A stretch of DNA of 43,852 bases from Clostridium sp. AM22-11AC (GTDB lineage: Bacteria; Bacillota; Clostridia; Lachnospirales; Lachnospiraceae), in the NCBI RefSeq assembly GCF_003473545.1, contig NZ_QUCM01000026.1, positions 1-43,852 on the forward strand. Direction: 5' to 3'. Within the stretch, counting starts at the first letter, position 1. Each line of letters begins with the position of its first letter. A model generated the notes under the pieces. The model saw nothing but the letters and a program-made list of their open reading frames with translations, ran no database searches and had not been told where the DNA came from. The position numbers and the translations under genes were made by a program. Shown one piece after another: positions 1 through 43,852 of the stretch.

Positions 1-163
1 GGGATAAACGCTGAAGGCATCTAAGCGTGAAGCCCCCCTCAAGATGAGATATCCCATACGCAGGTAGTAAGACCCCTTGAAGACGACAAGGTAGATAGGT
101 CAGAGGTGGAAGTGTGGTGACACATGGAGCTGACTGATACTAATCGGTCGAGGGCTTGACCAA
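1..163 (+). rRNA. 23S ribosomal RNA, 3' end (partial)
   Basis: The first 163 bases match the conserved 3' terminus of bacterial 23S rRNA, including the segments GATACTAATCGGTCGAGGG and GGCTTGACCA at the very end. The 5' part lies outside the window. The exact 3' end is estimated from memory of the family. Bases 164-249 hold no recognisable 5S gene. Confidence 0.95.
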
Positions 164-249
164 AAGGTAAGGGAAACAAAAAGTTGCAGGTATTCGGTAG
201 TTCAATATGTGGTTTTGAAGGTATGTATCAAAAAAAATAAAAATTGTGC

Positions 250-278
250 TTGCAAAAATGGAAAAAGTATTGTATACT
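250..278 (+). promoter_or_regulatory. Promoter of the tRNA cluster
   Basis: TTGCAA at 250-255 and TATACT at 273-278 are separated by exactly 17 bp, a good sigma-70-type promoter. It begins about 24 bp upstream of tRNA-Asn, so the tRNA array can be transcribed independently of the rRNA operon. Confidence 0.75.
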
Positions 279-301
279 ATACCAGTCAGTGCAGTTGATA
301 T

Positions 302-374
302 TCCTCGATAGCTCAGTCGGTAGAGCAAACGGCTGTTAACCGTTGGGTCGTAGGTTCGAGTCCTACTCGGGGAG
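302..374 (+). tRNA. tRNA-Asn (GTT)
   Basis: A 73-nt cloverleaf. The acceptor stem pairs TCCTCGA with TCGGGGA, the anticodon loop carries GTT, and the T arm holds GGTTCGAGTCC. It is the first member of an eight-tRNA array. Confidence 0.95.
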
Positions 375-408
375 TTTAGTGGAAGTCATGGCGACCACTA
401 TAAAATAT

Positions 409-480
409 GGCCCCATGGTCAAGCGGTTAAGACATCGCCCTTTCACGGCGGTAACACGAGTTCGAATCTCGTTGGGGTCA
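409..480 (+). tRNA. tRNA-Glu (TTC)
   Basis: A 72-nt cloverleaf with acceptor pairing GGCCCCA/TGGGGTC, anticodon TTC in the loop CTTTCAC, and T arm GAGTTCGAATCTC. Confidence 0.95.
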
Positions 481-504
481 TTTGAACTAAGGTTCACACA
501 TCAT

Positions 505-577
505 GCCGATGTGGCTCAATTGGCAGAGCAGCTGATTTGTAATCAGCAGGTTATCGGTTCGAGTCCGATCATCGGCT
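505..577 (+). tRNA. tRNA-Thr (TGT)
   Basis: A 73-nt cloverleaf with acceptor GCCGATG/CATCGGC, anticodon TGT in the loop TTTGTAA, and a normal T arm. Confidence 0.95.
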
Positions 578-609
578 TTACTGCTTAACAGCAGGTACGA
601 ATATAGTTC

Positions 610-683
610 GGACCTTTAGCTCAGTTGGTTAGAGCAACCGGCTCATAACCGGTCGGTCCTGGGTTCAAGTCCCCGAAGGTCCA
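610..683 (+). tRNA. tRNA-Met (CAT)
   Basis: A 74-nt cloverleaf with acceptor GGACCTT/AAGGTCC and anticodon CAT. The fully paired acceptor stem with a G1-C72 end argues for elongator rather than initiator Met. A lysidine-modified Ile isoacceptor cannot be wholly excluded by sequence reading. Confidence 0.92.
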
Positions 684-725
684 CTCTTCCTAAACTGAGG
701 TTTAAAAAAACTATATTTATCATAT

Positions 726-799
726 GGCCCGGTGGCTCAGCTGGTTAGAGCGCCGCCCTGTCACGGCGGAGGTCGACGGTTCGAACCCGTTCCGGGTCG
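726..799 (+). tRNA. tRNA-Asp (GTC)
   Basis: A 74-nt cloverleaf with acceptor GGCCCGG/CCGGGTC, anticodon GTC in the loop CTGTCAC, and discriminator G. Confidence 0.95.
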
Positions 800-832
800 T
801 TTGCATTTATATGCATACAATTTATACAAGTT

Positions 833-905
833 GGGGTCTTAGCTCAGCTGGGAGAGCATCTGCCTTACAAGCAGAGGGTCACAGGTTCGAGCCCTGTAGG
901 CCCCA
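833..905 (+). tRNA. tRNA-Val (TAC)
   Basis: A 73-nt cloverleaf with acceptor GGGGTCT/AGGCCCC, anticodon TAC in the loop CTTACAA, and T arm CAGGTTCGAGCCCTG. Confidence 0.95.
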
Positions 906-915
906 TTTGTTATAT

Positions 916-1000
916 GCGGGTGTGGTGGAATAGGCAGACACAAGGGACTTAAAATCCCTCGGACTTATCATCCGTGCCGGTTCAAGTCCGGCCACCCGCA
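916..1000 (+). tRNA. tRNA-Leu (TAA)
   Basis: An 85-nt class II tRNA with a long variable arm, acceptor GCGGGTG/CACCCGC, and anticodon TAA between GGGA and TCCC. Confidence 0.95.
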
Positions 1001-1010
1001 TTTAAAATAA

Positions 1011-1046
1011 AAACCGATCTCTTAACTTAAGGGAACGGTTTTTTCT
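1011..1046 (+). terminator. Terminator or processing hairpin between the two tRNA-Leu genes
   Basis: AAACCG (1011-1016) pairs with CGGTTT (1036-1041), and an inner CTTAA/TTAAG pairing follows. A T-run comes directly after the stem. Since tRNA-Leu(TAG) starts at 1054 with no room for a promoter, that last tRNA depends on read-through or partial termination. Confidence 0.6.
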
Positions 1047-1053
1047 AAATTAT

Positions 1054-1133
1054 GCGGGTATGGCGGAATTGGCAGACGCGCCAGATTTAGGTTCTGGTTC
1101 GAGAGAGTGCAGGTTCAAGTCCTGTTACCCGCA
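1054..1133 (+). tRNA. tRNA-Leu (TAG)
   Basis: An 80-nt class II tRNA. The acceptor GCGGGTA pairs with TACCCGC and the anticodon TAG sits in the loop TTTAGGT. It is the last gene of the array. Confidence 0.95.
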
Positions 1134-1135
1134 TT

Positions 1136-1186
1136 AAATAAGGCTTTTCAAGGGGATTGACTCTTTGAAAGGTCTTATTTTTTTTT
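1136..1186 (+). terminator. Rho-independent terminator of the tRNA cluster
   Basis: A long stem pairs AAATAAGGCTTTTCAA-like sequence (from 1136) with CTTTGAAAGGTCTTATTT (ending at 1180), followed by a run of T. Confidence 0.85.
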
Positions 1187-1230
1187 AGTAGGAATGTATG
1201 TTAAACATATTTAAGAAAGGACATTGACAA

Positions 1231-3243
1231 ATGGCAACGGAGGAAAAGAGAATTTTGAAAATGGCCTATCTACTTTTGCAGTCAAACGGATACTTAAAAG
1301 CAGGAGACCTTGCTAGAGAATTAAATTTATCTGAGCGGACAATAAAAAATGATATAGAACATTTGAGAGTTTTTCTAAAAGAATGTGGCTGCACCTTGGA
1401 TTCTGTTCGCGGTAAAGGGTATATTTTGCAGATTGATGAACCAGATCAGTTTGCGAAGATTAGGGAATGGCTGAATATTTTATTCAATAATGTAGAAAAC
1501 AATACAAGGGAGAGACTTTCTTATCAACTGGCAAGAGCAATCATGTGCCGTCAGGCTACAGATGAGGATGGGTATTTTTTATTGGATGAATTGGCAGCGC
1601 AGTTATATTGTTCTTCCAGCACAGTAAAGAAGAAAATGACATGGGTCAGGGAATTTCTTAAATCATTTGGAATTTCTCTGATAAGCCGCCCTGGTCATGG
1701 GATGAAACTGTGCGGTGATGAATTTAGCCAGAGGCTTTGTATGCTGGAATTGTATGAAAATCATTTTCGGATCCGCGTAGTAGCATTTAATGATCAGGTG
1801 TATGAGCGCGCTTTTAGAGATCGTGGAGATAAGGATAAAGTACGCAAAACAGTGCTGGATACGATACGTGCATCTGAAAATGAATTGTTTGATACATATA
1901 TCAACCGTTTAGTAGATTATGTGCTTTTGTTGAGAAATCGGATACAGTCAGGAAATCTGATTGAAGCGGATTCTGAGCGGTGGTCAGTTTACAGAAAAAA
2001 GCTGCCTTTATCAAAAGAATGGACACTGGCCGTGAAGTTGCTTGAAAATCTGAAAAATATTTCAGGATATTTACAGGATATTTCAAATGTGGAAGGTGAA
2101 ATTGCAGCACTGGCAGCCTTGTTTTTAATGTGGGGAGACTGGGAGCAGATGCCAGAACTGAAAAAGCGTTTTTCTATTTTTTATACGAAAGCAAAAAATC
2201 TTACAGAACAGGTGGTAGAAAACTTAAAAGAACAGTGGAAGGTTCCGGATGAAATATCAAACTCTCAATTAGTAACTGCTTTGATTCCAGATATGCTTCG
2301 ATTGCTGTTTCAGAAAAACTTTGGGTATGCAGATTGCTTTATGCTTGGCAACAGTATTTCGGAAAATGCGATTAAAAGATCCCCCTTTGTGCTCGCATTG
2401 GCAGACAGTATTGGGGAGTTTTTGAGCCATAAAGCAGATTTAAAGATCAATGAGTATAATACACAGCTTTTAGGTGTCAGTTTATATAAAATACTCAATG
2501 TTATTGATTATCCTTATGTTCCAAGAAAAATATTGCTTTGTGCTAGAAATGGGAAATCCAGTGCGCAGATTATTGCAAAAGATATAGTACGACGGTTGGG
2601 AGACTGGTGGATCGGGAAAATGGAGATATATCCTTTTTACGATGCAAGAAAGCTGCCTGTGGAAAATTATGACTGGGTGATCGGCAGCTTTAATAGTTAT
2701 GCATATCATTATACGTGGTCGTATCTGCATGTACATGCAATGATGACTCCGGAAGATATAGAGCAGGTACGTAGGCAGGTACTGTTAAGTGGGTATGATT
2801 TGTTCTATAGTGCCCAACAATTAAAGTGGGATGAACTGGCTGTTCATAGAGATTTCTCTATTTATGGGATTCAGAGTATTTTTCAGCTGCTTTCATACCA
2901 ATGGGGCAAAGATATAAATTCTAAAGAAGTATTGAACCAGTTTTTTATGGATCCCAGACATTTAAGAGTCCGCAATCAGCTTCTTTGTGTGATTGTTCCG
3001 TCTGAATATACAGAAAAACGGATATTTGATCTGTATTTCTTAAAAAAAGGATTGGAATATGAAGAAGAAATGGTACGGGCAGTTTTATTTATTGCCATTG
3101 ATTTTCAGGAATCAATTGTTTCAATGCGTTTTTTGGAAAATGGGATCCGGTATCTCCAGGATGATTTTGAACAATTGTCACCAAAACTGACGACTGCATC
3201 TGTGATGGAAGTGTTAATAGATGGTGTCCGTAAAAGACTATAG
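1231..3243 (+). CDS. PRD-domain transcriptional regulator of the PTS operon (BglG/Mga/MtlR-like)
   Basis: A 670-aa multidomain regulator. Residues about 5-60 form an HTH_11-like winged helix (LARELNLSERTIKNDIEHL). Residues about 110-170 form a second, Mga-type HTH (LAAQLYCSSSTVKKKM). Two helical PRD-like regions follow, at about 205-245 and 385-415. A PTS IIB-like segment (ILLCARNGKSSAQ) has its Cys at about 437, and an alpha/beta C-terminal part may be IIA-like. In this family, PTS phosphorylation of PRD histidines and the IIB cysteine tunes activation of an adjacent sugar operon. The PRD positions where His is usual read RLVDYVLLLRNRI and NTQLLGVSLYKI, so the canonical histidines are not obvious. 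AAGAAAGG at 1213-1220 supports the start. The same-strand PTS genes begin 127 bp downstream and are the likely target. Confidence 0.85.
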   Translation: MATEEKRILKMAYLLLQSNGYLKAGDLARELNLSERTIKNDIEHLRVFLKECGCTLDSVRGKGYILQIDEPDQFAKIREWLNILFNNVENNTRERLSYQLARAIMCRQATDEDGYFLLDELAAQLYCSSSTVKKKMTWVREFLKSFGISLISRPGHGMKLCGDEFSQRLCMLELYENHFRIRVVAFNDQVYERAFRDRGDKDKVRKTVLDTIRASENELFDTYINRLVDYVLLLRNRIQSGNLIEADSERWSVYRKKLPLSKEWTLAVKLLENLKNISGYLQDISNVEGEIAALAALFLMWGDWEQMPELKKRFSIFYTKAKNLTEQVVENLKEQWKVPDEISNSQLVTALIPDMLRLLFQKNFGYADCFMLGNSISENAIKRSPFVLALADSIGEFLSHKADLKINEYNTQLLGVSLYKILNVIDYPYVPRKILLCARNGKSSAQIIAKDIVRRLGDWWIGKMEIYPFYDARKLPVENYDWVIGSFNSYAYHYTWSYLHVHAMMTPEDIEQVRRQVLLSGYDLFYSAQQLKWDELAVHRDFSIYGIQSIFQLLSYQWGKDINSKEVLNQFFMDPRHLRVRNQLLCVIVPSEYTEKRIFDLYFLKKGLEYEEEMVRAVLFIAIDFQESIVSMRFLENGIRYLQDDFEQLSPKLTTASVMEVLIDGVRKRL

Positions 3244-3292
3244 ATACCACAATCTGCATGAATGTAAGGGCAAAAACGAACTTTTCTCATGT

Positions 3293-3298
3293 TATAAT
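3293..3298 (+). promoter_or_regulatory. Possible activator-dependent -10 box for the PTS operon
   Basis: TATAAT lies 72 bp upstream of the IIC start, but the -35 position (about 3270-3275) has no recognisable hexamer. A good -10 without a -35 would fit control by the upstream PRD regulator. A second TATAAT-like stretch lies near 3338. Confidence 0.4.
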
Positions 3299-3370
3299 GC
3301 ACAAATGAAAATGGAAGATTTCCCGATGGGATATATAATAATACTATATCAAAACTAAGGAGGGAGTTAT

Positions 3371-4168
3371 ATGATACAAAGTGGTTTGATTTGTGCGTTA
3401 GTATGGATCCTGATGCAGGGTACCGACCGTCTCTTAGGATGGCAGACTTTACAACGTCCGATCGTAACAGCAACAGTGACTGGTTTTCTTCTAGGAGATA
3501 TTAGAACCGGTATGATTATGGCAGCTTCTCTGGAGGCAATCTTTATGGGAATTTCTGCTATCGGTGGTTCTATTCCTTCAGATGCCTGTGCCAGCAGTAT
3601 TATAGCAGTTGCGTATACGATCCTGACAGGAGCAGATGTTGAAACAGGACTTGCTCTTGCAATGCCAATTGGTACATTAATGGGGTCAGCAAATGAAATG
3701 TGGAAGCCGGTTCTTGCAGCACTTGCTCCATATTGGGAGAAAATGGCTGGAAGCGGCAAAGAAAAATCTTATCGTACACAGGTTATGTTGTGTGGATATT
3801 TTGTGGATCGTCTGCCTCAGGCGATTATCATGTTTGCAGCAATTGCTTTTGGCGTAAGCAGCCTGGAACATGTAATGAATAATATGCCTGCATTTATCAT
3901 GTCAGGTTTATCAGCGTCCAGTTCTATGATGACTGGTATTGGATTTGCAATCCTGCTTTCTATGATCTGGAATAAAGAAATCGGCTGTTTCTTCTTCCTG
4001 GGATATGTATTAAGCAAATATATGTCACTTCCAACCGTTGCAATCGCAATTATCGCAGCTGTGATTGCAATCACCTATTTCTGCAATGAGAAAAAGATTA
4101 ACGATGTTCTTAAGATTGCAGAAAAGAGCGGTGCATCTTCATCTGTAGGAGAGGAGGACTTATTCTAA
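3371..4168 (+). CDS. PTS mannose/fructose/sorbose-family IIC component
   Basis: A 265-aa polytopic membrane protein of the ManY/AgaC/SorA family, the IIC half of the sugar channel. The N-terminal region shows family features (LLGWQTLQRPIVTATVTGFLLGDIRTG and the glycine-rich AIGGSIPSD), with several hydrophobic helices to residue about 240. AAGGAGGG at 3357-3364 fixes the start. Its stop codon overlaps the ATG of the IID gene (TAATG), so the two are translationally coupled. Unlike typical man operons, the IIA and IIB genes come later and are split by two deacetylase genes. The transported sugar is inferred from those neighbours, not from this protein. Confidence 0.92.
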   Translation: MIQSGLICALVWILMQGTDRLLGWQTLQRPIVTATVTGFLLGDIRTGMIMAASLEAIFMGISAIGGSIPSDACASSIIAVAYTILTGADVETGLALAMPIGTLMGSANEMWKPVLAALAPYWEKMAGSGKEKSYRTQVMLCGYFVDRLPQAIIMFAAIAFGVSSLEHVMNNMPAFIMSGLSASSSMMTGIGFAILLSMIWNKEIGCFFFLGYVLSKYMSLPTVAIAIIAAVIAITYFCNEKKINDVLKIAEKSGASSSVGEEDLF

Positions 4169-4986
4169 TGGCTAAAGAAACAAATTATACACCACAAGAG
4201 AAAAAAACATTAAGAAAAATGTTCTGGAATTCAGGCCTGGTTTTCTGTGGATTTAATATGGTAAAGATGGAAGGCAATGCATTTGCGCTGACCATGGAAC
4301 CGGCATTAGATGAATTGTATGACGATAAGAAAGAAAAAGCAGAGGCAATGCGCCGTCACAATGGCTTTTTTAATACCCATGCAGTATTTTTATCTTTGAT
4401 TGCAGGTATTTCTTATGCATTGGAACGTCAGAAAAAAGAGACAGGCGCAGTGGATGATGATACCATTGAAAGCATTAAAGTAGCTCTTATGGGACCAACA
4501 GCAGGTATTGGAGATGCATTTTTCTTTAACTGCTTAAGAGTTATTGCAGCAGGTATTGCAATCGGTCTTTGCAGTCAGGCTAATTTCCTGGGTGTTCTGT
4601 TATTTATCCTGATTTATGGATGCTCCCAGATCGCAGCACGTTGGTATCTTTTGAGAGCTGGCTATAAGTATGGAACATCTTTTATTGATACGGTATTTAA
4701 TTCCGGTCTGATGCAGTCTTTAACAAAAGCCGCAGGTGTTATGGGTATTACCATGGTAGGCGCTATGGTAGCTTCTTCTGTAAACGTAAAGCTGGCCTGG
4801 ACGATCAATGTTGGTGAGGCATCTGTAGTTGTACTGGATATCCTGGATTCCATTATCCCGGGTCTTTTATCCATCGTTCTGGTATTTGTGCTTATGAAAC
4901 TGATTAAAAAGGGATACAAGCCGCTTACTCTGGTGTTTGGCATTCTGATCCTCTCTATTGTATTAGCATTTTTAGGAATTTTCTAA
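4168..4986 (+). CDS. PTS mannose/fructose/sorbose-family IID component
   Basis: A 272-aa protein of the ManZ/AgaD family, which forms the membrane sugar-transport complex with IIC. Family signatures include NMVKMEGNAFALTMEPAL near residue 30, RRHNGFFNTHAV near 70, and LMGPTAGIGDAFFFN near 110. Hydrophobic helices follow from about 120 to the C-terminus. The start codon overlaps the IIC stop by one base. Length is normal for the family. Confidence 0.93.
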   Translation: MAKETNYTPQEKKTLRKMFWNSGLVFCGFNMVKMEGNAFALTMEPALDELYDDKKEKAEAMRRHNGFFNTHAVFLSLIAGISYALERQKKETGAVDDDTIESIKVALMGPTAGIGDAFFFNCLRVIAAGIAIGLCSQANFLGVLLFILIYGCSQIAARWYLLRAGYKYGTSFIDTVFNSGLMQSLTKAAGVMGITMVGAMVASSVNVKLAWTINVGEASVVVLDILDSIIPGLLSIVLVFVLMKLIKKGYKPLTLVFGILILSIVLAFLGIF

Positions 4987-5007
4987 AGAAAGCTTGGAGG
5001 CCGCGTA

Positions 5008-6192
5008 ATGAGTAGAAAAACATGGAAGTCAGAACGGATACTAACAGAAAACGGATTCGTAAACGGCTATATCACTATTTGCGATGATAAGATTGAAAAG
5101 ATTACAACGGAATGGGACGGAGAATACGAAGATCTTGGAAAGGTGGATATTTTTCCTGGTATTATAGATGTTCACAATCATGGATTTGGTGGATGGTCCA
5201 TGACAGATCCATGTACAGATGAAGATGTATTAGGATATGTAAAAGCACTTGCATCTATCGGTATTACCGGGATTCTTCCAACAGCAAAAGAAGATGCTTT
5301 TGAAGCAATTGTCCGTGTAATGGATCAGGTTTATGAGGGAGCAGTGATCTATGGTATTCACAGCGAAGGTCCTTTCTGGGCGCGGGGCGGTGAAAAAACA
5401 GTAGGTCTGACCTGGCCGGCACCGGATGTGGAAGAAACAGAACGTCTGATCCAAAAAACTCATGGAAAAATGAAAGTGATGGCGATTGCGCCAGAACTTC
5501 CGGGAGCATATGATGTCATTCGATGTCTCCATGAGCATCAGATTAAAGTAGCATGCTGCCATACAGCAGCGTATGCGGAAGATATTTATGAAGCCAAGAG
5601 AGTGGCCGGATTTGATATTGCGACCCATCTTGGCAATGGAATGAGGGGAATTCATCATAGAAATGTAGGTGCATTGGGTGCACTGCTGTTATTAGACAAT
5701 ATTTATTATGAAGTCATTACCGATCTAAACCATATATGTCCAGATATGTTAAGGATCATGTTTAAACTGCAGCCATACAGCAAGTTCTGTTTAATTTCGG
5801 ATTCTAATTTTATCGCAGGGCTTCCAACGGGTACATATATCCGGTATGGACGTGAAAATTATGCAGATGAAAAAGGACTGATCTTAAATTCAGATGGCCG
5901 TATCTGTGGAAGCGGAAGCTGGGTACTGCGAAATATTAAACAGTTGGTAACAAAAGTTGGAGTTCCTGTGGAACAGGCATTTTACATGGCATCGATTAAT
6001 CCGGCCCGGTATTTGGGAATTGATGGGGAGACAGGTTCCCTGCAGTCTGGAAAACGTGCCGATATGATCTTTGTAAATGATGATTTTGTTTGTGAACGTA
6101 CTTTTGTAGGCGGTAAGGAAGTTTATAATAAAAACGTAGATACACCGGATAAAATATTCAACACAGAGGCGCTGAAGGCAAAGGTAAATTAG
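5008..6192 (+). CDS. N-acetylhexosamine-6-phosphate deacetylase (NagA-like amidohydrolase)
   Basis: A 394-aa amidohydrolase-superfamily enzyme expected to remove the acetyl group from an incoming N-acetylated sugar phosphate in the cytoplasm. Visible motifs are DVHNHGFGG (metal-binding HxH, about residue 53), HSEGPFWARGG (metal-ligand Glu, about 120), ACCHTAA (about 180), ATHLGNGMRG (about 210), ISDSNFIAGLPTG (catalytic Asp, about 270), and the C-terminal NPARYLGID and GSLQSGKRADMIFV. The order matches NagA. The sequence diverges from textbook NagA (HNHG, SEGPF, CHTAA), so GlcNAc-6-P, GalNAc-6-P or a related substrate are all possible. TTGGAGG at 4993-4999 supports the start. It lies between the IID and IIB genes. 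Confidence 0.85.
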   Translation: MSRKTWKSERILTENGFVNGYITICDDKIEKITTEWDGEYEDLGKVDIFPGIIDVHNHGFGGWSMTDPCTDEDVLGYVKALASIGITGILPTAKEDAFEAIVRVMDQVYEGAVIYGIHSEGPFWARGGEKTVGLTWPAPDVEETERLIQKTHGKMKVMAIAPELPGAYDVIRCLHEHQIKVACCHTAAYAEDIYEAKRVAGFDIATHLGNGMRGIHHRNVGALGALLLLDNIYYEVITDLNHICPDMLRIMFKLQPYSKFCLISDSNFIAGLPTGTYIRYGRENYADEKGLILNSDGRICGSGSWVLRNIKQLVTKVGVPVEQAFYMASINPARYLGIDGETGSLQSGKRADMIFVNDDFVCERTFVGGKEVYNKNVDTPDKIFNTEALKAKVN

Positions 6193-6213
6193 AAAAAGGA
6201 AGGATATGTTTTT

Positions 6214-6705
6214 ATGATCAAATTATTTCGTATTGATGAACGTCTGATCCATGGTCAGATTGCGATTAAATGGTCCCGTCACACAGGTGTAGACAGCATA
6301 GTAGTAGCAAATGATCATGCAGCTGCCAATGTAATGATTCAGAAATCATTAAAAATGGCAGCACCTCCAGGAATCAAGACAGTTATTAAATCAATTGATG
6401 ACGCAATCAAGACTTTAAATGATCCAAGATGTGAGCCATTAAAGGTACTTGTACTGGTAAACAGTCCGGAAGATGCACTTAAAATGGCAAAACAGGTAAA
6501 AGGCATTCCATTTATTAATGTAGGAAATTATGGCAGAGTGGCGCCGAAAAAAGAGGGAAAAGAAAGAAAACGCTTTGACAACAATCTGTATTGCGATACA
6601 GATGAAGAAGCAACATTCCGTGAACTGATGGCGACAGGGCTGGAATGCATTTGTCAGACTACCCCGGAAGAGATTGCAATTCCGTTAAAGAAACTGATTC
6701 AGTAA
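6214..6705 (+). CDS. PTS mannose-family IIB component
   Basis: A 163-aa cytoplasmic phosphocarrier that passes phosphate from IIA to the sugar. The signature FRIDERLIHGQIAIKW places the phosphorylated His at residue 13. The rest, including VLVLVNSPEDALKMAKQVKGIPFINVGNYG, matches the ManX-B/AgaB fold and normal length. The ribosome-binding site AAAAGGAAGG precedes the ATG. Confidence 0.93.
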   Translation: MIKLFRIDERLIHGQIAIKWSRHTGVDSIVVANDHAAANVMIQKSLKMAAPPGIKTVIKSIDDAIKTLNDPRCEPLKVLVLVNSPEDALKMAKQVKGIPFINVGNYGRVAPKKEGKERKRFDNNLYCDTDEEATFRELMATGLECICQTTPEEIAIPLKKLIQ

Positions 6706-6723
6706 AGATGGGGGTGTATTGCA

Positions 6724-7500
6724 ATGAAACTTATTATTCAGTCAGATGACCTTGGAATCACAGAAGCTGTCAGCTGTGGCATTGCCCGTGCAGCAAGAGA
6801 GGGAGCAATTACCTGTACAGGATTGTTTTCTAATATGCCTGCAGCACCATTTGCAGTAGAACTGATGAAGCCTTATCCGCAGATCTGCCTGGGGGAGGAT
6901 ATTAATCTGGTTGCAGGGCGCCCTTGTGCAGATCCAGAAAAAGTACCATCTCTGGTACAGAAAAATGGTTTATTTCTGACTTCTGGCATGCACTGGGCCA
7001 TTGATCAGAAAGATGGTGATCAGAACCATGTTAAATATGAAGATTGTCTGACAGAAACAGAGGCACAGGTTCTAAGGTTTAAGGAATTGACAGGAAAGTT
7101 TCCGGAATATCTCCATGGACATTCCTACAGTACTCCGGCAACCTGGGCTGCAATGGAAGCAATAGGAAGAAAATACAGTATCCCCTTGGTGAAGGAGATG
7201 CACAAACGATTTGGAATCATAAGACCTTCTAGAAACTGGAATAAAAAGCCATTTCCACTGGAGGATCAGATCAAGGCAGATTTGACAGAATGTGTGATTG
7301 GAGATCAGGAATTTCTGAACAATCCGATTAGCTTTTTGGGAACGCACTGTGGTTACGTAGATCATGAACTTTTCCAGGTAAGTACTTATACTCTGATTCG
7401 TAATCAGGATCTGGCAGCTGTTACCAGTGAACGGTTTAAACAATGGATTCAGGAAAATAATATTGAACTGATCAGCTATCGGGATCTGAAAGGAATGTAA
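6724..7500 (+). CDS. ChbG/YdjC-family carbohydrate deacetylase
   Basis: A 258-aa member of the YdjC/ChbG (cellobiose/chitobiose deacetylase) family. These are metal-dependent TIM-like enzymes that remove one N-acetyl group from chito-oligosaccharides or their 6-phosphates. Motifs are LIIQSDDLGITEAVSCGI (metal-binding DD, residues 7-8), LGEDINLVAGRP (about 57-68), GHSYSTPATWAAM (metal-binding His, about 134), and THCGYVDHEL near 205. It sits between the IIB and IIA genes. With the NagA-like gene, the operon encodes two unrelated deacetylases, which suggests a disaccharide or multiply acetylated amino sugar. Confidence 0.87.
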   Translation: MKLIIQSDDLGITEAVSCGIARAAREGAITCTGLFSNMPAAPFAVELMKPYPQICLGEDINLVAGRPCADPEKVPSLVQKNGLFLTSGMHWAIDQKDGDQNHVKYEDCLTETEAQVLRFKELTGKFPEYLHGHSYSTPATWAAMEAIGRKYSIPLVKEMHKRFGIIRPSRNWNKKPFPLEDQIKADLTECVIGDQEFLNNPISFLGTHCGYVDHELFQVSTYTLIRNQDLAAVTSERFKQWIQENNIELISYRDLKGM

Positions 7501-7504
7501 TAGT

Positions 7505-7918
7505 ATGACAAAATTTTTTCTGTCTTCTCATGGACATCTTGCAAGTGGTTTAGCAAGTTCTTTGGATATTCTGTTAGGAGGCCATGATAAAGTAACCGTA
7601 TTTGATGCTTATGTGGATGAGAAATCTTTAAATGATGCATTGGATGCTTTTTTCCAGACTGTAGGGGAAGATGATCAGGTGATTCTTCTTTCAGATATGT
7701 ATGGAGGAAGTGTCAACAGCACAATGTATACCTATCTGGAACACCCAAATACTACGCTGATAGCAGGTGTAAACCTGGCGTTGGTGATCGGTCTGACGAT
7801 TTTGGAAGGCGATATCAGCCGTGAAATGCTGGAATCTGTGATTGAGCAGTCAAAAGATGCGATTCGGATCGTAAATCTGGAAGAAAGCGAAACAACACAA
7901 GAAGACGACCTGTTTTGA
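7505..7918 (+). CDS. PTS mannose-family IIA component
   Basis: A 137-aa EIIA-Man domain protein. The N-terminal FFLSSHGHLASGLASSL carries the phosphorylated His at residue 9, and ILLSDMYGGSVNSTM matches the conserved D-x-x-G-G-S region. It receives phosphate from HPr and hands it to IIB. The start lies 5 bp after the deacetylase stop, with AAAGGA as ribosome-binding site. It closes the PTS operon. Confidence 0.92.
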   Translation: MTKFFLSSHGHLASGLASSLDILLGGHDKVTVFDAYVDEKSLNDALDAFFQTVGEDDQVILLSDMYGGSVNSTMYTYLEHPNTTLIAGVNLALVIGLTILEGDISREMLESVIEQSKDAIRIVNLEESETTQEDDLF

Positions 7919-7976
7919 GGATCTGCAGATAGTAGATAAAATCAAATAACAGGTAAAATCCAAAGAATAATAACAT

Positions 7977-8037
7977 GGATCATAAAATGGACTGTCAGTA
8001 CTATGACGGTCCATTTTATGATCCGTTCTGCTTTTTT
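7977..8037 (+). terminator. Terminator hairpin ending the PTS operon
   Basis: Bases 7977-7992 and 8009-8024 form a perfect 16-bp inverted repeat, extended inward by a wobble and GTCA/TGAC. A T-run follows at 8032-8037. A 6-nt gap between stem and T-run makes it a little unusual. Bases 8041-8221 hold no gene that I can support. Confidence 0.75.
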
Positions 8038-8247
8038 AATGTTCAAATTCTCGTTAAAATAGTGCTTTACATTCCCGGGATTTAGTGGGATAATAGCTGG
8101 GCGGTCGGCAGATACCGGGTAATAAGACAAAGATATTCTATAAGATACTCTAATAAACAAATGATTAAAATAACGGGCAATAGTTGCCGTTGTCTGAATT
8201 CTTTTATTTTCTATTTTTCCCTTTTCAAGAACTGATTTTTGTAGTAG

Positions 8248-8304
8248 TATAGTACTTGGCACTAGATATAGTGAGTGTGGTTAAAAAAACAACAATATTT
8301 TGTG
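8248..8304 (+). promoter_or_regulatory. nrdD control region with two NrdR-like boxes
   Basis: Two palindromic boxes, CTAGATATAG (8262-8271) and CAATATTTTG (8293-8302), have centres exactly 31 bp apart. Both resemble the NrdR consensus (acaCwAtATaTwGtgt), and three helical turns is the usual spacing for paired NrdR boxes. A -10-like TATAGT lies at 8248-8253. NrdR is the nucleotide-sensing repressor of ribonucleotide reductase genes, so dNTP-responsive repression of nrdD is inferred. Confidence 0.7.
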
Positions 8305-8322
8305 CATGAGTGAGGGATAGTA

Positions 8323-10512
8323 ATGAGTGTTGAAGTAAAGACGAATGTAATTAAAAGGAATGGCGAAGAGGTTCATTTTAATTCACAGAAGATCGTTAAT
8401 GCAGTTCATAAGGCGAATGAAGAAGTAGACAGACTGCACCAGATGAATGACTATCAGATCAGAGCGATAGCAGATAATATAGCAAATAAGGTTCAGGAGT
8501 CAACTCATGCTGTAAATGTAGAAGACATTCAGGACATGGTGGAAACAGGCATCATGGCTATGAGAGGCTACGAGGTAGCACAGAAATATGTGCGCTATCG
8601 TTATAAGAGGGAACTGACACGTAAATCCAATACAACAGATAATGGAATTTTATCACTGCTTGATAATATCAACGAAGAGGTCAACCAGGAAAATTCCAAT
8701 AAGAACCCGGTGATCAATTCTACCCAGCGTGATTACATGGCTGGAGAAGTAAGTAAGGATCTTTCCCGCCGTGTACTTCTTCCGGAGAAGATCGTAAGAG
8801 CACATGAAGAGGGAATTATCCATTTCCATGATACCGATTATTTTGCACAGAGAGAACATAACTGTGATCTGATCAATTTGGAGGACATGCTTCAGAATGG
8901 TACTGTGATCAGTGAGACACTGATCGAGAAGCCACACAGTTTTTTTACTGCCTGTAATGTGACCACCCAGATCGTTGCCCAGGTTGCCAGCAACCAGTAT
9001 GGCGGACAGTCATTTACACTGGCTCATCTGGCTCCATTTGTAGATATCAGTAGAAAGAAGATCCGTAAAAATGTGATCGAAGAAAGAAAAGAATGCGGCG
9101 AACCTATGGATGAGGCGATCATTGATAAGGTAACAGAGCGCAGACTGAGAGAAGAGATCAAGAGCGGTATCCAGACTATTCAGTACCAGCTGATCACATT
9201 GATGACCTGCAATGGACAGGCTCCATTTGTAACTGTATTTATGTACCTGGATGAGGTACCAGAGGGTCAGACCAGAAAAGACCTGTCTATGATCATTGAA
9301 GAGGTCCTGGTACAGCGTATGCAGGGTGTAAAGAATGAAAAAGGCGTATGGATCACACCGGCGTTCCCAAAACTGATCTATGTGCTGGATGAGGACAATA
9401 TTTCCGAGGATGCTCCATACTGGTATCTGACAGAGCTGGCAGCAAAATGTACTGCAAAGCGTATGGTACCGGATTATATTTCTGCAAAGATCATGAAGGA
9501 ATTAAAGCAGGGAGATGTTTACCCATGTATGGGATGCCGTTCTTTCCTGACAGTAGAAGACTCTCAGAGAAATGCAGATGGCAGCCATAAATATTATGGC
9601 CGTTTCAATCAGGGCGTTGTTACCATTAACCTGGTAGATGTAGCATGTTCTTCTGAAGGCGATATGGACCGTTTCTGGGAGATCTTAGACGAGCGCCTGG
9701 AATTATGCCATGAAGCTCTCAGATGCCGTCATGAGCGCCTTTTAGGCACGATCTCTGATGTTGCACCGATCCTGTGGCAGAATGGTGCCCTGGCAAGACT
9801 GAAAAAGGGTGAGAAGATCGATAAGCTTCTGTTTAACGGATATTCTACTATTTCACTGGGCTATGCAGGACTGTATGAAATGTGCATGAGAATGCTTGGA
9901 AAGTCCCATACAGACCCGGAGGCACGTCCATTTGCATTAAAGGTAATGCAGCGTTTAAATGATAAGTGCAAAGAGTGGAAAGCGGCTGAGAACATCAGTT
10001 ATTCCGTATATGGAACACCTATGGAGTCCACAACTTACAAGTTTGCAAAATGCCTGCAGAAGCGTTTTGGCATTATTCCGGGAGTAACCGACAAGAACTA
10101 CATCACCAACAGTTACCATGTACACGTATCAGAGAAGATCGATGCGTTCAGCAAGTTGAAATTTGAGTCTGATTTCCAGAAGCTGTCACCAGGCGGCGCT
10201 GTAAGCTATGTGGAAGTTCCGAATATGCAGAACAATATTCCGGCGGTACTGTCTGTTATGAAGTTTATTTATAACAATATCATGTACGCAGAGTTAAATA
10301 CCAAGAGCGATTACTGCGAATGCTGTGGTTACGATGGTGAAATGGTCATCAAAGAGGAAGAGTCCGGAAAACTGATCTGGGAGTGCCCAAATTGTGGAAA
10401 CAAGGATCAGAATAAGATGTTCGTAGCAAGAAGAACCTGCGGTTATATTGGAACACAGTTCTGGAACCAGGGAAGGACCCAGGAGATCCGGGACAGAGTA
10501 TTACATCTGTAA
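8323..10512 (+). CDS. nrdD: Anaerobic (class III) ribonucleoside-triphosphate reductase
   Basis: A 729-aa glycyl-radical enzyme that reduces ribonucleotides to deoxyribonucleotides without oxygen. Residues about 5-95 form an ATP-cone (VIKRNGEEVHFNSQKIVNAV), the allosteric domain. The catalytic barrel includes MTCNGQAPFVT and YPCMGCRSFL. Near the C-terminus are a four-Cys zinc site (CECCGYDGE and CPNCGN) and the glycyl-radical loop RRTCGYIGTQFWNQGR. The radical glycine is activated by NrdG, here encoded about 4.4 kb downstream beyond the hydrogenase operon. The ribosome-binding region is GAGGGATAGTA. Length is normal. Confidence 0.97.
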   Translation: MSVEVKTNVIKRNGEEVHFNSQKIVNAVHKANEEVDRLHQMNDYQIRAIADNIANKVQESTHAVNVEDIQDMVETGIMAMRGYEVAQKYVRYRYKRELTRKSNTTDNGILSLLDNINEEVNQENSNKNPVINSTQRDYMAGEVSKDLSRRVLLPEKIVRAHEEGIIHFHDTDYFAQREHNCDLINLEDMLQNGTVISETLIEKPHSFFTACNVTTQIVAQVASNQYGGQSFTLAHLAPFVDISRKKIRKNVIEERKECGEPMDEAIIDKVTERRLREEIKSGIQTIQYQLITLMTCNGQAPFVTVFMYLDEVPEGQTRKDLSMIIEEVLVQRMQGVKNEKGVWITPAFPKLIYVLDEDNISEDAPYWYLTELAAKCTAKRMVPDYISAKIMKELKQGDVYPCMGCRSFLTVEDSQRNADGSHKYYGRFNQGVVTINLVDVACSSEGDMDRFWEILDERLELCHEALRCRHERLLGTISDVAPILWQNGALARLKKGEKIDKLLFNGYSTISLGYAGLYEMCMRMLGKSHTDPEARPFALKVMQRLNDKCKEWKAAENISYSVYGTPMESTTYKFAKCLQKRFGIIPGVTDKNYITNSYHVHVSEKIDAFSKLKFESDFQKLSPGGAVSYVEVPNMQNNIPAVLSVMKFIYNNIMYAELNTKSDYCECCGYDGEMVIKEEESGKLIWECPNCGNKDQNKMFVARRTCGYIGTQFWNQGRTQEIRDRVLHL

Positions 10513-10528
10513 AATCAATGAACTTAAA

Positions 10529-10566
10529 GAGAAGTCTCAGAGTAAATTCTGGGGCTTCTTTTTTCT
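10529..10566 (+). terminator. Terminator of nrdD
   Basis: GAAGTCTCAGA pairs with TTCTGGGGCTTC (10531-10558) with minor mismatches, followed by a run of T. Confidence 0.8.
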
Positions 10567-10688
10567 TATTCAGGTAGTTTGTTATACTTATTGAGAATTT
10601 CGTCAAAAAAATATCAATAAGCACTATGCACAAAACATTTTCTCATGTATAATTGATTATACGTGAAATGCACAAAAGGAGGGGTACA

Positions 10689-11171
10689 ATGTTAGATACA
10701 TCTTATTATGAGAAGACAGACCAGATCATTGCACAGTATAGCTGTGAAGAAAAATCCCTGATCCCTATTATCCAGGGGATCCAGGAGGAATATCGTTATC
10801 TGCCGCCGGAGCTTCTGACCTATGTTGCGGGGAAACTGGGGATCTCAGAAGCAAAGGCTTACAGTGTAGCAAGCTTTTACGAGAATTTCTCTTTTGAGGC
10901 AAAGGGAAAATATGTGATCAAAGTCTGTGACGGAACAGCCTGTCATGTGCGTAAGTCCATTCCTATTTTGGAGGGACTTTACAAGGAACTGGGGCTTGGC
11001 AAAAAGAAACATACAACAGATGACCAGCTGTTTACAGTGGAAACTGTTTCCTGCCTGGGAGCCTGCGGACTGGCGCCTGCCGTAATGGTCAATGATGAAG
11101 TACATCCGAAAATGACACCGGAGAAAATGAGTGAACTGATCGCAAAATTGCGGGAGGATGAGAAGGTATGA
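10689..11171 (+). CDS. hydC: NuoE-like [2Fe-2S] subunit of trimeric [FeFe]-hydrogenase
   Basis: A 160-aa thioredoxin-fold [2Fe-2S] protein of the NuoE/HndA family, the small subunit of NAD(P)-linked bifurcating hydrogenases. The cluster ligands are visible in VCDGTACHVRKS (two Cys) and SCLGACGLAP (two Cys). The N-terminal helical part (IIPIIQGIQEEYRYLP) is typical. I place the start at the ATG at 10689, preceded by AAAGGAGGGG (10675-10684). The longer frame from 10653 begins inside a TATAAT-like -10 box (10648-10653) and is unlikely. Its stop overlaps the hydB start (ATGA). Confidence 0.9.
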   Translation: MLDTSYYEKTDQIIAQYSCEEKSLIPIIQGIQEEYRYLPPELLTYVAGKLGISEAKAYSVASFYENFSFEAKGKYVIKVCDGTACHVRKSIPILEGLYKELGLGKKKHTTDDQLFTVETVSCLGACGLAPAVMVNDEVHPKMTPEKMSELIAKLREDEKV

Positions 11172-13036
11172 AAATAGAGAACAGAATGCAGCTTCATCTG
11201 TGGAGAGAAGAATGTAAGGAAAAACGCCAGAAAGAAACCTGCAGAGTCCTGATCTGCGGAGGAACAGGATGTCTGGCAGGCGGTTCCGACAAGATCTATG
11301 CCCGTATTAAGGAACTGACTGCAAATATGAGCAATGTGACGGTAAAATTTGGGGAAGAGATCGCACATGTGGGACTTAAGATGAGCGGATGTCACGGTTT
11401 CTGTGAAATGGGTCCTTTAGTTCGTATTGAACCATACAATTACCTGTATTTAAAGGTAAAGCTGGAAGACTGTGAAGAAATATTTGAAAAAACGATCCTT
11501 CGCGGGGAGCCGGTAACAAGGCTGATGTATGAGGACAGCGGCCGTGTATATGAAACCCAGGAGGAGATCCCTTTCTATGCAAAGCAGACCCGTCTGGTGC
11601 TTAAAAATTGTGGACATATTGATGCAGAGCATATAGAAGATGCCATGGCAGTAGGCGCTTATGAGGCTTTTGAAAAAGCTGTTTTTGAAATGACTCCGGA
11701 AGCTGTTATAAAGACCGTGACAGACGCAGGACTGAGAGGACGAGGCGGCGCTGGTTTCCCGGCTGGTAAGAAATGGACCCAGGTGGCAAGTCAGAAGGAA
11801 AAGATACGCTATGTAGTCTGCAATGGTGATGAAGGCGATCCAGGTGCATTTATGGACCGAAGTGTTATGGAAGGTGATCCCCACCGTATGATCGAAGGCA
11901 TGATGTTAGCGGCTTATGCAGTGCAGGCCCAGGAAGGATATATTTACGTCCGTGCGGAATATCCACTGGCAGTGCGCAGACTGCAGATCGCTATTGCCCA
12001 GGCAGAGGAAAAGGGACTTTTAGGCGATAATATCCTGGGAACCGGCTTTAGTTTCAGACTGCATATCAACAGAGGCGCCGGTGCCTTTGTATGTGGCGAA
12101 GGATCTGCGCTGACCGCTTCTATTGAGGGAAAACGAGGTATGCCAAGGGTAAAACCGCCTAGAACCGTAGAACAGGGCTTATGGGGCAAACCAACTGTAT
12201 TAAATAACGTAGAAACCTATGCCAATGTTCCTATGATCATTAAAAATGGCGCAGGCTGGTACAGCCGTATCGGTACACCGGAAAGCCCGGGAACCAAGGC
12301 ATTTGCACTTACTGGAAATGTTAAGAATACAGGTCTGATCGAAGTTCCTATGGGTATCAGTCTTCGTGAGATCATTTTCGATATTGGCGGTGGCATTAAG
12401 GATAATAAAAAGTTTAAGGCAGTCCAGATCGGTGGTCCTTCCGGAGGCTGTCTGGTGGAGTCACAGCTTGACAGCAAGATGGATTTTGACTCCCTTTCAA
12501 AGATCGGAGCCATGATCGGATCCGGCGGTCTGGTTGTTATGGATGAAGATACCTGTATGGTGGAAGTTGCCCGGTTCTTTATGAATTTCACCCAAAGAGA
12601 AAGCTGCGGAAAATGTGTTCCATGTAGAGAAGGAACCAAGAGAATGTTGGAGATCTTGGAGCGTATTGTTGCAGGAAACGGGAAAATGAGCGATCTGGAT
12701 GAGCTGGAAGAGCTGGCAGATATGATCGAAAATACTGCCCTTTGCGGATTGGGAAAGAGCGCGCCAAAGCCGGTCATCAGTACCATTCATGCGTTCCGTA
12801 AGGAATACGAGGAGCATATTCTGGATAAGAAATGCCGTGCACATGTCTGTTCCGGGCTTCGGGTATTTAAGATCGATCCTGAGAAGTGTAAAGGCTGCTC
12901 CAAGTGTGCAAGGAACTGTCCGGTAAATGCCATTTCCGGAAAAGTGAAGTCACCATTTGTCATTGACAATGAAAAATGTGTAAAATGCGGAAGCTGTATG
13001 GACAACTGTGCCTTTGGCGCGATCTATACAGAGTAG
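11168..13036 (+). CDS. hydB: NuoF-like flavoprotein subunit of trimeric [FeFe]-hydrogenase
   Basis: A 622-aa protein. It has an N-terminal thioredoxin-like [2Fe-2S] domain (CRVLICGGTGC and SGCHGFCEMG), then a NuoF core with FMN/NADH-binding loops (GRGGAGFPAGKKW, NGDEGDPGAFMDR, GAGAFVCGEGSAL). An SLBB region and a [4Fe-4S] motif (ESCGKCVPCREG) follow. The C-terminus carries two [4Fe-4S] ferredoxin motifs (CKGCSKCARNCP and CVKCGSCMDNC). This architecture is that of HydB/HndC, where electrons from NADH and ferredoxin are combined or split. It overlaps the hydC stop by 4 bases and lies 15 bp before hydA. Confidence 0.95.
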   Translation: MKIENRMQLHLWREECKEKRQKETCRVLICGGTGCLAGGSDKIYARIKELTANMSNVTVKFGEEIAHVGLKMSGCHGFCEMGPLVRIEPYNYLYLKVKLEDCEEIFEKTILRGEPVTRLMYEDSGRVYETQEEIPFYAKQTRLVLKNCGHIDAEHIEDAMAVGAYEAFEKAVFEMTPEAVIKTVTDAGLRGRGGAGFPAGKKWTQVASQKEKIRYVVCNGDEGDPGAFMDRSVMEGDPHRMIEGMMLAAYAVQAQEGYIYVRAEYPLAVRRLQIAIAQAEEKGLLGDNILGTGFSFRLHINRGAGAFVCGEGSALTASIEGKRGMPRVKPPRTVEQGLWGKPTVLNNVETYANVPMIIKNGAGWYSRIGTPESPGTKAFALTGNVKNTGLIEVPMGISLREIIFDIGGGIKDNKKFKAVQIGGPSGGCLVESQLDSKMDFDSLSKIGAMIGSGGLVVMDEDTCMVEVARFFMNFTQRESCGKCVPCREGTKRMLEILERIVAGNGKMSDLDELEELADMIENTALCGLGKSAPKPVISTIHAFRKEYEEHILDKKCRAHVCSGLRVFKIDPEKCKGCSKCARNCPVNAISGKVKSPFVIDNEKCVKCGSCMDNCAFGAIYTE

Positions 13037-13051
13037 GGAGGATGGAAATTT

Positions 13052-14746
13052 ATGGGAATTATGACAATTGACGGACAGTCCATTGAATTTACAGATGAAC
13101 CCAATGTATTGTCAGTAATAAGAAAAGCCGGGATCGACATCCCTACATTGTGCTATCATTCAGAATTATCTATATATGGAGCCTGTCGTCTTTGTACAGT
13201 GGAAAATGACAGGGGAAAGACCTTTGCCTCCTGTTCAGAAAAACCAAAAGACGGAATGGTCATCTATACGAATACACCAAGGCTGATGCGTTACCGCAAA
13301 CTGATCCTGGAACTGCTTTTAGCGGCCCACTGCAGAGATTGTACTACCTGTATCAAGAGTGGAGAATGTCATCTGCAGGAACTGGCTCATCGCATGGGTG
13401 TTCATGAGATCCGTTTTGAAAATGTAAGAGAGCAGCAGCCTATCGACACCAGTTCCCATGCTATTATCAGGGATCCTAATAAATGTATCCTTTGCGGTGA
13501 CTGTGTAAGAATGTGCGACAATGTGCAGAATATCAATGCCATTGATTTTGCTTACCGTGGAACAGATGCACAGGTAATGCCTGCATTTAATAAGAAGATC
13601 GCAGAAACAGACTGCGTTGGCTGCGGCCAGTGCCGGGTTGTCTGTCCTACAGGTGCTATCAGTATCCATACCAATATCGATGTGGTATGGGAAGCTTTAG
13701 CGGATAAAAATACAAAGGTGATCGCTCAGATCGCACCGGCTGTACGTGTGGCCATTGGAGATCATTTTGGCTATGCAAAGGGCGAAAATGTAATGGGCAA
13801 GCTGGTAGGTGTACTTCACAGACTGGGCTTTGATGAGGTTTATGATACTTCTTATGGTGCGGATCTGACAGTTGTGGAAGAGTCAAAGGAATTTATTGAG
13901 CGTTTTACTTCCGGTCAGAAAATGCCATTATTTACATCCTGCTGTCCTGCATGGGTGAAATATTGTGAGACAAAATATCCGGAATTTGTGCCAAACCTTT
14001 CCACCTGCCGTTCTCCTCAGCAAATGTTTGGTGCGGTAGTCCGTGAATATTATAAGGATCCGGAAAAGAACGAAGGAAAGAAGATAGTATCTGTTTCTAT
14101 TATGCCGTGTACAGCAAAGAAGGAAGAGATCCTGCGGCCGGAGTCCTTTACCAACGGAAAACAGGATGTGGATTATGTATTAACAACAACAGAAGTAGTA
14201 AGGATGATCCGCAAGTCCGGTATTGTATTTGATAAGGTAGAGATCGAGGCTGCTGATGTGCCTTTTGGTATTGGTTCCGGAAGCGGTGTGATCTTTGGTG
14301 TTACCGGCGGTGTCACAGAGGCAGTACTTCGCAGATTGCAGCAGGGACACAGCAGAGTGGATATGGAAGCCATTAAAAAGAGCGGAGTCCGGGGTGATGA
14401 AGGTATTAAGACGCTGACCTATGATTATAATGGAAGAGAGATCCGGGCGGCAGTAGTAAATGGTCTGGCAAATGCGGATAAGCTGTTGCAGCAGATCAAG
14501 AACCATGAGGTGGAGTATGATTTTGTGGAAGTAATGGCATGCCGCAGAGGTTGTATCATGGGCGGCGGCCAGCCGGTAAATGCCGGACCGCGAACCAGAA
14601 AGGCCAGAATGAAGGGACTGTATGATACAGATGTAAATACCCAGATCAAGAAGTCAAATGAAAACCCGATGATCCTTTCACTTTATGACTCACTTTTAAA
14701 GGGGAAGGAGCATGAGCTGCTGCATAGAAACTTCTCGGGAAAGTAG
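13052..14746 (+). CDS. hydA: [FeFe]-hydrogenase catalytic subunit
   Basis: A 564-aa catalytic subunit that makes or oxidises H2. The N-terminus holds a plant-type [2Fe-2S] domain (CYHSELSIYGACRLC), a His/Cys-ligated [4Fe-4S] (HCRDCTTCIKSGECHL), and two [4Fe-4S] ferredoxin motifs (CILCGDCVRMCDN and CVGCGQCRVVCP). All three H-cluster signatures are intact: TSCCPAWVKYCE (about residue 296), MPCTAKKEE (about 351) and EVMACRRGCIMGGGQP (about 494). With hydC and hydB this makes a trimeric, probably electron-bifurcating (group A3) enzyme. Bifurcation is inferred from subunit composition. The ribosome-binding site is GGGAGGA. No maturation genes (hydE/F/G) are present in the window. Confidence 0.96.
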   Translation: MGIMTIDGQSIEFTDEPNVLSVIRKAGIDIPTLCYHSELSIYGACRLCTVENDRGKTFASCSEKPKDGMVIYTNTPRLMRYRKLILELLLAAHCRDCTTCIKSGECHLQELAHRMGVHEIRFENVREQQPIDTSSHAIIRDPNKCILCGDCVRMCDNVQNINAIDFAYRGTDAQVMPAFNKKIAETDCVGCGQCRVVCPTGAISIHTNIDVVWEALADKNTKVIAQIAPAVRVAIGDHFGYAKGENVMGKLVGVLHRLGFDEVYDTSYGADLTVVEESKEFIERFTSGQKMPLFTSCCPAWVKYCETKYPEFVPNLSTCRSPQQMFGAVVREYYKDPEKNEGKKIVSVSIMPCTAKKEEILRPESFTNGKQDVDYVLTTTEVVRMIRKSGIVFDKVEIEAADVPFGIGSGSGVIFGVTGGVTEAVLRRLQQGHSRVDMEAIKKSGVRGDEGIKTLTYDYNGREIRAAVVNGLANADKLLQQIKNHEVEYDFVEVMACRRGCIMGGGQPVNAGPRTRKARMKGLYDTDVNTQIKKSNENPMILSLYDSLLKGKEHELLHRNFSGK

Positions 14747-14794
14747 AGCACGAAGTGCGGGTTTGTGAGTGTGAACACGTTACAAAATAAAAGG

Positions 14795-14831
14795 GCAGAG
14801 CCTGGAAGTGATTTCCGGGCTTTGCTTTTTT
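14795..14831 (+). terminator. Terminator of the hydrogenase operon
   Basis: GCAGAGCCTGGAA pairs with TTTCCGGGCTTTGC with two wobble pairs, followed by six T. Confidence 0.85.
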
Positions 14832-14832
14832 C

Positions 14833-14861
14833 TTGTGCAGGAGAATGATGTGGTGTATACT
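14833..14861 (+). promoter_or_regulatory. Promoter of nrdG
   Basis: TTGTGC (14833-14838) and TATACT (14856-14861) are spaced by 17 bp. The promoter starts immediately after the hydrogenase terminator, so nrdG appears to be its own unit. No NrdR-like box pair comparable with that of nrdD was seen here. Confidence 0.65.
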
Positions 14862-14936
14862 ATAAAGATAAACTTCTTGTTCAGTTATGTTATTTAGATC
14901 CGCAGAGTATATTTAACAGAAATGGAGAAATGACAG

Positions 14937-15449
14937 ATGAATTATGGAAATATAAAAGAATGTGATATTGCAGATGGTCCTGGTGTAAGGGTAACATTGT
15001 TTGTGTCTGGCTGCCGTCATCATTGTAAGGGCTGTTTTAATTCGGAAACCTGGAATTTTCAGTATGGGGTTCCTTTTACAGAGGAGACGCAGGATAAAAT
15101 TTTAAAATTACTGGAACCGGGATATATTCAGGGTTTTACCCTTCTTGGGGGAGAACCTTTTGAACCGGAAAATCAGGCGGTACTTGTCCACCTTTTAAAG
15201 AAGATCAGGGAGACTTATCCACAAAAAGACATCTGGTGTTACAGCGGATATCTGTTTGATCAGGATATGCAGCCAGGCGGCTCTGTTTACACGGAATATA
15301 CAAAAGAAATGCTGCGTCAGATCGATGTGTTGGTAGATGGTGAGTTTGTGGAAGCAAAGAAGGATCTGACCCTGATCTTTCGGGGAAGTTCCAATCAGAG
15401 ACTTTTGCGTTTAAAAGACGGTGAATTTGCAGGAATGTGGGAAGATTAA
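14937..15449 (+). CDS. nrdG: Anaerobic ribonucleotide reductase activating protein (radical SAM)
   Basis: A 170-aa radical-SAM activase that installs the glycyl radical on NrdD. The cluster motif is CRHHCKGC (CxxxCxxC form) near residue 27, after FVSG. It is followed by FNSETWNFQYG and the SAM-binding GGEPF segment in FTLLGGEPFEPEN. Length is standard for NrdG. GGAGA at 14923-14927 supports the start. It is separated from nrdD by the hydCBA operon rather than directly adjacent. Confidence 0.95.
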   Translation: MNYGNIKECDIADGPGVRVTLFVSGCRHHCKGCFNSETWNFQYGVPFTEETQDKILKLLEPGYIQGFTLLGGEPFEPENQAVLVHLLKKIRETYPQKDIWCYSGYLFDQDMQPGGSVYTEYTKEMLRQIDVLVDGEFVEAKKDLTLIFRGSSNQRLLRLKDGEFAGMWED

Positions 15450-15524
15450 GTGACAGATAAGCGGATGATTGTCCAGAAAACCCAGTAAAACCGTGGATAT
15501 TCTGTGAACAGATGGCAGGCACTG

Positions 15525-15553
15525 TTGCATAAAAAGCAAAGTTGAATTATAAT
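15525..15553 (+). promoter_or_regulatory. Promoter of the cell-wall-binding protein gene
   Basis: TTGCAT (15525-15530) and TATAAT (15548-15553) have a 17-bp spacer, leaving an untranslated leader of about 70 bases. Confidence 0.7.
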
Positions 15554-15630
15554 AAAGTGTACGAAAACAGACAGTATGAGCGGTTAATATAGCGCAGGAA
15601 TAAAGCCTGCAGATGAAAGGAGAATGGGAA

Positions 15631-16446
15631 ATGAGAAGACGTTTTGCGGTTGCAGCGGCAGCGCTGGCATTAAGTGCGGCTTTAACAGTTCCGGCTTATG
15701 CAGGAACATGGAAATATGTAAATGATCAGTGGAAATACCAGAAGGGTACCAACAAGTTTGCATACAATGAGTGGATAAAAGATAATGGAAAATATTATTA
15801 TATTGGTAATGACGGTATTATGAAGATCGGCTGGCAGCAGATCGATGGCCAGTGGTATTATCTGGACCAGACTGGTGCAATGCAGATTGGATGGTTAAAG
15901 AGTGACGATGGAAAATGGTATTTCCTGTATCCAAACGGTGCTATGGCTGTAAACACAGTGATCGATGGAAGAACCATTGGCGAAGATGGCGTATGGGTTC
16001 CAAATGAGGGAGATACAGAGCCAGCTAATAGTATGGATCTGGAAAATGGTTATCTGGTACAGAACCTGGAAGGCATTACAAAGAAAGATTACACGATCAT
16101 TGCTTCCGGTAAGACAGCCGCTGGATCCCGCTGGGGAAATGCGATCCGCTTAAAAGGCAAGGGAAGCTATGTACAGTGCAATACAAATGGTGAATACAGA
16201 ATGTTATCTGGCGTATTTGGTCCTTCTTCCCAGTTTGACAGCGCCCTTCTTGCAAGAGTAACTGTTTACGGTGACGATGACCAGGTACTGTATACATCAC
16301 CTGATATCCATTACAATGAAAAGAATGTATATTTTGGTGTGGATGTATCCGGACAGAAGCAGATCCGCGTAGAAGTTTCCCTGTTAAAGGATAATGAATG
16401 GGATGATCCGGTTATTTTATTTGATGGACTGTCTCTTTATAAGTAG
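15631..16446 (+). CDS. Secreted protein with choline/cell-wall-binding repeats
   Basis: A 271-aa exported protein. A signal peptide (RRRFAVAAAALALSAALTVPAYAG) with a likely AYA/G cleavage covers residues 1-24. About three CW_1-type repeats follow, with patterns GKYYYIGNDGIMKIGW, GQWYYLDQTGAMQIGW and GKWYFLYPNGAM. The C-terminal about 130 residues form a beta-rich domain (ARVTVYGDDDQVLY to VILFDGLSLYK) that recalls NPCBM-like carbohydrate-binding modules. No catalytic domain is visible. Function is probably surface attachment or glycan binding. The start at 15631 is preferred over the ATG at 15613 because AAAGGAG (15616-15622) is correctly spaced for it. Confidence 0.85.
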   Translation: MRRRFAVAAAALALSAALTVPAYAGTWKYVNDQWKYQKGTNKFAYNEWIKDNGKYYYIGNDGIMKIGWQQIDGQWYYLDQTGAMQIGWLKSDDGKWYFLYPNGAMAVNTVIDGRTIGEDGVWVPNEGDTEPANSMDLENGYLVQNLEGITKKDYTIIASGKTAAGSRWGNAIRLKGKGSYVQCNTNGEYRMLSGVFGPSSQFDSALLARVTVYGDDDQVLYTSPDIHYNEKNVYFGVDVSGQKQIRVEVSLLKDNEWDDPVILFDGLSLYK

Positions 16447-16460
16447 GAAAAGATGAAATG

Positions 16461-16514
16461 AAAAAGAGTATGCTTTCGGGATGGAGTTCCATTCCCGGTG
16501 GCATACTCTTTTTT
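16461..16514 (+). terminator. Terminator of the cell-wall-binding protein gene
   Basis: AAAAAGAGTATGC (16461-16473) pairs with GCATACTCTTTTT (16501-16513), with an inner CGGGATGGA/TCCATTCCCG-like pairing. Confidence 0.85.
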
Positions 16515-16539
16515 GGAGATTATGTATATATGTACACTC

Positions 16540-16588
16540 GGGTTCACGCGCTATCGCGCTCTATTGTCTGCTGACGCAGACGGAACCC
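16540..16588. repeat. Compact three-stem structured element
   Basis: The outer stem GGGTTC/GAACCC (16540-16545 with 16583-16588) encloses two hairpins. One is CGCG-CTAT-CGCG (16547-16558). The other is GTCTGC-TGAC-GCAGAC (16566-16581). Together they would fold as a three-way junction. It lies between two terminators and has no coding evidence. It may be a copy of a dispersed intergenic element; other copies cannot be checked here. Confidence 0.5.
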
Positions 16589-16601
16589 TCGTTAATCGTC
16601 C

Positions 16602-16642
16602 AAGAAAAACAAATGCCACCTTTGGTGGCGCTTGTTTTTCTT
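16602..16642 (-). terminator. Bidirectional-type terminator downstream of the Rrf2 regulator
   Basis: GCCACC (16615-16620) pairs with GGTGGC (16624-16629), flanked by AAGAAAAACAA and TTGTTTTTCTT arms. In either direction it ends in a T-rich tract. It lies 5 bp past the Rrf2 gene stop. Confidence 0.8.
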
Positions 16643-16647
16643 TTGGA

Positions 16648-17082
16648 CTAGATTACATAATTGCTCCATGGTTCTTCGGGCTGGATCAGGTCAGCAAGAG
16701 TGATATTGTCTAAGTAGTTGTTGATCAGGTGATCCAAGCCTCTCCACATAGGGAGTGTACGGCAGCAGTCCATGCGCTCGCAGGAAAGTGCGTCCGGGGA
16801 TTCCAGACAGGATACAGGGGCAAGGGAGCCTTCCGTAAGGCGCAGGATACTTCCTACTGTATACTGATCCGGTGATTTGGTAAGTTTGTATCCGCCGCCT
16901 TTGCCGCGGACACCTGTAAGCATTTTATCTTTTACAAGGATCTTAATGATCCCTTCCAGGTATTTTTCTGAAATGCCCTGGCGCCCGGCTGTTTCCTTCA
17001 ATGGAATATAGCCGTCTCTCTGGTGTTCTGCCAGGTCGATCATGATACGCAGTGCATAACGCCCTTTTGTTGAAACTAACAT
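16648..17082 (-). CDS. Rrf2-family transcriptional regulator
   Basis: A 144-aa winged-helix regulator of the Rrf2/IscR/CymR family. The N-terminus MLVSTKGRYALRIMIDLA and the wing KGGGYKLTKSPDQYTVG are diagnostic. Three to four cysteines (CLESPDALSCERMDCC, around residues 92-107) occupy the region that binds an Fe-S cluster in IscR-type members, so redox or Fe-S sensing is plausible. I prefer the ATG at 17082 to the one at 17088, because GGAG on the minus strand is 7 bases from the former and only 1 base from the latter. It is divergent from the MATE exporter gene, which it may control. Confidence 0.9.
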   Translation of the reverse strand: MLVSTKGRYALRIMIDLAEHQRDGYIPLKETAGRQGISEKYLEGIIKILVKDKMLTGVRGKGGGYKLTKSPDQYTVGSILRLTEGSLAPVSCLESPDALSCERMDCCRTLPMWRGLDHLINNYLDNITLADLIQPEEPWSNYVI

Positions 17083-17231
17083 ACGCATTCTCCATTTCTT
17101 ATTATAAACCTATTATACAACAAGGTTAGTGGCAGAGCAATGAAAAATGCAGAAAGTTGGAATATGAATTTCTCAGTAACAGGAAAATGGGATGACAGAA
17201 TTTCAGCAGAACCTCGGCAAAAAAATAACAG

Positions 17232-17260
17232 TTGACAAATATACAGATTGTGTTTAGAAT
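17232..17260 (+). promoter_or_regulatory. Strong promoter of the MATE gene
   Basis: TTGACA (17232-17237) and TAGAAT (17255-17260) are spaced by 17 bp, close to consensus. Confidence 0.8.
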
Positions 17261-17360
17261 GGCAGAATGCTTACGCAAAATGGCTTAAATACGTTAAAAA
17301 TAAGACAAAATGTAAAAAGCATACAATGGAGAAAATGTGGGAAAAAGAGAGGAAAAATGT

Positions 17361-18716
17361 ATGAAAACCAATACGGATCTGTTTGAAAAAGTTCCGGTAC
17401 CTAAAGCAGTGGCTACTATGGCTGTTCCTACCATGATATCTATGCTGGTAGTTGTCATTTACAACATGGCAGATACCTTTTTCATTGGTCAGACACAGGA
17501 TCCACTGCAGGTTGCGGCTGTATCTTTGGCAACACCGGTATTTATGATCTTTATGGCGCTGGGAAATCTGTTTGGCATCGGTGGAAGCTCGGCTATATCC
17601 AGGGCATTAGGTGAAAAGCATAAAGACCGGGCATGGCATATCAGTTCCTTTTGCTGTTATGGTGCGTTAGGTCTGGGAGTGATCGTGGCTGTCTGTTCTG
17701 TACTTGGTATGGAAGGGATTTTGGGACTGATCGGAGCCAGTGAAAATACCATTGGTTTTGCCAGAAAATATCTGCTGATCATTTCCATTGGTGCGCCAAC
17801 GATCCTGTTTTCCACTGCATTTGCCAATATCTTAAGAGGAGAAGGCGCGGCCAGAGAGTCTATGGTGGGAAACCTCCTTGGAACTATTATAAATATTGTG
17901 CTGGATCCGGTTATGATCCTGATGTTAGGCTGGGGAGTAACAGGCGCAGCATTGGCTACGATCATTGGAAATATTGCAGCATGCCTGTTTTATCTGCAGT
18001 ATTTTCTCAGGAAAAAATCCACTTTGTCTATCAGCTGGAAATATTTTAAAGTGGGAGAAGGAATTGCAAAGAGCGTAGTAGCGATTGGAATTCCTGCATC
18101 TTTAAACAATATTTTAATGAGTTTTGCAAATATTATCCTTAATCAGGCATTAGTAGGATATGGAGATACACCGGTTGCTGCAATGGGCGTTGCCTTGAAA
18201 TCCAATATGTTGGTAGTGCTGCTGCAGATCGGACTTTGTGTGGGAATTCAGCCGCTGATCGGATATAATTATGGTGCGGGAAATAAGAAACGTCTGATGC
18301 AGGTGTTTAAGTTTACAGGCATCGTATCGGTGATCATGGGAACGATCCTGACCCTGTTTATGATGGTGGCAAGAAAATCACTGGTTCAGGTGTTTATCAA
18401 TGACGCCCAGGTTATCACTTATGGTATCCAGATGGTTATTGCACTGCAGTTGTCAGCGCCGTTTTTAGGGATTTTATTCCTGTGCATCAATACCATCCAG
18501 GGAATGGGAAAGACGATCCCGTCATTGCTCCTGACAGTCTGCCGTCAGGGACTGATCTTTATCCCGTTGATCTTTATTTTAAATCATATGTTTGGACTGG
18601 AAGGCGTTATTTATGCGCAGCCTGCAGCGGATTATCTGTCCATTGTAGTAGCGATCCTGATCTGTACCCATTTGTTCAGGACTATGGAGCATAGAAATGA
18701 GAGTGTTGAGGCATAA
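17361..18716 (+). CDS. MATE-family multidrug/metabolite exporter
   Basis: A 451-aa integral membrane protein with about 12 hydrophobic segments in two similar halves. The N-terminal VPKAVATMAVPTMISMLVVVIYNMADTFFIG and the GGSSAISRALGE loop are typical of MATE (NorM/MepA-like) transporters, which export cationic drugs or metabolites in exchange for Na+ or H+. AGAGAGGA (17346-17353) supports the start at 17361 rather than 17337. Substrate unknown. Confidence 0.92.
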   Translation: MKTNTDLFEKVPVPKAVATMAVPTMISMLVVVIYNMADTFFIGQTQDPLQVAAVSLATPVFMIFMALGNLFGIGGSSAISRALGEKHKDRAWHISSFCCYGALGLGVIVAVCSVLGMEGILGLIGASENTIGFARKYLLIISIGAPTILFSTAFANILRGEGAARESMVGNLLGTIINIVLDPVMILMLGWGVTGAALATIIGNIAACLFYLQYFLRKKSTLSISWKYFKVGEGIAKSVVAIGIPASLNNILMSFANIILNQALVGYGDTPVAAMGVALKSNMLVVLLQIGLCVGIQPLIGYNYGAGNKKRLMQVFKFTGIVSVIMGTILTLFMMVARKSLVQVFINDAQVITYGIQMVIALQLSAPFLGILFLCINTIQGMGKTIPSLLLTVCRQGLIFIPLIFILNHMFGLEGVIYAQPAADYLSIVVAILICTHLFRTMEHRNESVEA

Positions 18717-18743
18717 AAGGTACAAATAAGTAAGACAGGATTT

Positions 18744-18781
18744 GGGAGTGAGTATATGAAATGGCATGCTCACTCCTTTTC
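18744..18781 (+). terminator. Terminator of the MATE gene
   Basis: GGAGTGAG (18745-18752) pairs with CTCACTCC (18769-18776), followed by TTTTCT. Confidence 0.75.
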
Positions 18782-18911
18782 TGTTATATGTCCTACCGGA
18801 GTCTTTTATGGACTTGCCTTTGCGGCTGACAAAAAATCTTCTCGCAAAGTCAGGTACAGAAAGATTCCGAGAGAACATTTAAGAAGTTTTTGGATTTGCA
18901 GGTGAAAAATA

Positions 18912-19190
18912 TTGATAATTTAATATTTTTTCGATAGAATCTATATGATGATGCCAGGGCAAAAAGGGCGGAAATCCGGCGCAGGCTTGCCTGCAGGAGG
19001 ATTTTTGAACCTGGGACCTGCTAAAAACATGAGTAAGAAGCCATTATTTGAAGAAAAAATAAGGGGATTAGGAATGTTTTTAGAATTGCGGGAGTGCAAA
19101 GCACGGAGCAATTCGGTATCATCTGGAACGGTGATTAAAAAAATAAGAGCTTCTGATGAGTAAAATCATCAAAAACCCTTGATAAAAAAT
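18912..19190 (+). ncRNA. Candidate structured non-coding RNA with its own promoter
   Basis: TTGATA (18912-18917) and TAGAAT (18935-18940) with a 17-bp spacer form a good promoter. The only downstream frame (72 codons from 18945) has no ribosome-binding site. The transcribed stretch holds GCAGGC-TT-GCCTGC (18981-18994) and a two-part stem: GAATTGC/GCAATTC (19083-19089 with 19108-19114) enclosing GTGC/GCAC. It ends near TGATGA/TCATCA and an A-rich tract beside tRNA-Pro. I do not recognise an RNA family. The 18782-18911 stretch holds nothing I can name. Confidence 0.35.
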
Positions 19191-19193
19191 AAA

Positions 19194-19267
19194 TCGGAGT
19201 AACAGGATTTGAACCTGCGACCTCTCGGCCCCCAGCCGAGCGCGCTACCAAGCTACGCCATACTCCG
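19194..19267 (-). tRNA. tRNA-Pro (GGG)
   Basis: A 74-nt cloverleaf on the minus strand. The acceptor CGGAGTA pairs with TACTCCG, the anticodon loop CTGGGGG carries GGG, and the T arm is CAGGTTCAAATCCTG with discriminator A. Confidence 0.95.
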
Positions 19268-19284
19268 ATGTTCATAACTATTAT

Positions 19285-19313
19285 AGTATAACAGAAAAGA
19301 GGCTGTTTGAAAA
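19285..19313 (-). promoter_or_regulatory. Promoter of tRNA-Pro
   Basis: On the minus strand TTTTCA (19313-19308) and TATACT (19290-19285) are spaced by 17 bp, 18 bases upstream of the tRNA. Confidence 0.6.
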
Positions 19314-19361
19314 GCCCCGATTTTGTTTTTTTAATGTATACCGCAATGAGGAGTTTTTCAG

Positions 19362-20174
19362 ATGATCAATAAAACGACAGGCAGCAAAACAGATAAGAAA
19401 AGGATCGTAAGTTTTGATCTGGATATGACACTTTTAGATCAGGCTACATGGAAGATACCGGACAGTGCCATAGAAGCGGTGGAGATGCTGCGAAAAGACA
19501 GTATTATTGTCATCGCCAGCGGCAGAAATATGGATGGAATGGTCAGTGTGGGCTACAAACAACAGATACGGCCAGATGCAGTAATCCATATGAATGGAAC
19601 CCGTGTGGTTGCCGGGGATGAATTGTTATATGAGCATTTTATGGATAAAGAGCTTTTAAAACGCCTGCTTTCCTATGGGGAAGAAAGGGAAATTGCCGTG
19701 GGGCTGACGATCGATGATAAGGATTACTTTGTGAATCCGGCAGAGGTAGAAAGAATCGACAAGATCCGCTGGGGAGAGAGCATGCGTAATTTTCAGGATC
19801 CCTGGAAAATGCTGGAACTGCCGGTACGTACGTTAGCTTATATTGGAGAAGCGGATCCGGTGTCTGATATGGAGGCACATTTTCCGGAACTTAAATTTCC
19901 ATTATTTTCCAGCCGGTTAGGGGCGGACATCATAGAAGTACAGGCATCCAAGGCAAATGGACTGGTACGTTTATGTGAATACTATGGAATGGATATAAGC
20001 CAGACGGTGGCATTTGGAGACAGCATGAATGATTATGAGATCGTTCAGGCAGCTGGAACCGGGATCGCTATGGGAAATTCAGTCCAGAAGCTGAAAGATA
20101 CAGCCGATTATGTGACAGATGATATTGCCCGGGATGGAGTCTGGAAGGCATGCAGACATTTTGGATGGATATAG
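19362..20174 (+). CDS. HAD-superfamily (Cof-type) hydrolase
   Basis: A 270-aa phosphatase of the Cof/HAD-IIB group, acting on small phosphorylated metabolites. Motif I is SFDLDMTLLD (nucleophile Asp at about 20, with Met where Gly is usual), motif II is IVIASGRN, and motif IV is VAFGDSMNDYEIVQAAGTGIAMGN. A cap domain lies between about 85 and 190. GAGGAG upstream of 19362 fits the start. Substrate unknown. Confidence 0.88.
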   Translation: MINKTTGSKTDKKRIVSFDLDMTLLDQATWKIPDSAIEAVEMLRKDSIIVIASGRNMDGMVSVGYKQQIRPDAVIHMNGTRVVAGDELLYEHFMDKELLKRLLSYGEEREIAVGLTIDDKDYFVNPAEVERIDKIRWGESMRNFQDPWKMLELPVRTLAYIGEADPVSDMEAHFPELKFPLFSSRLGADIIEVQASKANGLVRLCEYYGMDISQTVAFGDSMNDYEIVQAAGTGIAMGNSVQKLKDTADYVTDDIARDGVWKACRHFGWI

Positions 20175-20217
20175 CTGAAAATATGCAGCCATGTGTGAGT
20201 ACAGGAGGAGAAGGAAT

Positions 20218-22077
20218 ATGAATACAGTAAATGATGGATCAACGGAGAAAATGACCGTGAATCAGAAATTAGAATTGCTCAGAACAAAGATGAAGGAACG
20301 TGGCATGGATGCCTATATGGTGCCTACTGCTGATTTTCATGAGTCCGAATATGTGGGAGATCATTTTAAATGCAGACAGTTCCTGACCGGTTTTACCGGT
20401 TCTGCGGGAATTGCAGTAGTGACCATGAAGGAAGCATGCCTGTGGGTAGATGGAAGATATTTTGTCCAGGCGGCAGTACAGCTTCAGGGAACTTCTGTAA
20501 AGATGATGAAAATGGGACAGGAAGGCGTGCCTTCTGTAGCCGGATATCTGGAAGCAGAAGTGCCGGAAAATGGCTGTCTGGGCTTTGACGGAAGAGTAGT
20601 CAATGCATTGACCGGTATTGATCTGGAAAAGCGCCTGAAAGAAAAAAATGCAAGGATCCTTTGCAGTGATGATCTTATCAATGAGATCTGGGAAGACCGT
20701 CCGGCACTGTCCATGGAGCCGGCATGGGCATTACATGAGAAATATGCAGGAAAGACAGCAGAAGAAAAATTAAAAGAGCTTCGTGCAGAAATGAAGAAGG
20801 AGCATACAGATATGTATGTTCTGACATCGCTGGATGATATTGCATGGCTGTTAAATATCAGGGGAAATGATATTGCTTATAATCCGGTAGTGCTTTCCTA
20901 CGTGATCGTAACAGAGGATAAATTGTATCTGTTTGTAAATGAAGAAGTGCTTCACGGAGAAGCATATCCATATATGGATAATTATCATAATATAGATATG
21001 CTTAAATATCTGGAAGATTTAGGGACAGAAATACTGCCTTATGATGATATCTATAAAATGGCAACAGATATTACGGGACATAAGATCCTTATGGAGAAGC
21101 AGCATATCAATTATGCTTTGTATAACATATTAAAGGATAAGAATGAACTGGTTGATAAGATGAATCCCACTTCTGATGCGAAAGCAGTAAAGAATGAGGT
21201 TGAGATTGAAAATGAGAAGAAAGCTCATATTAAGGACGGTGTAGCTGTTACCCGTTTTATCTACTGGTTAAAGCACCATATTGGAAAAGAGCGTCTTACA
21301 GAGATGAGTGTCCAGGATAAGTTAGAGGAATTCAGGAAAGAGCAGGAAGGCTATATTGAGCCAAGCTTTGCTACAATCTCTGCTTATGGGGCGAATGCGG
21401 CTATGTGTCACTATTCTGCAACAAAGGAAAGTGATACGGTACTGGAAGACCATGGCTTTTATCTGGTAGACTCTGGTGGCCAGTATTATGAGGGAACTAC
21501 GGATATTACCCGTACCATTGCGTTAGGAGAACTGACGGAGGAAGAAAAAGAGCATTTTACTCTGGTCCTTATAAGCATGCTGCGATTAAAAGAAGTGAAA
21601 TTTTTATATGGGTGCAGAGGCTTAAGCCTTGATTATGTGGCAAGAGAGCCATTTTGGAGCAGGGGACTGAATTTTGACCATGGAACCGGTCATGGTGTGG
21701 GCTATCTGTTAAATGTTCACGAAAGACCAAATGGCATCCGCTTCCGTATGGTGCCGGAGCGGCATGATAATGGTGTTCTGGAAGCTGGAATGATCACTTC
21801 TGATGAACCGGGACTTTATATTGAAGGAAGCCATGGTATCCGTACAGAGAACCTGATCCTTTGTGTAAAGGATGAGAAGAACCAGTATGGCCAGTTTATG
21901 AAGTTTGAGTTCCTTACCTTTGTACCAGTTGATAAGGATGCGGTAGTGAAAGAGCTGATGACAGAGAGAGATATTGCTCTTCTTAACGCATATCACAAAG
22001 AGGTGTTTGAGAAGATCAGTCCGTATATGGATGACCAGGAGAAAGAGTGGTTAAGAAAGGCAACGGCCCCGATCTAA
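20218..22077 (+). CDS. M24-family Xaa-Pro aminopeptidase
   Basis: A 619-aa peptidase with two creatinase-like N-terminal domains (MDAYMVPTADFHESEYVGDHFKCRQFLTGF and a second from about residue 190). A C-terminal pita-bread catalytic domain follows, with metal ligands visible in LVDSGGQYYEGTTDITRT, DHGTGHGVG, SDEPGLYIEGSHGIRTEN and the final KFEFLT. It releases the N-terminal residue from peptides with proline at position 2. I choose the ATG at 20218 (after AGGAGGAGA at 20203-20211) over 20191. Length is normal for the large clostridial form. Confidence 0.92.
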   Translation: MNTVNDGSTEKMTVNQKLELLRTKMKERGMDAYMVPTADFHESEYVGDHFKCRQFLTGFTGSAGIAVVTMKEACLWVDGRYFVQAAVQLQGTSVKMMKMGQEGVPSVAGYLEAEVPENGCLGFDGRVVNALTGIDLEKRLKEKNARILCSDDLINEIWEDRPALSMEPAWALHEKYAGKTAEEKLKELRAEMKKEHTDMYVLTSLDDIAWLLNIRGNDIAYNPVVLSYVIVTEDKLYLFVNEEVLHGEAYPYMDNYHNIDMLKYLEDLGTEILPYDDIYKMATDITGHKILMEKQHINYALYNILKDKNELVDKMNPTSDAKAVKNEVEIENEKKAHIKDGVAVTRFIYWLKHHIGKERLTEMSVQDKLEEFRKEQEGYIEPSFATISAYGANAAMCHYSATKESDTVLEDHGFYLVDSGGQYYEGTTDITRTIALGELTEEEKEHFTLVLISMLRLKEVKFLYGCRGLSLDYVAREPFWSRGLNFDHGTGHGVGYLLNVHERPNGIRFRMVPERHDNGVLEAGMITSDEPGLYIEGSHGIRTENLILCVKDEKNQYGQFMKFEFLTFVPVDKDAVVKELMTERDIALLNAYHKEVFEKISPYMDDQEKEWLRKATAPI

Positions 22078-22164
22078 GGGATCGTTTAAGGGACCGTTGC
22101 GTCTGCTTCAGGTATTTGTACAGATTGGGAATGCGTTAAAGATGTATCTGCTAAGTTTGATGGA

Positions 22165-22761
22165 CTATTCTGCGTATGGAAGATCTACAATGGTATAGTT
22201 ATGGTGGATAGCAGGGAGGATCTTGTTTAACAGGTCTTCTGTGCGGAATTTCAGGCTGGAGGTGTTGATACATGGATGACATCCGAAGTAAGGATGGTTC
22301 TCCAGGATATCTTTGTCTATGAGCAGCCGGACTTTGTTTTCTGGGTCGTTCATCAGACCGAGAACACTTACAGAACCGGGAGTGATGTTAAGGTACTGTT
22401 CCATAAATTCCGGTTCGGCAAAGGAAAGACGGGCGCTGCCGATCTGCTTGGAGAGAGCGGCTGTTTTGAACTTTTTGCTGCCTGGAAGGATCAGCAGATA
22501 GAAGGCGGTTTTCTGGGTATTGCGAAGAAATAGGTTTTTGCAGATCTCAATGCCTAAAAGCTTACCTACTTCCTGGCATGCTTCCATAGTGGGTAGTGTG
22601 TCATGGTCTGCACGGGTATAGGTGATCCCAAGGGAGTCTAACAGGTCATAGGTGCGTATCTCCTTTGGAAGACGGTCGGTAGTATCTGCCGGTCGGCCAG
22701 TGTATATAGTATGGTCAATGTAATAAGAAACGGGATCTTGTGATGTGGATGTTTCGCTCAT
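22165..22761 (-). CDS. YbaK/ProX-like aminoacyl-tRNA editing protein
   Basis: A 198-aa protein of the YbaK/aaRS-associated domain family (PrdX/ProXp type), which hydrolyses mischarged tRNA such as Ala-tRNA(Pro) or Cys-tRNA(Pro). Motifs include TMEACQEVGKLLG, KNLFLRNTQKTAFYLLILPGSKKF (catalytic Lys region), SVSVLGLMNDPENKVRLLID, and FGCHPCINTSSLKF (GxxP-like loop). The start is ATG at 22761 with GAGGTG 6 bases upstream on the minus strand; a GTG at 22770 lies within that site. It is divergent from rlmD. Confidence 0.88.
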   Translation of the reverse strand: MSETSTSQDPVSYYIDHTIYTGRPADTTDRLPKEIRTYDLLDSLGITYTRADHDTLPTMEACQEVGKLLGIEICKNLFLRNTQKTAFYLLILPGSKKFKTAALSKQIGSARLSFAEPEFMEQYLNITPGSVSVLGLMNDPENKVRLLIDKDILENHPYFGCHPCINTSSLKFRTEDLLNKILPAIHHNYTIVDLPYAE

Positions 22762-22855
22762 AAATATCACCTCATTGTTTTAGGATGTTGATAAGTACGA
22801 TTATAAGAGCGAAGGAATAAATTGTCGATAGGATATGAATGAAAAAGGTGTAAAA

Positions 22856-24568
22856 ATGCAGGAAAAAAACGTGCAGGGAAAGAAAAAACAGGAAAAGAAA
22901 GTTCAAGGGAATAAATCCCAGGAAAATAGAATACAGGGAAAACGAGTACAGGAAGGCAAAAAACAGGGAAGCCCCAAAAGAGAAAATAAAAGACCGGAAA
23001 GCAGAGCTGTGAAAGGGGTAAAGCCAGAGCAGAAGCAAAGGTCAGAGCAGAAGCAGAGAACAGAGCAGAAACAGAAGGCGGCAAAGTTTGGAAAGCCGGT
23101 TCTGAAACAGCAGTCTGGCCAGAACGTGGAAAAGGGAAAGAAGAACGCTAAAAAGAGCATGTGTCCTGTTATGCGTCAGTGTGGCGGATGTCAGATGCTG
23201 GATATGCCTTATGCAGAGCAGTTAAAGACGAAAAGAAAGCGTCTGGAAACATTGTTGAAGGGAATCTGTCCTGTAAAAGACATGATAGGAATGGAAGATC
23301 CGTTTTATTATAGAAACAAAGTTCATGCTGTATTTGATAGGGATAGAAGGGGCAATATTATTTCCGGTATTTATCAGGAAAATACCCATAATGTAGTACC
23401 TGTGGAGAAGTGCATGATCGAGGACCAGAAGGCAGATGAGATCATTGGCACTATTCGCGGTATGTTAAAGTCCTTTAAGATCCGTACATTTGATGAAGAT
23501 ACTGGTTATGGCTTGCTGCGCCATGTGCTGATCCGCAGAGGCTTTGAAAGTGGGGAGATCATGGTGGTACTGGTAACAGCTTCCCCTGTATTTCCGTCAA
23601 AGAATAATTTCGTAAAGGCATTAAGAGAGAAACATCCGGAGATCACCACCATTGTCCAGAATATCAATGGACGGGGAACCAGCATGGTACTGGGGGAAAA
23701 GGAGCATGTGCTGTATGGAAAAGGATATATTGTGGATACGCTGTGCGGCTGTAGCTTCCGTATTTCTTCCCGTTCTTTCTATCAGGTAAATCCGGCCCAG
23801 ACGGAGAAATTGTATACAAAGGCTCTGGAGCTGGCTGGACTGACTGGAAAAGAGACGGTTGTGGATGCGTATTGTGGTATAGGAACTATTGGTATTATTG
23901 CAAGCAAAAAGGCCGGAAATGTGATCGGCGTGGAATTAAACCAGGATGCAGTCCGGGATGCCATCAACAACGCCAAAATGAACCAGATATCCAATATCCG
24001 TTTCTTCTGCAATGATGCCGGTCGTTTCCTGGTCAATATGGCAGAGGCTGGTGAAAAAGCCGATGTAGTCATCATGGATCCCCCAAGAAGCGGAAGTACC
24101 GAAGAGTTCATGGATTCCATTGCAAAGATGGGAGCGAAAAAAGTAGTTTATGTTTCCTGCAACCCAGAGACATTGGCAAGAGATCTGGCTTATATGAAGA
24201 AGCTGGGGTATAAGGCGAAGGAAGCAGTAGGATTTGATATGTTTCCGGCGACGGAGCATGTGGAGACGGTAGTACTTTTGTCCAAACTCAACACCAAGCA
24301 GCATATCGAGGTGGAGTTGAATCTGGACGAGCTGGATTTGACATCGGCGGAGAGTAAAGCCACCTATGATGAGATCAAAGCCTATGTGCTGGAAAAGCAC
24401 GGCCTGAAGGTGTCCAGCCTGTATATCTCCCAGGTTAAGCGGAAGTGCGGGCTAGATGTGGGGCAGAATTATAATCTGTCAAAGAAAGAAGACGCGAAAG
24501 TGCCACAGTGCCCGCCGGAAAAGAAAGCTGCAATTATGGATGCACTAAAGCATTTTCAAATGATTTGA
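22856..24568 (+). CDS. rlmD: 23S rRNA (uracil-5)-methyltransferase RlmD/RumA, C-terminus replaced by mobile-element tail
   Basis: A 570-aa TrmA/RumA-family enzyme that methylates a uridine of 23S rRNA with SAM. Residues 1 to about 98 are a Lys/Gln-rich low-complexity tail (repeated QEKxVQGK-like units). The [4Fe-4S] site starts at CPVMRQCGGC. Methyltransferase motifs are DAYCGIGTIGIIA, VIMDPPRSG, and VSCNPETLARDL (catalytic Cys). The native protein should end soon after HVETVVLLSK (residues 468-477). Here about 92 further residues follow, with different codon use (YDEIKAYVLEKHGLKVSSLY to PQCPPEKKAAIMDALKHF), supplied by the inserted element. I prefer the start at 22856 (AAAAAGGTG upstream) over 22835, where AGGA is too close. 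Confidence 0.9.
   Translation: MQEKNVQGKKKQEKKVQGNKSQENRIQGKRVQEGKKQGSPKRENKRPESRAVKGVKPEQKQRSEQKQRTEQKQKAAKFGKPVLKQQSGQNVEKGKKNAKKSMCPVMRQCGGCQMLDMPYAEQLKTKRKRLETLLKGICPVKDMIGMEDPFYYRNKVHAVFDRDRRGNIISGIYQENTHNVVPVEKCMIEDQKADEIIGTIRGMLKSFKIRTFDEDTGYGLLRHVLIRRGFESGEIMVVLVTASPVFPSKNNFVKALREKHPEITTIVQNINGRGTSMVLGEKEHVLYGKGYIVDTLCGCSFRISSRSFYQVNPAQTEKLYTKALELAGLTGKETVVDAYCGIGTIGIIASKKAGNVIGVELNQDAVRDAINNAKMNQISNIRFFCNDAGRFLVNMAEAGEKADVVIMDPPRSGSTEEFMDSIAKMGAKKVVYVSCNPETLARDLAYMKKLGYKAKEAVGFDMFPATEHVETVVLLSKLNTKQHIEVELNLDELDLTSAESKATYDEIKAYVLEKHGLKVSSLYISQVKRKCGLDVGQNYNLSKKEDAKVPQCPPEKKAAIMDALKHFQMI
24257..24283 (+). repeat. attL: left attachment site inside rlmD
   Basis: CATGTGGAGACGGTAGTAC matches, in sequence and reading frame, the 3' end of the recombinase gene at 42031-42059. 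Shared perfect runs are TGGAGAC (24261-24267) and GTAGTA (24269-24274). The codon pattern changes to GC-rich immediately after, marking the element's left edge. Confidence 0.75.
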
Positions 24569-24592
24569 TGGCAAGCCTGTCTTACTCAAAGC

Positions 24593-24632
24593 AAAACGTG
24601 GTCTGAGATTCCAATATCCAGACCACGTTTTT
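24593..24632 (+). terminator. Terminator after the extended rlmD
   Basis: AAAACGTGGTCTG pairs with CAGACCACGTTTTT, a 13-bp perfect stem with a T-run. Confidence 0.85.
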
Positions 24633-24666
24633 GCCAATCAATAGCTCACGATTTCGTGAATTTTAT

Positions 24667-24695
24667 TTGTCTTTTAGCACAATATCCGTTATACT
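24667..24695 (+). promoter_or_regulatory. Promoter of the XRE-hsdMS operon
   Basis: TTGTCT (24667-24672) and TATACT (24690-24695) have a 17-bp spacer, 30 bases before the XRE start. Upstream, AGCTCACGATTTCGTGAATT contains a short inverted repeat (TCACGA/TCGTGA, 24646-24659), a possible operator. Confidence 0.7.
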
Positions 24696-24725
24696 AGTAA
24701 ATAGGAAAAAATCAGGAGGTGCGGG

Positions 24726-24953
24726 ATGGCAATCAGTTACAATCGGCTGTGGAAACAGTTGATCGATCATGGTTTGAGCAAAACCGACATGATGCACCGT
24801 GCAAAAATCAGCACCAATGTTTTAGCACGATTAAGTAAAGGTGAGCCTGTCTCCATGGACAGCATGGAAAAAATCTGCACCATGCTGGGATGCAATATCG
24901 GAGACGTGATGGAATTTATCCCTGATACAGAAAACGGAGGAATAGATGCATGA
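24726..24953 (+). CDS. Small XRE-family regulator of the restriction-modification operon
   Basis: A 75-aa single HTH domain of the Cro/CI type (SKTDMMHRAKISTNVLARLSKGEPVSMDSMEKICTMLGC). It is preceded by AGGAGG and ends with a 4-base ATGA overlap with hsdM. Its size and position resemble controller (C) proteins that delay restriction until methylation is established. That role is inferred from position. Confidence 0.85.
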   Translation: MAISYNRLWKQLIDHGLSKTDMMHRAKISTNVLARLSKGEPVSMDSMEKICTMLGCNIGDVMEFIPDTENGGIDA

Positions 24954-26482
24954 TTACAGGTGTGATTAAAAATAAAGTAGATAAAATCTGGACGGACATC
25001 TGGGCGGGCGGCATTACCAATCCTCTAACCGTCATCGAACAGCTGACCTATCTTATGTTTATCCGCTCTCTGGACGAAAAAGAGCTGGAAACGGAAGAAT
25101 TTGAGCATATGACTGGCGAGAAGATGGAGAAGATTTTCCCCCAGTCTGCCGTTGGACAGTCCATGCGCTGGAGTAAATTCAAGAACAACGATCCCCGCGA
25201 TATTTTCAATGTAATTTCCCAGCGGGTCTTCCCTGCCATCAAAAACATGAAACATGGCCGCCTGCCGGACTTCACCGAGCAGGGGGAACTGGTGGAAATC
25301 GCCGACGATTCCAGCAGTGATGTGCAGAATGAGACGGCCTTTGCCCGGTACATGAGCGATGCGATGTTCCTGATTCCTACGCCGCAGGTGTTGCAAAAAA
25401 TCATCACAGGGTTGGATGACCTGTATGAGCATGACATTGCCGATCTGGATATGCAGGGCGACTTGTACGAGTACATGCTGGGCAAACTGGCCACCGCTGG
25501 GCAGAACGGCCAGTTTCGCACTCCCAAGCACATCCGGGAAATGATGGTGGAGTTGTTGCAACCCACCCCGGATGACACCATCTGCGACCCGGCCTGCGGC
25601 ACGGCAGGCTTTCTGGTCTCCGCTGCGGAGTACATTCGCAACCACTACGAGGATACCATGACTTCCGAGCAGTGGGAGCACTTTGCTGGGGACGCCTTCA
25701 CCGGCTTTGACACAGACCGCACCATGCTGCGCATTTCTGCGATGAACCTGATGCTGCACTCCATCAGCCACCCGGAGATCGACTACAAGGACAGTGTTTC
25801 CAAGCAGAATCAGATCAGCGATAAGTTTACCATGTGTCTGGCAAATCCGCCTTTCAAGGGCACCGTGGACGCGGAAAGCATCAACGACAACCTGAAAGCC
25901 GTGACCAACACCAAAAAGACCGAGCTGTTGTTTCTGGCGCTGTTCCTGCGGATGCTGAGAAAGGGTGGTCAGTGCGCCTGCATCGTGCCGGACGGCGTGC
26001 TGTTCGGCTCCTCCAAGGCGCACAAAGCTATTCGCAAAGAACTGGTGGAGAACCATCAGCTGCGGGCGGTGATCTCTATGCCCTCCGGCGTGTTCAAGCC
26101 TTATGCAGGAGTTTCCACGGCAGTGTTGGTGTTCACCAAGACAGGCGCAGGCGGCACCGAAAATGTGTGGTTCTATGATATGAAGTCCGATGGCTTTTCC
26201 TTGGACGATAAGCGCAGCGAGGTGGAGGAGAATGACATCCCCGACATCATCGAGCGGTTCCACCATCTGGACCAGGAAGCTGACCGCAAGCGCACGGAGC
26301 AGAGCTTTTTTGTGCCGAAACAGGAAATTGCGGACAATGACTATGACTTATCCATCAACAAGTACAAAAAGGTGGAGTATGTGCCGGTGGAGTACCCCTC
26401 TACCACAGAACTGATGGCAGACCTGCATGAGCTGGAACTGGAGATTACCGCAGGGCTGGCGGAATTGGAGGAGATGCTATGA
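24950..26482 (+). CDS. hsdM: Type I restriction-modification DNA methyltransferase subunit
   Basis: A 510-aa N6-adenine methyltransferase. The N-terminal helical HsdM_N region spans about 5-150. The SAM-binding motif DPACGTAGFL lies at about 213-222 and the catalytic NPPF at 299-302. The C-terminal segment around 340-400 (CACIVPDGVLFG) is typical. With HsdS it methylates the recognition site; with HsdR it forms the restriction complex. Codon use is GC-rich. It overlaps both neighbours by ATGA junctions. Confidence 0.96.
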   Translation: MITGVIKNKVDKIWTDIWAGGITNPLTVIEQLTYLMFIRSLDEKELETEEFEHMTGEKMEKIFPQSAVGQSMRWSKFKNNDPRDIFNVISQRVFPAIKNMKHGRLPDFTEQGELVEIADDSSSDVQNETAFARYMSDAMFLIPTPQVLQKIITGLDDLYEHDIADLDMQGDLYEYMLGKLATAGQNGQFRTPKHIREMMVELLQPTPDDTICDPACGTAGFLVSAAEYIRNHYEDTMTSEQWEHFAGDAFTGFDTDRTMLRISAMNLMLHSISHPEIDYKDSVSKQNQISDKFTMCLANPPFKGTVDAESINDNLKAVTNTKKTELLFLALFLRMLRKGGQCACIVPDGVLFGSSKAHKAIRKELVENHQLRAVISMPSGVFKPYAGVSTAVLVFTKTGAGGTENVWFYDMKSDGFSLDDKRSEVEENDIPDIIERFHHLDQEADRKRTEQSFFVPKQEIADNDYDLSINKYKKVEYVPVEYPSTTELMADLHELELEITAGLAELEEML

Positions 26483-27600
26483 TGGCGAGGTTAGAAGAAA
26501 TTTGTGCGATAAATATGGGACAGTCTCCGGATTCTTCCACATACAACGAAGATGGTAACGGCCTTCCGTTTTTTCAGGGAAATGCAGATTTTGGAGAGAT
26601 TTATCCTGCGGTTCGTATGTGGTGCTCTGAGCCAACCAAAATAGCACGAGAAAAAGATATTTTAATCTCTGTTCGTGCACCTATTGGTGCGTTGAATATC
26701 GCAAATTGTGAATGCTGTATAGGCCGAGGGTTAGCCGCTTTAACGGTAAACGAGGATATTTGTGCTCAGGAATATTTATGGCATGTGTTATCAGGTAAGG
26801 TTGACGAACTAAATTCCAAGGGTACTGGAAGTACATTCAAGGCCATCAATAAAAAAACTCTTTCTGAAACAGAAATTCCCCTTCCACCCATTGACGAACA
26901 GCGCAAAATTGCAGCGGTGCTGGACAAGGTCAGCGGCCTGATTGCCAAACGCCGCCAGCAGCTGGACAAGCTGGATGAGATAGTCAAGGCAAAGTTTGTG
27001 GAGATGTTTGGAGACCCGGTGGGAAACCCTATGGGGTGGGAGAAAATTGCACTGGGAAAACGATGTGATATAGTTACCGGAAACACGCCCTCGCGTGCTG
27101 ATCCCGAGAATTATGGGAATTTTATTGAATGGATTAAATCAGATAATATCAATACCCCTGCTGTATTGCTCACAGAGGCACAGGAATACTTATCGGAGAC
27201 AGGTTTTCATAAGTGTAGATTTGTAGAGGCGGGCAGCTTGCTTATGACTTGTATCGCTGGAAGCATTAACTGTATAGGCAATGTAGCAGTAACTGATCGT
27301 CGGGTGGCATTTAATCAGCAAATTAATGCTATTGTTCCAAAGCAAGATGATGTGCTGTATTTATATTGGCTTATGCTACTATCAAAGCCTGCAATACATA
27401 GCACCATAAATATGGCACTTAAAGGGATACTAAGCAAGGGACAACTATCAGAAATGGCCTTTCCCTTCCCACCACTAGAACTACAGAATCAATTTTCCGT
27501 GTTTGTAAAGAAAACCGAAAAAACAAAAGCCAACATTAACCGCAGCCTCGAAAAGCTGGAAACGTTGAAAAAGGCACTGATGCAGGAATACTTTGGGTGA
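26479..27600 (+). CDS. hsdS: Type I restriction-modification specificity subunit
   Basis: A 373-aa two-TRD specificity subunit. TRD1 covers about residues 1-135, followed by the central conserved helix region (LPPIDEQRKIAAVLDKVSGLIAKRRQQLDKLDEIVKAKF). TRD2 covers about 185-330, and the final coiled-coil helix region is LELQNQFSVFVKK to ALMQEYFG. The conserved spacers are GC-rich like hsdM while both TRDs are AT-rich, the mosaic expected when TRDs are exchanged. The start overlaps the hsdM stop. No second hsdS copy or recombinase for shuffling lies beside it. Confidence 0.94.
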   Translation: MMARLEEICAINMGQSPDSSTYNEDGNGLPFFQGNADFGEIYPAVRMWCSEPTKIAREKDILISVRAPIGALNIANCECCIGRGLAALTVNEDICAQEYLWHVLSGKVDELNSKGTGSTFKAINKKTLSETEIPLPPIDEQRKIAAVLDKVSGLIAKRRQQLDKLDEIVKAKFVEMFGDPVGNPMGWEKIALGKRCDIVTGNTPSRADPENYGNFIEWIKSDNINTPAVLLTEAQEYLSETGFHKCRFVEAGSLLMTCIAGSINCIGNVAVTDRRVAFNQQINAIVPKQDDVLYLYWLMLLSKPAIHSTINMALKGILSKGQLSEMAFPFPPLELQNQFSVFVKKTEKTKANINRSLEKLETLKKALMQEYFG

Positions 27601-27609
27601 GGTAATAAA

Positions 27610-27801
27610 ATGGAAGAATATAAATTAACACTGGGGATGGAGCCCACAGACGATTATAAAAAAGCAAAGCAGGATTTGATTCAGGCAATGAGATCAATTC
27701 AAAAATTATCCCCTCAACAGCAGCAAATGTTGGCAGAGGAGTTATTTGGAGCAGCAAATGTTATGGTTTTGAGTCAAATACTACGCCAGTATCTGAGGTG
27801 A
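27610..27801 (+). CDS. Small hypothetical protein in the restriction operon
   Basis: A 63-aa mostly helical protein (EPTDDYKKAKQDLIQAMRSIQKLSPQQQQML) with a Gln run at about 37-40. No family recognised. It starts 9 bp after hsdS and ends 9 bp before the next gene, with GTGAGGT as ribosome-binding region, so it is very likely translated in the operon. Its AT-rich composition matches the three following genes and contrasts with hsdM and hsdR. Confidence 0.65.
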   Translation: MEEYKLTLGMEPTDDYKKAKQDLIQAMRSIQKLSPQQQQMLAEELFGAANVMVLSQILRQYLR

Positions 27802-27810
27802 ATATAAAGT

Positions 27811-28578
27811 ATGTTAGAGTTTATAAAAGATAACTGGGCAAACATTTTGCTTATTATCGTAGGTAGCTTTGCCCTTGCAACTTACATATTGCAGGAACGG
27901 AAGAAAAAGATTGATGCAGCTTCTCTTATCGTCCTTCAAATTGATGAATTTCAGGAGCGGTTAAGGGAAATCTCTACGTTCATTGTTGACGGACAATTAA
28001 ACGAAACGGCGTTCTATGAATCACTACCACTGATGGATACGGATTATTGGAACAAGTACAAACATTACTTTGTCCGAAAAATGGACGCGACCAGCTATAC
28101 AGCACTGAATCAGCTATATGAGTATGTGTCAGAGATTCAGGAACAGCAGATGCTCATGAAGTCATTCCAAAAGAATTCCTTTCAGATAACACAAAATGTT
28201 TTGGCAAATATAGAATCGCAGTTTATTGTGGCCGATCTTAATAATGCTTGTACCGGAGTTACAGCGCAAAATATCACTTCTGCTATGGGAAATATGATTC
28301 CGCAAGGCGTTTCGGAAGCAGATCGAAATACGCTTAACGCAATGGTGCAACAAATAGCGGCACAGAATCCCAATTTTGATATGAATCGTTTTTGGAGCCT
28401 CTATAATCAGCAAAGAAATTGGACGAAGTCTATCATTAACCAAGGGGCATTAACTTCTTATACCCCTGTCCAAATTCGTATAAGTTTAGAGAAAATGCTA
28501 AAGAAATATTCGATGCTTGAAATTAGCGGAACAGAAGGCTATCAAATGCTCAAAAAGACTTCTAAACAAAAGTTTTAA
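27811..28578 (+). CDS. Membrane-anchored hypothetical protein, restriction operon cargo
   Basis: A 255-aa protein with one N-terminal membrane helix (WANILLIIVGSFALATYIL, about residues 9-27) followed by Arg/Lys (positive-inside) and a helical soluble part. A polar alanine/glutamine-rich middle (about 145-200) and a basic C-terminus (KKTSKQKF) follow. No enzyme motif recognised. The preceding GAGGTGAATATAAAGT contains the likely ribosome-binding site. Together with the 63-aa gene it may form a unit; both are of unknown function. Confidence 0.7.
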   Translation: MLEFIKDNWANILLIIVGSFALATYILQERKKKIDAASLIVLQIDEFQERLREISTFIVDGQLNETAFYESLPLMDTDYWNKYKHYFVRKMDATSYTALNQLYEYVSEIQEQQMLMKSFQKNSFQITQNVLANIESQFIVADLNNACTGVTAQNITSAMGNMIPQGVSEADRNTLNAMVQQIAAQNPNFDMNRFWSLYNQQRNWTKSIINQGALTSYTPVQIRISLEKMLKKYSMLEISGTEGYQMLKKTSKQKF

Positions 28579-28596
28579 GCAAGTGAGAGGTCTATT

Positions 28597-29271
28597 ATGG
28601 AAGAAGATGTTACAAAGATATATGAGGAATATTCGGAGGAACTTCTGTTTTGCAAATATTTTATAGCTGAAAAGTTAAAACATCATGCTGAGATGGGTAG
28701 ATGTGGAGAAAACATTCTCAAAAAATGTCTCCAGAAACGGTTTCAAATGCTAGAATTTGTTACCGGCTTTATTGCTTGGGCCAATCATCAAAGTCCACAA
28801 TGTGACATCATCGTATGTAGGAAAAATTTTTATAGACGTCAACTAGCCGGAGACATTTTCCTGGTTGAATCAAATGATTGCATAATGGTTATAGAAGTCA
28901 AAGGAAATGCGACCTTGGATGATTTAACAGAAACGATTGAAAAAAATAAATTTTTCCAATTGCATGATGAAACAAAACATATAAAATTAGCGATGTTTGC
29001 TTTTAAAACTCGTATTGGAAAACAACGATTGTATAAAGAGTTCGGTTATAAATATGACAGAAGTACAAAAGGATATATCCAGGAACGGCTTCCAGAAGAA
29101 AAGACATTAGACTATTTTGTATGCTTACATAGAGAGAGCCTAACTAGCTCAGCACGGGATAAACAAGTATTCTTCTTGAAAGATGGGCAAGATCGGCAGT
29201 TCTATGTACTAGATAACCATTTTCCAATAATGCAGAATTTTTCGAGGCTAATACAAAGCTTGCAGAATTAG
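28597..29271 (+). CDS. Putative PD-(D/E)XK nuclease-like protein (DUF6602-like)
   Basis: A 224-aa protein. After an N-terminal helix region containing GRCGENILKKCL (about 40-51), it shows QCDIIVCRKNF (Asp near residue 70) and then VESNDCIMVIEVKGNATLDDL with an E-x-K pair near 103-105. The Glu, Asp and ExK spacing matches the PD-(D/E)XK nuclease core, and the overall look recalls DUF6602 proteins. Nuclease activity is inferred from this motif only. GTGAGAGG (28583-28590) precedes the start. It is the third AT-rich gene between hsdS and hsdR. Confidence 0.7.
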   Translation: MEEDVTKIYEEYSEELLFCKYFIAEKLKHHAEMGRCGENILKKCLQKRFQMLEFVTGFIAWANHQSPQCDIIVCRKNFYRRQLAGDIFLVESNDCIMVIEVKGNATLDDLTETIEKNKFFQLHDETKHIKLAMFAFKTRIGKQRLYKEFGYKYDRSTKGYIQERLPEEKTLDYFVCLHRESLTSSARDKQVFFLKDGQDRQFYVLDNHFPIMQNFSRLIQSLQN

Positions 29272-29355
29272 GGCTAGATAAAATGATGATTTCTTGATCG
29301 ATTTTAGCGCTGAGAAGATTTGAATATAGGAAATATTGGTGGGAGCAACATTGTC

Positions 29356-30342
29356 ATGGAATATACAGAGGTTTTAGACAAGCAAATCACGAGAAAACAA
29401 CATTATGTCCCCAAGGCTTACTTAAAAAACTTTTCTGTGAGTAATCAAAAATCAGAACAAGTTTATGTTGTTTTTGCTAATGATGAAAATGCAAAAATAG
29501 TTTCAATCGACAATATTTGCTGTCGTTCTTACCTATATGATCAAATTGCAATTGATCCAGATAGCAAAACTCATATTTTTGCAGCACCAAATGAGATCGA
29601 GAACAGTTTTATCGAACTGGAAGGCGAATACGCAACAATTATCTCAAAGATAAAAAATGCTTTACGAGATTCAGATGAATTTGAGTTGGTGCGGGTGGAA
29701 ATTGATAAACTAAGGCAATTTATGTCATCACTACTGTTTAGAAACCCTGTTTTTGTACATCTGTCAAATTATACTATTGATACACAATACAAAAACGATC
29801 CGCAGCATATTAAACATGTAAAGGACATTTTTCCTGATGTACCGCAAAATGTTTACCTGTCCATGCTGGCAAACGAGTTTTTGAAGATGAACATTGCTCC
29901 GGATGTTGGCTTGTTTCCTCGGGCTTTGGCTGAGACAATGAAGGAATCGCAACTGTGTATTTTTAAAGCCAAAGGTTCCGTATTTGTTACAAGCGATATG
30001 CCGGTAGTCAATATTTACGGTGAAAAAGATGGTATAGAATATGACTTGCTTGGTATGCCAATTACGCCAGAATTATTTTTAGCGTTTGTCGATACTGTTC
30101 AGCGCGTTCCCAGAATAATCATAATTGATGACAACAGTGTAAAGCGCATGAACAGCAAGCAGATAAATAAAGATCTGTTAATTTCTAACCGTATAGACTT
30201 ATTATCGTATATTGATTTTTCAATAGATGCCGAAAAAGAAGATGATGAACAGGTTTACCAACTACTTCATACAGATAAGGAAACCGCGTTGAAACAATAT
30301 GAGGACATGATGAGTTCAAAAGAAATAAAATACTGGAGATGA
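29356..30342 (+). CDS. DUF4238-family protein
   Basis: A 328-aa protein beginning MEYTEVLDKQITRKQHYVPKAYLKNF; the QHYVPxxYLKNF pattern is the signature of DUF4238. The later segment VFVTSDMPVVN (about 215) and the C-terminal half also fit. The biochemical role is unknown to me; such genes are often met in mobile and defence regions. I prefer the ATG at 29356 (GGTGGGAG 10 bases upstream) to a TTG at 29320. Its stop overlaps the ribosome-binding region of hsdR, so expression is coupled. Confidence 0.8.
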   Translation: MEYTEVLDKQITRKQHYVPKAYLKNFSVSNQKSEQVYVVFANDENAKIVSIDNICCRSYLYDQIAIDPDSKTHIFAAPNEIENSFIELEGEYATIISKIKNALRDSDEFELVRVEIDKLRQFMSSLLFRNPVFVHLSNYTIDTQYKNDPQHIKHVKDIFPDVPQNVYLSMLANEFLKMNIAPDVGLFPRALAETMKESQLCIFKAKGSVFVTSDMPVVNIYGEKDGIEYDLLGMPITPELFLAFVDTVQRVPRIIIIDDNSVKRMNSKQINKDLLISNRIDLLSYIDFSIDAEKEDDEQVYQLLHTDKETALKQYEDMMSSKEIKYWR

Positions 30343-30346
30343 TGTG

Positions 30347-33300
30347 ATGACTAACTTCTCCTTTCTCAAAGCCAAAACTGAATATGCCCTCTTCGCCCCC
30401 GCCTGCATGGAAGCTGAGAAAATTTATGTTTCTGCTCCTGCCATGTGTGCAGTAGGCTGCCGTAAGGCATTGGAGCTGGCAGTAAAATGGGTATATGCAG
30501 CGGACAAGTCCATGAAAATGCCCTACAAAGACAATCTGCAATCCCTCATTCACGAGCCAACTTTCCGCTTCGCTGTGGACTCCGACACTTGGGGCAAGAT
30601 GCCTTTTATCATCAAGTTGGGCAATCTGGCGGTACATACCGAGCGCAGCGTTCAGCCAAGTGATGCGCTTGCTTCTCTGCGCGGTCTGTTTGAGTTTGTG
30701 CAGTGGATCGACTATTGCTATGGCGCGGACTATCAGGAGCGCACCTTCGACGAGAATCTTGTCCCCACCGGAAAGGTGGCGGTGGACACCCAGAAAATCA
30801 AGAAACAGGAAAGTCTGCTGGACCAGAAAGATGCCGAGATCGAGGCGCTGCGCAAGCAAATCGAGCAGATGTCCACCCGATACACCGCCGAAAAGGAGCA
30901 GCATCAGAAGGAACGCACCTTCCAGCCGGAGGACCTCTCGGAATTCAAGACCCGCAAAATCTACATCGACGTGGACCTCAAACTGATGGGCTGGAAGTTC
31001 ACCGGCCCAGATGCTGATGTACAGGAGGAGTATCGTGTGGAGGATATGGCCGGGATGCCAGGTCAGCCTGGCTTCTGCGACTATGTGCTGTTTGGAAAGG
31101 ACGGCCTGCCCTTGGCGGTGGTGGAAGCCAAGCGCACCAGCAAGGACCCAAACATTGGACGCAAACAAGCGGTTTTGTATGCGGATTGTCTGGAACGGAA
31201 ATTTGGCCGCCGCCCCATGATGTTCACCACCAATGGCTTTGAAACCTACTTCTGGGATGACCAGACCGCCCCGCAACGGAAGGTCAGTGGCATTTTCAGC
31301 AAGGATGACCTGCAAAAGCTGATGAACCGGCGCACCGAGCGGATGGATTTGATGGGCGTTTCCATTGATGACAAAATCACTGACCGGTATTACCAGAAGG
31401 AAGCCATCCGGGCGGTGTGCGAACAGATTACGCAGGGGTTCCGCAAGCATCTGCTGGTGATGGCCACCGGCACCGGCAAAACCAGAACCGCGTCCAGCCT
31501 GACCGATGTGCTCAGCCGAGGCAAATGGGTGACCAACATTCTGTTTCTGGCCGACCGCACCGCGCTGGTGAAGCAGGCAAAGGACGATTTCAAGAACTAT
31601 CTGCCGGATATGTCCCTGTGCAACCTCTGCTCCAACAAGGACGACCGGAATGCCCGCATTGTGTTCTCCACCTATCCGACCATCCTCAACGCCATTGATG
31701 ACACCAAGTCCAAGGACGGGCGGCAGCTGTTTACTCCGGCGCACTTCGACCTGATTATCATTGACGAAAGCCACCGGAGCATCTTCAAAAAGTACCGGGC
31801 CATCTTTGAATATTTTGACGCCTTCATGGTGGGTCTGACCGCCACGCCGAAGACCGATGTGGATCGGAACACCTACGACTTTTTCGAGATGGAACACGGC
31901 GTGCCCACCTATGCCTATGATTATGAAACGGCGGTGCAACGGGACCATGTGCTGGTTCCCTATTACAACTACGAGGTCAAGACCCGTTTTCTGGAAGAAG
32001 GCATCTCCTATGATGATTTGTCCGAAGAGGACAAAGAGCGATATGAGGATGATTTCATCGAAGACGGTCAGTTGCCAGACTTTATCCCCTCTGCTGCCCT
32101 CAATAAATTTGTGTTCAACGAAACCACCGTGGACATCGTACTGCAAGACCTGATGGACCGGGGTATCAAGGTGGCGGGCGGCGACCGTCTGGGGAAAACC
32201 ATCCTGTTTGCACAGAACAAACGCCACGCGGAGTTTATTCTGGAGCGGTTCAATAAGCTGTACCCCCAGTACCGGGGCAGCTTCGCCCAGCGGGTCATTT
32301 GCGACGACGCCTATGCCCAGACCATCATTGATGATTTCAAGCAGCCGGAAAAAGAACCGCACATTGCCGTATCGGTGGACATGATGGACACCGGCATCGA
32401 CGTGCCGGAATGCGTCAATCTGGTGTTTTTCAAAAAGGTTCGGTCAAAGGCAAAGTTCTGGCAGATGATTGGCCGCGGCACCCGGCTATGCAAAGGGCTG
32501 GCCTGCGTGGACCAGATTGACGGAACCTATACCGACAAGCGGCGCTTTCTGATTTTTGACTACTGCGGCAACTTCGAATACTTCCGGCAGCACAAAGAAG
32601 GCTACGAAACCAGAGAAACCAAAACGCTGTCGGAAAACATCTTCGGCAAACAAATCAAAGTCGCCATGGCGCTGCAGGAAAGCACCTTTGCCGGTGAGGA
32701 TTATCAGGCATGGCGCAAGGAGATTGTCAACACCTGTCACAAGCAGGTGATAGCGCTCAACTCAGACCTGATTGCCGTAAAATTGCGGATGCAGTATGTG
32801 GAGAAATATAAAAAGCCGGAAGCCTTCGTGTCCATAAGCGAAGGTGACAAGGGCGAGTTGCTCACACAGATTGCACCTCTGGTACGCTCAGACGAGGCTG
32901 ACGAGTTTGCAAAGCGGTTTGATAATTTCATGTATGGCCTAATTCTGGCACACATCGAGCAGATGCCCGCTTTCCAGTATGCAAAAAAGCAACTGTGCGA
33001 CACCGCTTCCCTACTGGAGCGTAAGGCCAGCATTCCGCAGATCAAGGCAAAGTTGCCCATGCTTCAGGAGATTCACACCGATGCATTTTGGGACGCGAAT
33101 GATATTTTGCTGTTTGAGAAGGTTCGGAAGGAGCTGCGGGAGCTGATTCGATTTTTAGATGAAGGTGGCGGAGCACAGAGGCAGATTGTCACCAAGCTGA
33201 CTGACCCGATTATTGACAGTCAGGAGGGCGTCCAACTGGAAGCTGCCTATGACTTTGAAGACTACCGTGCCAAGGTCAATCGCTATGTGAACGAGCATGG

Positions 33301-33724
33301 GAATACGCTGGCCATATATAAGCTGACCCATAATATTCCGCTGGCTATGGGCGATTATCAGGAACTGGAGCGGGTGCTAACTAGCGAATTGGGCAGCAAA
33401 GAAGATTATGCCCGAGAGTTTGGCGACACACCCTTTGGCTTGCTCATTCGCAAGATCGCTAAGCTAGATCATGAAGCGGCTATGCAGGCGTTTTCCGCTT
33501 TTATCAATGACCAATCTCTGAATCAAAAGCAGATTGCTTTTGTAAACAAAATCATCAATCATATTGAGTTGAACGGATATATGGAAAATGTCGCAGAGCT
33601 GACCAAGCCACCGTTTGACAAGCCAATCAGTTTTATCAAATTGTTTGATGCAAAAACCAGAACCGCTTTGATGGAGACTATCAATCAGGTTCGAGAAAAC
33701 GCGGTTCAAATTACAGCGTCATAA
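30347..33724 (+). CDS. hsdR: Type I restriction enzyme motor/nuclease subunit
   Basis: An 1125-aa subunit that translocates and cuts unmethylated DNA. Residues 1-115 resemble DUF4145 (CRKALELAVKWVY), then a coiled coil (about 145-195). The PD-(D/E)XK nuclease comes next (GFCDYVLFGKDG and VVEAKRT, Glu260/Lys262). The SF2 helicase has Walker A ATGTGKTRT (about 370), DESH (about 473), GLTATP (about 497) and the C-terminal motif QMIGRGTRLC. A helical C-terminal domain follows. GGAG at 30335-30338 suits the ATG at 30347. GC-rich like hsdM. Confidence 0.96.
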   Translation: MTNFSFLKAKTEYALFAPACMEAEKIYVSAPAMCAVGCRKALELAVKWVYAADKSMKMPYKDNLQSLIHEPTFRFAVDSDTWGKMPFIIKLGNLAVHTERSVQPSDALASLRGLFEFVQWIDYCYGADYQERTFDENLVPTGKVAVDTQKIKKQESLLDQKDAEIEALRKQIEQMSTRYTAEKEQHQKERTFQPEDLSEFKTRKIYIDVDLKLMGWKFTGPDADVQEEYRVEDMAGMPGQPGFCDYVLFGKDGLPLAVVEAKRTSKDPNIGRKQAVLYADCLERKFGRRPMMFTTNGFETYFWDDQTAPQRKVSGIFSKDDLQKLMNRRTERMDLMGVSIDDKITDRYYQKEAIRAVCEQITQGFRKHLLVMATGTGKTRTASSLTDVLSRGKWVTNILFLADRTALVKQAKDDFKNYLPDMSLCNLCSNKDDRNARIVFSTYPTILNAIDDTKSKDGRQLFTPAHFDLIIIDESHRSIFKKYRAIFEYFDAFMVGLTATPKTDVDRNTYDFFEMEHGVPTYAYDYETAVQRDHVLVPYYNYEVKTRFLEEGISYDDLSEEDKERYEDDFIEDGQLPDFIPSAALNKFVFNETTVDIVLQDLMDRGIKVAGGDRLGKTILFAQNKRHAEFILERFNKLYPQYRGSFAQRVICDDAYAQTIIDDFKQPEKEPHIAVSVDMMDTGIDVPECVNLVFFKKVRSKAKFWQMIGRGTRLCKGLACVDQIDGTYTDKRRFLIFDYCGNFEYFRQHKEGYETRETKTLSENIFGKQIKVAMALQESTFAGEDYQAWRKEIVNTCHKQVIALNSDLIAVKLRMQYVEKYKKPEAFVSISEGDKGELLTQIAPLVRSDEADEFAKRFDNFMYGLILAHIEQMPAFQYAKKQLCDTASLLERKASIPQIKAKLPMLQEIHTDAFWDANDILLFEKVRKELRELIRFLDEGGGAQRQIVTKLTDPIIDSQEGVQLEAAYDFEDYRAKVNRYVNEHGNTLAIYKLTHNIPLAMGDYQELERVLTSELGSKEDYAREFGDTPFGLLIRKIAKLDHEAAMQAFSAFINDQSLNQKQIAFVNKIINHIELNGYMENVAELTKPPFDKPISFIKLFDAKTRTALMETINQVRENAVQITAS

Positions 33725-33730
33725 ACAATG

Positions 33731-33788
33731 AACCAGGCACGGAAATTCACCCTTATTCTGGGTGGATTTTCGTGCCTGGTCTTTTCTG
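33731..33788 (+). terminator. Terminator of the restriction-modification operon
   Basis: ACCAGGCACGGAAATTCACCC pairs with GGGTGGATTTTCGTGCCTGGT through about 20 pairs around a TTATTCT loop, followed by CTTTTCT. Confidence 0.85.
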
Positions 33789-33854
33789 TTCGGGTATGGG
33801 GGCACCATTGTGCAAGAGCAGGATAGATAGCCACTGCACGGACAGGCGAGGTGT

Positions 33855-34021
33855 CCAGAGGGGCAAAGCCCCTTTGGCTCTGGGTCCATCCAATAGGAGC
33901 GAGTAGCATCCATGTTGGCAAAGGGAGTCTAGAGGGGAACAGCGTTCCCCTTGGCGGGAGGTTTCCAAAGGAGGGCAGTGCCTTCCTTGGCACACGACTT
34001 TCCCTCGGAAAGTCTAGTGTG
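33855..34021. repeat. Array of four consecutive hairpins in a gene-free stretch
   Basis: H1: CCAGAGGGGC-AAA-GCCCCTTTGG (33855-33877). H2: AGGGGAAC-AGC-GTTCCCCT (33933-33951). H3: CCAAAGGAGGGC-AGT-GCCTTCCTTGG (33965-33990). H4: CACACGACTTTCC-CTC-GGAAAGTCTAGTGTG (33991-34021). H1-H3 share the design (A)GGGG, loop, CCCC(T)TGG. The interval 33789-34242 contains no supported gene; an open frame of 119 codons there is repeat-derived. Confidence 0.65.
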
Positions 34022-34242
34022 TTATACCTTTGCTTCCGGCTGACGCGGGAAAGGGGTTGGCGGCGTACTCTGCGGTGCGGCAGAGTGTGGCAACAAACGC
34101 TTTTTCGCGGCAGTAGGACAGGCGGATTTTGTGATGTGAGCTACAGCACAAACGCAGGATTTTTGAGAAGCAAAATCCGACTGGCCGGAAAAGGAGGCAG
34201 AGGTATATAAAGCCCCCGTCCCGCCGCAGCGCCGCCTTTGTT

Positions 34243-35085
34243 TCAGTGTTTCTTCCGCTTCCCTTTGCCGTGGGTCATGGTCGTTTTCCCACGCTGGCTG
34301 ATGGGAGTTTTCAGGTGTTTGGACAGCTTCAGCACCTCGATCAAGTTGACAAACTGTTCCATTGTAATGGCATCATAATCGATCCCTAATGTGGCAAGTA
34401 ATGCTTTTGCTTTCTTTTCTTCCGAGCTTCCCTCAAAGTTCATTGCATCCTGCAACTGACCCTGCATGGTTGCGGCGAGGGATGTTTCATCTGCCGTCAT
34501 GGTATCAGGGCGGTGTTCACTCCGAATATCACGAAGGATGCCTTTTAGGTCATCTGCAATCAGACTTCCGAAATATTCATCTTCCCGAATCTGCGCCACT
34601 TCTAATGTCCGCAGATGCAGGTCATTTTCTTCGCCGCCATTTTTCATCAACGCCATCTGCCGGACGGCTTCCAGCACGGCGTTCATATCGTTGACCCGCA
34701 TATCCGCAATCCGGTCAACGTAAATCTCAGCGTCCAGCATGAACCGCTGGAAATCTTTATGGCAGATCAGCTCCGACAGCAGCCGGTGGTTGAACTTGCC
34801 TGTTCTTAATACATCAATCGAAGCATCACTCAAATGCAGCTCATGCAGAGCTGTGTTTGGGTGATTTTTTGTTTCCGTTCGTCCCATCAGGTAGTCGCAG
34901 GAAACACCGTAATAGTCAGCCAGCAACAGAATGCTGTACGGGCTGATGTCCTTGCCGTTATCTGATTCATATTTGCCAAGTGCGGATTTCGAGATACCCA
35001 CCTCGGCGGCAAGCTGCTCCAAGGTCAGCTTTTGTTCTACTCGTAAATCCTTCAACCGCTCTCCGATTGTCAGCTTGACTTGCAT
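34243..35085 (-). CDS. XRE-family regulator of the mobile element
   Basis: A 280-aa protein with an N-terminal HTH_3 domain (IGERLKDLRVEQKLTLEQLAAEVGISKSALGKYE, about residues 7-41, then ILLLADYYGVSCDYLMG). A long helical C-terminal region of unknown function follows, with a basic tail (KGKRKKH). This type sits divergent to the primase genes in many clostridial elements and is a likely element repressor. GGAGG lies just upstream on the minus strand. Confidence 0.85.
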   Translation of the reverse strand: MQVKLTIGERLKDLRVEQKLTLEQLAAEVGISKSALGKYESDNGKDISPYSILLLADYYGVSCDYLMGRTETKNHPNTALHELHLSDASIDVLRTGKFNHRLLSELICHKDFQRFMLDAEIYVDRIADMRVNDMNAVLEAVRQMALMKNGGEENDLHLRTLEVAQIREDEYFGSLIADDLKGILRDIRSEHRPDTMTADETSLAATMQGQLQDAMNFEGSSEEKKAKALLATLGIDYDAITMEQFVNLIEVLKLSKHLKTPISQRGKTTMTHGKGKRKKH

Positions 35086-35401
35086 ACAGCAGCCTCCTTT
35101 TCACCTTTTTCTGTATTATATCATGCTTTTCCGTTTTGTGTCTCAAAGCGTGGAAAAATCCTACTTTCATCCGACTTTTCCTACCTCTTGGATATACGGG
35201 AAAGAGCCTGTTTTCTTACTAAAATTTTGACGTAAACCACGCAGCACCTTGAAAATTTCATGACCGTCCGATGAGGATATGCTTCCGGAGAAGTACCGCA
35301 TTCCGCGTACCAAGGAGGAGGCAACGCCGGGGTAAGGACTCGGGCAGGAACGGCATCGGGTAGAACGGCAAAGTTCAATTATTTTACAGGAGGAAACAGG
35401 T
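35086..35401. promoter_or_regulatory. Divergent control region between XRE regulator and primase genes
   Basis: On the minus strand a -10-like TATAAT reads at 35120-35115, serving the XRE gene. On the plus strand TTGACG at 35227-35232 may be a -35, but no convincing -10 follows. The 35270-35390 stretch is GC-rich with short inverted repeats. No gene is supported. AGGAGGAAAC at 35389-35398 is the ribosome-binding site of the primase gene. Confidence 0.4.
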
Positions 35402-36022
35402 ATGGGTTTATTTACACAAATCAAGATGGCAGTTTCCGTGAAAGAGGCTGCCGAATACTACGGATTGGGAGTAAATCGTGGCAACATGGTCTGCTGTCCC
35501 TTCCACAATGACCGTACACCCAGTATGAAGCTGAATGAGGATTACTTCTACTGCTTCGGCTGCGGGACAAGCGGCGATGTGATCGACCTTGTGGCAAAGC
35601 TGTTCAACCTGAGCAGCTATGACGCAGCGAAAAAGCTGGCGTATGACTTTGGGATCGACCCGGACAAGCCCCCGGCTGCGGCAGCGCTGCGGAAACCGAA
35701 ATATCCGCTGGCAAAGGCGTTCCAGAGAGAGGAACTGCATTGTCAGCGGGTATTGTGCGATTATCTGCATCTTTTGGAGCGCTGGAAGGTGCAGTGCGCA
35801 CCCAAAGCACCAGATGATACCATTGACGACCGCTTTGTGGAAGCCTGCCAGATGCTCGATTATATCGAGGATCTGGCAGATATTTTAACCTTTGCGGAGT
35901 TGGAGGTTCGTGTGAAAACCGTGGATATGCTTCAAAAGGACGGCATGATCGACCGACTGGAAGAACGCCTGAAACGAGCGGCAAAGGAGGTGGACGCCCG
36001 TGACGAAACGGAAATCGGCTAA
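35402..36022 (+). CDS. CHC2 zinc-finger DNA primase-like protein
   Basis: A 206-aa protein with an N-terminal CHC2 zinc-binding domain: CCPFHNDRTPSMKLNEDYFYCFGCG (about residues 30-54), then GDVIDLVAKLFNLSSYDAAKKLAYDFGI. It is much shorter than full DnaG and lacks the TOPRIM domain, as in mobile-element versions that work with a separate primase-helicase. It overlaps the next gene by 23 bases. Confidence 0.9.
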   Translation: MGLFTQIKMAVSVKEAAEYYGLGVNRGNMVCCPFHNDRTPSMKLNEDYFYCFGCGTSGDVIDLVAKLFNLSSYDAAKKLAYDFGIDPDKPPAAAALRKPKYPLAKAFQREELHCQRVLCDYLHLLERWKVQCAPKAPDDTIDDRFVEACQMLDYIEDLADILTFAELEVRVKTVDMLQKDGMIDRLEERLKRAAKEVDARDETEIG

Positions 36023-37367
36023 TTTAGACGCGCCTATCTGGTTTGATGGCACGAATATTAACGAGGCACTGTTCTGTGATGAATTTCTGAACAGCCGGAA
36101 AATCATCTTTGCCAACGGTGCTTTCTTTACGCCGGACGGCAGGGTGACCGACGATCTGCCGCTCCGGGGCGAAATCTATGAGGAACTGAAATGCTGCGCC
36201 GTGAACAACATCCCCCGCAAAATCACCAACATTCTGAAAGTGATGAAGCTGGCAGCTCATGTGGAGGACTTTACACCGGAAGCAGATAGAATCCATCTGG
36301 TAAACGGTACTTTGGCGCTGGACGGCAGCTTTACCGAGGGCAGACCGAGCATTGTACGGAGCAGACTGCCGGTGGCATACCGCCCTGACGCACCGACTCC
36401 CGTTCGGTGGCTTTCCTTTCTGGATGGACTTCTTTACGCGGAGGACATTCCCACCTTGCAGGAGTTCATCGGTTATCGCCTGATTCCCAGCAATAAAGGA
36501 CAGCGCATGATGGTGATTAAAGGAAACGGCGGCGAAGGAACATCACAGATCGGCGCTGTGCTGGGTGCGCTTCTCGGCAGCAATATGAAGGACGGCAGCA
36601 TCGGGAAGATTTCCGAAAACCGTTTTGCCCGCGCGGATCTGGAACACATTCTGTTGTGTGTGGATGACGATATGCGAATGGAAGCACTGCGGCAGACCAA
36701 CTATGTCAAGTCCATCGTGACCGCCCAAGGAAAAATGGATTTGGAGCGCAAGGGTAAGCAGAGCTATCAGGGCTGGATGTTTGCCCGGCTGCTGGCGTTC
36801 TCCAATGGCGATCTGCAAGCGCTATATGACCGAAGCGACGGATTTTACCGCCGCCAGCTTGTACTGACCACCAGGGAAAAGCCTGTGGGACGGATAGATG
36901 ATCCCGACCTTGCGGAGAAAATGAAAGCTGAAGCCGAGGGCATCTTCCTGTGGGCGTTTGAGGGCTTGCAGCGGCTGGTTGCCAACAACTTCAAATTCAC
37001 AGAGAGCCAGCGTACGCGGGACAATCGGGAGGCAGTGAAGCGGGATAACAACAATGTCTTTGATTTTTTGGAATCCGAGGGTTATATCCGGCTGAAGGCG
37101 GACTGCACTATCAGCTCTAAAGATTTGTACGAGATTTACCGGATGTGGTGTGAGGAAAACAATCTGACACCGCTAAAGCGCCGCAGTTTCAGCGAGAATG
37201 TGATTGCGAACCAAAGTAAGTACAATCTAGAATATTGCAACAAGATCACCAATGCTGCCGGACGGCGTGTATGGGGCTTCTTTGGTATTGAAGCGATTGC
37301 AAAACCCAATATAAATGGGTTTTCCGAGATTTCAGAGCATACGTACGTACCGGAGGACTGGCGATGA
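36000..37367 (+). CDS. P4/D5-type phage/plasmid primase-helicase
   Basis: A 455-aa D5-like SF3 helicase. The D5_N region occupies about 60-150. Walker A is GNGGEGTSQIGA (about 175-186) and Walker B ILLCVDDDMRME (about 218-229). The segment KQSYQGWMFARLLAFSNGDL fits motif C. A C-terminal winged-helix region (about 340-420) follows. It probably replicates the excised element circle. The start is a GTG at 36000 inside the primase gene, with AAAGGAGG at 35983-35990. Confidence 0.88.
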   Translation: MTKRKSANLDAPIWFDGTNINEALFCDEFLNSRKIIFANGAFFTPDGRVTDDLPLRGEIYEELKCCAVNNIPRKITNILKVMKLAAHVEDFTPEADRIHLVNGTLALDGSFTEGRPSIVRSRLPVAYRPDAPTPVRWLSFLDGLLYAEDIPTLQEFIGYRLIPSNKGQRMMVIKGNGGEGTSQIGAVLGALLGSNMKDGSIGKISENRFARADLEHILLCVDDDMRMEALRQTNYVKSIVTAQGKMDLERKGKQSYQGWMFARLLAFSNGDLQALYDRSDGFYRRQLVLTTREKPVGRIDDPDLAEKMKAEAEGIFLWAFEGLQRLVANNFKFTESQRTRDNREAVKRDNNNVFDFLESEGYIRLKADCTISSKDLYEIYRMWCEENNLTPLKRRSFSENVIANQSKYNLEYCNKITNAAGRRVWGFFGIEAIAKPNINGFSEISEHTYVPEDWR

Positions 37368-37396
37368 ATTTTCTGCGACTGCGCCGTGTACGTATG
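37338..37396. repeat. Inverted repeat at the 3' end of the primase-helicase gene
   Basis: CATACGTAC (37338-37346) is a perfect inverted repeat of GTACGTATG (37388-37396), around a 41-nt spacer that contains the stop codon. Each arm is itself rich in ACGT steps. A candidate origin (replication or transfer) or protein-binding site; no direct evidence. Confidence 0.4.
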
Positions 37397-37477
37397 TACG
37401 CAGCGTTTCGCCCCAAATACCGCTATATAGGAAAAGCGCTGACCAGCAGAGCCTATATTTTGGGCACGAAATCAAGC

Positions 37478-37641
37478 TAGGGTGTATCTGAAAACTCATG
37501 ATGTGACCGGCAGCGAGGGATTTTTACGTTGCGCAAGACATTTTTCCGCAGGAATACTGACGTATTTCAAGGAAAAATGGTGCGGCACAGCGTGAAAAGA
37601 CCCGCTGTCCGGGTGCGTTGGGAGTTTTCAGATACACCCTA
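37478..37641. mobile_element. MITE-like insertion with 20-bp perfect terminal inverted repeats
   Basis: The ends TAGGGTGTATCTGAAAACTC (37478-37497) and its exact complement (37622-37641) enclose 124 bp without coding capacity. If TA is the target duplication, the repeat is 18 bp bounded by TA on both sides, as in IS630/mariner-like elements; an IS5-type origin is the alternative. It sits in the gap between the primase-helicase and the small protein at 37923. Confidence 0.75.
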
Positions 37642-37850
37642 AGTGAAATCCGTAAATTATTTGCCTGATGGCAGAAATGGTTTCACGAAATCGCGTTGCT
37701 CAGAACCGCGTACCGGCTTCACGGATGCGCGTGGGGCTGCACGGTTTAGAGCGAAGTCACGCGGCTTCGAAAAGTCGATACCCCTCGCTTATGAAGTGGG
37801 CATCGACCGCCGCGTTTCCAGCGGATTTTGGGAAAACAGAATATTACACC

Positions 37851-37897
37851 AAACAGCGAAGCAGGTTTTCGGAAACAGAAACCCGCTTCGCTGTTTT
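37851..37897 (+). terminator. Terminator upstream of the mobilization genes
   Basis: AAACAGCGAAGCAGGTTT (37851-37868) pairs with AAACCCGCTTCGCTGTTT (37879-37896) with one mismatch. It lies about 26 bp before the next gene, so it could also act as an attenuator. Bases 37642-37850 show no supported gene. Confidence 0.75.
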
Positions 37898-37922
37898 CAT
37901 CACAAGAATTTGGGAGGTTTTT

Positions 37923-38141
37923 ATGAGCATCAGAAATGAGATCAAATCGCAGATCGTCCGCGCCGGTTTTACCATGCAGGAGGTCGTTGACCGGCTGGCC
38001 GACGAATACGATTGGAGCGATAGCGTCTCCAATCTGTCCGCAAAATTGCAGCGGGAGAGCATCCGCTACAAGGAGGTCGTGGAGCTGGCCGATGTGCTGG
38101 ACTGTGACATCGTGTGGGTGAAGCGAGGTCAGCGCCGATGA
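37923..38141 (+). CDS. Small HTH-like protein preceding the relaxase
   Basis: A 72-aa protein (MSIRNEIKSQIVRAGFTMQEVVDRLA to DIVWVKRGQRR) with a phage-repressor-like helical pattern, reminiscent of DUF6471-type proteins of mobile elements. I take the ATG at 37923 after GGGAGG; the frame is open further upstream but crosses a terminator hairpin. It overlaps the relaxase start (ATGA), suggesting a role in mobilization or its control. Confidence 0.75.
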   Translation: MSIRNEIKSQIVRAGFTMQEVVDRLADEYDWSDSVSNLSAKLQRESIRYKEVVELADVLDCDIVWVKRGQRR

Positions 38142-39115
38142 AAGCACAGTACGCCATTCTCCGCTTCGCCAAGTACAAGGGGCCGGAGATCGGGCATATC
38201 GAGTCCCACAATGAGCGCACCAAGGAGAAATACACCAGCAATCCCGACGTGGACATGTCCCGCAGTCACCTGAATTTTCATCTGGTGACACCGCAGCGCA
38301 AGTACCGCACAGAGGCAGAAAAGCAGATTGCCGAGGCGGGCTGCCGCACCCGTTCCGACAGCGTGCGCGTGGTGGAGGCGCTGGTGACAGCCAGCCCGGA
38401 GTTCTTCAAGGGGAAGAAGAAAAGTGAGGTCAAAGCCTACTTTCAGGAGGCGCTGGACTTTATCCGGGAACACCAAGACCCGAAAACCATTATCTCCGCT
38501 GTGGTGCATATGGACGAGAAAACGCCCCATATGCACCTTTGCTTTGTCCCACTGACAGAGGATGGACGGCTTTGCGCCAAAGAAATCGTAGGCAACAAGA
38601 AAAAGCTGACGCAGTGGCAGGACAGGTTTTGGGAGCATATGGTCAAAAAATATCCCGATCTGGAACGTGGCGAGAGTGCCAGTGAGACCGGACGCGACCA
38701 TATCCCGCCGCGGGTATTCAAGGAAATGACTCGCCTGACCAAGCAGAAGGCCAAGCTGGAAGAATTGCTTTCAGGCGTCAATGCGTTCAATGCCAAAGGA
38801 AAAGCAGCAGAAATCGGCGCTTTTTTGGACAAGTATATTCCTGCTGTGGAGCAGATGCACACGGCACTGAAAAAGTACAATACGGCGTTCACGGTCACGA
38901 CTGCCGAAAATAAAAAGCTGAAAAAGAAAACGGAGCAGTTGGAGCAGTCGCTGGACAAAGCCACGCAGGAAAGCACCTTGAAAAAGCTGGCTGACGCCAA
39001 GCTGCATCGGGATTATGAGGATGCCGTCGCCGTGCTGGATCGTATTCCGAAGGAAGTGCTGGCGGCATATACGCACAGAACGGAGAAAGAGAGGGAAACT
39101 GCCTATGGTAGATGA
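38138..39115 (+). CDS. MobV-family (Pre/Mob) relaxase
   Basis: A 325-aa relaxase that nicks the transfer origin. Motifs are MKAQYAILRFAKYKG (N-terminal signature), DMSRSHLNFHLV (motif II, SxxNxH-like), and VVHMDEKTPHMHLCFVPLT (the HxDExTPHxH metal-binding motif III, about residues 128-137). Residues about 200-325 are a coiled-coil tail. GAGG at 38125-38128 fixes the start at 38138 within the upstream stop. No coupling protein is encoded nearby. Confidence 0.9.
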   Translation: MKAQYAILRFAKYKGPEIGHIESHNERTKEKYTSNPDVDMSRSHLNFHLVTPQRKYRTEAEKQIAEAGCRTRSDSVRVVEALVTASPEFFKGKKKSEVKAYFQEALDFIREHQDPKTIISAVVHMDEKTPHMHLCFVPLTEDGRLCAKEIVGNKKKLTQWQDRFWEHMVKKYPDLERGESASETGRDHIPPRVFKEMTRLTKQKAKLEELLSGVNAFNAKGKAAEIGAFLDKYIPAVEQMHTALKKYNTAFTVTTAENKKLKKKTEQLEQSLDKATQESTLKKLADAKLHRDYEDAVAVLDRIPKEVLAAYTHRTEKERETAYGR

Positions 39116-39281
39116 ATGGAGCGGTTTCGCCGCTTTGCTGGCAAATTTGATTGAAAAGTATGCCGTGGTTATGAATCTTGACGCGCTGCCCGATCTCGTC
39201 ATAGAGGAAGCCGTGCCTGAAAAAGACGGGGCAGATGAGATGATTCGCGAAAACGATATTGAATCAGCGAAAGCGGCATGA
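39105..39281 (+). CDS. Small acidic hypothetical protein after the relaxase
   Basis: A 58-aa protein (MVDEWSGFAALLANLIEKYAVVMNLD, then an acidic tail). It starts 11 bases before the relaxase stop, with AGAGAGGGAA upstream, so translation is coupled. No family recognised with certainty. The promoter of the next gene lies within its last codons. Confidence 0.65.
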   Translation: MVDEWSGFAALLANLIEKYAVVMNLDALPDLVIEEAVPEKDGADEMIRENDIESAKAA

Positions 39282-39294
39282 TATAATTATCATG
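39259..39294 (+). promoter_or_regulatory. Promoter with overlapping palindromic operator for the RhuM-family gene
   Basis: TTGAAT (39259-39264) and TATAAT (39282-39287) have a 17-bp spacer. CATGATA (39277-39283) and TATCATG (39288-39294) form a perfect 7-bp palindrome centred on the -10, an ideal repressor site. Confidence 0.7.
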
Positions 39295-39313
39295 AAATAA
39301 GTGTCCAAACTCC

Positions 39314-39341
39314 CATTGCAGGAGCAAAAGCTCCTGCAATG
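39314..39341 (+). other. Perfect 12-bp hairpin in the RhuM leader
   Basis: CATTGCAGGAGC (39314-39325) and GCTCCTGCAATG (39330-39341) enclose AAAA. There is no T-run, so it is a leader structure rather than a terminator. It lies 24 bases before the start codon and could affect translation or mRNA stability. Confidence 0.6.
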
Positions 39342-39364
39342 GCAGAAAACGAGGTGAAGCGACC

Positions 39365-40375
39365 ATGGAACGCTGGGAGAATGAGCAGAACAATTCTGAA
39401 ATGATGATTTATACCACAGAGGATGGCTTGACAAAGATCGAAACGACCTTCGATGGAGATACGGTTTGGCTGTCCATTGACCAGATGGCGGAGCTGTTTC
39501 AGCGTGACAAATCTACCATTTCCAGACATATCAAGAACATTTTCACTGAGGGCGAATTGAAGCGAGAAGAAGTTGTTGCAAATTTTGCAACAACTGCCGC
39601 TGACGGCAAAATTTATCAGGTGGATTACTATAATCTCGATGTCATCATTTCTGTCGGCTACCGTGTGAAATCTCAGCGCGGCGTGCAGTTTCGTATTTGG
39701 GCAACGGGGATTTTGAAGGAGTATATGCGAAAAGGCTTTGCTCTGGATGATGAGCGCCTGAAAAATCTGGGTGGCGGCGGATACTTCAAGGAGCTGCTGG
39801 AGCGTATCCGCGATATCCGCGCTTCCGAAAAGGTGTTTTATCGACAGGTGCTTGAAATCTACGCCACCAGTATTGACTATGACCCCAAGGCGGAAATCTC
39901 CATTCAGTTTTTCAAGAAAGTCCAAAATAAAATTCATTATGCCATTCATGGGCAAACCGCGGCGGAGGTCATCTACACACGTGCCGATGCGGAGAAAGAA
40001 TTTATGGGATTGACCACCTTTGCGGGCAGTCAGCCCACGCTGAAAGAGGCAGTAGTTGCCAAGAACTATCTGAACGAGAAAGAGCTTCGTGCTATGGGGC
40101 AGCTTGTATCCGGCTATCTGGATTTTGCGGAACGACAGGCGGAGCGGGAGCAGGCAATGACCATGCAGGACTGGTCGGAGCATCTTGATCGGATTTTGAC
40201 TATGAGTGGAGAGCAACTGCTGATTGGCAACGGAAGCGTCAGCCATAAGCAGGCTATCGACAAAGCAACCGGCGAGTACAGAAAATACAAAGCCCGCACC
40301 CTTAGTGAAGTGGAGCGGGATTATCTGGATTCCATCAAGCTGTTGGAGCAGAAAACGGATAACAAGCAAGGCTGA
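39365..40375 (+). CDS. RhuM-family protein
   Basis: A 336-aa member of the virulence-associated RhuM family. The N-terminal half has a DNA-binding-like segment SIDQMAELFQRDKSTISRHIKNIF (about residues 37-60) and the family core YNLDVIISVGYRVKSQRGVQFRIWATGILKEYMRKGF (about 93-129). The C-terminal half is helical and conserved (YFKELLERIRDIRASEKVFYRQV). The biochemical role is unknown; the HTH and operator-like promoter suggest autoregulation. GAGGTG precedes the ATG. A perfect 10-bp inverted repeat (39572-39581 with 39585-39594) lies inside the coding region. Confidence 0.85.
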   Translation: MERWENEQNNSEMMIYTTEDGLTKIETTFDGDTVWLSIDQMAELFQRDKSTISRHIKNIFTEGELKREEVVANFATTAADGKIYQVDYYNLDVIISVGYRVKSQRGVQFRIWATGILKEYMRKGFALDDERLKNLGGGGYFKELLERIRDIRASEKVFYRQVLEIYATSIDYDPKAEISIQFFKKVQNKIHYAIHGQTAAEVIYTRADAEKEFMGLTTFAGSQPTLKEAVVAKNYLNEKELRAMGQLVSGYLDFAERQAEREQAMTMQDWSEHLDRILTMSGEQLLIGNGSVSHKQAIDKATGEYRKYKARTLSEVERDYLDSIKLLEQKTDNKQG

Positions 40376-40389
40376 CTGAGGATATGACA

Positions 40390-42072
40390 ATGAAAAAAGA
40401 AAGGATAAGAGTCTATATCTATACGCGCGTGTCCACCGCCATGCAGATTGACGGATATTCTCTGGATGCACAGAAATCCAGAATGAAAGCCTATGCTGAC
40501 TTCAACGATTATGAAATTGTGGGCGAATATGAGGACGCCGGAAAATCCGGTAAGTCCATAGAGGGTAGAATCCAGTTCAATCAGATGATGGAGGACATCA
40601 AGTCTGGCAAGGACGGCGTGTCCTATGTGCTGGTGTTCAAGCTCTCGCGCTTCGGTAGAAATGCGGCAGATGTCTTGTCTACCTTACAGGTCATGCAGGA
40701 TTTTGGCGTCAACCTGATTTGCGTGGAGGATGGGATCGATTCCTCCAAGGATGCAGGAAAGCTGATGATTTCCGTTCTCTCTGCTGTGGCTGAAATTGAG
40801 CGTGAAAATATCCGTGTGCAGACCATGGAGGGCAGAATCCAGAAAGCCCGTGAAGGGAAATGGAACGGCGGTTTTGCACCTTATGGCTACAGGCTGGAAA
40901 AAGGGCAGCTTTTCATCAATGAGGAAGAAGCTGCGGCAATCCGCGTGATTTTTGACCAGTATGTGCATACGGATACCGGTGCAAACGGTCTTGCAAAATA
41001 TCTTGCGACCCACGGGATTCACAAGATCCAAAGGCAAAACGGGAAAAATCCCCTGTTTGATTCTGCGTTGATCCGCAGGATTCTGAAAAATCCGGTATAC
41101 TGCGGGAAAATCGCCTATGGCAGACGTCGGACGGAGAAGGTGCATGGCACCCGAAATGATTACCGGTTGGTGGAGCAGGACAATTATCTGCTGGTGGACG
41201 GACTGCATGAGGGAATTGTCTCCGAAGAACTATGGCACGAGGCGCAGGTCAAGCTGCTGGCGCAAGCGGAAAAATACGAACGCGTCAACAGAGGCAAGGA
41301 TACAAAAATACATCTGCTGTCCGGTATCGTGAAATGCCCGGTTTGCGGCGTAGGAATGTATGGAAACAAAAGCATCAAGCACAAGGCGGACGGCACAAAA
41401 TACAAGGATTTTTATTACTACGGCTGCAAGCACCGCACGATGACCCATGGACATAAATGCGACTATAAGAAGCAGATCAATGAAGAATTGCTGGACAGCG
41501 CCGTTGCGGAGGTTATCGTAAAGCTGGTAAGCAATCCGAAGTTCGCTGCCATGATGCAGGAAAAAATCAGCATGAAGGTGGATACCTCTTCCATTGAGCA
41601 GGAGATTGCGGCGCATGAAAAGCAGCTTCGCCAGAGCTACTCCGTAAAGGCTCGGCTGATGGATGAGATTGATTCCCTCGACCCGGACGATAAGCATTAC
41701 ATCAAACGCAAAGCAGACCTTGATGACCGGCTCTACAAGATGTATGATAAGATCGAGGATGCGGAAAACCAACTCGTTGCCGCCAGAGCCAAGAAGATGG
41801 CGATTGAGGCGGAAAAGCTGACAGGCGACAACATCTACAAGGTGCTGATTTACTTTGATAAGCTCTATTCCGTCATGGACGATCAGGAAAAGCGGCAGCT
41901 TATGGAATCGCTGCTTTCCGAAGTCCAGATTTATGAGGAACGGCAGCCCAACGGTCAGTGGCTTAAGTCCATCAAATTCAAGCTCCCAATCATTGCGGAA
42001 GATATGAGCTTGAGTTTGGACAATGATGCACATATGGAGACTGTAGTATTGATGTCAAGAAAAGATAAATAA
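40390..42072 (+). CDS. Large serine recombinase, integrase of the element
   Basis: A 560-aa large serine recombinase. The resolvase domain has YTRVSTAMQ with nucleophile Ser15, FKLSRFGRNAADVL, and ISVLSAVAEIERENIRVQT. The Recombinase domain is at about 155-280 and a zinc beta-ribbon (CPVCGVGMYG and YYYGCKH) at about 313-355. A coiled coil at about 390-480 is followed by the C-terminal tail HMETVVLMSRKDK. The last 13 codons match the rlmD 3' end in frame and are probably chromosomal (attR). I prefer the ATG at 40390 (GAGG 8 bases upstream) to 40384. It starts 9-15 bases after rhuM. Confidence 0.93.
   Translation: MKKERIRVYIYTRVSTAMQIDGYSLDAQKSRMKAYADFNDYEIVGEYEDAGKSGKSIEGRIQFNQMMEDIKSGKDGVSYVLVFKLSRFGRNAADVLSTLQVMQDFGVNLICVEDGIDSSKDAGKLMISVLSAVAEIERENIRVQTMEGRIQKAREGKWNGGFAPYGYRLEKGQLFINEEEAAAIRVIFDQYVHTDTGANGLAKYLATHGIHKIQRQNGKNPLFDSALIRRILKNPVYCGKIAYGRRRTEKVHGTRNDYRLVEQDNYLLVDGLHEGIVSEELWHEAQVKLLAQAEKYERVNRGKDTKIHLLSGIVKCPVCGVGMYGNKSIKHKADGTKYKDFYYYGCKHRTMTHGHKCDYKKQINEELLDSAVAEVIVKLVSNPKFAAMMQEKISMKVDTSSIEQEIAAHEKQLRQSYSVKARLMDEIDSLDPDDKHYIKRKADLDDRLYKMYDKIEDAENQLVAARAKKMAIEAEKLTGDNIYKVLIYFDKLYSVMDDQEKRQLMESLLSEVQIYEERQPNGQWLKSIKFKLPIIAEDMSLSLDNDAHMETVVLMSRKDK
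42031..42059 (+). repeat. attR: right attachment site at the recombinase 3' end
   Basis: CATATGGAGACTGTAGTAT aligns with attL in the same reading frame, with perfect runs TGGAGAC (42035-42041) and GTAGTA (42043-42048). The encoded peptide HMETVVLMSRKDK followed by a stop resembles the usual RlmD C-terminus. Confidence 0.75.
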
Positions 42073-42093
42073 GTGCCAGAAAGCGGCGTATTT

Positions 42094-42151
42094 CCGGGCT
42101 TTTTCGGGAGTTGGGATGTAAGGCCCGACATCTGAAAAGGCCCGGTTTTCT
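42094..42151 (+). terminator. Terminator after the recombinase (possibly the native rlmD terminator)
   Basis: CCGGGCTTTTTC (42094-42105) pairs with GAAAAGGCCCGG (42134-42145) with one wobble, followed by TTTTCTT. Confidence 0.75.
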
Positions 42152-42198
42152 TATATGGAAACATATCTACTGCAAAATGTGTGTCAGGTTGTAACCTC

Positions 42199-42333
42199 GG
42201 ATTAGATGTCGCGATTTGAGACAGTGGATTAGATGTCAGGCTTTTTAGAATGATTTTTGGAAATCGGAAAGGGATGACAACCAATCCGGCAACTCGACCA
42301 TTTCGGGTGTTTGTAGGCAGTGAATTAGATGTT
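42199..42333. repeat. Three copies of a 12-bp direct repeat, possible IS-end remnant
   Basis: GGATTAGATGTC occurs at 42199-42210 and 42226-42237, and GAATTAGATGTT at 42322-42333 (the latter two both preceded by CAGT). Multiple short terminal repeats are typical of IS21-family ends, but no transposase is present. The last repeat abuts the leader of the next gene. No gene is supported in 42073-42367. Confidence 0.45.
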
Positions 42334-42367
42334 GTGTAAGTTTTATATTTGGAGGTGCTTATACATA

Positions 42368-43762
42368 TTGAATATACGAGACAGGATTAAAGCAATTGAT
42401 GATGAATATTCAGAAAGTGAAATCTATTTAGAGTATGGCTTGCCAAGTTTAATGTTATATGAACCTACTCCGTATAAAAATCTTATTGTAGACATAAATA
42501 TTGAACGAGATAAATATACCGCTACAGAAGATAGAATGAAATTTATTTCTTTATATAAGCAAGTCTATTTGGCGCAAAGGAAAAAATTAAAAGCTATTTT
42601 AGCAGGAATAGAAGCTAGAACTATAGCTATATTTCCAGAGCCAATGAAAGAAGAAATGATTGGTTTTTGGGGTGATACCCGACGATATGATGATTCGATT
42701 TCGAATGTCGAAAACCTTTACAGCTATGCTGCGGCATGTATTAGAAGAGCTCTTAATGATACAGATGAAGAAATATATTTACTAAGACATTATCCATCAG
42801 TATATTATAACTACCCGAATTCTTATATTGGTGGCGAATTTAGTTATCGTTATGAAAATGAAGTGCTAATCTATAATAAAGTAAATATATTAACTGATGG
42901 GATGCACCATTTTAAACTTTACGTTAATGATGAAACAACTGCTGTGGATAAACGCTCTATTCTGAATATTTTTGCTTTTTTGAATGGATGTCCAAATTTT
43001 GAATTTTTAAACAATACACATGTGAATCAAAAATTAGATGATTTATACCAAAAATTTGATTTGCTTGATTGTATACGACTTAGACATCCGAACTATTTGA
43101 AGTCTGACATAGAAAAGCCTATTTATTTAGAATTACCAATACTAAAAAACAAGTGTAAACGCAGAATTATAACTTTTGATAAGATGCCACACGAGGGGAT
43201 TTTAGATTTATATCATGCAGCGTTAAAACAATTTGAACCTTTGCCAAGATGTGTTTTTTTATACAGAGTGTTTGAATATGCTGCAGCAAATCACTACAAA
43301 CCCATGTTTAACCCAACACAATATAAGCCTGAAGATGCAATCGAATATTATTTGAATTTAGCATTGACTTATAATCCAAACCCTTTGTATTACATGGATT
43401 TTGGAAGTGAAAAAGCCAAGCCCAAGCTATATAATTTTTTTACGATTTTAAAGTTGGAAGCCAAAAAAATATTGGATGAATGGTCTAATGCTCCGTTTTT
43501 ATCCAATAAAAGGACAGGCGAAATCATATATTTAACTGGAAGAAATTTTACAGCACATGGAGCTTCGGGAGTGCGTGGTGAACGAAATATGCAATATGAT
43601 TATGATAAGAATTATTTACACATAAATAATGTAAATATTTTGTTAGAGATTATTGCAAGATATGTTATAGAATTACTCAATCCAGAACTAAAAAATGTGG
43701 TGGAAAGACGTACGGTTTTCTATAAAGAAAGATATAAACAATTGTTAGAGAAAAATAAATAA
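42368..43762 (+). CDS. Orphan protein with C-terminal HEPN-like RNase motif
   Basis: A 464-aa protein, strikingly AT-rich. I recognise no N-terminal domain. Near the C-terminus, GRNFTAHGASG carries R392-N-x3-H397, the Rx4-6H motif of HEPN ribonucleases with the favoured polar residue after Arg, set between long helices (LYNFFTILKLEAKKILDEW before, NNVNILLEIIARYVIELL after). HEPN proteins are common RNA-cutting effectors in abortive infection and toxin systems. I prefer the TTG at 42368 after GGAGGTG (42351-42357); an ATG at 42329 lies before that site. No antitoxin-like partner is visible before the window ends. Confidence 0.7.
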   Translation: MNIRDRIKAIDDEYSESEIYLEYGLPSLMLYEPTPYKNLIVDINIERDKYTATEDRMKFISLYKQVYLAQRKKLKAILAGIEARTIAIFPEPMKEEMIGFWGDTRRYDDSISNVENLYSYAAACIRRALNDTDEEIYLLRHYPSVYYNYPNSYIGGEFSYRYENEVLIYNKVNILTDGMHHFKLYVNDETTAVDKRSILNIFAFLNGCPNFEFLNNTHVNQKLDDLYQKFDLLDCIRLRHPNYLKSDIEKPIYLELPILKNKCKRRIITFDKMPHEGILDLYHAALKQFEPLPRCVFLYRVFEYAAANHYKPMFNPTQYKPEDAIEYYLNLALTYNPNPLYYMDFGSEKAKPKLYNFFTILKLEAKKILDEWSNAPFLSNKRTGEIIYLTGRNFTAHGASGVRGERNMQYDYDKNYLHINNVNILLEIIARYVIELLNPELKNVVERRTVFYKERYKQLLEKNK

Positions 43763-43765
43763 AAG

Positions 43766-43806
43766 ACTCCCCATCACCGGATGCATTCCAGTGGTAAGTA
43801 GGGAGT
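43766..43806 (+). other. Hairpin downstream of the HEPN-like gene
   Basis: ACTCCC (43766-43771) pairs with GGGAGT (43801-43806), with an inner CACCGGA/TTCCAGTG pairing. There is no clear T-run, so termination is uncertain. Confidence 0.4.
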
Positions 43807-43852
43807 ATCCTAAAGTTTGTGTAAACCTCCAAACTGATGTAAGATAAAATTA

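Follow-up and report, generated by a model that had tools for sequence, protein, structure and literature searches.

An element in the last codons of rlmD appears to exchange C-termini in frame between RlmD and its own serine recombinase

How can a mobile element sit in the final codons of a host gene, leave that gene with a new in-frame C-terminus and close its own recombinase gene with codons resembling the end of the host protein? This question is raised by contig NZ_QUCM01000026.1 of Clostridium sp. AM22-11AC (43,852 nucleotides; the window, meaning the whole stretch of DNA that was analysed), where a first-pass annotation had proposed such a swap. An element of 17,774 bp (24263-42037) was found to be inserted within the final rlmD codons. 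The RlmD ORF (22835-24568) encodes 577 amino acids and its TIGR00479 match covers residues 104-477, so the methyltransferase stops where the tail starts. The features are as follows.

22835..24262, + strand, rlmD (23S rRNA uracil-1939 methyltransferase), host-derived portion as far as the att core; TIGR00479
24263..24264, + strand, attL core GA in a Glu codon, where conservation switches side
24265..24568, + strand, element-encoded tail in frame with RlmD (100 residues, T478-I577, and stop), which tracks the recombinase
24726..24953, + strand, small Cro/C1-type HTH protein; PF13443
24950..33724, + strand, type I restriction-modification genes with three further ORFs between them; Pfam and PADLOC
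24950-26482, + strand, hsdM; Pfam and PADLOC
26479-27600, + strand, hsdS; Pfam and PADLOC
30344-33724, + strand, hsdR; Pfam and PADLOC
34243..35085, - strand, HTH_3 regulator; domain match
35402..37367, + strand, CHC2 zinc-finger protein and P4-type primase; domain matches
38114..39115, + strand, MobV relaxase; PF01076, and NF041497 above cut-off
39365..40375, + strand, RhuM family protein; PF13310
40384..42072, + strand, large serine recombinase ORF of 562 aa, the element part reaching residue 552; PF00239, PF07508 and PF13408
42037..42038, + strand, attR core GA within the recombinase gene
42039..42072, + strand, host-type rlmD 3' end closing the recombinase (TVVLMSRKDK and stop), which resembles untailed RlmD ends

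The GC content is 49.5-51.4% in seven of the nine two-kb blocks between 24001 and 42000 (44.5% and 35.9% in the remaining two) and 38.9-45.5% in the 12 two-kb blocks to the left of the element. A MobV relaxase is present and no mating-pair genes were found with Pfam in the larger ORFs of the element or in the part of the small ORFs that was scanned; the element is probably mobilizable, judging from its gene content.

The left att site, CATGTGGAGACGGTAGTA, starts at 24257 (HVETVVLLSK) inside the RlmD ORF and the right site, CATATGGAGACTGTAGTA, starts at 42031 (HMETVVLMSRKDK-stop) inside the recombinase ORF. The two had been described as matching in sequence and codon phase, and this was borne out, with 16 of 18 bases shared and an identical phase. 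The longest exact run common to both is only 7 bp (TGGAGAC, 24261-24267 and 42035-42041), so the sites are unconvincing by themselves, and the att repeat was absent from the 20 repeat families listed by a repeat search of the window with a 20-nt minimum. A chance repeat was considered and rejected; the 7-bp match is weak on its own, but comparison of the junctions with those of relatives supports a real site.

A total of 93 right junctions were compared, consisting of 80 genome loci, 10 viral contigs, a phage record, a plasmid and the window. These represent at most 92 distinct loci because L094 repeats L010 exactly, and L090 and L095 (cut off) and L081 (no anchor) were set aside. The 24 left junctions were hand-chosen and carry type-A tails. 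On the right, the sequence is largely conserved up to the Glu codon, beyond which the codons vary by host. On the left, the codons preceding His-Val-Glu are variable while 16 of the 23 positions counted from the codon after Glu are invariant, and positions +12 to +22 are all invariant, including the wobble positions. The GA of the Glu codon was observed in all 24 left junctions and in 88 of the 93 right junctions. We locate the exchange at 24263-24264 on the left and 42037-42038 on the right, give or take a base or two. A 2-bp core with an arm of about 25 bp is consistent with large serine recombinases. The element, which had been thought to end at 42072, actually ends at about 42037, because the recombinase ORF closes with 34 bp of host-type rlmD sequence.

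The crossover had also been predicted to fall inside the matched codons and in frame, and the junctions agree on both points. Short-ended recombinases are found at 78 of the 93 right junctions, and 76 of these 78 show an RlmD-like strand motif in the frame of the recombinase itself (4 and 10 in the other frames). The window's recombinase does end in rlmD-like codons, as had been noticed; there are ten of them, and the end that they encode (VVLMSRKDK) resembles those of the untailed RlmDs at L099 (VVLMSRVEK) and L132 (AVLISKEDK). On the host side, internal stops were absent from all 37 tail-bearing RlmD rows, taken from the RlmD search of 41 recombinase-bearing genomes, which fits the proposal that rlmD remains readable in both states. 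When streptococcal ends were translated, the RlmD of YS162 and the recombinases of FJZZ32 and Javan105 were all in frame, and in SgaBSJ27 the frame of the tail is broken farther downstream. At L129 a tail-like stretch lies out of frame directly behind the stop of a short-ended RlmD, a case against perfect frame retention. These results suggest that rlmD is reshaped by such elements and yet kept readable.

The first estimate of an element-encoded RlmD tail of about 92 residues was correct as to origin and not as to length, the tail having 100 residues, 93 of them past VVLLSK. From the comparisons that follow, the tail is seen to belong to the element and not to the host RlmD. As an example, the recombinase of genome G002 is 96.4% identical to that of the window and its tail 91%, with an RlmD core that is just 39.6% identical. 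Tail distances were correlated with recombinase distances (Mantel, r 0.43, p 0.001, n 23) and not with RlmD distances (Mantel, r -0.02, n 23). The set was made from 24 genomes by removing G004 and G024, in which the junction motif was not found, and adding the window; G016 and G025 are outside it. When G032, the one divergent recombinase, is excluded, the correlation between tail and recombinase is weak (r 0.20, p 0.02), and physical linkage alone could yield it because the ends of tail and recombinase adjoin in the circle.

The RlmD search covered the genomes of 41 of the 80 recombinase loci. A tailed RlmD was found in 34 of these 41 and, by this count, in none of the other 7. In 26 genomes the tailed RlmD has a recombinase downstream, with both on one strand of one contig, and in 8 the two are on separate contigs. 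Among the 26, the spacing between RlmD and recombinase is 7.1-23.1 kb in 23 and 58 and 73 kb in two, and the remaining one is a partial copy abutting the tailed RlmD. The type of tail does not always go with the type of recombinase, since a D-like tail accompanies a window-type recombinase in G023, and the elements of L036, L037, L040, L048 and L070 seem to have tails that are short or absent.

A tail found so often on RlmD might instead be a native extension of the lineage, its likeness to the recombinase end being incidental. A protein search with the tail region gave at least 7,990 candidates, and the 120 matches listed have RlmD-like Pfam domains, as this explanation would have it. The host ends speak otherwise. 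Where the RlmD core (residues 100-484) is 98-100% identical to that of the window, short ends were found in P0171, P0194 and P0195 and the cores that are at least 98% identical otherwise bear at least four kinds of tail. Within a single genus, 17 genomes gave 11 strong RlmD matches, of which 10 were readable; three are tailed and seven, L129 among them, are not. As variable ends occur on near-identical cores, as one genus is mixed and as the tail tracks the element, we rejected a native extension, which retains a negligible probability.

The same proteins bear on the claim that rlmD has its native end where the element is missing. This holds at the protein level only, through short-ended RlmDs whose cores are 98-99% identical. 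Neither a genome of the window's own species nor its empty-site DNA was present among 397, 17 and 295 partly overlapping genomes, in which the nearest RlmD core is 84% identical. The rlmD 3' ends of related strains thus agree in part with the prediction; short ends do occur, but the tail-like stretch at L129 is out of frame, and in G001 and G007 a related element sits in an rlmD that already carried another tail.

An in-frame fusion of the recombinase to the tail, predicted for the excised circle, does occur in nature. The final 138 residues of the protein predicted for the circle, used as a query, gave at least 120 matches, including 43 further proteins. Among these matches listed, 39 of the 43 further proteins are recombinase-tail proteins belonging to several recombinase clades, and all 43 have their junction at E|T. 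In the genome loci, the recombinase runs into a full tail in 11 of 80, and at L019 it runs off the contig end. No excised circle of the window's element was seen, and the 13 viral loci lack terminal repeats; two records, MT839491 and MT835749, encode recombinase-tail fusions but are linear and likewise without terminal repeats.

Most of the fusions need not be circles. In G001, G006, G007 and G008, rlmD with tail A is followed by a window-type recombinase fused to tail type D or C, and in G032 rlmD bears tail D and the recombinase behind it, which is of the second type, is fused to tail A. At L088 a window-type recombinase with tail D comes first, and behind it lies a second-type recombinase whose end is short. 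These stacked orders indicate that elements insert into rlmD ends that are already tailed. The second recombinase is next in line in L088, and G032 has further ones at other places on its contig; the contigs of G006 and G008 stop shortly after the fusion. With PF07508, no second recombinase was found on the G001 and G007 contigs. Tails can therefore outlive their elements, and a lost or decayed element may have left the outer tail in these two as its scar. An initial reading, in which fused recombinases stood for live elements in tandem, was narrowed accordingly. The fusions show that a recombinase-tail protein reads through and is tolerated. Since many related recombinases carry tails of another type, a matched tail is perhaps dispensable.

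The possible persistence of tails without a recombinase in G001 and G007 could also mean that the tail functions on the host side, in the RlmD-tail protein (for stability, for targeting or by supplying the tail in trans), with the recombinase fusion as a by-product. RlmD-tail is the commonest form seen, the element being integrated in the genomes seen, and its frame is unbroken in all the rows noted above. Such a role is nevertheless disfavoured by tail distances that are uncorrelated with RlmD distances and by a near-identical tail on RlmD cores that are 40% identical, and we consider it quite improbable.

What, then, is the tail? It was found to be under purifying selection, with a median dN/dS of 0.09 over 89 usable pairs (those of 946 pairs with dS 0.05-1.2, from 44 tails with the first 7 codons, the att region, omitted). 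Eight invariant positions are common to 33 tails whose identities go down to 35%. The AlphaFold model of the tail alone has three helices, the first two with helix-turn-helix-like spacing, at a mean pLDDT of 65; in the L001 fusion the helices reach pLDDT 68-88 and the linker (532-582) is below 50. Confidence in this predicted fold is modest. With Pfam, the 33 tails gave scattered weak matches (Ribosomal_L23 in seven and HTH_33 in two; best E 0.0052) and none at the gathering score, a PDB sequence search gave no relative below E 0.029 and a structure search with the tail model gave no match (best E 2.5). Of the 33 tails, 32 match phrog_27283, a family of unknown function. The tail is a conserved, unnamed domain common to several recombinase clades, and the model offers DNA binding as a suggestion only.

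Alternatively, the in-frame exchange might simply spare rlmD, the tail being an ordinary recombinase domain that is dispensable once the element is integrated and that has no regulatory role. The in-frame ends in 76 of 78 suit this account, as do the open frames of recombinases with host ends, foreign tails or short tails alike. Against it stand the high degree to which the tail is conserved from clade to clade and the case of Mx8, where, according to the portions available of PMC6070905 and PMC4701971, a comparable change alters integrase behaviour, and we regard it as somewhat unlikely.

The overall explanation that we favour, with a probability of roughly 0.85, is an element integrated by its own recombinase through an in-frame att exchange. 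For the window's own copy we infer the following reaction. The recombinase would act on an attP within the 3' end of its own gene and an attB among the last rlmD codons, with an exchange at the GA of the Glu codon that keeps both products in frame. RlmD would gain the 100-residue tail of the element and pass its 10 final residues to the recombinase; excision would restore rlmD and leave a circle encoding a recombinase-tail protein of 652 residues. The host gene would be readable in both states because the first residues of the tail (TVVLLS) complete the conserved RlmD end. That the tail acts mainly in the circular recombinase, as an extra domain aiding att DNA binding or setting direction, is a tentative part of this scheme that we hold at a little under even odds.

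A bolder version, which we think unlikely, makes the tail a detachable directionality module, a state sensor common to several recombinase clades and present in at least four types. The circle recombinase with its tail would then integrate, and integration would strip the tail in frame and park it on RlmD. The short recombinase would suit excision, or would be silent until RlmD-tail provides the tail in trans, and the switch would be rewired wherever stacked insertions provide a recombinase with a foreign tail. That two recombinase forms control direction is a hypothesis. It matters because direction control is a central question for serine recombinases, and a C-terminus rewritten by the enzyme's own reaction makes it testable with two proteins. 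The data also show that a C-terminal extension of RlmD that is common in databases derives from mobile elements.

Closely related systems have been described. In the available parts of Ambroset 2016 (PMC4701971), streptococcal ICEs in rumA swap the 3' parts of rumA and of their serine integrase gene upon integration, the integrase of the excised element differs in length and C-terminus, and the two forms are held probably to differ functionally, with Mx8 cited. As far as the excerpts of PMC4701971 and PMC5357655 go, the window's element resembles these rumA ICEs and IMEs in its target (rumA is rlmD), in the other att site inside the integrase gene and in a large serine recombinase with PF00239, PF07508 and PF13408 (Resolvase, Recombinase and usually zinc-ribbon). 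Direct repeats of 2-21 bp are given there for rumA and integrase, and the 7-bp TGGAGAC conforms. The reciprocal 3'-end exchange is also shared, with conservation switching side at the core and the tail following the element, as are two integrase forms, here encoded or predicted from sequence. Unlike in the portion of Ambroset's account at hand, where the reading frame of both proteins is said to change upon exchange, the frame is kept here in 76 of 78 short-ended recombinases; in our view, that frame change is an incidental remark and not a defining trait of rumA-targeting elements. The hosts are gut Clostridia here and, in the same text, streptococci.

In the part of van Eijk 2015 (PMC4320837) that was available, CTn5 of C. 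difficile moves into rumA and fuses it with an element ORF into a hybrid protein; rumA is intact by PCR in the parent strain, and the added part is similar to the C-terminus of an Enterococcus RumA. The window's element likewise makes an rlmD hybrid, a likeness drawn from the description of CTn5, and no discussion of the recombinase side of the swap was found in that part of the paper. For Mx8, the accessible text of PMC6070905 places attP within the integrase gene, with integration giving a new integrase C-terminus and altered behaviour; Ambroset 2016 (PMC4701971), as available, describes the enzyme as a tyrosine integrase that loses an end of 112 residues and acquires one of 13. The window's enzyme is a serine recombinase instead, and may work in an Mx8-like way.

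Integration-dependent immunity in mycobacteriophage BPs, from the partial accounts available, has att in the repressor gene and an altered repressor C-terminus upon integration, whereas the window's sites are in rlmD and the recombinase gene. Integration reportedly removes a degradation tag from the BPs repressor. In the available sections of a review (PMC5704250), rumA insertions are described as disruptions and no directionality factor had been identified for serine-integrase IMEs; in contrast to the former description, rlmD is apparently kept readable by the elements studied here. A description of the tail as a conserved domain was not found in the literature searched, which lay mostly outside subscription journals and was available in part. 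The reciprocal swap is therefore already known, and what is new here is the kept frame together with a conserved, transferable tail domain.

Tails were also observed in proteins other than RlmD itself. A protein with a Y-family polymerase domain (PF00817; protein P0283) carries a type-A tail at its end with the junction HLE|T, and this looks like an insertion at a second target gene. In genome G027 (contig C16, 1089-2441, in the region of locus L168), a paralogue of RlmD that is only 34% identical has a tail in its frame and a window-type recombinase is located 14 kb downstream of it. A paralogue may serve as an integration target.

Some ends are short or rearranged. Five loci (L036, L037, L040, L048 and L070) and protein P0199 have ends of 20-40 residues with a tail-like start, for example SNRKPDTKVRIDVDL, followed by an early stop. 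It is possible that these form a class of short tails or that they are truncated tails. At locus L108 (genome G016, contig C22), the C-terminal two thirds of a recombinase directly follow a tailed RlmD, as if two element ends had been joined by an internal deletion.

Additional ORFs were noted in the window:

27811-30342, three ORFs in the interval between hsdS and hsdR
42329-43762, an ORF of 477 aa to the right of the element

Of the three interval ORFs, one is without a family, one is a DUF6602 protein that also matches PD-DExK and one belongs to DUF4238; all three may be additional defence genes. Pfam and PADLOC scans gave no match for the 477-aa ORF. Upstream of the MobV relaxase gene, a perfect 20-nt inverted repeat (37478-37497 and 37622-37641, arms 124 nt apart) is a candidate regulatory or transfer-origin structure.

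Relatives of the tail are found on plasmids. The Anaerococcus plasmid pAPRE01 (locus L084) has two tails, one behind a distant recombinase whose frame differs from that of the tail and the other behind a short RlmD-like fragment (tail positions 11420-11719 and 14001-14300). The tail query has relatives in plasmid records, 94 in number, of which 88 are from Enterococcus. In a resistance cluster of Enterococcus, the interval from spw to lsa(E) contains a small 'hypothetical protein' that is similar to a type B tail (NZ_KT448821.1, 16897-17148, which corresponds to 4052-4303 of locus L181).
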